From Rhipicephalus microplus (lineage: Eukaryota > Arthropoda > Arachnida > Ixodida > Ixodidae), in assembly GCF_043290135.1 (NCBI RefSeq), contig NW_027464602.1, positions 3,348,001-3,412,000 of the forward strand: a stretch of 64,000 bases of DNA. Direction: 5' to 3'. Shown here one piece after another: positions 1-64,000 of this stretch (positions are counted from its first letter, which is position 1; each line of letters opens with the position of its first letter). The notes under the pieces were generated by a model, which searched no databases, was not told where the DNA came from, and saw only the letters and a list, made by a program, of their open reading frames with translations. Position numbers and translations under genes: made by a program.

Positions 1-3000
1 CCACCGGGTGGGCTCGAACCTCCAACCTTTTGGTTAACGGCCGATCGCGCTAGCCAATTGCGCCACGGAGACAATCGTGCTGCACGCTCACCACCATCAG
101 AACATATCTTCAAAGCTATCAGTGCAAAGAAAAAAGCCACACAGCACTCCCGGGAGGGCTCGAAACTCCAACCTTTCGGCTAACAGCCCATCGCGCTAGC
201 CCACTGCGCCACGGAGACAGTCTTGCTCCACTCTCACCACCATCAGAACATATCTTCAAAGCTATCAGCGCAAAGAAAAAAAAGCGCCGCACCACCACCG
301 GGTGGGCTCGAACCTCCAGCCTTTCGGTTAATGGCCGATCGCGCAAGCCAATTGCGCCACGGAGACAGACATGCTCCACTCTCACCACCATCAGAACATA
401 TCTTCAAACCTATCAGCCCCAAAAAAAAAGCACCGCACCACCACCGGGCGGGCTGGAACCTCCAACCTTTCGGTTAACAGCCAATCGCGTTAGCCAATTG
501 CGCCACGGAGACAGTCCTGCTCCACTCTCACCACAATCAGAACATATCTTCAAAGCTATCAGCACAAAGAGAAAAAAGCGCCGCACCACCACCGGGTGGG
601 CTCGAAACTCCAACCTTTCGGTTAACAGCCGATCGTGCTAGCCAATTGCGCCATGGAGACAGTCCTGCTCCAGTCTCACCACCATCAGAACATATCTTCA
701 AAGCTATTAGTGCAAAGAAAAAAGCAGCACACCACTCCAGGAAGGACTCGAAACTCCAACCTTTCGGTTAACAGCCGATCGCGCTAGCCCATTGCGCCAC
801 GGGGACAGTCTTGCTTCACTCTCACCTCCATCAGTACATATCTTCAAAGCTATCAGCACAAAGAAAAAAAACGCCGCACCACCACCGCGTGGGCTCGAAC
901 CTCCAACCTTTCGGTTAACAGCCGATCGCGCTAGCCCATTGCGCCACGGGGACAGTCTTGCTCCACTCTCACCACCATCAGAACATATCTTCAAAGCTAT
1001 CAGCACAAAGAGAAAAAAGCGCCGCACCACCACCGGGTGGGCTCGAAACTCCAACCTTTCGGTTAACAGCCGATCGCGCTAGCCAATTGCGCCAGGGAGA
1101 CAGTCCTGCTCCACTCTCACCACCACCAGAACATATCTCCAAAGCTATTACCACAAAGAAAAAAGCAACACACCACTCCTGGGAGGGCTCGAAACTCCAA
1201 CCTTTCGGTTAACAGCCGATCGCGCTAGCCCATTGCGCCACGGAGACAGCCTTGCTCCACTCTCACCACCATTAGAACATATCTTTCAAGCTACCAGCCC
1301 AAAGAATAGAAAGCGCCGCGCCACCACCGGGTGGGCTCGAACCTCCAACCTTTTGGTTAACAGCCGATCGCGCTAGCCAATTGCGCCACGGAGACAGTCC
1401 TGCTTCATTTTCACCACCATCAGAACATATCTTCAAAGCTAATAGTGCAAAGAAAAAAGCGCCAAACCATCACCGGGTGGGCTCGAACCTCCAACCTTTC
1501 GGTTAACAGTCGATCGCGCAAGCCAATTGCGCCACGGAGACAGTCCTGCTCCACTCTCACCACCGTCAAAACATTTATTCAGAGCTATCACCCCAAAGAA
1601 AAAAAAGCGCCGCACCACCACCGGGAGGGCTCGAAACTCCAACCCTTCGGTTTACAGCCGATCGCGCTAGCCCATTGCGCCACGAGGACAGTCTTGCTCC
1701 ACTCTCACCACCATCAGAACATATCTTCAAAGCTATCAGCACAAAGAAAAAAAAAGCGCCGCACCACCACCGGGTGGGCTCGAACCTCCAACCTTTCGGT
1801 TAACAGCCGATTGCGCAAGCCAATTGCGCCACGGAGACGGTCCTGCTTCACTCTCACCACCATCAGAACATATCTTCAAAGCTATCAGCCCAAAGAAAAA
1901 AAGCACCGCACCACCACCGGGTGGGCTCGAACTTCCAACCTTTCGGTTAACAGCCAATCGCGCTAGCCAATTGCGCGACGGAGACAGTCCTGCTTCACTC
2001 TCACCACCATCAGAACATATCTTCAAAGCTATCAGCACAAAGAAAAAAAGCGCCACACCATCATCGGGTGGGCTCGAACCTCCAACCTTTCGGTTAACAA
2101 CCGATCGCGCAAGCCAATTGCACCACGGAGACAGTCCTGCTCCACACTCACCACCGTCAAAACATTTCTTCAGAGCTATCACCCCAAAGAAAAAAAAGCG
2201 CCGCACCACCACCGGGTAGGCTCGAAACTCCAACCTTTCGGTTAACAGCCGATCGCGCTAGCCAATTGCGCCACGGAGACAGTCCTGCTTCACTTTCACC
2301 ACCATCAGAACATATCTTCAAAGCTATCAGCACAAAGAAAAAAAAGCGCCACACCATCATCGGGTGGGCTCGAACCTCCAACCTTTCGGTTAACAGCCGA
2401 TCGCGCAAGCCAATTGCGCCACGGAGACAGTCCTGCTCCACACTCACCACCGTCAAAACATTTCTTCAGAGCTATCACCCCAAAGAAAAAAAAGCGCCGC
2501 GCCACCACCGGGTGGGCTCGAACCTCCAACCTTTCAGTTAACAGCCGATCGCGCTAGTCGATTGCGCCACGGAGACAGTCCTGGTCCACTCTCACCACCA
2601 TCAGAACATATCTTCAAAGCTATCAGCGCAAAGAAAAAAAGCGCCGCGCCACCACCGGGTGGGCTCGAACCTCCAACCTTTCGGTTAACAGCCGATCGCG
2701 CTAACCCATTGCGCCACGGGGACAGTCTTGCTCCACTCTCACCACTATCAGAACATATCTTCAAAGCTATCAGCGCAAAGAAAAAAAAGCGCCGCACCAC
2801 CACCGGGTGGGCTCGAACCTCCAACCATTCGGTTAACAGCCGATCGCGCTAGCCAATTGCGCCACAGACACAGTCTTGCTCCACTCTCAACACCATCAGA
2901 ACATATCTTCAAAGCTACAAGCGCAAAGAAAAAAAAGCGCGGCACCACCACCGGGTGGTCTCGAACCTCCAACCTTTCGGTTAACAGCCGATCGCGCTAG

Positions 3001-6000
3001 CCAATTGCGCCAGGGAGACAGTCCTGCTCCACTCTCACCACCATCAGAACATATCTTCAAAGCTATCAGCCCAAAGAAAAAAAGCACCGCACCACCACCG
3101 AGTGGGCTGGAACCTCCAACCTTTCGGTTAACAACCAATCGCGTTAGCCAATTTCGCCACGGAGACAGTCCTGCTCCACTCTCACCACCATCAGAACATA
3201 TCTTAAAGCTATCAGCACAAAGAGAAAAAAGCGCCGCACCACCACCGGGTGGGCTCGAAACTCCAACCTTTCGGTTAACAGCCGATCGCGCTAGCCAATT
3301 GCGCCATGGAGACAGTCCTGCTCCACTCTCACCACCATCAGAACATATCTTCAAAGCTATTACCACAAAGAAAAAAAAGCGCCGCAACACCACCGGGTTG
3401 GCTCGAACCTCCAACCTTTCGGTTAACAGCCGATCGCGCTAGCCAATTGCGCCACGAAGACAGTCCTGCTGCACTCTCACCACCATCAGAACATATCTTC
3501 AAAGCTATTACCGCAAAGAAAAAAGCAACACACCACTCCCGGGAGGGCTCGAAATTCCGACCTTTCGGTTAACAGCCGATCGCGCTAGCCCATTGTGCCA
3601 CGAAGACAGTCTTGCTCCACTCTCACCACCATCAGAACATATCATCAAAGCTATCAGCCCAAAAAAAAGCGCCGCACCACCACCGGGTGGGCTCGAACCT
3701 TCAACCTTTCGGTTAACAGCCGATCGCTCTAGCCAATTGCGCCACGGAGGCAGTCGTGCTCCACTCTTACCACCATCAGAACATATCTTCAAAGCTATCA
3801 GCACAAAGAAAAAAGAAACACACCACTCCCGGGAGGGCTCGAACCTCCAACTTTTCGGTTAACAGCCGATCGCGCTGGCCAATTGCTCCACGAAGACAGT
3901 CCTGCTCCACTCTCACCACCATTAGAACATATCTTTCAAGCTATCAGCCCAAAGAAAAAAAAAGCGCCGCACCACCACCGGGTGGGCTCGAACCTCCAAC
4001 CTTTTGGTTAACGGCCGATCGCGCTAGCCAATTGCGCCACGGAGACAATCGTGCTCCACGCTCACCAACATCAGAAAATATCTTCAAAGCTATCATCGCA
4101 AAGAAAAAAGCAACACATCCCACCCGGGAGGGCTCGAACCTCCAACTTTTTGGTTAAAAGCCGATCGCGCTAGCCAATGGCGCCACGGGGACAGTCCTGC
4201 TCCACTCTCACCACCGTCAGAACATTTCTTCAGAGCTATCAGCCTAAAGAAAAAAAGCGCCGCACCACCACCGGGTGGGCTCGAACCTACAACCTTTCGG
4301 TTAACAGCCGATCGCGCTAGCCAATTGCGCCACAGAGACAGTCGTGCTTCACTCTCACCACCGTCAGACCATTTCTTCAGAGCTATCGCCCCAAAGAAAA
4401 AAAAAGCGCCGCACCACCACCGGGTGGGCTCGAACCTCCAACCTTTCGGTTCAAAGTTTATCGCGCTAGCCAATTGCGCCACGGAGACAGTCCTGCTCCA
4501 CTCTCACCACCGTCAGAACATTTCTTCAGAGCTATCAGCCCAAAGAAGAAAAAGCGCCGCACCACCACCGGGTGGACTCGAAACTCCAACCTTTCGGTTA
4601 TCAGCCGATCGCGCTAGCCAATTGCGCCATGGAGACAGTCCTGCTCCACTCTCACCACCATCAGAACATATCTTCAAAGCTATTAGCGCAAAGAAAAAAG
4701 CGCCGCGCCACCTTCGGGTGGGCTCGAACCTCCAACCTTTCGGTTAACAGCCGATCGCGCTAACCCATTGCGCCACGGGGACAGTCTTGCTCCACTCTCA
4801 CCACTATCAGAACATATCTTCAAAGCTATCAGCGCAAAGAAAAAAAGCGCCGCAGAACCACCAGGTGGGCTCGAACCTCCAACCTTTCGGTTAACAGCCG
4901 ATCGCGCTAGCCAATTGCGCCACAGAGACAGTCTTGCTCCACTCTCAACACCATCAGAACATATCTTCAAAGCTACAAGCGCAAAGAAAAAAAAGCGCCG
5001 CACCACCACCGGGTGGGCTCGAACCTCCAACCATTCAGTTAACAGCCGATCGCGCTAGCGAATTGCGCCACGGGGACAGTCTTGCTCCACCCTCACCACC
5101 ATCAGAACATATCTTCAAAGCTATCAGTGCAAAGAAAAAAAAGCGCCGCACCACCACCGGGTGTGCTCGAACCTCCAACCTTTCGGTTAACAGCCGATCG
5201 CGCTAGCCAATTGCGCCAGGGAGACAGTCCTGCTCCACTCTCACCACCATCAGAACATATCTTCAAAGCTATCAGCCCAAAGAAAAAAAAGCACCGCACC
5301 ACCACCGGGTGGGCTCGAACCTCCAACCTTTCGTTTAACAGCCAATCGCGCTAGCCAATTGCGCCACGGAGACAGTCCTGCTCCACTCTCACCACCATCA
5401 GAACATATCTTCAAAGCTATCAGCACAAAGAAAAATAAGCGCCGCACCACCACCGGGTAGGCTCTAAACTCCAACCTTTCGGTTAACAGCCGATCGCGCT
5501 AGCCAATTGCGCCATGGAGACAGTCCTGCTCCACTCTCACCACCATCAGAACATATCTTCAAAGCTATTACCACAAAGAAAAAAGCAACACACCACTCCT
5601 GGGAGGGCTCGAACCTCCAACCTTTTGGTTAACAGCCGATCGCGCAAGCCAATTGCGCCACGGAGACAGTCCTGCTCCACTCTCACCACCATCAGAACAT
5701 ATCTTCAAACCTATTAGCGCAAAGAAAAAAAGCGCCGCGCCACCACCGGGTGGGCTCAAACCTCCAACCTTTCGGTTAACAGCCGATCGCGCTAACCCAA
5801 TGCGCCACGGGGACAGTCTTGCTCCACTCTCACCACCATCAGAACATAACTTCAAAGCTATCAGCGCAAAGAAAAAAAAGCGCCGCACCACCACCGGGTG
5901 GGCTCGAACCTCCAACCTTTCGGTTACCAGCCGATCGCGCTAGCCAATTGCGCCACGGAGACAGTCTTGCTCCACTCTCAACACCATCAGAACATATCTT

Positions 6001-8816
6001 CAAAGCTACAAGCGCAAAGAAAAAAAAGCGCCGCACCACCACCGGGTGGGCTCGAACCTCCAACCTTTCGGTTAACAGCCAATCGCGTTAGCCAATTGCG
6101 CCACAGAGACAGTCCTGCACCACTCTCACCACCATCAGAACATATCTTCAAAGCTATCAGCACAAAGAGAAAAAAGCGCCGCACCACCACCGGGTGGGCT
6201 CGAAACTCCAACCTTTCGGTTTACAGCCGATCGCGCTAGCCAATTGCGCCAGGGAGACAGTCCTGCTCCACTCTCACCACCGTCAGAACATATCTTCAAA
6301 GCTATTACCACAAAGAAAAAAGCAACACACCACTCCTGGGAGGGCTCGAAACTCCAACCTTTCGGTTAACAGCTGATCGTGCTAGCCCATTGCGCCACGG
6401 AGACATCCTTGCTCCAATCTCAACACCATCAGAACATATCTTCAAAGCTATTAGCGCAAAGAAAAAAAGCGCCGCACCACCACCGGGTGGGCTCGAACCT
6501 CCAACCTTTCGGTTAACAGCCGATCGCGCTAGCCAATTGCGCCACGAAGACAGTCCTGCTGCACTCTCACCACCATCAGAACATATCTTCAAACTATCAG
6601 CGCAAAAAAAAGCGCCGCACCACCACCGGGTGGGCTCGAACCTCCAACCTTTCGGTTAACAGCCAATCGCGTTAGCCAATTGCGCCACAGAGACAGTCCT
6701 GCTCCACTCTCACCACCATCAGAACATATCTTCAAAGCTATCAGCACAAAGAGAAAAAAGCGCCGCACCACCACCGGGTGGGCTCGAAACTCCAACCTTT
6801 CGGTTTACAGCCGATCGCGCTAGCCAAATGCGCCACGGAGACAGTCGTGCTCCACTCTCACCACCATCAGAACATATCTTCAAAGCTATCAGCCCAAAGA
6901 AAAAAAAGCGCCGCACCACCTCCGGGTGGGCTCGAACCTCCAACCTTTCGGTTAACAGCCGATCGCGCTAGCCTATTGCACCACGGAGACAGTCGTGCTC
7001 CATTCTCACCACCGTCAGAACATTTCTTCAAAGCTATCAGCACAAAGAAAAAAAAGCGGCACACCATCACCGCGTGGGCTCGAACCTCCAACCTTTCGGT
7101 TAACCGCCGATCGCGCTAGCCAAATGCGCCACGGAGACAGTCGTGCTCCACTCTCACCACCATCAGAACATATCTTCAAAGCTATCAGCCCAAAGAAAAA
7201 AAAGCGCCGCACCACCTCCGGGTGGGCTCGAACCTCCAACCTTTCGGTTAACAGCCGATCGCGCTAGCCTATTGCACCACGGAGACAGTCGTGCTCCACT
7301 CTCACCACCGTCAGAACATTTCTTCAGAGCTATCACCCCAAAAAAAAAAGAGCCGCAGCACCACCGGGTGGGCTCGAACCTCCAACCTTTCGGTTAACAG
7401 CCGATCGCGCTAGCCAATTGCGCCACGAAGACAGTCCTGCTGCACTCTCACCACCATCAGAACATATCTTCAAACTATCAGCGCAAAAAAAAAGCGCCGC
7501 ACCACCACCGGGTGGGCTCGAAACTCCAACCTTTTGGTTAACAGCCGATCGCGCTAGCCAATTGCGCCACAGAGACAGTCTTGCTCCACTCTCAACACAA
7601 TCAGAACATATCTTCAAAGCTACAAGCGCAAAGAAAAAAAAGCGCCGCACCACCACCGGGTGGGCTCGAACCTCCAACCTTTCGGTTAACAGCCGATCGC
7701 GCTAGCCAATTGCGCCATGGAGACAGTCCTGCTCCACTCTCACCACCATCAGAACATATCTTCAAAGCCATCAGCCCAAAGAAAAAAAAGCACCGCACCA
7801 CCACCGGGTGTGCTCGAACCTCCAACCTTTCGGTTAACAGCCAATCGCGCTAACCCAATGCGCCACGGGGACAGTCTTGCTCCACTCTCACCACCATCAG
7901 AACATATCTTCAAAGCCATAAGCCCAAAGAAAAAAAAGCACCGCACCACCACCGGGTGGGCTCGAACCTCCAACCTTTCGGTTAACAGCCAATCGCGCTA
8001 GCCAATTGCGCCACGGAGACAGTCCTGCTCCACTCTCACCACCATCAGAACATATCTTCAAAGCTATTAGCGCAAAGAAAAAAAAGCGCCGCGCCACCAC
8101 CGGGTGGGCTCGAACCTCCAACCTTTCGGTTAACAGCCGATCGCGCTAACCCAATGCGCCACGGGGACAGTCTTGCTCCACTCTCACCACCATCAGAACA
8201 TATCTTCAAAGCTATCAGCGCAAAAAAAAATAGCGCCGCACCACCACCGGGTGGGCTAGAACCTCCAACCTTTCGGTTAACAGCCGATCGCGCTAGCCAA
8301 TTGCGCCACGGAGACAGTCTTGCTCCACTCTCAACACCATCAGAACATATCTTCAAAGCTACAAGCGCAAAGAAAAAAAAGCGCCGCACCACCACCGGGT
8401 GGGCTCGAACCTCCAACCTTTCGGTTAACAGCCAATCGCGTTAGCCAATAGCGCCACGGAGACAGTCCTGCTTCACTCTCACCACCATCAGAACATATCT
8501 TCAAAGCTATCAGCACAAAGAGAAAAAACCGCCGCACCACCACCGGGTGGGCTCGAACCTCCAACCTTTCGGTTAACAGCCGATCGCGCTAGCCAATTGC
8601 GCCACAGAGACAGTCTTGCTCCACTCTCACCACCATCAGAACATATCTTCAAAGCTACAAGCGCAAAGAAAAAAAAGCGCCGCACCACCACCGGGTGGGC
8701 TCGAACCTCCAACCTTTCGGTTAACAGCCGATCGCGCTAGCCAATTGCGCCACGGGGACAGTCTTGCTCCACTCTCACCACCATCAGAACATATCTTCAA
8801 AGCTATCAGCGCAAAG

Positions 8817-8824
8817 AAAAAAAA
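8817..8824 (-). terminator. oligo-T run, Pol III terminator (representative copy)
   Basis: Eight A on the plus strand, i.e. T8 on the minus strand, lie 10 nt downstream of the tRNA-like sequence at 8835-8907. Runs of four or more T are the standard termination signal for RNA polymerase III. Most monomers in all four blocks have one at this place, though length varies and a few are broken (for example near 1309 and 36156, where the run is interrupted). Termination here is inferred, not shown. Confidence 0.6.
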
Positions 8825-9128
8825 GCGCCGCACCACCACCGGGTGGGCTCGAACCTCCAACCTTTCGGTTAACAGCCGATCGCGCTAGCCAATTGCGCCA
8901 GGGAGACAGTCCTGCTCCACTCTCACCACCATCAGAACATATCATCAAAGCTATCAGCCCAAAGAAAAAAAAGCGCCGCACCACCACCGGGTGGGCTCGA
9001 ACCTTCAACCTTTCGGTTAACAGCCGATCGCACTAGCCAATTGCGCCACGGAGGCAGTCGTGCTCCACTCTTACCACCATCAGAACATATCTTCAAAGCT
9101 ATCAGCACAAAGAAAAAAGCAACACACC

Positions 9129-9201
9129 ACTCCCGGGAGGGCTCGAACCTCCAACTTTTCGGTTAACAGCCGATCGCGCTGGCCAATTGCTCCACGGAGA
9201 C
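9129..9201 (-). pseudogene. tRNA-Asn(GTT)-like copy, CCTCC T-stem subtype
   Basis: Representative of the minority monomer subtype with the plus-strand sequence CTCCCGGGAGGGCTCGAA. Read on the minus strand it is 73 nt long and folds as a cloverleaf. The T stem GGAGG/CCTCC pairs fully, unlike the majority subtype. The acceptor stem GTCTCCG/CGGGAGT keeps one C-A mismatch and wobble pairs, and the anticodon stem has the A-A mismatch common to the array. The anticodon is GTT. The A-box region is altered in this copy (GGAGCAATTGG instead of TGGCGCAATTGG). Probably not a functional tRNA gene. Confidence 0.6.
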
Positions 9202-9742
9202 AGTCCTGCTCCACTCTCACCACCATTAGAACATATATTTCAAGCTATCAGCCCAAAGAAAAAAAAGCGCCGCACCACCACCGGGTGGGCTCGAACCTCC
9301 AACCTTTTGGTTAACGGCCGATCGCGCTAGCCAATTGCGCCACGGAGACAATCGTGCTCCACGCTCACCAACATCAGAAAATATCTTCAAAGCTATCATC
9401 GCAAAGAAAAAAAGCAACACACCCCACCCGGGAGGGCTCGAACCTCCAACTTTTTGGTTAAAAGCCGATCGCGCTAGCCAAGTTGTACAAGTAGCAGCCA
9501 ATATGGGCGGAGCCATCCAATAAGACCGGCATTATTGGCCCGCCGTTTGAACGTTATTGCCGGCGTCAGCTGAAAAGTCAACATCACGATGTCATAATAT
9601 TAGAATATGAGCCAATTTCTTCGTGTGCTGCTTTTTGGCGCTGTTCTGGCCCCAATTCACGCGCCGATTTTTCAAGTTAGAGAGAGAGTAATATATGTGC
9701 CGGGCACACTATTAGAACTATCTTTTCGTCATTAAACCATGC

Positions 9743-9983
9743 CCCGCCGCGGCGGTCTAGTGGCTAAGGTACTCGGCTGCTGACCCGCAGGTTGCGGGTT
9801 CGAATCCCGGCTGCGGCGGCTGCATTTCCGATGGAGGCGGAAATGTTGTAGGCCCGTGTGCTCAGATTTGGGTGCACGTTAAAGAACCCCAGGTGGTCGA
9901 AATTTCCGGAGCCCTCCACTACGGCGTCTCTCATAATTATATGGTGGTTTTGGGACGTTAAACCCCACATATCAATCAATAAA
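9743..9983 (+). mobile_element. tRNA-derived SINE (Ruka-like), complete, with 14-bp TSD
   Basis: The 5' part is tRNA-like: acceptor halves GCCGCGG and CTGCGGC pair, an A-box-like CGGTCTAGTGG is present, and the B box GGTTCGAATCC is a perfect match to consensus. A tRNA-unrelated body follows, ending in an ATCAATCAATAAA-type tail. The element is flanked by a perfect 14-bp direct repeat TCATTAAACCATGC at 9729-9742 and 9984-9997, the target-site duplication of LINE-driven insertion. I recognise the body as a very common tick repeat. The name Ruka-like is from memory of the family, and the source tRNA cannot be fixed because the anticodon stem is irregular. It has no protein. Confidence 0.88.
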
Positions 9984-9997
9984 TCATTAAACCATGC

Positions 9998-12212
9998 ACA
10001 GCTCGTTGAAATGCATAATCGTTGGTTGAAGTTGTGCAAGGTAGACTTTTTAAGTGAGAAAAAATTACCGATCAAGTTTCTCTGTCAGACGTGACGTCCG
10101 ATGCGGTGCTATCCGTACGTATGACGAAGCTGCTGCGGATACCGCTGTCTTACGCGTGCATGTAGACGTCGAACATCTGACGCAAATCTTAACGTATCAT
10201 GTGTCGGGCTAGCTATCTACGCGACCTATTCTAATCTGTTTTGCGTTCACAGCACAGTACGGTTAACGGCACTTGCTGCTGCTTGACGCGTGGGAAGAGC
10301 GGGGGTCGTCAGTTGCGTTATGGTGACTGAATCATACAGCATATGCAGTTGCCGTGATCTAACACACAGACGCGCGTGCGCGCGCACGCACGCGCTATAT
10401 TAATGCAACGACCACACGAATTCCCAACAACATCGCAGCGAACGGTTGGTAAGGTGTTGCGGAGTGTGTTGGGCGTCGTATAGGGCACCCTGTCGGTGCC
10501 CAGCTCGTTGCGAACGCGAATTTCGGCGTGGAACGCATCTTTTTTATGTACTTTTTTTACGTGTGCCCAAAACGGTAGGCTGCGCGATACGAGAAGTACG
10601 ACACACAAAAAAAAAAGAAACGTGAATGCATAGGGCAAATTGTTAATAACAAAAAAAAAACCACGCACGGTCACGCCACTGCAGTGGCGTGAGCGTGCGT
10701 GTTTTTTTCTTATTAACGAAGCACATGTGCTTCCATAAAACATGACAGCCAAGAATGATGAAGTATTCATTTACATACAAATTACTATGAGTTGCTGAAA
10801 CTCACGCAAAAGAACATAATTTTCTTCCTCGGATATTGATCGAGTGCCTTGGAATTATGCTATGTGAATTTGACACATCAACAGTGCATTATGATTCCCA
10901 CCATAAGGGGCCACAATCTTGGCAAGTAATAGAAGTACTCTTCCCACCTGATGTGCACCTAACGTAAAGAGGCCTTGTTTCTCAAGTTAGCAATATATAT
11001 CATATATATATGTATATATAACCACTGGAAAAATATACCAGGTGTAACCAGAAAAAGGTGCACCTGCAAATTTAAAGTTTAAAAGAAGCAATGACATGCC
11101 AACCATCCAAAATAGAACGCCTGAGAAAGGAGCATCAATCAGTATTACAGCAGCTAAAAGCCTGCTAACAGCTGAAGGTAGTCATGCTGCTCTTCCATTC
11201 AAGTATAGTGTACACTGAGAAAAGATACTGAAGATACACCATCAGCAAATGACAAAAGCAATACAGACCGAGCTTTCTCTTATAATACAAAAAGTTTTTA
11301 GCTGAGGAGGAAAATAAGTCATTGGCACACAATAAGTGCACAAAAAAAAAGCTGTCGCACGAGACTGTCAGCGCTTAGACAACACAGGCAAAAATACAGT
11401 AGACTGAAGAAGGGAAAACCCATAGCAAAAGTTACCATACTCCTGAGTTCTTGCTTTGCGTGCAAATGAAGCTAGCGTGAAGTTGAACACTAGATTAAAG
11501 CACCACAATCAAAATCTGGAAGTCAATGCTTTAGGAATAATACAAAGTACTGAAGAAGCATGCAAGGAGCATTCCTGTGAAGGAAAATATAAATAAAGAC
11601 TGAAAGCTCTGTGGCCCTGAACAAGACAACACCACAATCAATCGAAGAGCCGTTCGGACACACCAGCAGTTCTGGCCAACACTGAAAAGTCACAAAAACA
11701 TACCTTTAATGCCTTTTTTACAAGAGAACTTCAAAAGAAATGTGCATACACCAATGCCAGAAGTATCGATGGAAGCTATTACTCATATTCAGCTCTTCAT
11801 TGAAACACTGACAGAAGATACTTGTACCTGGATGCTTAATTACTTTGGTACAACTCAAGAGCGTCGACGCAAAGTGGCAAAAAAATTATGATGGAAGACT
11901 ACAATGTGATCAAATGCACACGTCAACCACCAACCAAGGTCCTATGCTAGAGTGAATATCGCAAAAGTCTTGAATGCCTAATGTCACTGGCTCATACTCA
12001 GCGTTTTCAATCAAAATCTTGACCTCCCACACAGCATATTATTTCAACAACCTGCCACCTCTCACCATGTCATGAAACAAGCTCGAGTATACACAAACCC
12101 TCCTCACCGTTAGGTAGTTAGATAGCTCCACTAGGGCTTCACTCTTGGAACACATAGACCAGGGCCGTAACTAGACGGGTAGTGAGGAGGTTCTGAGCCC
12201 CTCAAGTATTTT
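9998..12212. other. single-copy intergenic DNA, no gene recognised
   Basis: AT-rich DNA without a coding frame I can support. Contents seen: an alternating purine-pyrimidine tract at about 10370-10396, a long palindrome at about 10643-10720, and a TA-rich stretch at about 10991-11021. A 60-codon frame at 11709-11891 matches nothing I know and lacks flanking splice or promoter evidence. Confidence 0.5.
10643..10720. repeat. near-perfect palindrome (potential hairpin)
   Basis: The two arms read outward from a central CTGCAG: CACGCACG with GTCACGCCACTG on the left and CAGTGGCGTGAGCGTGCGTG on the right, continued by oligo-A/C opposite oligo-T/C. The outer ends read TTAATAA and TTATTAA. The central 14 bases are an exact palindrome, with a few mismatches and a small length difference in the A/T runs further out. 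It could be a very small MITE with TTAA ends or simply a snap-back sequence. No coding content. Confidence 0.6.
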
Positions 12213-13200
12213 CATGCTCTGACTTTTCGTCAACAATAGCTTAATCTGGGCAAGTTGGTTCATCGTGGTTGTGTTCTAGTAACAGTGAGAAAAGTTGAGG
12301 AAGAGACAAAAAGGACAGGAAAGAGCGCTGACTGCCAACTAAATTTTATTGAAGGTACTACGCCCACTTTTTTACAGAGTACAAGAACAGTGCTCATGCA
12401 CAACGACACATGTGAGACCATGATAATATAATCTTAACTGAGAAAAGAATACTCTCTCTCCGAATGGATGAGTGAAGGTATACTGATGCACTGATCCATG
12501 GCCTTCCTGACAAGAAAATGCTTTCACAGTCTCTCTTTCATTTCTTGTTCTTGCTTTTTTCAAAAACAGTGTTTTATGAAACATAGAACTGCACTTACAT
12601 TCTTTACAGTGTATGGCCATGCGACTACCATAGCCATTCTTAACATTTTAAGCATGCTGTCTTGCTCAAACATTGGGGCATTGCCCAGTTTGTCTTATGT
12701 TTACGTTTCCACATGTCAATAGTATCTCATACACAACATTATATTGGAATTCAGTATACCTATTCTCGTGACGAATGGCTATTCCTGTTGCTTTTTAGTA
12801 CACACACTTTTGAAAACTTGCAAGGGATGGCAAACAACAAGATAAAATCATATCGGCTCGCTATTTTCTTTATATTGTGAAACACCTTATGTACGTACGG
12901 TATAGCATGCAAAGATCTTTGGTCATTCTGTTTTTATTTTGGTCCTGTTTTGTTTAACTTGACTTTCTGCAGGAGGGTTTAGCACACGGGTGTGATGGTG
13001 CTGTTGGGATATCCAGCATCTTTTAGTCTTTTAATCTGGTTTTTAAGGCTTACCTCATCCTTGTGCTCACATGACTTCTGAAGGGTGGCCTCAATGCACG
13101 TGGTGGCAATTCCTCTGTGTAAATTGCGTAAATGTGTAATTATGTCTTATGATGTACTAAAAAAGATGTCCCAAGATTCAGAATAAGTGACAGTAGTCAA
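12213..13200 (-). mobile_element. Penelope-like retroelement fragment (RT end, GIY-YIG remains, 3' UTR)
   Basis: The minus-strand translation of about 13110-12976 reads GIATTCIEATLQKSCEHKDE and continues to a KRLKDAGYP motif, the conserved stretch that follows the reverse transcriptase in Penelope-like elements. Further on, remnants VVYEILLTCGN and RQTGQCPNV correspond to the GIY-YIG endonuclease region (expected YIGQTGRC, here decayed). Then CKECKCSSMFHKTLFLKKA and RNERETVKAF at 12620-12500 match the C-terminal histidine/cysteine part. The 3' end includes CAATAAAATTTAGTTGGCAG (complement of about 12340), which I recall as a frequent tick transcript repeat. Frames are broken by stops and shifts, so this is a dead copy missing its 5' part. 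Confidence 0.72.
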
Positions 13201-13582
13201 AGTTTTTGTCACTGCCTTTATACAAACACCAGTTTATTTGTTGCCTCCTGCAGTATTTTAGGGCCTCTTATATAGACAGGATGTTTTCTCACTTTTATTA
13301 CATTTTTGTATTGATGATGCCATATGCTCAGGAGGTAGAATGTCGTTATGTTCTTTTTGATAACTTCTAGCTTCTGAGCAAAGATAATGTTTCAGAAAAA
13401 TGAAAAAAGGCTAGCATAATATTAAGACATGGGAAGAAAGCAGAGTTTAGCAGCCTACAGTGTTTACCTTATAAGCCTGTATGTATATGTTGCATTATAA
13501 GGACGCAGAATGTGTGTAGCTGTACAATATAAATGAAGTGTAAAAATTAAGTGTGTCTATTGTAGTGTTCTTGCAACCAATC
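13201..13582. other. intergenic stretch, nothing recognised
   Basis: AT-rich, no frame of note. It may be the eroded upstream part of the adjacent Penelope-like fragment, but I see no reverse transcriptase motif that would prove it. Confidence 0.4.
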
Positions 13583-13585
13583 TTA

Positions 13586-13806
13586 CCCCCGTATTCTAGA
13601 ACGTCCCTCCACTCAACGCTTCACCTTCACTTGAGATGGCTGATGGGAGCGCCGTCTTTAAGCAGAGAAAATTGCTGCATGTCAGCAATAATCTGCTGTG
13701 ATTCTCGAGTAGCGCAGCGTCGCTTTCAAACGAGTAGCGGCACAGTGCTCAACTCTGTCAAGTGAAGGGTGAAAGTCGAGTCGGGGAGCGTTTATGAATA
13801 TGGGGG
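13586..13806. mobile_element. MITE with long inverted repeats and TTA duplication (PIF/Harbinger-like)
   Basis: The left end CCCCCGTATTCTAGAACG and the reverse complement of the right end, CCCCCATATTCATAAACG, match closely. Similarity continues inward (CTTCACCTTCACTTGA against CTTTCACCCTTCACTTGA), giving inverted repeats of roughly 45-50 bp. The 3-bp direct repeat TTA flanks the element at 13583-13585 and 13807-13809; TTA/TAA targets are characteristic of PIF/Harbinger. It is 221 bp long with no transposase. The class assignment rests only on target and ends. Confidence 0.72.
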
Positions 13807-13809
13807 TTA

Positions 13810-16081
13810 GTTTTGTTGTCTTGTTAGCCTGCCATTAACACTGGATTGATGCTACTTTGCTCTAGCTGTACAGTGCTCTCCAATGCTCAAGGAGGCACCG
13901 CACGGGGAAGGCTCGGAGCAAACCATGCGTGAGTTTCCTTTCATTGTTACCCTATGCACGTATTAAGTGATAGACTTTAATGTATGCTATTTGTATTGTG
14001 CAAGTTTTTGGGGACATACAACTTCCAACACTTATATGTTCTGATGAAAATCACGCAAGAATGAGAGAAGCTTGTGCAAAAATTATGCAAGAGTGTAAGA
14101 AGCTTTTGCAGAAGTCTGTGAAATGAAGTTTTGAAATTTTGTGGCAATGTGTCATTGTACAGTGGTCAACAGTCTTGCTCAGCATGCTTGACTGCAGGGC
14201 TCCCGGCTGCACAGGCGCATCTACGGAGTGCCTGATGCATGATGGGCCAAATGTCAGCCTGCACACTGGTGCCTCTTATCCCCGTTTGTCTGTTACATCA
14301 GTGTCTCTTGTAAAGGGGATCAACTGTGCTACCTTTTTTTTTTTCGAATGTAATGAGTTCTTTTTCCAGATTATTGTTGTTTTAAGGTAGAGCCTCACAT
14401 TTCTATCAAATACTGAAGATTCTATTTTTCCTTCTAGATGCTATGAAGTCACTCCTTGTGTTACAATAGAGTGAACACTGTTATGAGAAAAGCTACTTTA
14501 TGGAGTTAACTCACTCCATATTGACTTAACACACAGAATTGGTAAAAACTACACTCCATTCCAGCTGCATTAGGAATAATATTCATTTGCATACTTCTGT
14601 TTCTTTTGTTTGTTTGTTGGCTGGAGGTTTGGAGTATAGGGTGGCCAGAGGGCACTGTGTAGTCTTTTTTCATCTTCCCAATTTTGTGAACATCAATTGA
14701 TAGCCGTATCGGAAGCAGCCAGCATGCTGAAACAGCGGTGCAAGCATGCAAGATATTCACCATTGCATGCAGTCAGTTGCTGTGAGCAACCTACTGCATA
14801 CAATTAACTGCGAGTGGTGAACTAACGCTGCACTATGTGTGCCTCCTGGAAAGCTGCAATGGTAAAGTGCCACAATCGTATAGTAACATGGATAACATCG
14901 CAATTTGTTTGTTGAATAATTTTGCAACAGAATCAATGGAGTTTTGGATAAATTTGTGTATCTGCCTGGTTCATCAAAGCTACAGAGTCAAATGCGGTAT
15001 ATACTCGCGTATTATGTGTACTTTTTTTGTCAATCCGATCATGTGCGAAGCTAGTAGGAATCGCTGGCCTAAAAGCTCAACTGGGAATATATGTTGCAGG
15101 CGCTGTCACAGCTGTCTCAAAGCGGATTGTCATTTGTTTGCTAAGCCTGTTCAAATGCCCCCATTTTCTTGAAGTTCTTCCGAACAGTGCTCACAAAAAC
15201 CAGTTCCCACGACAGGATTATACCAGAGAACATAAGTACTCTCCAATAATTGTCGGGAACCCAACGTAAAGTAAGATGCAGACAAGGAAGCACGATGCCA
15301 ACACAGTGCTGTGTGTGTCGCCCTTCATGTGTGTGTGTGTCCATTCCTTGTCCCAGTCTTCTATTGCGTTGTGTTCCCTCCGATATCTAACCAACACACC
15401 CAAGCTTCTATGCTAAGTCTTATTCAACGCACTCTTCTGCTGGCTCCCATACTGAATATTGCATGTCGAAGAACTCCACGCTGATGTGCTTAGCGGTAGC
15501 ACGGTTTCAGTTTTCTTCGGTAAGCTTTATAACAGCAATCTGCCTCATATATAATTATTGTAGCCTATCACAAGGAACGGTAAAAACGCAATGGCCAGAT
15601 GGCGAAACGGGGAAAAAAAAATGAGTGCGAAAACCTGCCTCATCTTGTTGATGTGACAGGTCCTTGCACGCGTTCAACATCTGTGCTGTGTCTCGGGAAT
15701 ACATTCTTGCCGTGGAAAAGGTGGGAAGATAGGAGGCAAACCTTTAGGCATTTCGGACTACACATAAACAGGTTTCAGTTTTCAAGTTCATTATTCTAGG
15801 GAAAGCATAAAAGTTCATGGAAGAAGGGACCTTGCACTCAGTCCATTTTGTGTAAGACTGCACTCGCCTGCTCGACAAGAGATGTGCCTGACCAGAGCAT
15901 CATGAAGTCAAATATGTCTGTGTGTGTGCTGGCAAGGTGGCTCGGGCTGGTTGGGGAGGGCAAAGTATGCGAGCAAAAAGTTTCTTGTAGTAAAGCAGGC
16001 TGGCTAATTATACTGGTGAGCAAATTATGTGAGGATGCAAATTGTGCGAGTAAATATGGTATGTACTCTTGTATGTTTCAG
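13810..16081. other. region upstream of the DUF4806-like exons, with possible non-autonomous DNA element
   Basis: No firm gene. A possible 54-nt exon lies at 13875-13928 (preceded by TGTACAG, followed by GTGAGT); its phase can be made compatible with the exon at 16082, but no homology supports it. An inverted pair at about 14993-15020 (GGTATATACTCGCGTATT) and about 16040-16062 (complement CCATATTTACTCGCACAATT) resembles ends of pogo/Tigger-like elements and may bound an element of about 1.07 kb ending just before that exon. The frame at 14139-14390 is not recognised. Confidence 0.35.
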
Positions 16082-16170
16082 CTCTATTGCTATTGATCCT
16101 GCGGATCCAACTTGGCATCCGGCAGCAACAAAGAGAGGTTCTGCAGGAGGTGCGACAGCTGAAGCACAAG
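16082..16170 (+). CDS. DUF4806-like gene, upstream exon (hydrophobic then coiled-coil)
   Basis: An 89-bp exon bounded by TTTCAG and GTACGG. It encodes LLLLILRIQLGIRQQQREVL followed by QEVRQLKHK: a leucine-rich stretch running into a likely coiled coil, as often seen before the C-terminal DUF4806 domain in invertebrate proteins. It enters with two bases of a split codon and ends in phase 0, which agrees with the next exon at 19327. First exon(s) and start codon are not identified; another coding exon may also lie in the 3.16-kb intron, because the usual segment before the domain is missing. Homology for this exon alone is weak; support is the splice sites and phase. Confidence 0.5.
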
Positions 16171-16504
16171 GTACGGCTCTTGTCCGTGCCTCGGCACGCC
16201 CAGCCAGCACAGCGCCCCTCTTACCTTCCGCGGCTGCCTGCTGGTACAATTGGAGAAGTGGAGGCAGCAGAGGCAGCTGTGCAGAGTAAAGCTGTGGCTG
16301 CGGCTTTGGTGTATATTTCTTGATTTTTAATATGCCTATGTAACATGCAGAAATTTAGTACTGCTTTAAGATACTGTGTTTCGGGAAACAAACTAGTCAG
16401 GTTATCTCATGAGCCACTGTACTACAGTCGAATATGAATAATTCGTACTCAAAGAGGCCAGAAAATTTGTTCAAATTAAAAGAAGTTCAAAATAATGAAA
16501 GTTA

Positions 16505-17621
16505 CCGTAATTACTTGAATCTAACACGCACCTTTTTTCCGGTTAAGAGAGTTCATAAATCGCATGTGCGTTAGAATCGAGTACGAAAAAAAAAATGAAT
16601 ATGGTCATTCTATTGCCATCGCCACTTACAAAATGGCCGCCCCCTACGTGCGTCGGCATGGCGCGTCGGTCATTTATGCCTATGTGTTTCCCATGCGCAG
16701 CACTTCATACGTGTGCTGAGGAGTTCGTCGTCATCTTGTAGCACATTAGCATCGACGGCATGGTAGGGCCGACTCCAAAAACTCGACGAGTGCACCACAA
16801 TGCTGCTTCTAAAAGAAAAGTCGTCGCGTGTGCCGGAACGGACAGAAATCGGGCCGCATCGCGGTCATTCGGAGTTCCCGAAACGTGCGTGCGGGACTGG
16901 CGGAAACAAAAGCAGAATATTGTCGACAGCAAAGATTCACGCAAAGGCTTCAGTGGACCACAGCAGGGTCGGTTTCCAGAAATTGAAAAGCTGCTCGGCG
17001 AGTATGTGATTAAGCAGTGAGCGGCACAGCGGCCCGTGACGACAGAACTGCTCCAAGTGCAGGCTATGCAGTTAGCCTTAGAAAAAGGGCTAATGCAGAG
17101 CCATTTTAAAGCGAGCAGGTGCTGGCTAACGAACTTTATGAAGAGAAAAGGCTTTTCCCTCCGAAGGCGAACGGGCATATGCCGGAAGTTGCCGTAGGAG
17201 TACGAAGAAAAGCTTCAGAGTCTTCAGAGGTTCCTCCTAAACTTGCGGCACAACAACGGCTACCTGCTTGGGCAAATCGGGAATGCCGATCACACGCCTC
17301 TTTACTTCGACATGCCTGGCACCACAACCGTCTAGGAGAAGGGGGCGAAGCAAGTTTGTGTACTGACATCGGGCCACGGTAAAACTAGAGTGACAGCAAT
17401 GCTTTGTTGCACGTCAGATAGGCATAAGCTTCCCCCGTACTTCATATTTAAACGGAAGACGCTCTCAAAAAGAGTCGTTTTCGCGAGTGGTGTGATCAAG
17501 CGGGCCAACGAGAAAAAAGGGGGTGCGCGTTGCAACCGATGTCTTAGTTTTTTTTTTTTTTTTGTCGTGGAAACCGGGCGCGCGTTACAATCAAGGGCGC
17601 GGTAGAATAGAGTAAATACGG
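16505..17621 (+). mobile_element. inner pogo-like transposon, internally deleted
   Basis: The ends CCGTAATTACTTGAATCTAA and, from the right, CCGTATTTACTCTATTCTAC match at most positions and are flanked by TA at 16503-16504 and 17622-17623. Inside is a transposase pseudogene in the same orientation. The 3' part of the transposase is deleted: coding similarity stops at about 17520 and is followed at once by an oligo-T run and the right inverted repeat. It is inserted about 80 bp inside the left end of the outer element, so it is the younger of the two. Confidence 0.72.
16760..17525 (+). pseudogene. pogo/Tigger-type transposase pseudogene (HTH, CENPB-type, start of DDE domain)
   Basis: One reading frame carries, in order: an N-terminal helix-turn-helix (KRKVVACAGTDRNRAASRSF, then VRDWRKQKQ), a CENPB-type DNA-binding part (LLGEYVIKQ, RPVTTELLQVQA, FKASRCWLTNFMKRKGFSLR), and the beginning of the DDE catalytic domain (GNADHTPLYFDMP with the first Asp; KLPPYFIFKRKTL). 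The frame has three stops (TGA 17018-17020, TAG 17195-17197, TAG 17333-17335) but no frameshift. The second and third acidic catalytic residues are lost with the 3' deletion. It cannot encode an active enzyme. Confidence 0.8.
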
Positions 17622-17899
17622 TAAACGAGCGGAGGGTTCACCATGCAGTGATGCATGTGCATGGAGAAGGTTTATTCACAAATTACAGGACATCCGTGAT
17701 TAATTAAAGTAGTCAATACATGTCTGTACACGTTGGCCTTGCAACGAGTCAACAAGTTTTGCGTGCAGTTTGCAAAGCTTTTGTACTTCGGCTTCAGTAT
17801 TCTCCTGGCAAAAGAAGTTGAGCGCGGCAATGTCCAGTGCTGACACTCTTCGAAGACAACTGTGTTTCCACTGTTACCATCTGCGCTGCAGCCGGAGCG

Positions 17900-18270
17900 T
17901 GGCCAGCACACATGATGAGAATGGAGGAGTGTCTCCACCTGGAGAAAAGCAGATCGGCATTCGAGAGAGAAACACTCCGCGGCAGCTTTTTTTTCTCTCT
18001 CTCTCTTCATGCGCGGTGTTGAAAGGAGAAGAGTCTCTACATAGCAGGAACGAAAAACAGGGGAGCGTGACACCGGCGCGTTGCAGATCGGCATGAGAGA
18101 GCCAACTCTCTGCGACAGCTTTTTTTCCCCTCTTTCTCTTCATGCGCAGTGTTAAGAGGAGAAGGGTCTCTACATGGCAGGGACAGAAACAGCCAAAGCG
18201 GGGCACAGGAATGTCGCAGATTGGCATTTGGCAAACATTCCACCGCAGTCTTTTCTTTCCTTTTCTTCAT
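17900..18270. repeat. diverged tandem repeat, period about 134 bp
   Basis: The motif CAGATCGGCAT begins at 17950 and 18084 and recurs as CAGATTGGCAT at 18217. Each is followed by a pyrimidine tract (CTTTTTTTTTCTCTC type) and a CTTCATGCGC.GTGTT..AGGAGA block. Two full copies plus partial copies at either side. Part of the outer DNA element; no coding content. Confidence 0.65.
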
Positions 18271-18421
18271 TTTCTTCTTCAAGCATAGCGATGAGGTGTC
18301 TGAAGTGCCACCGCAGGATTGGGCGGGGTGCTGAGAGCATTTTCGGAGCGCGGTATAGCTTTGATAAGACCACAGCGTCAGTTCGAATTAAGTGTGTTGG
18401 AATTAATGAGATTCGACTGTA

Positions 18422-19326
18422 TTTACTATAGTCTGTGAAGTCCGAGTGAACTGTCCTAAGCTAGCAGACGATGTAGGCGGCATCGTGTGTTTGATGGGCA
18501 GTGACTAGCAATAGCCTGCTTAAAACAGACATTCAGTAATTTTGTTCATTTATCACCCTATTTCGTGTCCGCTGCGGCTCTCTCTACTTTGAGCTACAGT
18601 TCACCCTGCCTTGTGTTAGCCGATTTCTTACCTTTTTAAAAATCTAACATGCACCCAATTTCGCAGTGTGAAGAAAAATGCACCTTTGTTTATTGTGATG
18701 AGATTTCTATAGCGACATGCCTCTTTGTTGGCTATCACAGAAAAAGATAAACAGCAAATGGTGCGACCATCTAGTGCGACCTTTATTTTTCTATCAGTTT
18801 CATCTATGACCAAGATTTGGTCGCTCTAAGGTTGCCTCTTAGTACACCTTGATCATGTTCATTTATCTTGTTGTGCTCTGCTTACAATGCATTGATTAAA
18901 AACATGTCCAAGCTTCTTTTTGAATTCCACATATTTTATCGTTTTTCACCTGTAGAAGCTACTCCTGGTCAACATTCAGGCAAAGACATTGTAACCTCGA
19001 AGAAACGTGGTACAAAGTAATTATACTATTTCATAGCTAGAATCAATATTTATTAAGGGTTATAACAGTGTTGTATTTGATTTCATAACCGCGAAACTGC
19101 ATTCAGAGAAGGACTTTGAAAGGTTCTCACACTGAGTGTGAGAGGGCTGATGTGGAAACCATTTTAGGTCAAGTGAGTTGAAGTTAGCGTAAAAAAACAA
19201 TGAAATGTGATGCCCAAAAATTCAAGTTGTTGTTTTCAGTGTCCTCTTCTTGCAGAATTTTATCATGAAAACATTTCGATGTGCTGTAGCGTTTACCCCA
19301 TCTATGCTTCTTGCATTTTTTTACAG
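18422..19326 (+). other. remainder of the large intron
   Basis: Non-coding as far as I can see. A short stretch at 18956-19009 has an acceptor (CACCTGTAG) and a donor (GTACAA), and one frame free of stops, but its phase does not fit the neighbouring exons and I recognise nothing in it. The segment ends in the pyrimidine tract TTGCATTTTTTTACAG before the next exon. Confidence 0.45.
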
Positions 19327-19486
19327 CGCAAGCACCTCCTGCAGATTGGGGGACGTGGCCTCCGAAAAATTGGTGTGAATGCCATGAAGGCTGTATTGGC
19401 ACATGACGTGCAAGTGCTGTACAGCCTTCATGGCAGAAAAGGGAAAAGGGCCTTTGTGAACCTGAGGCTCTGTAGATTAGTGATAG
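19327..19486 (+). CDS. DUF4806-like gene, domain exon
   Basis: The exon follows TTTTTTTACAG, starts in phase 0 and ends one base into a codon before GTTAGA. It encodes RKHLLQIGGRGLRKIGVNAM, then VLAHDVQVLYSLHGRKGKRA and FVNLRLCRLVI. The pattern LxxiGG ... vl..l...v...ysl.GrkgKraF.nLrl..vI is that of DUF4806, a domain of unknown function widespread in arthropods and common in ticks. The split codon joins with the next exon to give Asp. Function is unknown; no catalytic motif is visible. Confidence 0.72.
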
Positions 19487-19583
19487 GTTAGACTTGTTCA
19501 TTGTTTTATGTGTGTGTACCCTTGTGTATTCTCTGTACAGCAGTGCTTCATGTGTACTATGGTATTTCTGTTCTTGTATGCAG

Positions 19584-19846
19584 ATGTCATCTGCCAAAAA
19601 GCTGGGTGCGACCAGGCGGAGGCCCTCAACTTTATTAAGAGGTGGCTGCCAGGGTCTGGTGATCGCTGTGGGGGCAGGAAGCGGCGCTTCAGAGAAGAAT
19701 TTGTTGTGGAGCAGCCCGATGATCCCCACTCTCAGAGTGCAGATTATCGGCTGCTCGCGGCAGCTGGCTTCCTGCCCAGCCACAGCAGCCAGGGCCTTGA
19801 CAGCACCACTGTCACTGTGCCCCCAAAGCAACCTGACCTGCACTAG
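19584..19846 (+). CDS. DUF4806-like gene, terminal exon
   Basis: After a 97-bp intron ending TTCTTGTATGCAG, the exon opens with two bases completing an Asp codon and encodes VICQKAGCDQAEALNFIKRW, which continues the DUF4806 pattern (i..A....a.....i..WL). A 50-odd residue polar tail ends at TAG (19844-19846). The exact phase match across both introns supports the gene model. The frame is intact despite two nested transposons in the upstream intron. Confidence 0.7.
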
Positions 19847-20390
19847 AGCGGGCCTTTTTTAGTTGTGTATATATATTTTTCAATGTATACATTTTTTGTT
19901 GTACCAAATAAATAAAAAAAAACAAAGAATAAATAGTCTGCAGACTGTCGGTGGTGCACTGTTCGGCTAGCTTATGCTGATTCGGAAGCACCATCACCAT
20001 GTTTTAGTTACAAAAAATGCTCTAAACTATGAATACTCTCGATTACCATGTGGGGGACATATGTGGGGATTGCAAGTGGGGGACATACGCTTTCAACATT
20101 TACTTCCTAACGACTTTTTTCGATCTGCTGTACCAAATACCAGTACCAAATAAAGCACTCGCTATTGCAAAAGATAAATTGGTAAAAAAATAAACTACAC
20201 TTCTAGTGTTAGCAAAGGGAATGAGGTATAAAAGATGAAATAGATCGAGTAACTGCTTTCAGTTCTCAGCATTCAATTTTCTGTTGCCCCAAGTATACAG
20301 GGCTGCAAAGCTACAAGAGCGGGTCACCGAGGCATATTGTTTAAATAATCCGGTAAGAAAAATTCCCTACTAATAATGGTTACATAATGG
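19847..20390 (+). other. 3' UTR and intergenic DNA
   Basis: Overlapping AATAAA polyadenylation signals lie at 19907-19912 and 19911-19916, about 60 bp after the stop codon, so the transcript of the DUF4806-like gene probably ends near 19930. Beyond this I see no gene. A short direct repeat (GTGGGGGACATA) occurs at about 20049 and 20087. Confidence 0.6.
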
Positions 20391-20767
20391 CAAGCCAATC
20401 AGTAGCCAATATTCGTCGTGCAGGAAACATCGGTGTAATAACGGCATTTGATGGGCTGCAATGTGGCCCTGGATTGGTCCAATGTCGGTCGCACATCCGT
20501 AGCCAATATTCCTCGTGCAGCAAACATCGGCGTAAAAATGGCATGTGATTGGCTGAAATATGGCCCAATGTTGGCCGAACATTGGCAGCTTTGTCGGCAA
20601 TACGATGGGCCTTCGTCGGCCCAATGTTGGTTGCATACTGGCTTAAACATCGGCAAAACGTCGGTCCATCATTGGCTTGAACGTCGGCCCGACATTGGTT
20701 TGAAGTTGCACTTCCGACGTCGGCCCGACGTCGGTGCCGATGTTAGCCGATGTTGGTCCAAGATCTG
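20391..20767. repeat. short tandem and dispersed repeats at the array edge
   Basis: A unit of about 97 bp occurs twice (AGCCAATATTCGTCGTGCAG at 20404 and AGCCAATATTCCTCGTGCAG at 20501), followed by degenerate repeats of a TCGGCCCGAC/TTGG motif up to 20760. The repeat runs directly into the tRNA-like array at about 20768. No coding content recognised. Confidence 0.65.
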
Positions 20768-23700
20768 CCTGGGTATCTTCAAACTATCAGCGCAAAAAAA
20801 AGCGCCGCACCACCACCGGGTGGGCTCGAAACTCCAACCTTTTGGTTAACAGCCGATTGCGCAAGCCAATTGCGCCACGGAGACAGTCCTGCTCCACTCT
20901 CACCACCATCAGAACATATCTTCAAAGCTATCAGCCTAAAGAAAAAAAGCACCGCGCCACCACCAGGTGGGCTCGAACTTCCAACCTTTCGGTTAACAGC
21001 CAATTGCGCCACGGAGACAGTCCTGCTTCACTCTCACCACCATCAGAACATATCTTCAAAGCTATCAGCACAAAGAAAAAAAAGCGCCACACCATCGTCG
21101 GGTGGGCTCGAACCTCCAACCTTTCGGTTAACAGCCGATCGCGCAAGCCAATTGCGCCACGGAGACAGTCCTGCTCCACACTCACCACCGTCAAAACATT
21201 TCTTCAGAGCTATCACCCCAAAGAAAAAAAAGCGCCGCACCACCACCGGGTGGGCTCGAAACTCCAACCTTTCGGTTAACAGCCGATCGCGCTAGCCAAT
21301 TGCGCCATGGAGACAGTCCTGCTCCACTCTCACCACCATCAGAACATATCTTCAAAGCTATTACCACAAAGAAAAAAAGCGCCGCAACACCACCGGGTTG
21401 GCTCGAACCTCCAACCTTTCGGTTAACAGCCGATCGCGCTAGCCAATTGCGCCACGAAGACAGTCCTGCTGCACTCTCACCACCATCAGAACATATCTTC
21501 AAAGCTATTACCGCAAAGAAAAAAGCAACACACCACTCCCGGGAGGGCTCGAAATTCCAACCTTTCGGTTAACAGCCGATCGCGCTCCACTCTCACCACC
21601 ATCAGAACATATCTTCAAACTATCAGCGCAAAAAAAAGCGCAGCACCACCACCGGGTGGGCTCGAAATTCCAACCTTTTGGTTAACAGCCGATCGCGCTT
21701 GCCCATTGCGCCACGGGGACAGTCTTGCTCCACTCTCACCACCATCAGAACATATCATCAAAGCTATCAGCCCAAAGAAAAAAAAGCGCCGCACCACCAC
21801 CGGGTGGGCTCGAACCTTCAACCTTTCGGTTAACAGCCGATCGCACTAGCCAATTGCGCCACGGAGGCAGTCGTGCTCCACTCTTACCACCATCAGAACA
21901 TATCTTCAAAGCTATCAGCACAAAGAAAAAAGCAACACACCACTCCCGGGAGGGCTCGAACCTCCAACTTTTCGGTTAACAGCCGATCGCGCTGGCCAAT
22001 TGCTCCACGGAGACAGTCCTGCTCCACTCTCACCACCATTAGAACATATCTTTCAAGCTATCAGCCCAAAGAAAAAAAAAGCGCCGCACCACCACCGGGT
22101 GGGCTCGAACCTCCACCCTTTTGGTTAACGGCCGATCGCGCTAGCCAATTGCGCCACGTAGACAATCGTGCTCCACGCTCACCAACATCAGAAAATATCT
22201 TCAAAGCTATCATCGCAAAGAAAAAAGCAACACACCCCACCCGGGAGGGCTCGAACCTCCAACTTTTTGGTTAAAAGCCGATCGCGCTAGCCAATGGCGC
22301 CACGGGGACAGTCCTGCTCCACTCTCACCACCGTCAGAACATTTCTTCAGAGCTATCAGCCTAAAGAAAAAAAGCGCCGCACCACCACCGGGTGGGCTCG
22401 AACCTACAACCTTTCGGTTAACAGCCGATCGCGCTAGCCAATTGCGCCACAGAGACAGTCGTGCTTCACTCTCACCACCGTCAGACCATTTCTTCAGAGC
22501 TATCGCCCCAAAGAAAAAAAAAGCGCCGCACCACCACCGGGTGGGCTCGAACCTCCAACCTTTCGGTTAAAAGTTGATCGCGCTAGCCAATTGCGCCACG
22601 GAGACAGTCCTGCTCCACTCTCACCACCGTCAGAACATTTCTTCAGAGCTATCAGCCCAAAGAATAAAAAGCGCCGCACCACCACCGGGTGGGCTCGAAC
22701 CTCCAACCTTTCGGTTAACAGCCGATCGCGCTAGCCAAATGCGCCACGGAGACAGTCGTGCTCCACTCTCACCACCATCAGAACATATCTTCAAAGCTAT
22801 CAGCCCAAAGAAAAAAAAAGCGCCGCACCACCACCAGGTGGGCTCGAACCTCCAACCTTTCGGTTAACAGCCGATCGCGCTAGCCAATTGCGCCACGGGG
22901 ACAGTCTTGCTCCACCCTCACCACCATCAGAACATATCTTCAAAGCTATCAGCGCAAAGAAAAAAAAGCGCCGCACCCCCACCGGGTGGGCTCGAAACTC
23001 CAACCTTTCGGTTAACAGCCGATCGCGCTAGCCAATTGCACCATGGAGACAGTCCTGCTCCACTCTCACCACCGTCAGAACATATCTTCAAAGCTATTAC
23101 CACAAAGAAAAAAGCAACACACCACTCCTGGGAGGGCTCGAAACTCCAACCTTTCGGTTAACAGCTGATCGCGGCAGCCCATTGCGCCACGGAGACAGCC
23201 TTGCTCCAATCTCAACACCATCAGAACATATCTTCAAAGCTATTAGCGCAAAGAAAAAAAGCGCCGCACCACCACCGGGTGGGCTCGAACATCCAACCTT
23301 TCGGTTAACAGCCGATCGCGCTAGCCAATTGCGCCACGGAGACAGTCCTGCTCCACTCTCACCACCATCAGAACATATCTTCAAAGCAGTTAGTGCAAAG
23401 AAAAAAGCAGCACACCACTCCCGGGAGGGCTCGAAACTCCAACCTTTCGGTTAACAGCCGATCGCGCTAGCCCATTGCGCCACGGGGACAGTCTTGCTCC
23501 ACTCTCACCACCATCAGTACATATCTTCAAAGCTATCAGCACAAAGAAAAAAAATGCCGCACCACCTCCGGGTGGGCTCGAACCTCCAACCTTTCGGTTA
23601 ACAGCCGATCGCGCTAGCCTATTGCCCCACGGAGACAGTCGTGCTCCACTCTCACCACCGTCAGAACATTTCTTCAGAGCTATCACCCCAAAGAAAAAAA

Positions 23701-24554
23701 AGAGCCGCAGCACCACCGGGTGGGCTCGAACCATCAACCTTTCGGTTAACAGCCGATCGCGCTAGCCAATTGCGCCACGAAGACAGTCCTGCTGCACTCT
23801 CACCACCACCAGAACATATCTTCAAACTATCAGCGCAAAAAAAAGCGCCGCACCACCACCGGGTGGGCTCGAAACTCCAACCTTTTGGTTAACACCCGAT
23901 CGCGCTAGCCAATTGCGCCACAGAGACAGTCTTGCTCCACTCTGAACACCATCAGAACATATCTTCAAAGCTACAAGCGCAAAGAAAAAAAAGCGCCGCA
24001 CCACCACCAGGTGGGCTCGAACCTCCAACCTTTCGGTTAACAGCCGATCGCGCTAGCCAATTGCGCCACGGGGACAGTCTTGCTCCACCCTCACCACCAT
24101 CAGAACATATCTTCAAAGCTATCAGCGCAAAGAAAAAAAAGCGCCGCACCACCACCGGGTGTGCTCGAACCTCCAACCTTTCGGTTAACAGCCGATCGCG
24201 CTAGCCAATTGCGCCAGGGAGACAGTCCTGCTCCACTCTCACCACCATCAGAACATATCTTCAAAGCTATCAGCCCAAAGAAAAAAAAGCACCGCACCAC
24301 CACCGGGTGGGCTCGAACCTCCAACCTTTCGTTTAACAGCCAATCGCGCTAGCCAATTGCGCCACGGAGACAGTCCTGCTCCACTCTCACCACCATCAGA
24401 ACATATCTTCAAAGCTATCAGCACAAAGAAAAAAAAGCGCCGCACCACCACCGGGTAGGCTCGAAACTCCAACCTTTCGGTTAACAGCCGATCGCGCTAG
24501 CCAATTGCGCCATGGAGACAGTCCTGCTCCACTCTCACCACCATCAGAACATAT
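20768..24554 (-). repeat. tRNA-Asn-derived tandem array, block B
   Basis: About 25 monomers of the same type and orientation as block A, starting mid-spacer at TCTTCAAACTATCAGCGC. The stretch 21725-22560 is nearly the same run of monomer variants as 3600-4440, so blocks on the two sides of the single-copy island are parts of one family. Two monomers are truncated (junctions near 20999 and 21586). The block ends at the insertion point of the LTR retrotransposon. Confidence 0.95.
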
Positions 24555-24721
24555 TGCCACAAGGCAGTAGTGGGATTGGGGCATAAAGCGGTAGAGGGTC
24601 CCTGGCAAAAAGAGAAGACTACGAAGTGGATAGAGACTGGTTCCAGCCCGCCAGTGCGCCAGGCATTGTCATCGCGTGTAATCGTTGTAAATATCTGTAA
24701 ATATACGTTTTCTTGTAAGAT
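24555..24721 (+). repeat. 5' LTR
   Basis: Begins TGCCACAAGGCAG and ends TTCTTGTAAGAT. It pairs with the 3' LTR; by eye the differences are A versus T in the GACTACGA.GTGG stretch and A versus G in CGTTGTA.TATCTG. The exact 3' edge is uncertain by up to three bases because both copies are followed by TAT. Confidence 0.9.
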
Positions 24722-24724
24722 TAT

Positions 24725-24740
24725 TGGTGGAGGTGCGGGG
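24725..24740 (+). promoter_or_regulatory. primer-binding site, probably tRNA-Ala
   Basis: TGGTGGAGGTGCGGGG lies three or four bases after the LTR. It is complementary to a tRNA 3' end of the form ...GCACCTCCACCA, which matches tRNA-Ala over 12 bases and then with one base missing. The assignment is from memory of tRNA-Ala 3' ends. Confidence 0.6.
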
Positions 24741-24810
24741 TACGCCTACCTGGCTTTTCCGGCAAACCAACACGGAACTTCGGAGTGGTTGCCACCTTCA
24801 TTTTTCTGCA

Positions 24811-26082
24811 ATGGCTCAACAGGCCCACTCACAAGAGCAACAGCAGCCGCAGCTGCAGCCGCAGCTGCAGCAGCAGCAGCAGCAGCACCACCAGCACCAG
24901 CACCAGCAGCACAAGCAGCACCAGCACCAGCAGCAGCAGCTGCCTCCTCTGATTCTCCTGCCTCCACGAGACCCCGGAACCTTCTCGGGCACAGGCAAGG
25001 ACAAGGTGAATGTTGAAGATTGGGTCGCTTTGTACGAGCGCGTGAGCGAATACTATAGGTGGGACCCTACGTTGATGCTGGCCAACGTTGTATTTTACTT
25101 GCGGGATACGGCGCTCACCTGGTATGAGACGCACGAGTCGGAGTTGACCAGCTGGGACGTTTGCAAACTGAAGCTTCTCGAGTTATTCAGCAGGCCATTT
25201 GGGCGACAGCAGGCCGCGAGGAAAGACCTGGAATGTCGCGTGCAGACATCGACAGAATCGTATGTATCTTACATACAGGACGTATTGGGCCTCTGTCGAA
25301 AGGTGGACGAGAACATGAGCGAAACTGACAAAATCGCTCACATATTGAAGGGAATTGCCGATGACGCGTTCAATCTGTTGATCGTTAAAGATTGCGCCAC
25401 CGTCGACGCGGTTGTGAAGGAGTGTCAGCGCTTCGAGCACGCCAAGAACCGTCGCATAACCCGCCAGTTTGCGCGTCTGCCTAATACTGCAGCCACTTCG
25501 ACCTGTGAATACAGCCCCAAGTTCACGCAAGCTACATCGTCCGAAAATGTCACCCGAATCGTTCGTCGCGAACTCGAAGCAATGGCTCCTGCAGCCATCG
25601 CCTCTGACGGTCCTCAAGACAACGCATCCACCGTCTCCCTCATCCAAGCCGTCGTTCGCCAAGAAATAGCAAATCTCGGCATCACACCTGTTTGCGCTGT
25701 TCGCACCACCGAGAGCTCGGCTTCTGTTAACCAGATTCCGGTGTACCCTTCACGCTACCCTTCCCGCTACCGGAACCCTGCTGAATGGAGAACGTCGGAT
25801 GATAGACCAATCTGCTTTCACTGCTCTCGCGCCGGCCACATTGCACGCTACTGTCGCAATCGTTGGTCATCCAATTCATCTTGGAACACTGGGACATGGC
25901 GTCGCTTTGAAGGCAGTTCTCGCCGCTTTTCTACTTCGTACGATCCACAGCCTGCTCCTACTAACGTTCAGGGCCGAAGGTTCAGCCGGTCGCCTTCACC
26001 CCAAGGCCGCCGATCTCTCTCGCCGATGATTTCTCGATCCAGGTCCCCTGCACGACCTGGGCCCTCAACCTCGGGAAACTAG
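24811..26082 (+). CDS. Gag of the Ty3/gypsy element
   Basis: 423 codons from the first ATG after the LTR; the frame is open further upstream, but without ATG. The N-terminus is a Gln/His-rich low-complexity run (about residues 7-47). A retrotransposon Gag capsid-like segment follows (WVALYERVSEYYRWDP, LRDTALTWYETHE, about residues 70-200). One CCHC zinc knuckle, CFHCSRAGHIARYC, sits at residues 335-348. The C-terminus is Ser/Arg/Pro-rich. Gag forms the particle and binds the element RNA. The pol frame lies at -1 and is open across the gag end, so a -1 frameshift producing Gag-Pol is likely; I did not identify a slippery site. Confidence 0.9.
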   Translation: MAQQAHSQEQQQPQLQPQLQQQQQQHHQHQHQQHKQHQHQQQQLPPLILLPPRDPGTFSGTGKDKVNVEDWVALYERVSEYYRWDPTLMLANVVFYLRDTALTWYETHESELTSWDVCKLKLLELFSRPFGRQQAARKDLECRVQTSTESYVSYIQDVLGLCRKVDENMSETDKIAHILKGIADDAFNLLIVKDCATVDAVVKECQRFEHAKNRRITRQFARLPNTAATSTCEYSPKFTQATSSENVTRIVRRELEAMAPAAIASDGPQDNASTVSLIQAVVRQEIANLGITPVCAVRTTESSASVNQIPVYPSRYPSRYRNPAEWRTSDDRPICFHCSRAGHIARYCRNRWSSNSSWNTGTWRRFEGSSRRFSTSYDPQPAPTNVQGRRFSRSPSPQGRRSLSPMISRSRSPARPGPSTSGN

Positions 26083-26138
26083 ACCATGCAGCTCCCGGAG
26101 GTGACGCTGCATTAACGACCCATTCTGCAAATCCTCTG

Positions 26139-29100
26139 TTGACGATTCCTACACGCCGCAATATTTTGGACCTTTTGGTGGATGATGTTACCGTTACAGC
26201 CCTGATAGACACTGGTGCACAAGTTTCAGTCATGAGCGCTGCTCTCTGTACTAAACTGCGAAAAGTGATCACGCCTCCTATTAAGTGTGCAGTAATGCTT
26301 GCCGATGGGAGCACATCTGCCGTTCTCGGCATGTGTACTTCTCGCGTATGTATTGCTGGGCGCCAGACCGTCGTATTGTTCACCGTGCTTGAGCAGTGCC
26401 CACATGACGTGATTCTTGGCCTCGACTTTCTCTCTGCGCACTCCGCCCTTATCGACTGCTCGACAGGTCTTCTTCAGTTGGAACTGCCTTTTGACGCCGC
26501 TGTTGCCCATAACGCTCAAAGTCGCCTTTGTGCCACCGAGTTCCTGCATCTTCCGCCGCAAGCCGCGACTTACGTGCAGCTCGTGTGTGATCCGCCTGTG
26601 CGCGATGGTGAATATGTCGTTTCACCTATTACCGACGTTGTGCTAAAGCACTCCATTGCTGTCCCGCACACCGTGGTGAGAGTATGCCACAATCAGACCC
26701 ATTTGTCTCTTTTGAACTTTGGTTTCTCCACGCATGTGCTGCCTGCTGGTATTAAACTAGGCGTCATGTCGTCGCTGCAAGAGTGTGATATTTCTGAACT
26801 GTCGGCTCAGCAACCTACTCCACATGTCAACTTGCTCACTGCGCCCAACCTGTCAAGCATTGACATTGCCAAAATGATAGCGCCAGATCTTTCGCCCTCC
26901 GAAGCACAAGACCTCCACCGTCTGTTGACATCCTATGCGGACATGTTCGATCTTGACAACCGCCCTTTAGGCCAGACATCAGTTGTGACCCATCACATCA
27001 ACACCGGCGATGCCAACCCAATTCATCGCCGCCCTTACCGCGTCTCGGTCGCCGAACGCTCTGTCATCCAGAAAGAGGTCGAGAAAATGCTCGCCAAAGG
27101 CGTCGTCGAACACTCATCTAGTCCGTGGGCATCCCCGGTAGTGCTTGTCAAGAAGAAGGACAACACATGGCGATTTTGTGTCGACTATAGACATCTCAAC
27201 AAGGTCACTAAGAAGGACGTTTACCCTTTACCAAGAATAGATGACGCCCTTGACTGCCTTCATGGCGCAAAGTTTTTCTCGTCCATTGACCTTCGATCTG
27301 GTTATTGGCAGATCGCTGTTGACCCACGGGACCGAGAAAAAACAGCATTTGTAACCCCCGATGGGTTATATCAATTTAAAGTAATGCCGTTTGGGCTTTG
27401 TAATGCGCCGGCCACCTTTGAGCGCATGATGGACTCCCTTCTGCGCGGCTTCAAATGGTCCACTTGCTTATGCTACTTGGATGATAAAATTGTTTTTTCA
27501 CCGACGTTCGCAAGCCATCTAGAGCGACTGTCCAGTATTCTCCAAGTATTTCGCAACGCTGGTCTTCAGCTGAACTCTTCCAAATGCCGTTTCGGCCGTC
27601 GCGAAATAACTGTACTTGGTCACCTCGTTAACGCATCTGGGGTACAGCCCGATCCGGACAAAATTCGCGCATTGACTCAATTTCCCGTGCCCTCTTCTCA
27701 TAAGGATGTCCGGAGCTTCCTTGGTTTGTGCTCCTATTTTCGCCGCTTCGTCCGAAATTTCGCCGATATTGCGCGGCCTCTCACCGAGCTTCTTAAAAAA
27801 GACGTCCCATTTACTTGGAATTCGCCTCAGAGTGCTGCATTTTCGGCGCTCATTGCAGCCCTCACGACTACGCCAATATTAGCCCACTTCGATCAGACTG
27901 CCCCGACAGAAGTTCGTACGGACGCGAGTGGCCACGGAATTGGTGCTGTTTTAGCTCAGCGTCAGCATGGACGTGACTGTGTCATCGCCTACGCCAGCCG
28001 CCTTTTATCCCCTGCCGAGAGGAACTATTCAATCACCGAAAGAGAGTGTCTTGCTCTTGTTTGGGCTGTCGCTAAATTTCGCCCGTACCTCTTCGGCCGC
28101 AGTTTTACTGTTGTAACTGATCACCATGCACTCTGCTGGCTTTCCTCGCTAAAGGATCCCACGGGACGTCTCGGTCGTTGGTCTCTACGCCTCCAAGAAT
28201 ACACCTTCTCGGTCGTGTATAAATCTGGTCACCTCCATCAAGACGCCGACTGCCTGTCACGGTATCCAGTGGATCCACCAGACGCCACAGAGAGAGCTAC
28301 GGAGGCTTGCGTCTTATCAATATCAGACTTTCTTGATATAGCTTCTGAGCAACGCCGCGACCCGGATTTACTTCCCATCATAGAAAGCCTGAGTTCCGCT
28401 ACTCCACCCACTTCTCTGAACTTGTATTTCCTTCATGTAGGAGTTCTCTACCGCCACAACATGCGCCCTAACGGCCCTGACCGCCTTCTCGTCGTGCCTT
28501 CCCATTTGCGTGTAGATGTTCTCCGACAGCTTCACGATGAACCTGCCGCCGGTCACCTTGGAGTCACTCGCACTTATGATCGCGTCCGGCGCCGTTTTTT
28601 CTGGCCACGCCTATATCGCTCTGTGCAAAAGTATGTTGCCAGCTGCGACCTTTGTCAACGTCGAAAACGACCAACATCGCTTCCAGCTGGCCTTCTTAAC
28701 CCTATTGATATCCCTGCTGAACCATTCTACCGCGTAGGGCTCGACCTTCTCGGGCCATTTCCCACTTCTGCATCAGGGAACAAATGGGTTGCCGTGGCGA
28801 CCGACTACGCGACACGTTATGCGATCACCCGCGCTCTTCCAACCAGCTGCGCTACCGATGTCGCCGACTTTCTGCTACATGACATCATATTGCATCACGG
28901 CGCTCCTCGACAGCTCGTTACTGACCAAGGCCGATACTTTTTATCTCGCATCGTCCAGGATATCGTACGTTCCTGTTCCACGAACCACAAGTTCACAACG
29001 GCATACCATCCACAAACTAATGGACTTACAGAGCGCCTGAATCGCACTATCACGGACATGTTGTCAATGTATGTTTCTCCAGACCACCGTGACTGGGACG

Positions 29101-29591
29101 CAACGTTACCCTACGTCACCTTCGCTTACAACTCCTCCAGACATGACACCGCAGGCTCTTCCCCGTTCTACCTTCTTTATGGACGGGAACCCTCGCTGCC
29201 TCTTGATACACTCCTTCCCGCTGGTTCAAGCTCCCCTGTCACATACGTCCGCGATGCCATAGAGCGAGCCGACGCAGCACGACAGATTGCCCGAGAACGA
29301 CTCATGCTTTCTCAAGCCTCTCAGAAATATCGATACGATCGTCACCACCGTGAAGTTTCGTATGCACCAGGTTCTCTCGTACTCTTGTGGACCCCATGTC
29401 GTCACATCGGCCTCTCCGAAAAACTTTTATTTCGCTATGACGGACCATACAAAGTCCTTCGCAAGATCAGCAACCTCTCCTACGAGATACAGCGAGTCGT
29501 CGACGAAGCGCACTCAATGCAACAACCATCCACTGTTGTGCACGTCGTAAGACTGAAGCCTTATGTGTCACCCAACACTCCCCTTTCGTGA
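26139..29591 (+). CDS. Pol of the Ty3/gypsy element (protease, RT, RNase H, integrase)
   Basis: About 1150 codons without a stop; it has no ATG near its start and is open back into gag, so it is probably made as a Gag-Pol fusion. Counted from 26139: aspartic protease motif DTG at about 24-26; reverse transcriptase with YLDD at 446-449 and the FKVMPFGLCNAPATF block; RNase H with TDASGHG at about 594-600; integrase with an HHCC zinc finger (His799 to CDLC 836-839), catalytic Asp869, Asp929 and Glu965 (spacing D59D35E), and a GPY-type motif at about 1102. No chromodomain is visible. All catalytic residues are present. Confidence 0.95.
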   Translation: MTIPTRRNILDLLVDDVTVTALIDTGAQVSVMSAALCTKLRKVITPPIKCAVMLADGSTSAVLGMCTSRVCIAGRQTVVLFTVLEQCPHDVILGLDFLSAHSALIDCSTGLLQLELPFDAAVAHNAQSRLCATEFLHLPPQAATYVQLVCDPPVRDGEYVVSPITDVVLKHSIAVPHTVVRVCHNQTHLSLLNFGFSTHVLPAGIKLGVMSSLQECDISELSAQQPTPHVNLLTAPNLSSIDIAKMIAPDLSPSEAQDLHRLLTSYADMFDLDNRPLGQTSVVTHHINTGDANPIHRRPYRVSVAERSVIQKEVEKMLAKGVVEHSSSPWASPVVLVKKKDNTWRFCVDYRHLNKVTKKDVYPLPRIDDALDCLHGAKFFSSIDLRSGYWQIAVDPRDREKTAFVTPDGLYQFKVMPFGLCNAPATFERMMDSLLRGFKWSTCLCYLDDKIVFSPTFASHLERLSSILQVFRNAGLQLNSSKCRFGRREITVLGHLVNASGVQPDPDKIRALTQFPVPSSHKDVRSFLGLCSYFRRFVRNFADIARPLTELLKKDVPFTWNSPQSAAFSALIAALTTTPILAHFDQTAPTEVRTDASGHGIGAVLAQRQHGRDCVIAYASRLLSPAERNYSITERECLALVWAVAKFRPYLFGRSFTVVTDHHALCWLSSLKDPTGRLGRWSLRLQEYTFSVVYKSGHLHQDADCLSRYPVDPPDATERATEACVLSISDFLDIASEQRRDPDLLPIIESLSSATPPTSLNLYFLHVGVLYRHNMRPNGPDRLLVVPSHLRVDVLRQLHDEPAAGHLGVTRTYDRVRRRFFWPRLYRSVQKYVASCDLCQRRKRPTSLPAGLLNPIDIPAEPFYRVGLDLLGPFPTSASGNKWVAVATDYATRYAITRALPTSCATDVADFLLHDIILHHGAPRQLVTDQGRYFLSRIVQDIVRSCSTNHKFTTAYHPQTNGLTERLNRTITDMLSMYVSPDHRDWDATLPYVTFAYNSSRHDTAGSSPFYLLYGREPSLPLDTLLPAGSSSPVTYVRDAIERADAARQIARERLMLSQASQKYRYDRHHREVSYAPGSLVLLWTPCRHIGLSEKLLFRYDGPYKVLRKISNLSYEIQRVVDEAHSMQQPSTVVHVVRLKPYVSPNTPLS

Positions 29592-29627
29592 CAAGCGCCG
29601 GGTCGGCGCTTTAACGCCGCGGGGTAG

Positions 29628-29794
29628 TGCCACAAGGCAGTAGTGGGATTGGGGCATAAAGCGGTAGAGGGTCCCTGGCAAAAAGAGAAGACTACGATGT
29701 GGATAGAGACTGGTTCCAGCCCGCCAGTGCGCCAGGCATTGTCATCGCGTGTAATCGTTGTAAGTATCTGTAAATATACGTTTTCTTGTAAGAT
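29628..29794 (+). repeat. 3' LTR
   Basis: The same sequence as the 5' LTR, with two differences, preceded by the purine-rich GCGGGGTAG. It is followed by TATCTTCAAAG, where the interrupted array monomer resumes. Confidence 0.9.
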
Positions 29795-32700
29795 TATCTT
29801 CAAAGCTATTACCACAAAGAAAAAAGCAACACACCACTCCTGGGAGGGCTCGAACCTCCAACCTTTTGGTTAACAGCCGATCGCGCAAGCCAATTGCGCC
29901 ACGGAGACAGTCCTGCTCCACTCTCACCACCATCAGAACATATCTTCAAAGCTATTAGCGCAAAGAAAAAAAGCGCCGCGCCACCACCGGGTGGGCTCGA
30001 ACCTCCAACCTTTCGGTTAACAGCCGATCGCGCTAACCCAATGCGCCACGGGGACAGTCTTGCTCTACTCTCACCACCATCAGAACATATCTTCAAAGCT
30101 ATCAGCGCAAAAAAAAGCGCCGCACCACCACCGGGTGGGCTCGAACCTCCAACCTTTCGGTTAACAGCCGATCGCGCTAGCCAATTGCGCCACGGAGACA
30201 GTCTCGCTCCACTCTCAACACCATCAGAACATATCTTCAAAGCTATCAGCACAAAGAAAAAAAAACGCCGCACCACCACCGGGTGGGCTCGAACCTCAAA
30301 CCTTTCGGTTAACAGCCGATCGCGCAAGCCAATTGCGCCATGGAGACAGTCCTGCTCCACTCTCACCACCATCAGAACATATCTTCAAAGCTATCAGCAC
30401 AAAGAGAAAAAAGCGCCGCACCACCACCGGGTGGGCTCGAAACTCCAACCTTTCGGTTAACAGCCGATCGCGCTAGCCAATTGCGCCATGGAGACAGTCC
30501 TGCTCCACTCTCACCACCATCAGAACATATCTTCAAAGCTATTACCACAAAGAAAAAAGCAACACACCACTCCTGGGAGGGATCGAAACTCCAACCTTTC
30601 AGTTAACAGCTGATCGCGCTAGCCCATTGCGCCACGGAGACAGCCTTGCTCCAATCTCAACACCATCAGAACATATCTTCAAAGCTATTAGCGCAAAGAA
30701 AAAAAGCGCCGCACCACCACCGGGTGGGCTCGAACATCCAACCTTTCGGTTAACAGCCGATCGCGCTAGCCAATTGCGCCACGGAGACAGTCCTGCTCCG
30801 CTCTCACCACCATCAGAACATATATATCTTCAAAGCTATTAGTGCAAAGAAAAAAGCAGCACACCCCTCCCGGGAGGGCTCGAAACTCCAACCTTTCGGT
30901 TAACAGCCGATCGCGCTAGCCCATTGCGCCACGGGGACAGTCTTGCTCCACACTCACCACCATCAGTACATATCTTCAAAGCTATCAGCACAAAGAAAAA
31001 AAAACGCCGCACCACCACCGGGTGGGCTCGAACTTCCAACCTTTCGGTTAACAGCCGATCGCGCAAGCCAATTGCGCCACGGAGACAGTCCTGCTCTACT
31101 CTCACCACCATCAGAACATATCTTCAAAGCTATCGACCCAAAGAAAAAAAGCACCGCACCACCACCGGGTGGGCTCGAACCTCCAACCTTTCGGTCAACA
31201 GGTAATCGCGCTAGCCAATTGCGCCACGGAGACAGTCCTGCTCCACTCTCACCACCATCAGAACATATCTTCAAAGCTATCAGCACAAAGAAAAAAAAGC
31301 GGCACACCATCACCGCGTGGGCTCGAACCTCCAACCTTTCGGTTAACAGCCGATCGCGCTAGCCAACTGCGCAACGGAGACAGTCGTGCTCCACTCTCAC
31401 CACCATCAGAACATATCTTCAAAGCTATTAGCCCAAAGAAAAAAAAAGCGCCGCACCACCTCCGGGTGGGCTCGAACCTCCAACCTTTCGGTTAACAGCC
31501 GATCGCGCTAGCCTATTGCCCCACGGAGACAGTCGTGCTCCACTCTCACCACCGTCAGAACATTTCTTCAGAGCTATCACCCCAAAGAAAAAAAAGAGCC
31601 GCAGCACCACCGCGTGGGCTCGAACCTCCAACCTTTCGGTTAACAGCCGATCGCGCTAGCCAATTGCGCCACGAAGACAGTCCTGCTGCACTCTCACCAC
31701 CATCAGAACATATCTTCAAACTATCAGCGCAAAAAACAGCGCCGCACCACCACCGGGTGGGCTCGAAACTCCAACCTTTTGGTTAACAGCCGATCGCGCA
31801 TGCCCATTGCGCCACGGGGACAGTCTTGCTCCACTCTCACCACCATCAGAACATATCTTCAAAGCTATCAGCCCAAAGAAAAAAAAAGCGCCGCACCACC
31901 ACCGGGTGGGCTCGAACCTTCAACCTTTCGGATAACAGCTGATCGCACTCGCCAATTGCGCCACGGAGGCAGTCGTGCTCCACTCTTACCACCATCAGAA
32001 CATATCTTCAAAGCTATCAGCACAAAGAAAAAAAAGCGCCGCACCACCACCGGGTGGGCTCGAACCTCCAACCTTTCGGTTGACAGCCGATCGCGCTAGC
32101 CCATTGCGCCACGGAGATAGCCTTGCTCCACTCTCAACACCATCAGAACATATCTTCAAAGCTATTAGCGCAAAGAAAAAAAGCGCCGCACCTCCACCGG
32201 GTGGGCTCGAACCTCGAACCTTTCGGTTAAAAGCCGATCGCGCTAGCCATTCGCGCCACGAAGACAGTCCTGCTCCACTTTCACCACCATCAGAAAATAT
32301 CTTCAAAGCTATTAGTGCAAAGTAAAAAGCAACACACCATTCCCGGGAGGGCTCGAAACTCCAACCCTTCGGTTTACAGCCGATCGCGCTAGCCCATTGC
32401 GCCACGAGGACAGTCTTGCTCCACTCTCACCACCATCAGAACATATCTTCAAAGCTATCAGCACAAAGAAAAAAAAAGCGCCGCACCACCACCGGGTGGG
32501 CTCGAACCTCCAACCTTTCGGTTAACAGCCGATTGCGCTAGCCCATTGTGCCACGGAGACAGTCTTGCTCCCTTCTCACCACCATCAGAACATATCTTCA
32601 AAGCTATCAGCCCAAAGAAAAAAAAGCGCCGCACCACCACCGGGTGGGCTCGAACCTCCAACCTTTCGGTTAACAGCCGATCGCACTAGCCAATTGCGCC

Positions 32701-34249
32701 ACGGAGACAGTCGTGCTCCACTCTTACCACCATCAGAACATATCTTCAAAGCTATCAGCGCAAAGAAAAAAGCAACACACCACTCCCGGGAGGGCTCGAA
32801 CCTCCAACTTTTGGGTTAACAGCCGATCGCGCTGGCCAATTGCGCCACGGAGACAGTCCTGCTGCACTCTCACCACCATCAGAACATATCTTCAAAGCTA
32901 TTAGCGCAAAGAAAAAAAAGCGCCGCACCACCACCGGGTGGGCTCGAACATCCAACCTTTCGGTTAACAGCCGATCGCGCTAGCCAATTGCGCCACGGAG
33001 ACAGTCCTGCTCCACTCTCACCACCATCAGAACATATCTTCAAAGCTATTAGTGCAAAGAAAAAAGCAGCACACCACTCCCGGGAGGGCTCGAAACTCCA
33101 ACCTTTCGGTTAACAGCCGATCGCGCTAGCCCATTGCGCCACGGGGACAGTCTTGCTCCACTCTCACCACCATCAGTACATATCTTCAAAGCTATCAGCA
33201 CAAAGAAAAAAAAAACGCCGCACCACCACCGGGTGGGCTCGAACCTCCAACCTTTCGGTTAACAGCCGATCGCGCAAGGCAATTGCGCCACGGAGACAGT
33301 CCTGCTCCACTCTCACCACCATCAGAACATATCTTCAAAGCTATCAGCACAAAGAAAAAAAAGCGGCACACCATCACCGCGTGGGCTCGAACCTCCAACC
33401 TTTCGGTTAACAGCCGATCGCGCTAGCCAAATGCGCCACGGAGACAGTCGTGCTCCACTCTCACCGCCATCAGAACATATCTTCAAAGCTATCAGCCCAA
33501 AGAAAAAAAAAAGCGCCGCACCACCTCCGGGTGGGCTCGAACCTCCAACCTTTCGGTTAACAGCCGATCGCGCTAGCCTATTGCCCCACGGAGACAGTCG
33601 TGCTCCACTCTCACCACCGTCAGAACATTTCTTCAGAGCTATCACCCCAAAGAAAAAAAAGAGCCGCAGCACCACCGGGTGGGCTCGAACCTCCAACCTT
33701 TCGGTTAACAGCCGATCGCGCTAGCCAATTGCGCCACGAAGACAGTCCTGCTGCACTCTCACCACCATCAGAACATATCTTCAAACTATCAGCGCAAAAA
33801 AAAGCGCCACACCATCATCGGGTGGGCTCGAACCTCCAACCTTTCGGTTAACAACCGATCGCGCAAGCCAATTGCGCCACGGAGACAGTCGTGCTCCACT
33901 CTCACCGCCATCAGAACATATCTTCAAAGCTATCAGCCCAAAGAAAAAAAAAGCGCCGCACCACCACCGGGTGGGCTCGAACCTTCAACCTTTCGGATAA
34001 CAGCTGATCGCACTCGCCAATTGCGCCACGGAGGCAGTCGTGCTCCACTCTTACCACCATCAGAACATATCTTCAAAGCTATCAGCACAAAGAAAAAAAA
34101 GCGCCGCACCACCACCGGGTGGGCTCGAACCTCCAACCTTTCCGTTAACAGCCGATTGCGCTAGCCCATTGTGCCACGGAGACAGTCTTGCTCCCTTCTC
34201 ACCACCATCAGAACATATCTTCAAAGCTATCAGCCCAAAGAAAAAAAAG

Positions 34250-37200
34250 CGCCGCACCACCACCGGGTGGGCTCGAACCTCCAACCTTTCGGTTAACAGC
34301 CGATCGCACTAGCCAATTGCGCCACGGAGACAGTCGTGCTCCACTCTTACCACCATCAGAACATATCTTCAAAGCTATCAGCGCAAAGAAAAAGCAACAC
34401 ACCACTCCCGGGAGGGCTCGAACCTCCAACTTTTGGGTTAACAGCCGATCGCGCTGGCCAATTGCGCCACGGAGACAGTCCTGCTGCACTCTCACCACCA
34501 TCAGAACATATCTTCAAAGCTATTAGCGCAAAGAAAAAAAGCGCCGCACCACCACCGGGTGGGCTCGAACATCCAACCTTTCGGTTAACAGCCGATCGCG
34601 CTAGCCAATTGCGCCACGGAGACAGTCCTGCTCCACTCTCACCACCATCAGAACATATCTTCAAAGCTATTAGTGCAAAGAAAAAAGCAGCACACCACTC
34701 CCGGGAGGGCTCGAAACTCCAACCTTTCGGTTAACAGCCGATCGCGCTAGCCCATTGCGCCACGGGGACAGTCTTGCTCCACTCTCACCACCATCAGTAC
34801 ATATCTTCAAAGCTATCAGCACAAAGAAAAAAAAACGCCGCACCACCACCGGGTGGGCTCGAACCTCCAACCTTTCGGTTAACAGCCGATCGCGCAAGGC
34901 AATTGCGCCACGGAGACAGTCCTGCTCCACTCTCACCACCATCAGAACATATCTTCAAAGCTATCAGCACAAAGAAAAAAAAGCGGCACACCATCACCGC
35001 GTGGGCTCGAACCTCCAACCTTTCGGTTAACAGCCGATCGCGCTAGCCAAATGCGCCACGGAGACAGTCGTGCTCCACTCTCACCGCCATCAGAACATAT
35101 CTTCAAAGCTATCAGCCCAAAGAAAAAAAAAGCGCCGCACCACCTCCGGGTGGGCTCGAACCTCCAACCTTTCGGTTAACAGCCGATCGCGCTAGCCTAT
35201 TGCCCCACGGAGACAGTCGTGCTCCACTCTCACCGCCGTCAGAACATTTCTTCAGAGCTATCACCCCAAAGAAAAAAAAGAGCCGCAGCACCACCGGGTG
35301 GGCTCGAACCTCCAACCTTTCGGTTAACAGCCGATCGCGCTAGCCAATTGCGCCACGAAGACAGTCCTGCTGCACTCTCACCACCATCAGAACATATCTT
35401 CAAACTATCAGCGCAAAAAAAAGCGCCGCACCACCACCGGGTGGGCTCGAAACTCCAACCTTTTGGTTAACAGCCGATCGCGCTAGCCAATTGCGCCACA
35501 GAGACAATCTTGCTCCACTCTCAACACCATCAGAACATATCTTCAAAGCTACAAGCGCAAAGAAAAAAAAAGCGCCGCAGCACCACCGGGTGGGCTCGAA
35601 CCTCCAACCTTTCGGTTAACAGCCGATCGCGCTAGCCAATTGCGCCACGGGGACAGTCTTGCTCCACCCTCACCACCATCAGAACATATCTTCAAAGCTA
35701 TCAGCCCAAAGAAAAAAAGCACCGCACCACCACCGGGTGGGCTCGAACTTCCAACCTTTCGGTTAACAGCCAATCGCGCTAGCCAATTGCGCCACGGAGA
35801 CAGTCCTGCTTCACTCTCACCACCATCAGAACATATCTTCAAAGCTATCAGAACAAAGAAAAAAAAGCGCCACGCCATCATCGGGTGGGCTCGAACCTCC
35901 AACCTTTCGGTTAACAACCGATCGCGCAAGCCAATTGCGCCACGGAGACAGTCCTGCTCCACACTCACCACCGTCAAAACATTTCTTCAGAGCTATCACC
36001 CCAAAGAAAAAAAAGCGCCGCAACACCACCGGGTGGGCTCGAACCTCCAACCTTTCGGTTAACAGCCGATCGCGCTAGCCAATTGCGCCACGGAGACAGT
36101 CCTGCTTCACTGTCACCACCATCAGAACACATATTCAAAGCTATCAGCCCAAAGAATAGAAAGCGCCGCACCACCACCGGGTGGGCTCGAACCTCCAACC
36201 TTTCGGTTAACAGCCGATCGCGCTAGCCCATTGCGCCACGGAGACAGCCTTGCTCCACTCTAACACTATCAGAACATATCTTCGAAGCTATTAGCGCAAA
36301 GAAAAAAAGCACCGCGCCACCACCGGGTGGGCTCGAACCTCCAACCTTTCGGTTAACAGCCGATCGCGCTAGCCAATTGCGCCACGGAGACAGTCCTGCT
36401 CCATTTTCACCACCATCAGAACATATCTTCAAACCTAATAGTGCAAAGAAAAAAGCGCCACAACATCACCGGGTGGGCTCGAACCTCCAACCTTTCGGTT
36501 AACAGCCGATCGCGCTTGCCCATTGCGCAACGGGGACAGTCTTGCTCCACTCTCACCACCATCAGAACATATCTTCAAAGCTATCAGCCCAAAGAAAAAA
36601 AAAGCGCCGCACCACCACCGGGTGGGCTCGAACCTCCAACCTTTCGGTTAACAGCCGATCGCGCTAGCCAATTGCGCCACGGGGACAGTCTTGCTCACCC
36701 TCACCACCATCAGAACATATCTTCAAAGCTATCAGCCGAAAGAAAAAAAGCACCGCACCACCACCGGGTGGGCTCGAACTTCCAACCTTTCGGTTAACAG
36801 CCAATCGCGCTAGCCAATTGCGCCACGGAGACAGTCCTGCTTCACTCTCACCACCATCAGAACATATCTTCAAAGCTATCAGAACAAAGAAAAAAAAGCG
36901 CCACGCCATCATCGGGTGGGCTCGAACCTCCAACCTTTCGGTTAACAACCGATCGCGCAAGCCAATTGCACCACGGAGACAGTCCTGCTCCACACTCACC
37001 ACCGTCAAAACATTTCTTCAGAGCTATCACCCCAAAGAAAAAAAAGCGCCGCACCACCACCGGGTAGGCTCGAAACTCCAACCTTTCGGTTAACAGCCGA
37101 TCGCGCTAGCCAATTGCGCCATGGAGACAGTCCTGCTCCACTCTCACCACCATCAGAACATAACTTCAAAGCCATCAGCCCAAAGAAAAAAAAGCACCGC

Positions 37201-37640
37201 ACCACCACCGGGTGGGCTCGAACCTTCAACCTTTCGGTTAACAGCCAATCGCGCTAGCCAATTGCGCCACGGAGACAGTCCTGCTCCACTCGCACCACCA
37301 TCAGAACATATCTTCAAAGCTATTAGCGCAAAGAAAAAAAGCGCCGCGCCACCACCGGGTGGGCTCGAACCTCAAACCTTTCGGTTAACAGCCGATCGCG
37401 CTAACCCAATGCGCCACGGGGACAGTCTTGCTCCACTCTCACCACCATCAGAACATATCTTCAAAGCCATCAGCCCAAAGAAAAAAAAGCACCGCACCAC
37501 CACCGGGTGGGCTCGAACCTCCAACCTTTCGGTTAACAGCCAATCGCGCTAGCCAATTGCGCCACGGAGACAGTCCTGCTCCACTCTCACCACCATCAGA
37601 ACATATCTTCAAAGCTATCAGCGCAAAGAAAAAAAGCGCC
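34250..37640 (-). repeat. higher-order repeat unit, copy 1 (3388 bp, 23 monomers)
   Basis: Equivalent positions recur 3388 bp further on: 34670 and 38058, 35549 and 38937, 36223 and 39611, 37121 and 40509. The order of monomer variants is the same in both copies and only scattered single-base differences are visible, for example CACAACATCACC near 36460 against CACACCATCACC near 39848. Edges are approximate. Confidence 0.8.
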
Positions 37641-39728
37641 GCGCCACCACCGGGTGGGCTCGAACCTCCAACCTTTCGGTTAACAGCCGATCGCACTAGC
37701 CAATTGCGCCACGGAGACAGTCGTGCTCCACTCTTACCACCATCAGAACATATCTTCAAAGCTATCAGCGCAAAGAAAAAAGCAACACACCACTCCCGGG
37801 AGGGCTCGAACCTCCAACTTTTGGGTTAACAGCCGATCGCGCTGGCCAATTGCGCCACGGAGACAGTCCTGCTGCACTCTCACCACCATCAGAACATATC
37901 TTCAAAGCTATTAGCGCAAAGAAAAAAAGCGCCGCACCACCACCGGGTGGGCTCGAACATCCAACCTTTCGGTTAACAGCCGATCGCGCTAGCCAATTGC
38001 GCCACGGAGACAGTCCTGCTCCACTCTCACCACCATCAGAACATATCTTCAAAGCTATTAGTGCAAAGAAAAAAGCAGCACACCACTCCCGGGAGGGCTC
38101 GAAACTCCAACCTTTCGGTTAACAGCCGATCGCGCTAGCCCATTGCGCCACGGGGACAGTCTTGCTCCACTCTCACCACCATCAGTACATATCTTCAAAG
38201 CTATCAGCACAAAGAAAAAAAAACGCCGCACCACCACCGGGTGGGCTCGAACCTCCAACCTTTCGGTTAACAGCCGATCGCGCAAGGCAATTGCGCCACG
38301 GAGACAGTCCTGCTCCACTCTCACCACCATCAGAACATATCTTCAAAGCTATCAGCACAAAGAAAAAAAAGCGGCACACCATCACCGCGTGGGCTCGAAC
38401 CTCCAACCTTTCGGTTAACAGCCGATCGCGCTAGCCAAATGCGCCACGGAGACAGTCGTGCTCCACTCTCACCGCCATCAGAACATATCTTCAAAGCTAT
38501 CAGCCCAAAGAAAAAAAAAGCGCCGCACCACCTCCGGGTGGGCTCGAACCTCCAACCTTTCGGTTAACAGCCGATCGCGCTAGCCTATTGCCCCACGGAG
38601 ACAGTCGTGCTCCACTCTCACCACCGTCAGAACATTTCTTCAGAGCTATCACCCCAAAGAAAAAAAAGAGCCGCAGCACCACCGGGTGGGCTCGAACCTC
38701 CAACCTTTCGGTTAACAGCCGATCGCGCTAGCCAATTGCGCCACGAAGACAGTCCTGCTGCACTCTCACCACCATCAGAACATATCTTCAAACTATCAGC
38801 GCAAAAAAAAGCGCCGCACCACCACCGGGTGGGCTCGAAACTCCAACCTTTTGGTTAACAGCCGATCGCGCTAGCCAATTGCGCCACAGAGACAATCTTG
38901 CTCCACTCTCAACACCATCAGAACATATCTTCAAAGCTACAAGCGCAAAGAAAAAAAAAGCGCCACAGCACCACCGGGTGGGCTCGAACCTCCAACCTTT
39001 CGGTTAACAGCCGATCGCGCTAGCCAATTGCGCCACGGGGACAGTCTTGCTCCACCCTCACCACCATCAGAACATATCTTCAAAGCTATCAGCCCAAAGA
39101 AAAAAAGCACCGCACCACCACCGGGTGGGCTCGAACTTCCAACCTTTCGGTTAACAGCCAATCGCGCTAGCCAATTGCGCCACGGAGACAGTCCTGCTTC
39201 ACTCTCACCACCATCAGAACATATCTTCAAAGCTATCAGAACAAAGAAAAAAAAGCGCCACGCCATCATCGGGTGGGCTCGAACCTCCAACCTTTCGGTT
39301 AACAACCGATCGCGCAAGCCAATTGCGCCACGGAGACAGTCCTGCTCCACACTCACCACCGTCAAAACATTTCTTCAGAGCTATCACCCCAAAGAAAAAA
39401 AAGCGCCGCAACACCACCGGGTGGGCTCGAACCTCCAACCTTTCGGTTAACAGCCGATCGCGCTAGCCAATTGCGCCACGGAGACAGTCCTGCTTCACTC
39501 TCACCACCATCAGAACACATATTCAAAGCTATCAGCCCAAAGAATAGAAAGCGCCGCGCCACCACCGGGTGGGCTCGAACCTCCAACCTTTCGGTTAACA
39601 GCCGATCGCGCTAGCCCATTGGGCCACGGAGACAGCCTTGCTCCACTCTAACACTATCAGAACATATCTTCGAAGCTATTAGCGCAAAGAAAAAAAGCAC
39701 CGCGCCACCACCGGGTGGGCTCGAACCT

Positions 39729-39759
<31 letters not shown>

Positions 39760-41030
39760 GCCAATTGCGCCACGGAGACAGTCCTGCTCCATTTTCACCA
39801 CCATCAGAACATATCTTCAAACCTAATAGTGCAAAGAAAAAAGCGCCACACCATCACCGGGTGGGCTCGAACCTCAAACCTTTCGGTTAACAGCCGATCG
39901 CGCTTGCCCATTGCGCAACGGGGACAGTCTTGCTCCACTCTCACCACCATCAGAACATATCTTCAAAGCTATCAGCCCAAAGAAAAAAAAAGCGCCGCAC
40001 CACCACCGGGTGGGCTCGAACCTCCAACCTTTCGGTTAACAGCCGATCGCGCTAGCCAATTGCGCCACGGGGACAGTCTTGCTCACCCTCACCACCATCA
40101 GAACATATCTTCAAAGCTATCAGCCCAAAGAAAAAAAGCACCGCACCACCACCGGGTGGGCTCGAACTTCCAACCTTTCGGTTAACAGCCAATCGCGCTA
40201 GCCAATTGCGCCACGGAGACAGTCCTGCTTCACTCTCACCACCATCAGAACATATCTTCAAAGCTATCAGAACAAAGAAAAAAAAGCGCCACGCCATCAT
40301 CGGGTGGGCTCGAACCTCCAACCTTTCGGTTAACAACCGATCGCGCAAGCCAATTGCACCACGGAGACAGTCCTGCTCCACACTCACCACCGTCAAAACA
40401 TTTCTTCAGAGCTATCACCCCAAAGAAAAAAAAGCGCCGCACCACCACCGGGTAGGCTCGAAACTCCAACCTTTCGGTTAACAGCCGATCGCGCTAGCCG
40501 ATTGCGCCATGGAGACAGTCCTGCTCCACTCTCACCACCATCAGAACATAACTTCAAAGCCATCAGCCCAAAGAAAAAAAAGCACCGCACCACCACCGGG
40601 TGGGCTCGAACCTTCAACCTTTCGGTTAACAGCCAATCGCGCTAGCCAATTGCGCCACGGAGACAGTCCTGCTCCACTCGCACCACCATCAGAACATATC
40701 TTCAAAGCTATTAGCGCAAAGAAAAAAAGCGCCGCGCCACCACCGGGTGGGCCCGAACCTCAAACCTTTCGGTTAACAGCCGATCGCGCTAACCCAATGC
40801 GCCACGGGGACAGTCTTGCTCCACTCTCACCACCATCAGAACATATCTTCAAAGCCATCAGCCCAAAGAAAAAAAAGCACCGCACCACCACCGGGTGGGC
40901 TCGAACCTCCAACCTTTCGGTTAACAGCCAATCGCGCTAGCCAATTGCGCCACGGAGACAGTCCTGCTCCACTCTCACCACCATCAGAACATATCTTCAA
41001 AGCTATTAGCGCAAAGAAAAAAAGCGCCGC
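37641..41030 (-). repeat. higher-order repeat unit, copy 2
   Basis: Direct tandem partner of the preceding 3388-bp unit. Near-identity over 23 monomers that otherwise differ from each other by several percent points to a recent duplication by unequal exchange or amplification of the whole block. Edges are approximate; the LINE lies just beyond its right edge. Confidence 0.8.
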
Positions 41031-41190
41031 GCCACCACCGGGTGGGCTCGAACCTCCAACCTTTCGGTTAACAGCCGATCGCGCTAACCCAATGCGCCAC
41101 GGGGACAGTCTTGCTCCACTCTCACCACCATCAGAACATATCTTCAAAGCTATCAGCGCAAAGAAAAATAGCGCCGCACCACCACCGGGT

Positions 41191-41201
41191 GGGCTCGAAC
41201 C
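41191..41201 (-). promoter_or_regulatory. internal Pol III B box (representative copy)
   Basis: Minus strand GGTTCGAGCCC, close to the consensus GGTTCGANNCC that binds TFIIIC. A large subset of monomers (those reading CTCGAAACTCC on the plus strand) carry a change of the second G, which should weaken the box. Confidence 0.6.
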
Positions 41202-41234
41202 TCCAACCTTTCGGTTAACAGCCGATCGCGCTAG

Positions 41235-41246
41235 CCAATTGCGCCA
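41235..41246 (-). promoter_or_regulatory. internal Pol III A box (representative copy)
   Basis: Minus strand TGGCGCAATTGG, a good match to the tRNA A box TGGCNNAGTGG. It is present with little change in most monomers (plus strand CCAATTGCGCCA). Together with the B box and the downstream T run, this would make a complete type 2 Pol III unit. Confidence 0.6.
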
Positions 41247-41293
41247 CGGAGACAGTCTTGCTCCACGCTCAACACCATCAGAACATATCCATA

Positions 41294-41337
41294 GCGCCGC
41301 CGCTAGGGGCCCGCCCGCGCGCCCCTAGCGGCGGCGC
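41294..41337 (+). promoter_or_regulatory. 17-bp perfect hairpin at the LINE 5' end
   Basis: Arms GCGCCGCCGCTAGGGGC (41294-41310) and GCCCCTAGCGGCGGCGC (41321-41337) are exact inverted repeats around a 10-nt GC-rich loop. It begins only four or five bases inside the element. It could act in the 5' UTR of the RNA, in an internal promoter or in translation control; the role is inferred from position only. Confidence 0.75.
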
Positions 41338-41377
41338 GCGGGCGGGTGGTGCGCGCGAAACGAACGGCAGACCGGCC

Positions 41378-42037
41378 ATGCCAGCGGCCAAGCAAGCTTC
41401 CCCGCAAGGAGAAAGGATGAAGCAATTGGAGAGCACTATCCAAGTACTTCAGGAAACTATCAAGAAACAGCAGGAGACTATCGACAAGCTCCTGGCTGCA
41501 CAAGAACGGCTGAAGGCGACTCCCACGTGGACGCTAGGATCGGCACCAAAGCCGGCCAGCTTCACGGCGCTGGGCGCCAAGCCACCGGTCGAGAAGATCA
41601 CGCTACCAACGGCAACACCATCGCCACCGGCTCCACCGAAAACGCCGACGCCGCCGCGAACGCCGACGTCCAGTCCAACACCACTCAAGCTTCGGAAGCG
41701 GGCCCCGGCTCCCCTCACCGACAGCGAGGACGAAAGATTCCAGCAAGAAGAGGACATCACCGACCCGGCGTCGCCATCCAGCGGCGGGTTTGACTACGAA
41801 ACGAGAATCAGGCAGATAAACGCGCGCCTAGTGAAACACGACAGGGAGATCGGCTCCCTCACCGCACGGGTGGGCGCCCTGAAGATCAAAGTCGAGAGAG
41901 GATTTGCTGAGGTAAAGAAAGAATTCGCCGAGGTGAAGCAATCAATCGAGGACCTGAAGAAATTCATAGTGAGCCAATTCAACATGACTGGTAAAGGAGC
42001 CCAAATTCAGGTGGAAACCCTACCCAAACATGGATAG
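41378..42037 (+). CDS. LINE ORF1 protein
   Basis: 219 residues from ATG 41378; the frame is open further upstream, but into the array flank, so this is the first internal ATG. An N-terminal coiled coil (MKQLESTIQVLQETIKKQQE and following) is followed by a Pro/Thr-rich linker (about residues 70-120), an acidic stretch, and a second coiled coil (RIRQINARLVKHDREIGSLT to IEDLKKF). No CCHC zinc knuckle or RRM is visible, unlike many I-group ORF1 proteins. Probable role: RNA binding and assembly of the retrotransposition complex. The stop overlaps the ORF2 start in ATGGATAG. Confidence 0.8.
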   Translation: MPAAKQASPQGERMKQLESTIQVLQETIKKQQETIDKLLAAQERLKATPTWTLGSAPKPASFTALGAKPPVEKITLPTATPSPPAPPKTPTPPRTPTSSPTPLKLRKRAPAPLTDSEDERFQQEEDITDPASPSSGGFDYETRIRQINARLVKHDREIGSLTARVGALKIKVERGFAEVKKEFAEVKQSIEDLKKFIVSQFNMTGKGAQIQVETLPKHG

Positions 42038-45000
42038 ACGGCCCCAAGGAGATCGGATAGTGATGTGGCACTGGAACGCTAACGGCTACCGGTGCCGCAA
42101 GGCAGTACTTCAACAGCACCTGCGGTCGCTTGATCAGAAGGAGCTTCCCGACGTGATAGCGATCCAGGAAACACACGCTGAAGACCCCAAGATCACCTCG
42201 CTGCCGGGTTACCGAGCGTACGCCCGCCCGCCGAGCGCCCGCACCTGTGGGAAAGGCGCCGCGCAGGGCGTGTGCACGTTTGTGAGGAAAGGTATCACGA
42301 GCGTAGGCAAGGACGAAATCCTAAACTACAAAGACTCCGCCATCGAAGCCAACGTGACGGAAATCATCATTGCGGGCAAGAAGGGAAGAGGCAAGAACAA
42401 GGCTTCGACCACGGTGTACATAGCAAATGTATATAGCAACCCACAGCACGGAAACCAAAGATTCAAGACCCTGTTGCACAAGATCCGCGACGCCGCCCAC
42501 GGCTCTGGGGCCGCGGCGGTCGTCTGCGGGGACTTTAACGCACCGCACGAGGAACTAGGGTACACTCGCACAACGGTGAAGGGAAAGAGATTACTGGAAG
42601 ACGCCGAGGAAGCGAGCTTCGAGCTGCTCACCGACCCGGCACAACCAACGCGAATCGGAACGTCGACAGCCAGAGACACCACGCCCGATCTTTCGTTCGT
42701 GCATCTGCCGCGAGGCGGGACTGCGCGATGGAAGAACACGGGCTGGAATCTCGGAAGCGACCACTACATCGTCGAAGTCACGATACCGCTCGCCCACGCT
42801 CGTGTGGTCGACGGAACGACCAAACGACGTCAGCTCCTCACCGATTGGCACAAGTTCAGGGAAGCCGATCTGGGCGAGGTGGACGACGTGGAGAGATGGT
42901 CGGCGAGCCTTGTCTCCGCCGCCAAGGACGCCACGACCGAAGTCGAGGTACCGGAGGAAGCCGATCGGGTGGACCCGCGCCTCGCCCATCTCGTGGAGGC
43001 GAGGAGATCGCTACAACGAAGATGGAAAAGACAAAGGCACAACCGAACGCTGCGCAAACGCGTCGCGGCACTCGGGAAGGAAATCGAGCGCTACAGCCGC
43101 CAACTGTGTGCCCAGCAATGGTATGCCATGTGTAGCGAAGCGGATGGCCAACTCCATAGGGGAGGCACGTGGGCCCTCCTGCGCCACCTCATGGACGAGA
43201 CCAAGAGTAAGGAACATCAACGACACCGCATGTCGCAGATCCTCCACGCCGCGGCCAACCAGCTAGGCGAAGCGGAGATGCACAAGCGGCTAAACAAGTA
43301 CCTCCCGGCCACAAACCACGTGGAGCATCCGGAATACGACGGCGCGCCCAACCCGCTGCTCGACCGCGAAATCGAGGAGTGGGAGGTGCGCCAGGCAACG
43401 AACGCCCTGAACTGTCGCTCAGCCGCGGGACCGGACAAAGTGACAAACAAGGCTCTGCGTAACATCAGCGACGCTGCAGTCTCGGCCCTGACGAAGTACT
43501 TCAACGCCTGCTGGACGAGCGGAAGCCTTCCCAAGCAGTGGAAGACGGCCAAGACGATACTACTGCCCAAGCCCAACAAGCCGCCGGGAATAGAGGGCCT
43601 GCGCCCCATTTCGCTCACGTCCTGCGTGGGCAAGGTGTTGGAGCACGTCCTCAACAACCGGTGGCAGCGGTACTTGGAGGAGAATGGTCACTACAACGAC
43701 TCCATGCTGGGATTCCGGTCTCGCCTGGGGACGCAAGACGCGATGTTGCTGCTGCAACGCGAGGTACTAGAGCCAGCCGGAGGCGTTCCGCAGAAAGACA
43801 ACCGGGCCATTCTCGGCCTGGACCTGCAGAGCGCCTTCGATAAGGTGGAGCACTCGGCCATCCTTGCCTGCGTGGCAAAGCTCAACATGGGCAAGCGCAC
43901 GTACGACTACGTAAGATCCTTCCTCACTCGTCGCACGGCGAGGCTAGAGGTGGGAGGCGAACGACTCGAAGAGAGGGAGCTAGGAAGCGTCGGAACCCCA
44001 CAAGGGTCCGTGATATCCCCGCTTCTATTCAACATCGTGATGATCGCCGTCGCCAAGAGCCTTGACGCGCTCGGACCGAAGATCCGGTACTGCATCTATG
44101 CCGATGACGTCACGATATGGGCGACGGGCGGCAGTGACGGCGACATCGAGGCCGGACTGCAGGCAGCGATCGACGCCGTGGAGACCACGCTGAGAGACAC
44201 GGGGCTGAAGTGCTCGCCACAGAAGTCCCAGTTATTGGTGCTCCCACCACCGGGAAGATGGAGAAAGCGGGCCGCGGAAGAAGCGGAACGCAACATAGTC
44301 GTCCGAGCCAGCGACGGCACGCCGGTCCCGCACGTCCAGAGCCTCCGAGTACTAGGCATGTACGTGGACGCCCACCGCACGAACGGGACGGCAGCCAACC
44401 ACATAGTAACGAAGATCGGGATAGCGACGAGACTCGTCAAGAGGGTCACGTCGAGGTCCCGAGGAATCCGAGAAGCGAGCCTCCTGCGACTGCTGCAGGC
44501 CTTTGCAGTTAGCCACGCAGCATACGCGGGGGCCTTTCACAAGTGGACGGAAGCGGAGAGGAAGCGAATCGACGCGGCCATCCGCAAGCCGTATGCGGGT
44601 GCCATGGGCCTGCTCAACGGCACCAAGACGACGGCCTTGCTATCTCTGGGAGCGCACAACACGCTCTCGGAGATCGGCGAGGCCCAACGTACTGCTCAAT
44701 TGACGCGCCTGGGCCGCACCGCGGTCGGCAGGCGGCTGCTGGAACGAGTGGGCCTGTCCTCCCCCGAGGAACAAGACCACGAAACGTCTCCACTCACGGA
44801 GTCAACCATGCGAAGACTGGTGGTGTATCCGCTGCCAAAGAACATGGGTCCCGGCGAAAGCGAGGGACGACGAGCGGCGCGAGCCAGGGCGCTGCTGCTG
44901 CAACATCAGAACGACGAGGGCGCCGTCTACGTGGACGTGGCCAAAGTCAAGAACAAGGACGCCTACGTGGCGGCAACGGTCGCCGCAACGACGGGCAAGA

Positions 45001-45767
45001 TCGTCACGTCATGCAGCGTGCGTACGCGGAGCGCGAGCCAGGCCGAGGAGATGGCGATAGCCTTGGCGGCGCGCTCCCCGGGCGTGCGGACAATACTCAG
45101 TGACAGCAAGACGGCCATCCGTAGCTTCTCGCGCGGAGCCGTGTGCGGGGCGGCTGCTAGGGCGTTGGCAAGCGACGAGTCCAAGTCGAGGCTGACGCTA
45201 AAATGGTTCCCGGCTCACATGGGTAGGGACCTGATACCAGGATCTCTGAACCGCAACGAGGAGGCGGATGCCGCGGCCCGTGGTCTCGCCACGTGCCGGA
45301 CCGCGGCCGCGCCCGCCTCCGAAGACACGACGGCGACCGAAGAAGAAGGCGAGGAGCAGCTGCTCGATTACGGCGACATCCTCGCGTGGTACAGGGAGCA
45401 ACGGCGTGGCTTCCCGCCTCCGCACAGGGATCTTACCCGGTGGGAGGCGGTGAGGTTGCGCCAGCTCCAAACCGAGACTGTGCTGACCCCATCGCTAGCG
45501 CGACACGTGTGCCCCGAACTCTACGTGAGTGAAATGTGCAGTGTGTGCGCGAGCGCGAGAGCCACCCTGGCTCACATACTCTGGGGATGTGACGCAGACA
45601 GCGCGGACGGTCCGGTGTTACCGCCGCAAGTAGAACAGCGTGTGGGGTCTACGGACCCAGAAGACCAGCGAAGGGCCGTCCGGCAGCTCGAGGTCGCACT
45701 GGCGCTGCAAAGGCGAAAGGGGGACACCCCCAGTAACCCGAGCGGCGACGGGGCACGAAGGCCTTGA
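42030..45767 (+). CDS. LINE ORF2 protein (endonuclease, reverse transcriptase, RNase H)
   Basis: 1245 residues, intact. The apurinic-type endonuclease is at about residues 10-255 (WNANG; QETHAED with Glu47; GDFN from Asp168; SDH ending at His245), so nicking residues are present. Reverse transcriptase, about 420-760: LLPKPNKPPGIEGLRPISLT, LDLQSAFDKVEH, GTPQGSVISPLLFN and YADD at 690-693. RNase H, about 965-1095: Asp969, Glu1006/1007 and Asp1025 in LSDSKTAI, then WFPAHMG and NEEADAAARGLA. A C-terminal CSVC...HILWGC cysteine-histidine motif follows. It shares the 8-base overlap ATGGATAG with ORF1, suggesting termination-reinitiation. Confidence 0.95.
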   Translation: MDRRPQGDRIVMWHWNANGYRCRKAVLQQHLRSLDQKELPDVIAIQETHAEDPKITSLPGYRAYARPPSARTCGKGAAQGVCTFVRKGITSVGKDEILNYKDSAIEANVTEIIIAGKKGRGKNKASTTVYIANVYSNPQHGNQRFKTLLHKIRDAAHGSGAAAVVCGDFNAPHEELGYTRTTVKGKRLLEDAEEASFELLTDPAQPTRIGTSTARDTTPDLSFVHLPRGGTARWKNTGWNLGSDHYIVEVTIPLAHARVVDGTTKRRQLLTDWHKFREADLGEVDDVERWSASLVSAAKDATTEVEVPEEADRVDPRLAHLVEARRSLQRRWKRQRHNRTLRKRVAALGKEIERYSRQLCAQQWYAMCSEADGQLHRGGTWALLRHLMDETKSKEHQRHRMSQILHAAANQLGEAEMHKRLNKYLPATNHVEHPEYDGAPNPLLDREIEEWEVRQATNALNCRSAAGPDKVTNKALRNISDAAVSALTKYFNACWTSGSLPKQWKTAKTILLPKPNKPPGIEGLRPISLTSCVGKVLEHVLNNRWQRYLEENGHYNDSMLGFRSRLGTQDAMLLLQREVLEPAGGVPQKDNRAILGLDLQSAFDKVEHSAILACVAKLNMGKRTYDYVRSFLTRRTARLEVGGERLEERELGSVGTPQGSVISPLLFNIVMIAVAKSLDALGPKIRYCIYADDVTIWATGGSDGDIEAGLQAAIDAVETTLRDTGLKCSPQKSQLLVLPPPGRWRKRAAEEAERNIVVRASDGTPVPHVQSLRVLGMYVDAHRTNGTAANHIVTKIGIATRLVKRVTSRSRGIREASLLRLLQAFAVSHAAYAGAFHKWTEAERKRIDAAIRKPYAGAMGLLNGTKTTALLSLGAHNTLSEIGEAQRTAQLTRLGRTAVGRRLLERVGLSSPEEQDHETSPLTESTMRRLVVYPLPKNMGPGESEGRRAARARALLLQHQNDEGAVYVDVAKVKNKDAYVAATVAATTGKIVTSCSVRTRSASQAEEMAIALAARSPGVRTILSDSKTAIRSFSRGAVCGAAARALASDESKSRLTLKWFPAHMGRDLIPGSLNRNEEADAAARGLATCRTAAAPASEDTTATEEEGEEQLLDYGDILAWYREQRRGFPPPHRDLTRWEAVRLRQLQTETVLTPSLARHVCPELYVSEMCSVCASARATLAHILWGCDADSADGPVLPPQVEQRVGSTDPEDQRRAVRQLEVALALQRRKGDTPSNPSGDGARRP

Positions 45768-45889
45768 GGTCTAGGCCCGCGTGACATTAGGACTTCTAGT
45801 GTAACGTGAGATAGGGTGAACCCCACGCCCTGCGCGGCCGGAGGGAATCCCGCATGCTGGAACCCAATAAAGTTTATTCTCTCTCTCTC
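45768..45889 (+). other. LINE 3' UTR and TC-rich tail
   Basis: Contains AATAAA at 45866-45871 and ends in a TTCTCTCTCTCTCTC-type microsatellite that adjoins the right target copy. The tail is not poly(A), which suggests that priming on the target used a short repeat. Confidence 0.75.
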
Positions 45890-48800
45890 TCAGAACATAT
45901 CTTCAAAGCTACAAGCGCAAAAAAGAAAAAGCGCCACACCACCTCCGGGTGGGCTCGAACCTCCAACCTTTCGGTTAACAGCCAATCGCGTTAGCCAATA
46001 GCGCCACAAAGACAGTCCTGCTCCACTCTCACCACCATCAGAACATATCTTCAAAGCTATCAGCACAAAGAGAAAAAAGCGCCGCACCACCACCGGGTGG
46101 GCTCGAAACTCCAACCTTTCGGTTAACAGCCGATCGCGCTAGCCAATTGCGCCAGGGAGACAGTCCTGCTTCACTCTCACCACCATCAGAACATATCTTC
46201 AAAGCTATTAGCGCAAAGAAAAAAAGCGCCGCGCCACCTTCGGGTGGGCTCGAACCTCCAACCTTTCGGTTAACAGCCGATCGCGCTAACCCATTGCGCC
46301 ACGGGGACAGTCTTGCTCCACTCTCACCACTATCAGAACATATCTACAAAGCTATCAGCGCAAAGAAAAAAAGCGCCGCACCACCACCGGGTGGGCTCGA
46401 ACCTCCAACCTTTCGGTTAACAGCCGATTGTGCAAGCCAATTGCGCCACGGAGACAGTCCTGCTCCACTCTCACCACCATCAGAACATATCTTCAAAGCT
46501 ATCAGCGTAAAGAAAAAAAGCACCGCACCACCACCGGGTGGGCTCGAACTTCCAGCCTTTCGGTTAACAGCCAATCGCGCTAGCCGATTGCGCCACGGAG
46601 ACAGCCCTGCTTCACCCTCACCACCATCAGAACATATCTTCAAAGCTATCAGCACAAAGAAAAAAAAGCGCCACACCATCATCGGGTGGGCTCGAACCTC
46701 CAACCTTTCGGTTAACAGCCGATCGCGCAAGCCAATTGCGCCACGGAGACAGTCCTGCTCCACACTCACCACCGTCAAAACATTTCTTCTGAGCTATCAC
46801 CCCAAAGAAAAAAAAGCGCCGCACCACCACCGGGTGGGCTCGAACCTCCAACCTTTCAGTTAACAGCCGATCGCGCTAGCCGATTGCGCCACGGAGACAG
46901 TCCTGGTCCACTCTCACCACCATCAGAACATATCTTCAAAGCTACAAGCGCAAAGAAAAAAAAGCGCCGCACCACCACCGGGTGGGCTCGAACCTCCAAC
47001 CTTTCGGTTAACAGCCGATCGCGCTAGCCAATTGCGCCACGGGGACAGTCTTGCTCCACTCTCACCACCATCAGAACATATCTTCAAAGCTATCAGCGCA
47101 CAGAAAAAAAAGCGCCGCACCACCACCGGGTGGGCTCGAACCTCCAACCTTTCGGTTAACAGCCGATCGAGCCAGCCAATTGCGCCAGGGAGACAGTCCT
47201 GCTCCACTCTCACCACCATCAGAACATATCTTCAAAGCTATCGGCCCAAAGAAAAAAAGCACCGCACCACCACCGGGTGGGCTGGAACCTCCAACCTTTC
47301 GGTTAACAGCCAATCGCGTTAGCCAATTGCGCCACGGAGACAGTCCTGCTCCACTCTCACCACCATCAGAACATATCTTAAAGCTATCAGCACAAAGAGA
47401 AAAAAGCGCCGCACCACCACCGGGTGGGCTCGAAACTGCAACCTTTCGGTTAACAGCCGATCGGGCTAGCCAATTGCGCCATGGAGACAGTCCTGCTCCA
47501 CTCTCACCACCATCAGAACATATCTTCAAAGCTATTACCACAAAGAAAAAAAAGCGCCGCAACACCACCGGGTTGGCTCGAACCTCCAACCTTTCGGTTA
47601 ACAGCCGATCGCGCTGGCCAATTGCGCCACGAAGACAGTCCTGCTGCACTCTCACCACCATCAGAACATATCTTCAAAGCTATTACCGCAAAGAAAAAAG
47701 CAACACACCACTCCCGGGAGGGCTCGAAATTCCAACCTTTCGGTTAACAGCCGATCGCGCTAGCGCATTGCGCCACGGAGACAGTCTTGCTCCACTCTCA
47801 CCACCATCAGAACATATCTTCAAACTATCAGCGCAAAAAAGCGCAGCACCACCACCGGGTGGGCTCGAAATTCCAACCTTTTGGTTAACAGCCGATCGCG
47901 CTTGCCCATTGCGCCACGGGGACAGTCTTGCTCCACTCTCACCACCATCAGAACATATCATCAAAGCTATCAGCCCAAAGAAAAAAAAAGCGCCGCACCA
48001 CCACCGGGTGGGCTCGAACCTTCAACCTTTCGGTTAAAAGCCGATCGCGCTAGCCAATGGCGCCACGGGGACAGTCCTGCTCCACTCTCACCACCGTCAG
48101 AACATTTCTTCAGAGCTATCAGCCTAAAGAAAAAAAGCGCCGCACCACCACCGGGTGGGCTCGAACCTACAACCTTTCGGTTAACAGCCGATCGCGCTAG
48201 CCAATTGCGCCACAGAGACAGTCGTGCTTCACTCTCACCACCGTCAGACCATTTCTTCAGAGCTATCGCCCCAAAGAAAAGAAGCGCCGCACCACCACTG
48301 GGTGGGCTCGAACCTCCTCCCTTTCGGTTAAAAGTTGATCGCGCTAGCCAATTGCGCCACGGAGACAGTCCTGCTCCACTCTCACCACCGTCAGAACATT
48401 TCTTCAGAGCTATCAGCCCAAAGAAGAAAAAGCGCCGCACCACCACCGGGTGGGCTCGAAACTCCAACCTTTCGGTTATCAGCCGATCGCGCTAGCCAAT
48501 TGCGCCATGGAGACAGTCCTGCTCCACTCTCACCACCATCAGAACATATCTTCAAAGCTATTAGCGCAAAGAAAAAAAGCGCCGCGCCACCTTCGGGTGG
48601 GCTCGAACCTCCAACCTTTCGGTTAACAGCCGATCGCACTAACCCATTGCGCCACGGGGACAGTCTTGCTCCACTCTCACCACTATCAGAACATATCTTC
48701 AAAGCTATCAGCGCAAAGAAAAAAAAGCGCCGCACCACCACCAGGTGGGCTCGAACCTCCAACCTTTCGGTTAACAGCCGATCGCGCTAGCCAATTGCGC

Positions 48801-51800
48801 CACAGAGACAGTCTTGCTCCACTCTCAACACCATCAGAACATATCTTCAAAGCTACAAGCGCAAAAAAAGCGCAGCACCACCACCGGGTGGGCTCGAACC
48901 TCCAACCTTTCGGTTAACAGCCGATCGCGCTGACCAATTGCGCCACGGGGACAGTCTTGCTCAACCCTCACAACCATCAGAACATATCTTCAAAGCTATC
49001 AGCGCAAAGAAAAAAAAGCGCCGCACCACCACCGGGTGTGCTCGAACCTCCAACCTTTCGGTTAACAGCCGATCGCGCTAGCCAATTGCGCCAGGGAGAC
49101 AGTCCTGCTCCACTCTCACCACCATCAGAACATATCTTCAAAGCTATCAGCCCAAAGAAAAAAAAGCACCGCACCACCACCGGGTGGGTTCGAACCTCCA
49201 ACCTTTCGTTTAACAGCCAATCGTGCTAGCCAATTGCGCCACGGAGACTGTCCTGCTCCACTCTCACCACCATCAGAACATATCTTCAAAGCTATCAGCA
49301 CAAAGAAAAAAAAGTGCCGCACCACCACCGGGTAGGCTCGAAACTCCAACCTTTCGGTTAACAGCCGATCGCGCTAGCCAATTGCGCCATGGAGACAGTC
49401 CTGCTCCACTCTCACCACCATCAGAACATATCTTCAAAGTTATTACCACAAAGAAAAAAGCAACACACCACTCCTGGGCGGGCTCGAACCTCCAACCTTT
49501 TGGTTAACAGCCGATCGCGCAAGCCAATTGCGCCACGGAGACAGTCCTGCTCCACTCTCACCACCATCAGAACATATCTTCAAAGCTATTGGCGCAAAGA
49601 AAAAAAGCGCCGCGCCACCACCGGGTGGGCTCGAACATCCAACCTTTCGGTTAACAGCCGATCGCGCTAGCCAATTGCGCCACGGAGACAGTCCTGCTCC
49701 ACTCTCACCACCATCAGAACATATCTTCAAAGCTATTAGTGCAAAGAAAAAAGCAGCACACCACTCCCGGGAGGGCTCGAAACTCCAACCTTTCGGTTAA
49801 CAGCCGATGGCGCTAGCCCATTGCGCCACGGGGACAGTCTTGCTCCACTCTCACCACCATCAGTACATATCTTCAAAGCTATCAACACAAAGAAAAAAAA
49901 AAACGCCGCGCCACCACCGGGTGGGCTCGAACCTCCAACCTTTCGGTTAACAGCCGATCGCGCAAGGCAATTGCGCCACGGAGACAGTCCTGCTCCACTC
50001 TCACCACCATCAGAACATATCTTCAAAGCTATCGGCCCAAAGAAAAAAAAGCACCGCACCACCACCGGGTGGGCTCGAACCTCCAACCTTTCGGTTAACA
50101 GCCGATCGCGCTAGCCAATTGCGCCACAGGGACAGTCTTACTCCGCCCTCACCACCATCAGAACATATCTTCAAAGCTATCAGCGCAAAGAAAAAAAAGC
50201 GCCGCACCACCACCGGGTGTGCTCGAACCTCCAACCTTTCGGTTAACAGCCGATCGCGCTAGCCAATTGCGCCAGGGAGACAGTCCTGCTCCACTCTCAC
50301 CGCCATCAGAACATATCTTCAAAGCTATCAGCCCAAAGAAAAAAAAGCACCGCACCACCACCGGGTGGGCTCGAACCTCCAACCTTTCGTTTAACAGCCA
50401 ATCGCGCTAGCCAATTGCGCCACGGAGACAGTCCTGCTCCACTCTCACCACCATCAGAACATATCTTCAAAGCTATCAGCACAAAGACAAAAAAGGGCCG
50501 CACCACCACCGGGTAGGCTCGAAACTCCAACCTTTCGGTTAACAGCCGATCGCGCTAGCCAATTGCGCCATGGAGACAGTCCTGCTCCACTCTCACCACC
50601 ATCAGAACATATCTTCAAAGCTATTACCACAAAGAAAAAAGCAACACACCACTCCTGGGAGGGCTCGAACCTCCAACCTTTTGGTTAACAGCCGATCGCG
50701 CAAGCCAATTGCGCCACGGAGACAGTCCTGCTCCACTCTCACCACCATCAGAACATATCTTCAAAGCTATTAGCGCAAAGAAAAAAAGCGCCGCGCCACC
50801 ACAGGGTGGGCTCGAACCTCCAACCTTTCGGTTAACAGCCGATCGCGCTAACCCAATGCGCCATGGGGACAGTCTTGCTCTACTCTCACCACCATCATAA
50901 CATATCTTCAAAGCTATCAGCGCAAAGAAAAAAAAGCGCCGCACCACCACCGGGTGGGCTCGAACCTCCAACCTTTCGGTTAACAGCCGATCGCGCTAGC
51001 CAATTGCGCCACGGAGACAGTCTTGCTCCACTCTCAACACCATCAGAACATATCTTCAAAGCTATCAGCACAAAGAAAAAAAACGCCGCACCACCACCGG
51101 GTTGGCTCGAACCTCCAACCTTTCGGTTAACAGCCGATCGCGCAAGCCAATTGCGCCACGGAGACAGTCCTGCTCCACTCTCACCACCATCAGAACATGT
51201 CTTCAAAGCTATCAGCACAAAGAGAAAAAAGCGCCGCACCACCACCGGGTGGGCTCGAAACTCCAACCTTTCGGTTAACAGCCGATCGCGCTAGCCAATT
51301 GCGCCATGGAGACAGTCCTGCTCCACTCTCACCACCATCAGATCATATCTTCAAAGCTATTACCACAAAGAAAAAAGCAACACACCACTCCTGGGAGGGA
51401 TCGAAACTCCAACCTTTCAGTTAACAGCTGATCGCGCTAGCCCATTGCGCCACGGAGACAGCCTTGCTCCAATCTCAACACCATCAGAACATATCTTCAA
51501 AGCTATTAGCGCAAAGAAAAAAAGCGCCGCACCACCACCGGATGGGCTCGAACATCCAACCTTTCGGTTAACAGCCGATCGCGCTAGCCAATTGCGCCAC
51601 GGAGACAGTCCTGCTCCACTCTCACCACCATCAGAACATATCTTCAAAGCTATCAGAACAAAGAAACAAAAGCGCCACGCCATCATCGGGTGGGCTCGAA
51701 CCTCCAACCTTTCGGTTAACAACCGATCGCGCAAGCCAATTACACCAGGGAGACAGTCCTGCTCCACACTCACCACCGTCAAAACATTTCTTCAGAGCTA

Positions 51801-53199
51801 TCACCCCAAAGAAAAAAGAGCACCGCACCACCACCGGGTAGGCTCGAAACTCCAACCTTTCGGTTAACAGCCGATCGCGCTAGCCAATTGCGCCATGGAG
51901 ACAGTCCTGCTCCACTCTCACCACCATCAGAACATATCTTCAAAGCCATCAGCCCAAAGAAAAAAAGCACCGCACCACCACCGGGTGGGCTCGAACCTCC
52001 AACCTTTCGGTTAACAGCCAATCGCGCTAGCCACTTGCGCCACGGAGACAGTCCTGCTCCACTCTCACCACCATCAGAACATATCTTCAAAGCTATTAGC
52101 GCAAAGAAAAAAGCGCCGCGCCACCACCGGGTGGGCTCGAACCTCCAACCTTTCGGTTAACAGCCGATCGCGCTAGCCTATTGCCCCACGGAGACAGTCG
52201 TGCTCCACTCTCACCACCGTCAGAACATTTCTTCAGAGCTATCACCCCAAAGAAAAAAAAGAGCCGCAGCACCACCGGGTGGGCTCGAACCTCCAACCTT
52301 TCGGTTAACAGCCGATCGCGCTAGCCAATTGCGCCACGAAGACAGTCCTGCTGCACTCTCACCACCATCAGAACATATCTTCAAACTATCAGCGCAAAAA
52401 AAAGTGCCGCACCACCACCGGGTGGGCTCGAAACTCCAACCTTTTGGTTAACAGCCGATCGCGCTAGCCAATTGCGCCACAGAGACAGTCTTGCTCCACT
52501 TTCAACACCATCAGAACATATCTTCAAAGCTACAAGCGCAAAGAAAAAAAAGCGCCACACCACCACCGGGTGGGCTCGAACCTCCAACCTTTCGGTTAAC
52601 AGCCGATCGCGCTAGCCAATTGCGCCACAGGGACAGTCTTGCTCCACCCTCACCACCATCAGAACATATCTTCAAAGCTATCAGCGCAAAGAAAAAAAAG
52701 CGCCGCACCACCACCGGGTGTGCTCGAACCTCCAACCTTTCGGTTAACAGCCGATCGCGCTAGCCAATTGCGCCAGGGAGACAGTCCTCCTCCACTCTCA
52801 CCGCCATCAGAACATATCTTCAAAGCTATCAGCCCAAAGAAAAAAAAGCACCGCACCACCACCGGGTGGGCTCGAACCTCTAACCTTTCGTTTAACAGCC
52901 AATCGCGCTAGCCAATTGCGCCAAGGAGACAGTCCTGCTCCACTCTCAACACCATCAGAACATATCTTCAAAGCTATCAGCACAAAGACAAAAAAGCGCC
53001 GCACCACCACCGGGTAGGCTCGAAACTCCAACCTTTCGGTTAACAGCCGATCGCGCTAGCCAATTGCGCCATGGAGACAGTCCTGCTCTACTCTCACCAC
53101 CATCAGAACATATCTTCAAAGCTATTACCACAAAGAAAAAAGCAACACACCACTCCTGGGAGGGCTCGAACCTCCAACCTTTTGGTTAACAGCCGATCG

Positions 53200-56100
53200 C
53201 GCAAGCCAATTGCGCCACGGAGACAGTCCTGCTCCACTCTCACCACCATCAGAACATATCTTCAAAGCTATTAGCGCAAAGAAAAAAAGCGCCGCGCCAC
53301 CACCGGGTGGGCTCGAACCTCCAACCTTTCGGTTAACAGCCGATCGCGCTAACCCAATGCGCCACGGGGACAGTCCTGCTCCACTCTCACCACCATCAGA
53401 ACATATCTTCAAAGCTATCAGAACAAAGAAAAAAAAGCGCCACGCCATCATCGAGTGGGCTCGAACCTCCAACCTTTCGGTTAACAACCGATCGCGCAAG
53501 CCAATTGCACCACGGAGACAGTCCTGCTCCACACTCACCACCGTCAAAACATTTCTTCAGAGCTATCACCCCAAAGAAAAAAAAGCGCCGCACCACCACC
53601 GGGTAGGCTCGAAACTCCAACCTTTCGGTTAACAGCCGATCGCGCTAGCCAATTGCGCCATGGAGACAGTCCTGCTCCACTCTCACCACCATCAGAACAT
53701 ATCTTCAAAGCCATCAGCCCAAAGAAAAAAAAGCACCGCACCACCACCGGGTGGGCTCGAACCTCCAACCTTTCGGTTAACAGCCAATCGCGCTAGCCAC
53801 TTGCGCCACGGAGACAGTCCTGCTCCACTCTCACCACCATCAGAACATATCTTCAAAGCTATTAGCGCTAAGAAAAAAAGCGCCGCGCCAACACCGGGTG
53901 GGCTCGAACCTCCAACCTTTCGGTTAACAGCCGATCGCGCTAACCCAATGCGCCACGGGGACAGTCTTGCTCCACTCTCACCACCATCAGAACATATCTT
54001 CAAAGCCATCAGCCCAAAGAAAAAAAACACCGCACCACCACCGGGTGGGCTCGAACCTCCAACCTTTCGGTTAACAGCCAATCGCGCTAGCCAATTGCGC
54101 CACGGAGACAGTCCTGCTCCACTCTCACCACCATCAGAACATATCTTCAAAGCTATTAGCGCAAAGAAAAAAAGCGCTGCGCCACCACCGGGTGGGCTCG
54201 AACCTCCAACCTTTCGGTTAACAGCCGATCGCGCTAATCCAATGCGCCACGGGGACAGTCTTGCTCCACTCTCACCACCATCAGAACATATCTTCAAAGC
54301 TATCAGCGCAAAGAAAAATAGCGCCGCACCACCACCGGGTGGGCTCGAACCTCCAACCTTTCGGTTAACAGCCGATCGCGCTAGCCAATTGCGCCACGGA
54401 GACAGTCTTGCTCCACGCTCAACACCATCAGAACATATCTTCAAAGCTACAAGCGCAAAGAAAAAAAAGCGCCGCACCACCTCCGGGTGGGCTCGAACCT
54501 CCAACCTTTCGGTTAACAGCCAATCGCCTTAGCCAATAGCGCCACAAAGACAGTCCTGCTCCACTCTCACCACCATCAGAACATATCTTCAAAGCTATCA
54601 GCACAAAGAGAAAAAAGCGCCGCACCACCACCGGGTGGGCTCGAAACTCCAACCTTTCGGTTAACAGCCGATCGCGCTAGCCAAATGCGCCAGGGAGACA
54701 GTCCTGCTTCACTCTCACCACCATCAGAACATATCTTCAAAGCTATTAGCGCAAAGAAAAAAAGCGCCGCGCCACCTTCGGGTGGGCTCGAACCTCCAAC
54801 CTTTCGGTTAACAGCCGATCGCGCTAACCCATTGCGCCACGGGGACAGTCTTGCTCCACTCTCACCACTATCAGAACATATCTACAAAGCTATCAGCGCA
54901 AAGAAAAAAAAGCGCCGCACCACCACCGGGTGGGCTCGAACCTCCAACCTTTCGGTTAACAGCCGATTGTGCAAGCCAATTGCGCCACGGAGACAGTCCT
55001 GCTCCACTCTCACCACCATCAGAACATATCTTCAAAGCTATCAGCCTAAAGAAAAAAAGCACCGCACCACCACCGGGTGGGCTCGAACTTCCAGCCTTTC
55101 GGTTAACAGCCAATCGCGCTAGCCAATTGCCCCACGGAGACAGCCCTGCTTCACTCTCACCACCATCAGAACATATCTTCAAAGCTATCAGCACAAAGAA
55201 AAAAAAGCGCCACACCATCATCGGGTGGGCTCGAACCTCCAACCTTTCGGTTAACAGCCGATCGCGCAAGCCAATTGCGCCACGGAGACAGTCCTGCTCC
55301 ACACTCACCACCGTCAAAACATTTCTTCTGAGCTATCACCCCAAAGAAAAAAAAGCGCCGCACCACCACCGGGTGGGCTCGAACCTCCAACCTTTCAGTT
55401 AACAGCCGATCGCGCTAGCCGATTGCGCCACGGAGACAGTCCTGGTCCACTCTCACCACCATTAGAACATATCTTCAAAGCTATCAGCGCAAAGAAAAAA
55501 AAGCGCCGCGCCACCACCGGGTGGGCTCGAACCTCCAACCTTTCGGTTAACAGCCGATCGCGCTAACCCATTGCGCCACGGGGACAGTCTTCCTCCACTC
55601 TCACCACTATCAGAACATATCTTCAAAGCTATCAGCGCAAAGAAAAAAAAGCGCCGCACCACCACCGGGTGGGCTCGAACCTCCAACCTTTCGGTTAACA
55701 GCCGATCGCGCTAGCCAATTGCGCCACAGAGACAGTCTTGCTCCACTCTCAACACCATCAGAACATATCTTCAAAGCTACAAGCGCAAAGAAAAAAAAGC
55801 GCCGCACCACCACCGGGTGGGCTCGAACCTCCAACCTTTCGGTTAACAGCCGATCGCGCCAGCCAATTGCGCCAGGGAGACAGTCCTGCTCCACTCTCAC
55901 CACCATCAGAACATATCTTCAAAGCTATCAGCCCAAAGAAAAAAAGCACCGCACCACCACCGGGTGGGCTGGAACCTCCAACCTTTCGGTTAACAGCCAA
56001 TCGCGTTAGCCAATTGCGCCACGGACACAGTCCTGCTCCACTCTCACCACCATCAGAACATATCTTAAAGCTATCAGCACAAAGAGAAAAAAGCGCCGCA

Positions 56101-56880
56101 CCACCACCGGGTGGGCTCGAAACTGCAACCTTTCGGTTAACAGCCGATCGGGCTAGCCAATTGCGCCATGGAGACAGTCCTGCTCCACTCTCACCACCAT
56201 CAGAACATATCTTCAAAGCTATTACCACAAAGAAAAAAAGCGCCGCAACACCACCGGGTTGGCTCGAACCTCCAACCTTTCGGTTAACAGCCGATCGCGC
56301 TAGCCAATTGCGCCACGAAGACAGTCCTGCTGCACTCTCACCACCATCAGAACATATCTTCAAAGCTATTACCGCAAAGAAAAAAGCAACACACCACTCC
56401 CGGGAGGGCTCGAAATTCCAACCTTTCGGTTAACAGCCGATCGCGCTAGCCCATTGCGCCACGGAGACAGTCTTGCTCCACTCTCACCACCATCAGAACA
56501 TATCTTCAAACTATCAGCGCAAAAAAAGCGCAGCACCACCACCGGGTGGGCTCGAAATTCCAACCTTTTGGTTAACAGCCGATCGCGCTTGCCCATTGCG
56601 CCACGGGGACAGTCTTGCTCCACTCTCACCACCATCAGAACATATCATCAAAGCTATCAGCACAAAGAGAAAAAAGCGCCGCACCACCATTGGGTGGGCT
56701 CGAAACTCCAACCTTTCGGTTAACAGCCGATAGCGCTAGCCAATTGCGCCATGGAGACAGTCCTGCTCCACTCTCACCACCATCAGAACATATCTTCAAA
56801 GCTATTACCACAAAGAAAAAAGCAACACACCACTCCTGGGAGGGATCGAAACTCCAACCTTTCAGTTAACAGCTGATCGC
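53200..56880 (-). repeat. higher-order repeat in block D, copy 1
   Basis: Equivalent points lie 3680 bp apart on the left (53396 and 57076, 53544 and 57224) and 3385-3386 bp apart further right (54685 and 58071, 55166 and 58551, 55462 and 58847). The change of 294 bp equals two monomers, present here near 53.85-54.15 kb and absent in copy 2. Edges are approximate. Confidence 0.7.
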
Positions 56881-59800
56881 GCTAGCCCATTGCGCAACGG
56901 AGACAGCCTTGCTCCAATCTCAACACCATCAGAAAATATCTTCAAAGCTATTAGCGCAAAGAAAAAAAGCGCCGCACCACCACCGGGTGGGCTCGAACAT
57001 CCAACCTTTCGGTTAACAGCCGATCGCGCTAGCCAATTGCGCCACGGAGACAGTCCTGCTCCACTCTCACCACCATCAGAACATATCTTCAAAGCTATCA
57101 GAACAAAGAAAAAAAAGCGCCACGCCATCATCGGGTGGGCTCGAACCTCCAACCTTTCGGTTAACAACCGATCGCGCAAGCCAATTGCACCACGGAGACA
57201 GTCCTGCTCCACACTCACCACCGTCAAAACATTTCTTCAGAGCTATCACCCCAAAGAAAAAAAAGCGCCGCACCACCACCGGGTAGGCTCGAAACTCCAA
57301 CCTTTCGGTTAACAGCCGATCGCGCTAGCCAATTGCGCCATGGAGACAGTCCTGCTCCACTCTCACCACCATCAGAACATATCTTCAAAGCCATCAGCCC
57401 AAAGAAAAAAAAGCACCGCACCACCACCGGGTGGGCTCGAACCTCCAACCTTTCGGTTAACAGCCAATCGCGCTAGCCAATTGCGCCACGGAGACAGTCC
57501 TGCTCCACTCTCACCACCATCAGAACATATCTTCAAAGCTATTAGCGCAAAGATAAAAAGCGCCGCGCCACCACCGGGTGGGCTCGAACCTCCAACCTTT
57601 CGGTTAACAGCCGATCGCGCTAATCCAATGCGCCACGGGGACAGTCTTGCTCCACTCTCACCACCATCAGAACATATCTTCAAAGCTATCAGCGCAAAGA
57701 AAAATAGCGCCGCACCACCACCGGGTGGGCTCGAACCTCCAACCTTTCGGTTAACAGCCGATCGCGCTAGCCAATTGCGCCACGGAGACAGTCTTGCTCC
57801 ACGCTCAACACCATCAGAACATATCTTCAAAGCTACAAGCGCAAAGAAAAAAAAGCGCCGCACCACCTCCGGGTGGGCTCGAACCTCCAACATTTCGGTT
57901 AACAGCCAATCGCCTTAGCCAATAGCGCCACAAAGACAGTCCTGCTCCACTCTCACCACCATCAGAACATATCTTCAAAGCTATCAGCACAAAGAGAAAA
58001 AAGCGCCGCACCACCACCGGGTGGGCTCGAAACTCCAACCTTTCGGTTAACAGCCGATCGCGCTAGCCAAATGCGCCAGGGAGACAGTCCTGCTTCACTC
58101 TCACCACCATCAGAACATATCTTCAAAGCTATTAGCGCAAAGAAAAAAAGCGCCGCGCCACCTTCGGGTGGGCTCGAACCTCCAACCTTTCGGTTAACAG
58201 CCGATCGCGCTAACCCATTGCGCCACGGGGACAGTCTTGCTCCACTCTCACCACTATCAGAACATATCTACAAAGCTATCAGCGCAAAGAAAAAAAGCGC
58301 CGCACCACCACCGGGTGGGCTCGAACCTCCAACCTTTCGGTTAACAGCCGATTGTGCAAGCCAATTGCGCCACGGAGACAGTCCTGCTCCACTCTCACCA
58401 CCATCAGAACATATCTTCAAAGCTATCAGCCTAAAGAAAAAAAGCACCGCACCACCACCGGGTGGGCTCGAACTTCCAGCCTTTCGGTTAACAGCCAATC
58501 GCGCTAGCCAATTGCCCCACGGAGACAGCCCTGCTTCACTCTCACCACCATCAGAACATATCTTCAAAGCTATCAGCACAAAGAAAAAAAAGCGCCACAC
58601 CATCATCGGGTGGGCTCGAACCTCCAACCTTTCGGTTAACAGCCGATCGCGCAAGCCAATTGCGCCACGGAGACAGTCCTGCTCCACACTCACCACCGTC
58701 AAAACATTTCTTCTGAGCTATCACCCCAAAGAAAAAAAAGCGCCGCACCACCACCGGGTGGGCTCGAACCTCCAATCTTTCAGTTAACAGCCGATCGCGC
58801 TAGCCGATTGCGCCACGGAGACAGTCCTGGTCCACTCTCACCACCATCAGAACATATCTTCAAAGCTATCAGCGCAAAGAAAAAAAAGCGCCGCGCCACC
58901 ACCGGGTGGGCTCGAACCTCCAACCTTTCGGTTAACAGCCGATCGCGCTAACCCATTGCGCCACGGGGACAGTCTTCCTCCATTCTCACCACAATCAGAA
59001 CATATCTTCAAAGCTATCAGCGCAAAGAAAAAAAAGCGCCGCACCACCACCGGGTGGGCTCGAACCTCCAACCTTTCGGTTAACAGCCGATCGCGCTAGC
59101 CAATTGCGCCACAGAGACAGTCTTGCTCCACTCTCAACACCATCAGAACATATCTTCAAAGCTACAAGCGCAAAGAAAAAAAAGCGCCGCATCACCACCA
59201 CCGGGTGGGCACGAACCTCCAACCTTTCGGTTAACAGCCGATCGCGCTAGCCAATTGCGCCACGGGGACAGTCTTGCTCCACTCTCACCACCATCAGAAC
59301 ATATCTTCAAAGCTATCAGCGCAAAGAAAAAAAAGCGCCGCACCACCACCGGGTGGGCTCGAACCTCCAACCTTTCGGTTAACAGCCGATCGCGCCAGCC
59401 AATTGCGCCAGGGAGACAGTCCTGCTCCACTCTCACCACCATCAGAACATATCTTCAAAGCTATCAGCCCAAAGAAAAAAAGCACCGCACCACCACCGGG
59501 TGGGCTGGAACCTCCAACCTTTCGGTTAACAGCCAATCGCGTTAGCCAATTGCGCCACGGAGACAGTCCTGCTCCACTCTCACCACCATCAGAACATATC
59601 TTAAAGCTATCAGCACAAAGAGAAAAAAGCGCCGCACCACCACCGGGTGGGCTCGAAACTGCAACCTTTCGGTTAACAGCCGATCGGGCTAGCCAATTGC
59701 GCCATGGAGACAGTCCTGCTCCACTCTCACAACCATCAGAACATATCTTCAAAGCTATTACCACAAAGAAAAAAAGCGCCGCAACACCACCGGGTTGGCT

Positions 59801-60500
59801 CGAACCTCCAACCTTTCGGTTAACAGCCGATCGCGCTAGCCAATTGCGCCAAGAAGACAGTCCTGCTGCACTCTCACCACCATCAGAACATATCTTCAAA
59901 GCTATTACCGCAAAGAAAAAAGCAACACACCACTCCCGGGAGGGCTCGAAATTCCAACCTTTCGGTTAACAGCCGATCGCGCTAGCCCATTGCGCCACGG
60001 AGACAGTCTTGCTCCACTCTCACCACCATCAGAACATATCTTCAAACTATCAGCGCAAAAAAAGCGCAGCACCACCACCGGGTGGGCTCGAAATTCCAAC
60101 CTTTTGGTTAACAGCCGATCGCGCTTGCCCATTGCGCCACGGGGACAGTCTTGCTCCACTCTCACCACCATCAGAACATATCATCAAAGCTATCAGCCCA
60201 AAGAAAAAAAAGCGCCGCACCACCACCGGGTGGGCTCGAACCTTCAACCTTTCGGTTAACAGCCGATCGCACTAGCCAATTGCGCCACGGAGGCAGTCGT
60301 GCTCCACTCTTACCACCATCAGAACATATCTTCAAAGCTATCAGCACAAAGAAAAAGCAACACACCACTCCCGGGAGGGCTCGAACCTCCAACTTTTCGG
60401 TTAACAGCCGATCGCGCTTGCCAATTGCTCCACGGAGACAGTCCTGCTCCACTCTCACCACCATTAGAACATATCTTTCAAGCTATCAGCCCAAAGAAAA
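56881..60500 (-). repeat. higher-order repeat in block D, copy 2
   Basis: Partner of the preceding unit. Around 59.2 kb it has one additional monomer compared with copy 1 (offset 3536 bp at 56369 and 59905). The internal gains and losses in whole-monomer steps show continuing unequal exchange. Edges are approximate. Confidence 0.65.
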
Positions 60501-63500
60501 AAAAAGCGCCGCACCACCACCGGGTGGGCTCGAACCTCCAACCTTTTGGTTAACGGCCGATCGCGCTAGCCAATTGCGCCACGGAGACAATCGTGCTCCA
60601 CGCTCACCAACATCAGAAAATATCTTCAAAGCTATCATCGCAAAGAAAAAAGCAATACACCCCACCCGGGAGGGCTCGAACCTCCAACTTTTCGGTTAAA
60701 AGCCGATCGCGCTAGCCAATGGCGCCACGGGGACAGTCCTGCTCCACTCTCACCACCGTCAGAACATTTCTTCAGAGCTATCAGCCTAAAGAAAAAAAGC
60801 GCCGCACCACCACCGGGTGGGCTCGAACCGACAACCTTTCGGTTGACAGCCGATCGCGCTAGCCAATTGCGCCACAGAGACAGTCGTGCTTCACTCTCAC
60901 CACCGTCAGACCATTTCTTCAGAGCTATCGCCCCAAAGAAAAAAAAGCGCCGCACCACCACCGGGTGGGCTCGAACCTCCACCCTTTCGGTTAAAAGTTG
61001 ATCGCGCTAGCCAATTGCGCCACGGAGACAGTCCTGCTCCACTCTCACCACCGTCAGAACATTTCTTCAGAGCTATCAGCCCAAAGAAGAAAAAGCGCCG
61101 CACCACCACCGGGTGGGCTCGAAACTCCAACCTTTCGGTTATCAGCCGATCGCGCTAGCCAATTGCGCCATGAAGACAGTCCTGCTCCACTCTCACCACC
61201 ATCAGAACATATCTTCAAAGCTATTAACGCAAAGAAAAAAAGCGCCGCGCCACCACCGGGTGGGTTCGAACCTCCAACCTTTCGTTTAACAGCCAATCGC
61301 GCTAGCCAATTGCGCCACGGAGACAGTCCTGCTCCACTCTCACCACCATCAGAACATATCTTCAAAGCTATCAGCACAAAGAAAAAAAAGCGCCGCACCA
61401 CCACCGGGTAGGCTCGAAACTCCAACCTTTCGGTTAACAGCCGATCGCGCTAGCCAATTGCGCCATGGAGACAGTCCTGCTCCACTCTCACCACCATCAG
61501 AACATATCTTCAAAGTTATTACCACAAAGAAAAAAGCAACACACCACTCCTGGGAGGGCTCGAACCTCCAACCTTTTGGTTAACAGCCGATCGCGCAAGC
61601 CAATTGCGCCACGGAGACAGTCCTGCTCCACTCTCACCACCATCAGAACATATCTTCAAAGCTATTAGCGCAAAGAAAAAAAGCGCCGCGCCACCACCGG
61701 GTGGGCTCGAACCTCCAACCTTTCGGTTAACAGCCGATCGCGCTAACCCAATGCGCCACGGGGACAGTCTTGCTCCACTCTCACCACCATCAGAACATAT
61801 CTTCAAAGCTATCAGCGCAAAGAAAAAAAAGCGCCGCACCACCACCGGGGGGCTCGAACCTCCAACCTTTCGGTTAACAGCCGATCGCGCTAGCCAATTG
61901 CGCCACGGAGACAGTCTTGCTCCTCTCTCAACACCATCAGAACATATCTTCAAAGCTACAAGCGCAAAGAAAAAAAAGCGCCGCACCACCACCGGGTGGG
62001 CTCGAACCTCCAACCTTTCGGTTAACAGCCAATCGCGTTAGCCAATTGTGCCACAGAGACAGTCCTGCTCCACTCTCACCACCATCAGAACATATCTTCA
62101 AAGCTATCAGCACAAAGAGAAAAAAGCGCCGCACCACCACCGGGTGGGCTCGAAACTCCAACCTTTCGGTTAACAGCCGATCGCGCTAGCCAATTGCACC
62201 ATGGAGACAGTCCTGCTCCACTCTCACCACCGTCAGAACATATCTTCAAAGCTATTACCACAAAGAAAAAAGCAACACACCACTCCTGGGAGGGCTCGAA
62301 ACTCCAACCTTTCGGTTAACAGCTGATCGCGCTAGCCCATTGCGCCACGGAGACAGCCTTGCTCAAATCTCAACACCATCAGAACATATCTTCAAAGCTA
62401 TTAGCGCAAAGAAAAAAAGCGCCGCACCACCACCGGGTGGGCTCGAACATCCAACCTTTCGGTTAACAGCCGATCGCGCTAGCCAATTGCGCCACGGAGA
62501 CAGTCCTGCTCCACTCTCACCACCATCAGAACATATCTTCAAAGCTATGAGTGCAAAGAAAAAAGCAGCACACCACTCCCGGGAGGGCTCGAAACTCCAA
62601 CCTTTCGGTTAACAGCCGATCGCGCTAGCCCATTGCGCCACGGGGACAGTCTTGCTCCACTCTCACCACCATCAGTACATATCTTCAAAGCTATCAGCAC
62701 AAAGAAAAAAAAACGCCGCACCACCACCGGGTGGGCTCGAACCTCCAACCTTTCGGTTAACAGCCGATCGCGCAAGGCAATTGCGCCACGGAGACAGTCC
62801 TGCACCACTCTCACCACCATCAGAACATATCTTCAAAGCTATCTGCCCAAAGAAAAAAAGCACCGCACCACCACCGGGTGGGCTCGAACCTCCAACCTTT
62901 CGGTCAACAGGTAATCGCGCTAGCCAATTGCGCCACGGAGACAGTCCTGCTCCACTCTCACCACCATCAGAACATATCTTCAAAGCTATCAGCACAAAGA
63001 AAAAAATGCGGCACACCATCACCGCGTGGGCTCGAACCTCCAACCTTTCGGTTAACAGCCGATCGCGCTAGCCAAATGCGCCACGGAGACAGTCGTGCTC
63101 CACTCTCACCACCATCAGAACATATCTTCAAAGCTATCAGCCCAAAGAAAAAAAAGCGCCGCACCACCTCCGGGTGGGCTCGAACCTCCAACCTTTCGGT
63201 TAACAGCCGATCGCGCTAGCCTATTGCCCCACGGAGACAGTCGTGCTCCACTCTCACCACCGTCAGAACATTTCTTCAGAGCTATCACCCCAAAGAAAAA
63301 AAAGAGCCGCAGCACCACCGGGTGGGCTCGAACCTCCAACCTTTCGGTTAACAGCCGATCGCGCTAGCCAATTGCGCCACGAAGACAGTCCTGCTGCACT
63401 CTCACCACCATCAGAACATATCTTCAAACTATCAGCGCAAAAAAAAGTGCCGCACCACCACCGGGTGGGCTCGAAACTCCAACCTTTTGGTTAACAGCCG

Positions 63501-64000
63501 ATCGCGCTAGCCAATTGCGCCACAGAGACAATCTTGCTCCACTTTCAACACCATCAGAACATATCTTCAAAGCTACAAGCGCAAAGAAAAAAAAGCGCCG
63601 CACCACCACCGGGTGGGCTCGAACCTCCAACCTTTCGGTTAACAGCCGATCGCGCTAGCCAATTGCGCCACAGGGACAGTCTTGCTCCACCCTCACCACC
63701 ATCAGAACATATCTTCAAAGCTATCAGCGCAAAGAAAAAAAAGCGCCGCACCACCACCGGGTGTGCTCGAACCTCCAACCTTTCGGTTAACAGCCGATCG
63801 CGCTAGCCAATTGCGCCAGGGAGACAGTCCTGCTCCACTCTCACCGCCATCAGAACATATCTTCAAAGCTATCAGCCCAAAGAAAAAAAAGCACCGCACC
63901 ACCACCGGGTGGGCTCGAACCTCCAACCTTTCGTTTAACAGCCAATCGCGCTAGCCAATTGCGCCACGGAGACAGTCCTGCTCCACTCTCACTACCATCA

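Follow-up and report, generated by a model that had tools for sequence, protein, structure and literature searches.

A head-to-tail array of a tRNA-Asn-derived unit in the hard tick Rhipicephalus microplus, with Pol III signals that look inherited

Introduction

Tandem repeats whose unit holds a tRNA-like part together with Pol III signals are known in amphibians, as described in PMC10702118. PolIII/TAN of the newt Cynops combines a tRNA-derived part with Pol III signals in a tandem unit of ~360 nt and is transcribed in vitro; its tRNA-Glu origin is given by a title in the reference list of the same source (PMC10702118). OAX of Xenopus and Rana/polIII are likewise tandem units carrying a tRNA-like segment (PMC10702118). 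The SINE-derived satellites that this source describes in squamates have units of ~70-290 nt, reach hundreds of copies per place and are made of SINE portions (PMC10702118). Multiplication of tRNA units is also described from the Drosophila simulans complex, where tRNA clusters in tandem arrays expand and contract (PMC7919458), and from wheat chromosome 6B, where one tRNA type, tRNA-Lys, has been multiplied by a repeat, the tRNA lying within a Gypsy element or unclassified repeats (PMC3989483). Described repetitive DNA of ticks includes ISR-2, with units of 95-99 bp (PMC4748124), and Ruka, a dispersed SINE with Pol III promoters that has been likened to a Ser tRNA (PMC3160391).

Here we describe an array in a 64-kb stretch of the Rhipicephalus microplus genome (hereafter the window) which is a further case of the kind of tandem repeat known from amphibians. 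It differs from PolIII/TAN in its unit of 148 bp and its likeness to tRNA-Asn, and in being known from sequence alone, and its unit is shorter than those of OAX and Rana/polIII (PMC10702118). Its unit length is similar to that of the squamate satellites, but no SINE parent was found in the window. In contrast to the Drosophila clusters, the tick array consists of degenerate versions of a single tRNA, and unlike in wheat it is the tRNA-like unit that is repeated in tandem. ISR-2 and Ruka, as described, differ from the array. Among the literature matches listed, we found no account of such an array in a tick in the open-licence literature, and the array offers a clear hard-tick example of an entire tRNA gene unit that became satellite DNA.

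Results

A 148-bp unit recurs head-to-tail in four blocks. The window contains 294 copies of the unit, all on the minus strand (nhmmer, E<=1e-3), 287 of which cover at least 135 of the 148 unit positions, and TRF also gives a period of 148. This confirms the head-to-tail array of about 290 copies of about 148 bp on one strand that the original prediction had put forward, a long array of a short unit as is typical of satellite DNA. The array does not, however, fill positions 1 to 64,000 as had been supposed. It occupies ~42.9 of the 64 kb and extends past both window ends, while the remaining ~21.1 kb consists of three interruptions, namely two retrotransposons, one of the gypsy LTR type and one non-LTR, and a non-array stretch of 11.3 kb (Table 1). 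Of the 286 complete copies that were aligned, 264 are 146-149 long and 232 are distinct; their mean identity to the consensus is 94.5%.

Table 1 Features of the window. Coordinates of recurring monomer runs are monomer low ends.
Feature	Position	Strand	Remarks
Array block 1	1..9481	-	nhmmer and junction alignment; continues beyond window start
11.3-kb non-array stretch	9482..20773	.	joins array at consensus 116 (high end) and consensus 16 (low end)
Array block 2	20774..24554	-	nhmmer and junction alignment
Gypsy-type LTR retrotransposon	24552..29797	+	in phase at consensus 114-116; ends known to ~3 bp
Gypsy open frame, Retrotrans_gag domain	24691..26082	+	stop to stop
Gypsy open frame, RT, RNase H and integrase domains	25965..29591	+	stop to stop
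Array block 3	29795..41289	-	nhmmer and junction alignment
22 monomers and their recurrence	34332-37424 and 37719-40812		block 3; 0.37% different
Best-scoring tRNA-like copy	39706..39779	-	49.5 bits (Rfam); 19/21 pairs
Non-LTR retrotransposon, TC-rich 3' end	41290..45889	+	11-12-bp target-site duplication, consensus 113-124
Non-LTR ORF2 frame, endonuclease and reverse transcriptase	41988..45767	+
Array block 4	45890..64000	-	nhmmer and junction alignment; continues beyond window end
13 monomers and their recurrence	53963-55734 and 57348-59119		block 4; 0.73% different

Neighbouring monomers diverge by 10.7% and all pairs by 10.2%. Twenty-one runs of at least five near-identical monomers occur again within the array, 11 to 236 monomers away; for the two longest runs this distance is 23 monomers (Table 1). 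Such recurrence is the mark of a satellite that spreads through unequal exchange or duplication of blocks.

The unit resembles a tRNA-Asn gene with its flanks. Each unit consists, in order, of a tRNA-like part, a short trailer of ~9-10 nt, a T run beginning at copy position 84 (260 of 286 copies) and a spacer, and so resembles a whole tRNA-Asn(GTT) gene. A CCA directly after the tRNA part is absent from the unit, which makes a copy of a mature tRNA unlikely. A covariance-model score had been set beforehand as the test that could refute a tRNA-Asn pseudogene as the monomer; 235 of the 294 array copies reached the gathering score of Rfam RF00005, at 29.0-49.5 bits (148 plus 88 Rfam matches, minus one on the plus strand, at 9746-9818, outside the array). 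ARAGORN predicted 205 tRNAs in the window, all on the minus strand, of which 196 were Asn (195 GTT and one ATT). The unit consensus is identical at 65 of 74 bases to a human tRNA-Asn, which forms all 21 stem pairs; the consensus forms 18, with pairs 4-70, 28-44 and 52-64 broken. The complete cloverleaf stems of a functional tRNA cluster are found in none of the 286 copies, the best of which forms 19 pairs. Rana/polIII, by comparison, is 64% tRNA-like over 64 nt (PMC10702118).

Pol III signals are present throughout the array, although not in every copy. An A box was identified in 219 and a B box in 205 of the 286 copies, and both in 148, using tRNA box motifs; both boxes are also present in the unit consensus. 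The T run is T4 or longer in 283 copies, and TTTT occurs within the tRNA-like part in nine. The tandem unit thus includes a tRNA-derived segment that carries both boxes, which supports the view that the satellite-like array has a tRNA-Asn pseudogene as its monomer, its boxes and T run still present. The further suggestion that each copy carries the fold and the boxes was only partly right, as most copies score as a tRNA but only about half of the aligned copies have both boxes together with T4 or longer (145 of 286).

Open frames within the array are taken to be accidental. With a 152-aa array reading frame as query, 119 proteins were listed out of 256 candidates, and the nine of these that were inspected matched, by eye, only via the tRNA part. 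Five spacer peptide signatures were found in none of the 239 proteins from the ORF2 and array-frame searches. The exact 28-base spacer pattern had no match in viral or prokaryote contig collections, as expected of them.

Box sites change about as often as others, and stem changes do not favour pairing. Non-CpG box sites had 3.68 changes per site relative to 3.57 at non-CpG sites outside the boxes and T run (p=0.59). All 15 box positions were intact in 52.1% of copies, which is higher than the shifted-position mean of 42.6% (sd 14.9) but not unusual, being equalled or exceeded by 41 of 147 shifted masks. Few changes (0-2 each) were seen at B-box positions 55-59; the five non-CpG sites of the B box average 2.4 changes, but with p=0.23, and constraint on the B box alone was not accepted. 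In G-C stem pairs, C>T changes, which keep a wobble pair, and G>A changes, which break the pair, numbered 42 each, and outside the stems C>T occurred more often per site than G>A (45 changes at 14 C sites, 58 at 35 G sites), so there is no bias to keep pairs and no sign of the purifying selection on stems expected of a functional tRNA cluster. Across all stem changes 46 kept and 101 broke the pair, as raw counts. The least-changed stretch of the unit is a spacer block at 103-122, located 27-46 bp upstream of the tRNA part (raw mean of 1.8 changes relative to 3.9 overall); it was not accepted as proof of constraint, given p=0.068 for the best 20-base window after base-class correction. Homogenisation reduces the power of such comparisons, and the changes were counted on a tree that takes exchange between copies as descent. 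Because box sites change no more slowly than others and pairs are not preferentially kept, the Pol III signals of the array look inherited by descent rather than maintained, as far as sequence can tell. Maintained transcription competence, with titration of TFIIIC/TFIIIB or a small-RNA or boundary role, had also been proposed and gains no support from these comparisons.

Three interruptions share a junction region. The LTRs of the gypsy element are 173 bp with three differences between them, and the named relatives of the non-LTR ORF2 are hard-tick proteins (among the 120 matches listed), which fits a hard tick as the source of the DNA. Both retroelements are oriented opposite to the array. 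In all three interruptions one join lies at consensus 113-116, ~35 bp upstream of the tRNA-like part, which hints at a single landing spot for mobile elements in the unit. The shared-junction test gave p ~0.002-0.01 and, with n=3 and a post hoc design, is treated as a lead only. The 11.3-kb stretch contains a SINE-like element, from 9746, with a tRNA head that differs from the array's. A Pfam scan of the stretch, covering 9 of the 15 frames of at least 100 aa wholly within it, gave a Toxin_13 match below the cut-off (E=0.04) that was taken as chance.

Discussion

The array is probably neutral satellite DNA from a decayed tRNA-Asn gene, with promoter-like motifs kept by descent. The gene would have been copied at the DNA level together with its flank and terminator, an origin suggested by the unit order, which fits a tRNA gene with flanks, and by the missing CCA. 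Three stem pairs would then have been lost and the unit amplified head to tail, after which unequal exchange of many-monomer blocks (23 monomers in the two longest cases) would have spread and partly homogenised the satellite. The boxes and T run would descend from the gene and erode about as fast as the rest of the unit, leaving the array nearly silent. Low-level recruitment of Pol III by some copies may persist, but the sequence gives no sign that it is maintained. Retroelements have inserted into the array.

A transcription-competent Pol III satellite, with TFIIIC/TFIIIB bound at many copies, short tRNA-like RNAs made from them and an occupancy that matters through titration, a boundary or small RNA, appears unlikely. 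The copies that combine both boxes with a terminator would suit it, as would the quiet spacer block just upstream of the tRNA part and the joins of the interruptions in that same region. Few B-box changes, the somewhat raised box intactness, surviving T runs, the quiet block and the common junction site could each be a sign of a bound unit, but the excess of box conservation is not significant and pair-keeping changes are not favoured. More doubtful is derivation from a SINE headed by tRNA-Asn, for which the squamate satellites provide a precedent of similar unit size (PMC10702118). In this case, the unit retains a natural-looking trailer, a T run and both acceptor strands, nhmmer found no further copy of it in the ~21 kb of non-array sequence, and the sole SINE-like element there has a different tRNA head.

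We consider it very improbable that the array is a cluster of working tRNA-Asn genes retained for dosage, despite the many Asn predictions of ARAGORN and a preprint that puts tick tRNA genes 20-30-fold above other Acari and insects (PMC13105059), since the best Rfam score is 49.5 bits, every one of the 286 copies has broken stem pairs and the stems are without sign of constraint. The preprint reads these higher counts, obtained after score and confidence filtering, as greater translational capacity (PMC13105059). Satellite monomers can enter raw tRNA counts from tick genomes, as illustrated by the 205 ARAGORN tRNAs of the window, where none of the 286 copies tested has all stem pairs. Just as improbable is an assembly artefact; misassembly could give two blocks that recur nearly exactly at a 23-monomer offset, but the copies differ by 10% on average and the gypsy and non-LTR insertions are in phase with short duplications.

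Compatible with the shared junction, but quite unlikely in our estimation, is that TFIIIB complexes still form on the array, ~30-35 bp upstream of every tRNA-like part, and serve two unrelated types of tick retroelement, gypsy LTR and endonuclease-type non-LTR, as landing sites. If true, the satellite would be a Pol III-marked mobile-element sink in an animal, a counterpart of Ty3 and TRE5 targeting. The shared insertion site makes it inexpensive to test for Pol III-directed insertion in an animal. TRE5 of Dictyostelium is described as inserting ~44-54 bp upstream of many tRNA genes (PMC5911963). The likeness lies in insertion just upstream of a tRNA-like unit and in opposite orientation, whereas the tick window has two elements and one further junction at ~25-36 bp, in pseudogenes.

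Organization of the tandem array

The 148-base unit matches the window 294 times, always on the minus strand (nhmmer), with 287 of the matches spanning at least 135 positions, and TRF gives an array period of 148. This bears out the head-to-tail, single-strand array of the original prediction, although its extent, put there at 1-64000, has to be corrected: the array covers about 42.9 kb, is split by three interruptions and contains both window ends. Chance is no issue because the copy number is so high. The alignment comprised 286 copies, each with a monomer border on both sides within the array; eight matches were excluded which were cut by an interruption or the window end, or lacked a following copy. 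Identity to the consensus averages 94.5% (82-99%), and 232 of the aligned sequences are distinct.

Features of the repeat unit and of the window (consensus positions count along the 148-bp unit; position 149 is the start of the next unit)
Feature	Position	Strand	Description
tRNA-like part	consensus 1-73/74	minus-strand reading	anticodon GTT
Trailer	consensus to 83	minus-strand reading	
T-rich stretch	consensus 84-95	minus-strand reading	
Spacer up to next unit	consensus 96-148	minus-strand reading	
(a) gypsy-type element	24552-29797	+	gag, RT, RNase H, integrase domains
(b) non-LTR retrotransposon	41290-45889	+	endonuclease and RT domains
(c) non-array stretch	9482-20773		11.3 kb
SINE-like element in (c)	9746 to ~9990	+	tRNA-like head, 34.3 bits, not Asn type
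Short tandem repeats in (c)	17949-18227 and 20657-20704		133-bp and 23-bp units, unrelated
22-monomer recurrence	34332-37424 and 37719-40812		0.37% different
13-monomer recurrence	53963-55734 and 57348-59119		0.73% different

tRNA-like fold and Pol III signals

A covariance-model search (cmscan) returned 236 matches at or above the RF00005 gathering score, 235 of them array copies (29.0-49.5 bits), confirming the tRNA-like character of the monomer; the single non-array match lies on the plus strand at 9746-9818. ARAGORN called 205 tRNAs, all on the minus strand, of which 196 were Asn (the others being 3 Lys, 2 Tyr, 2 Asp, 1 Ile and 1 Thr). Scored with tRNA box motifs, the A box is present in 219 of 286 copies, the B box in 205 and both in 148. 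A T run of four or more occurs in 283 copies, and the loop string TGTTAAC, containing the GTT anticodon, in 247; TTTT falls within the tRNA-like part in nine. Fold and boxes had been ascribed to each copy: 235 of 294 do score as tRNA, but only 145 of 286 carry both boxes and the T run.

The monomer is a pseudogene form of tRNA-Asn. Its consensus shares 65 of 74 bases with a human tRNA-Asn, which forms 21/21 pairs, and lacks pairs 4-70 (T-T), 28-44 (A-A) and 52-64 (A-A). All 21 stem pairs form in none of the 286 copies (range 9 to 19), and 267 have 16-18. A T at position 64, which re-forms the A52 pair of the T stem, occurs in 37/286 copies; this minority may represent the older form. Because CCA is absent after the tRNA part of the unit, and the trailer and T run resemble the terminator of a native gene, we favor copying of a gene along with its flanks rather than of a mature tRNA.

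Array growth and interruptions

Neighboring copies are no more alike (10.7% different) than random pairs (10.2%). Near-identical runs of five or more monomers number 21 and recur 11 to 236 monomers apart; the two longest, of 22 and 13 monomers, are offset by 23 monomers (~3.39 kb). This pattern is the trace expected of unequal exchange of many-monomer blocks.

The gypsy-type element probably entered the array fairly recently, since its 173-bp LTRs differ at three sites and its frames are long and open. The non-LTR element has a TC-rich 3′ end, a target-site duplication of 11-12 bp, an inverted repeat of 44 bases near its 5′ end (90.9% self-match) and a long open ORF2 (1259 codons stop to stop). 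ORF2 has 727 relatives; among the 120 matches listed, those named to species are all from hard ticks (Haemaphysalis, Dermacentor, Rhipicephalus, Amblyomma, and Ixodes), and the best match overall, which lies outside this named set, is 100% identical. These relatives support the tick origin given in the original prediction. Stretch (c) gave no significant domain in the 9 of 15 frames scanned. It holds one SINE-like element with a tRNA head different from that of the array, followed by ~170 bases that end in a short ATCAATCAATAAA tail.

Maintenance, targeting or neutrality

Selection on promoter or fold was assessed with a FastTree phylogeny of the 230 sequences that differ from one another at consensus columns, with per-site changes counted by parsimony. 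Non-CpG box sites changed 3.68 times on average, compared to 3.57 for non-CpG sites outside the boxes and T run (p=0.59). The 15 box positions are intact in 52.1% of copies; shifted positions average 42.6%, and the box value is not unusual, as 41 of 147 shifted masks equaled or beat it. B-box positions 55-59 are quiet, with 0-2 changes each (p=0.23 for the five non-CpG sites of the box), and spacer 103-122 changed least of all stretches (p=0.068 after base-class correction). Within G-C stem pairs, C>T changes, which retain a G-U pair, and G>A changes, which lose the pair, both number 42; outside stems there are 45 C>T at 14 C sites and 58 G>A at 35 G sites, making C>T if anything the easier change there. 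The stems therefore lack a pair-keeping bias relative to this control. In raw overall counts, stem changes away from consensus kept 46 pairs and broke 101. Power is limited because the tree ignores sequence exchange between copies, and these comparisons appear to give no sign that promoter or RNA fold is maintained, without proving that maintenance is absent.

By flank alignment, the non-LTR element (duplication) joins the array at consensus 113 and 124, the gypsy-type element at 114-116, and stretch (c) at 116 with one end and 16 with the other; the shared joins lie ~25-36 bp upstream of the next tRNA-like part. The chance of two further events falling at most 2-5 bp from the first is ~0.002-0.01, allowing either end of (c), in a post hoc test of three events at a distance chosen by us. 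Both retroelements are oriented against the tRNA-like part. According to a review, Dictyostelium TRE5 elements insert ~44-54 bp upstream of tRNA genes and are likewise oriented against them, with TRE5-A targeting abolished by B-box mutations (PMC5911963). Targeting to a site upstream of the tRNA-like parts is improbable, and a shared AT-rich target is the simpler reading.

With extent and completeness corrected, the observation of the array stands. The functions proposed for it (TFIIIC/TFIIIB titration, small RNAs or a chromatin boundary) are unproven, and the sequence counts mildly against them; most likely the array is a neutral satellite descended from a tRNA-Asn gene.

Relation to known repeats

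Tandem repeats with tRNA-like parts have been reported in newt, Xenopus and Rana, with Hydromantes a doubtful case, and SINE-derived satellites in squamates (PMC10702118). The tick array fits the amphibian kind in structure; transcription, seen in vitro with the newt repeat, is putative for the tick array. Among described tick repeats, ISR-2 differs in unit length (95-99 bp versus 148 bp; PMC4748124), and Ruka is a dispersed SINE likened to tRNA-Ser rather than tRNA-Asn (PMC3160391). A Dermacentor preprint puts tick tRNA genes at 20-30-fold above those of other Acari and insects, with counts filtered by confidence and by a score cut-off of 50 (PMC13105059). Any such count should obviously be checked for arrays of this type. 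A 254-aa predicted protein (P0121) from a contig of 8900 bases contains the tRNA-Asn-like reading twice, ~150 residues apart, which suggests tandem tRNA-Asn units in another source.
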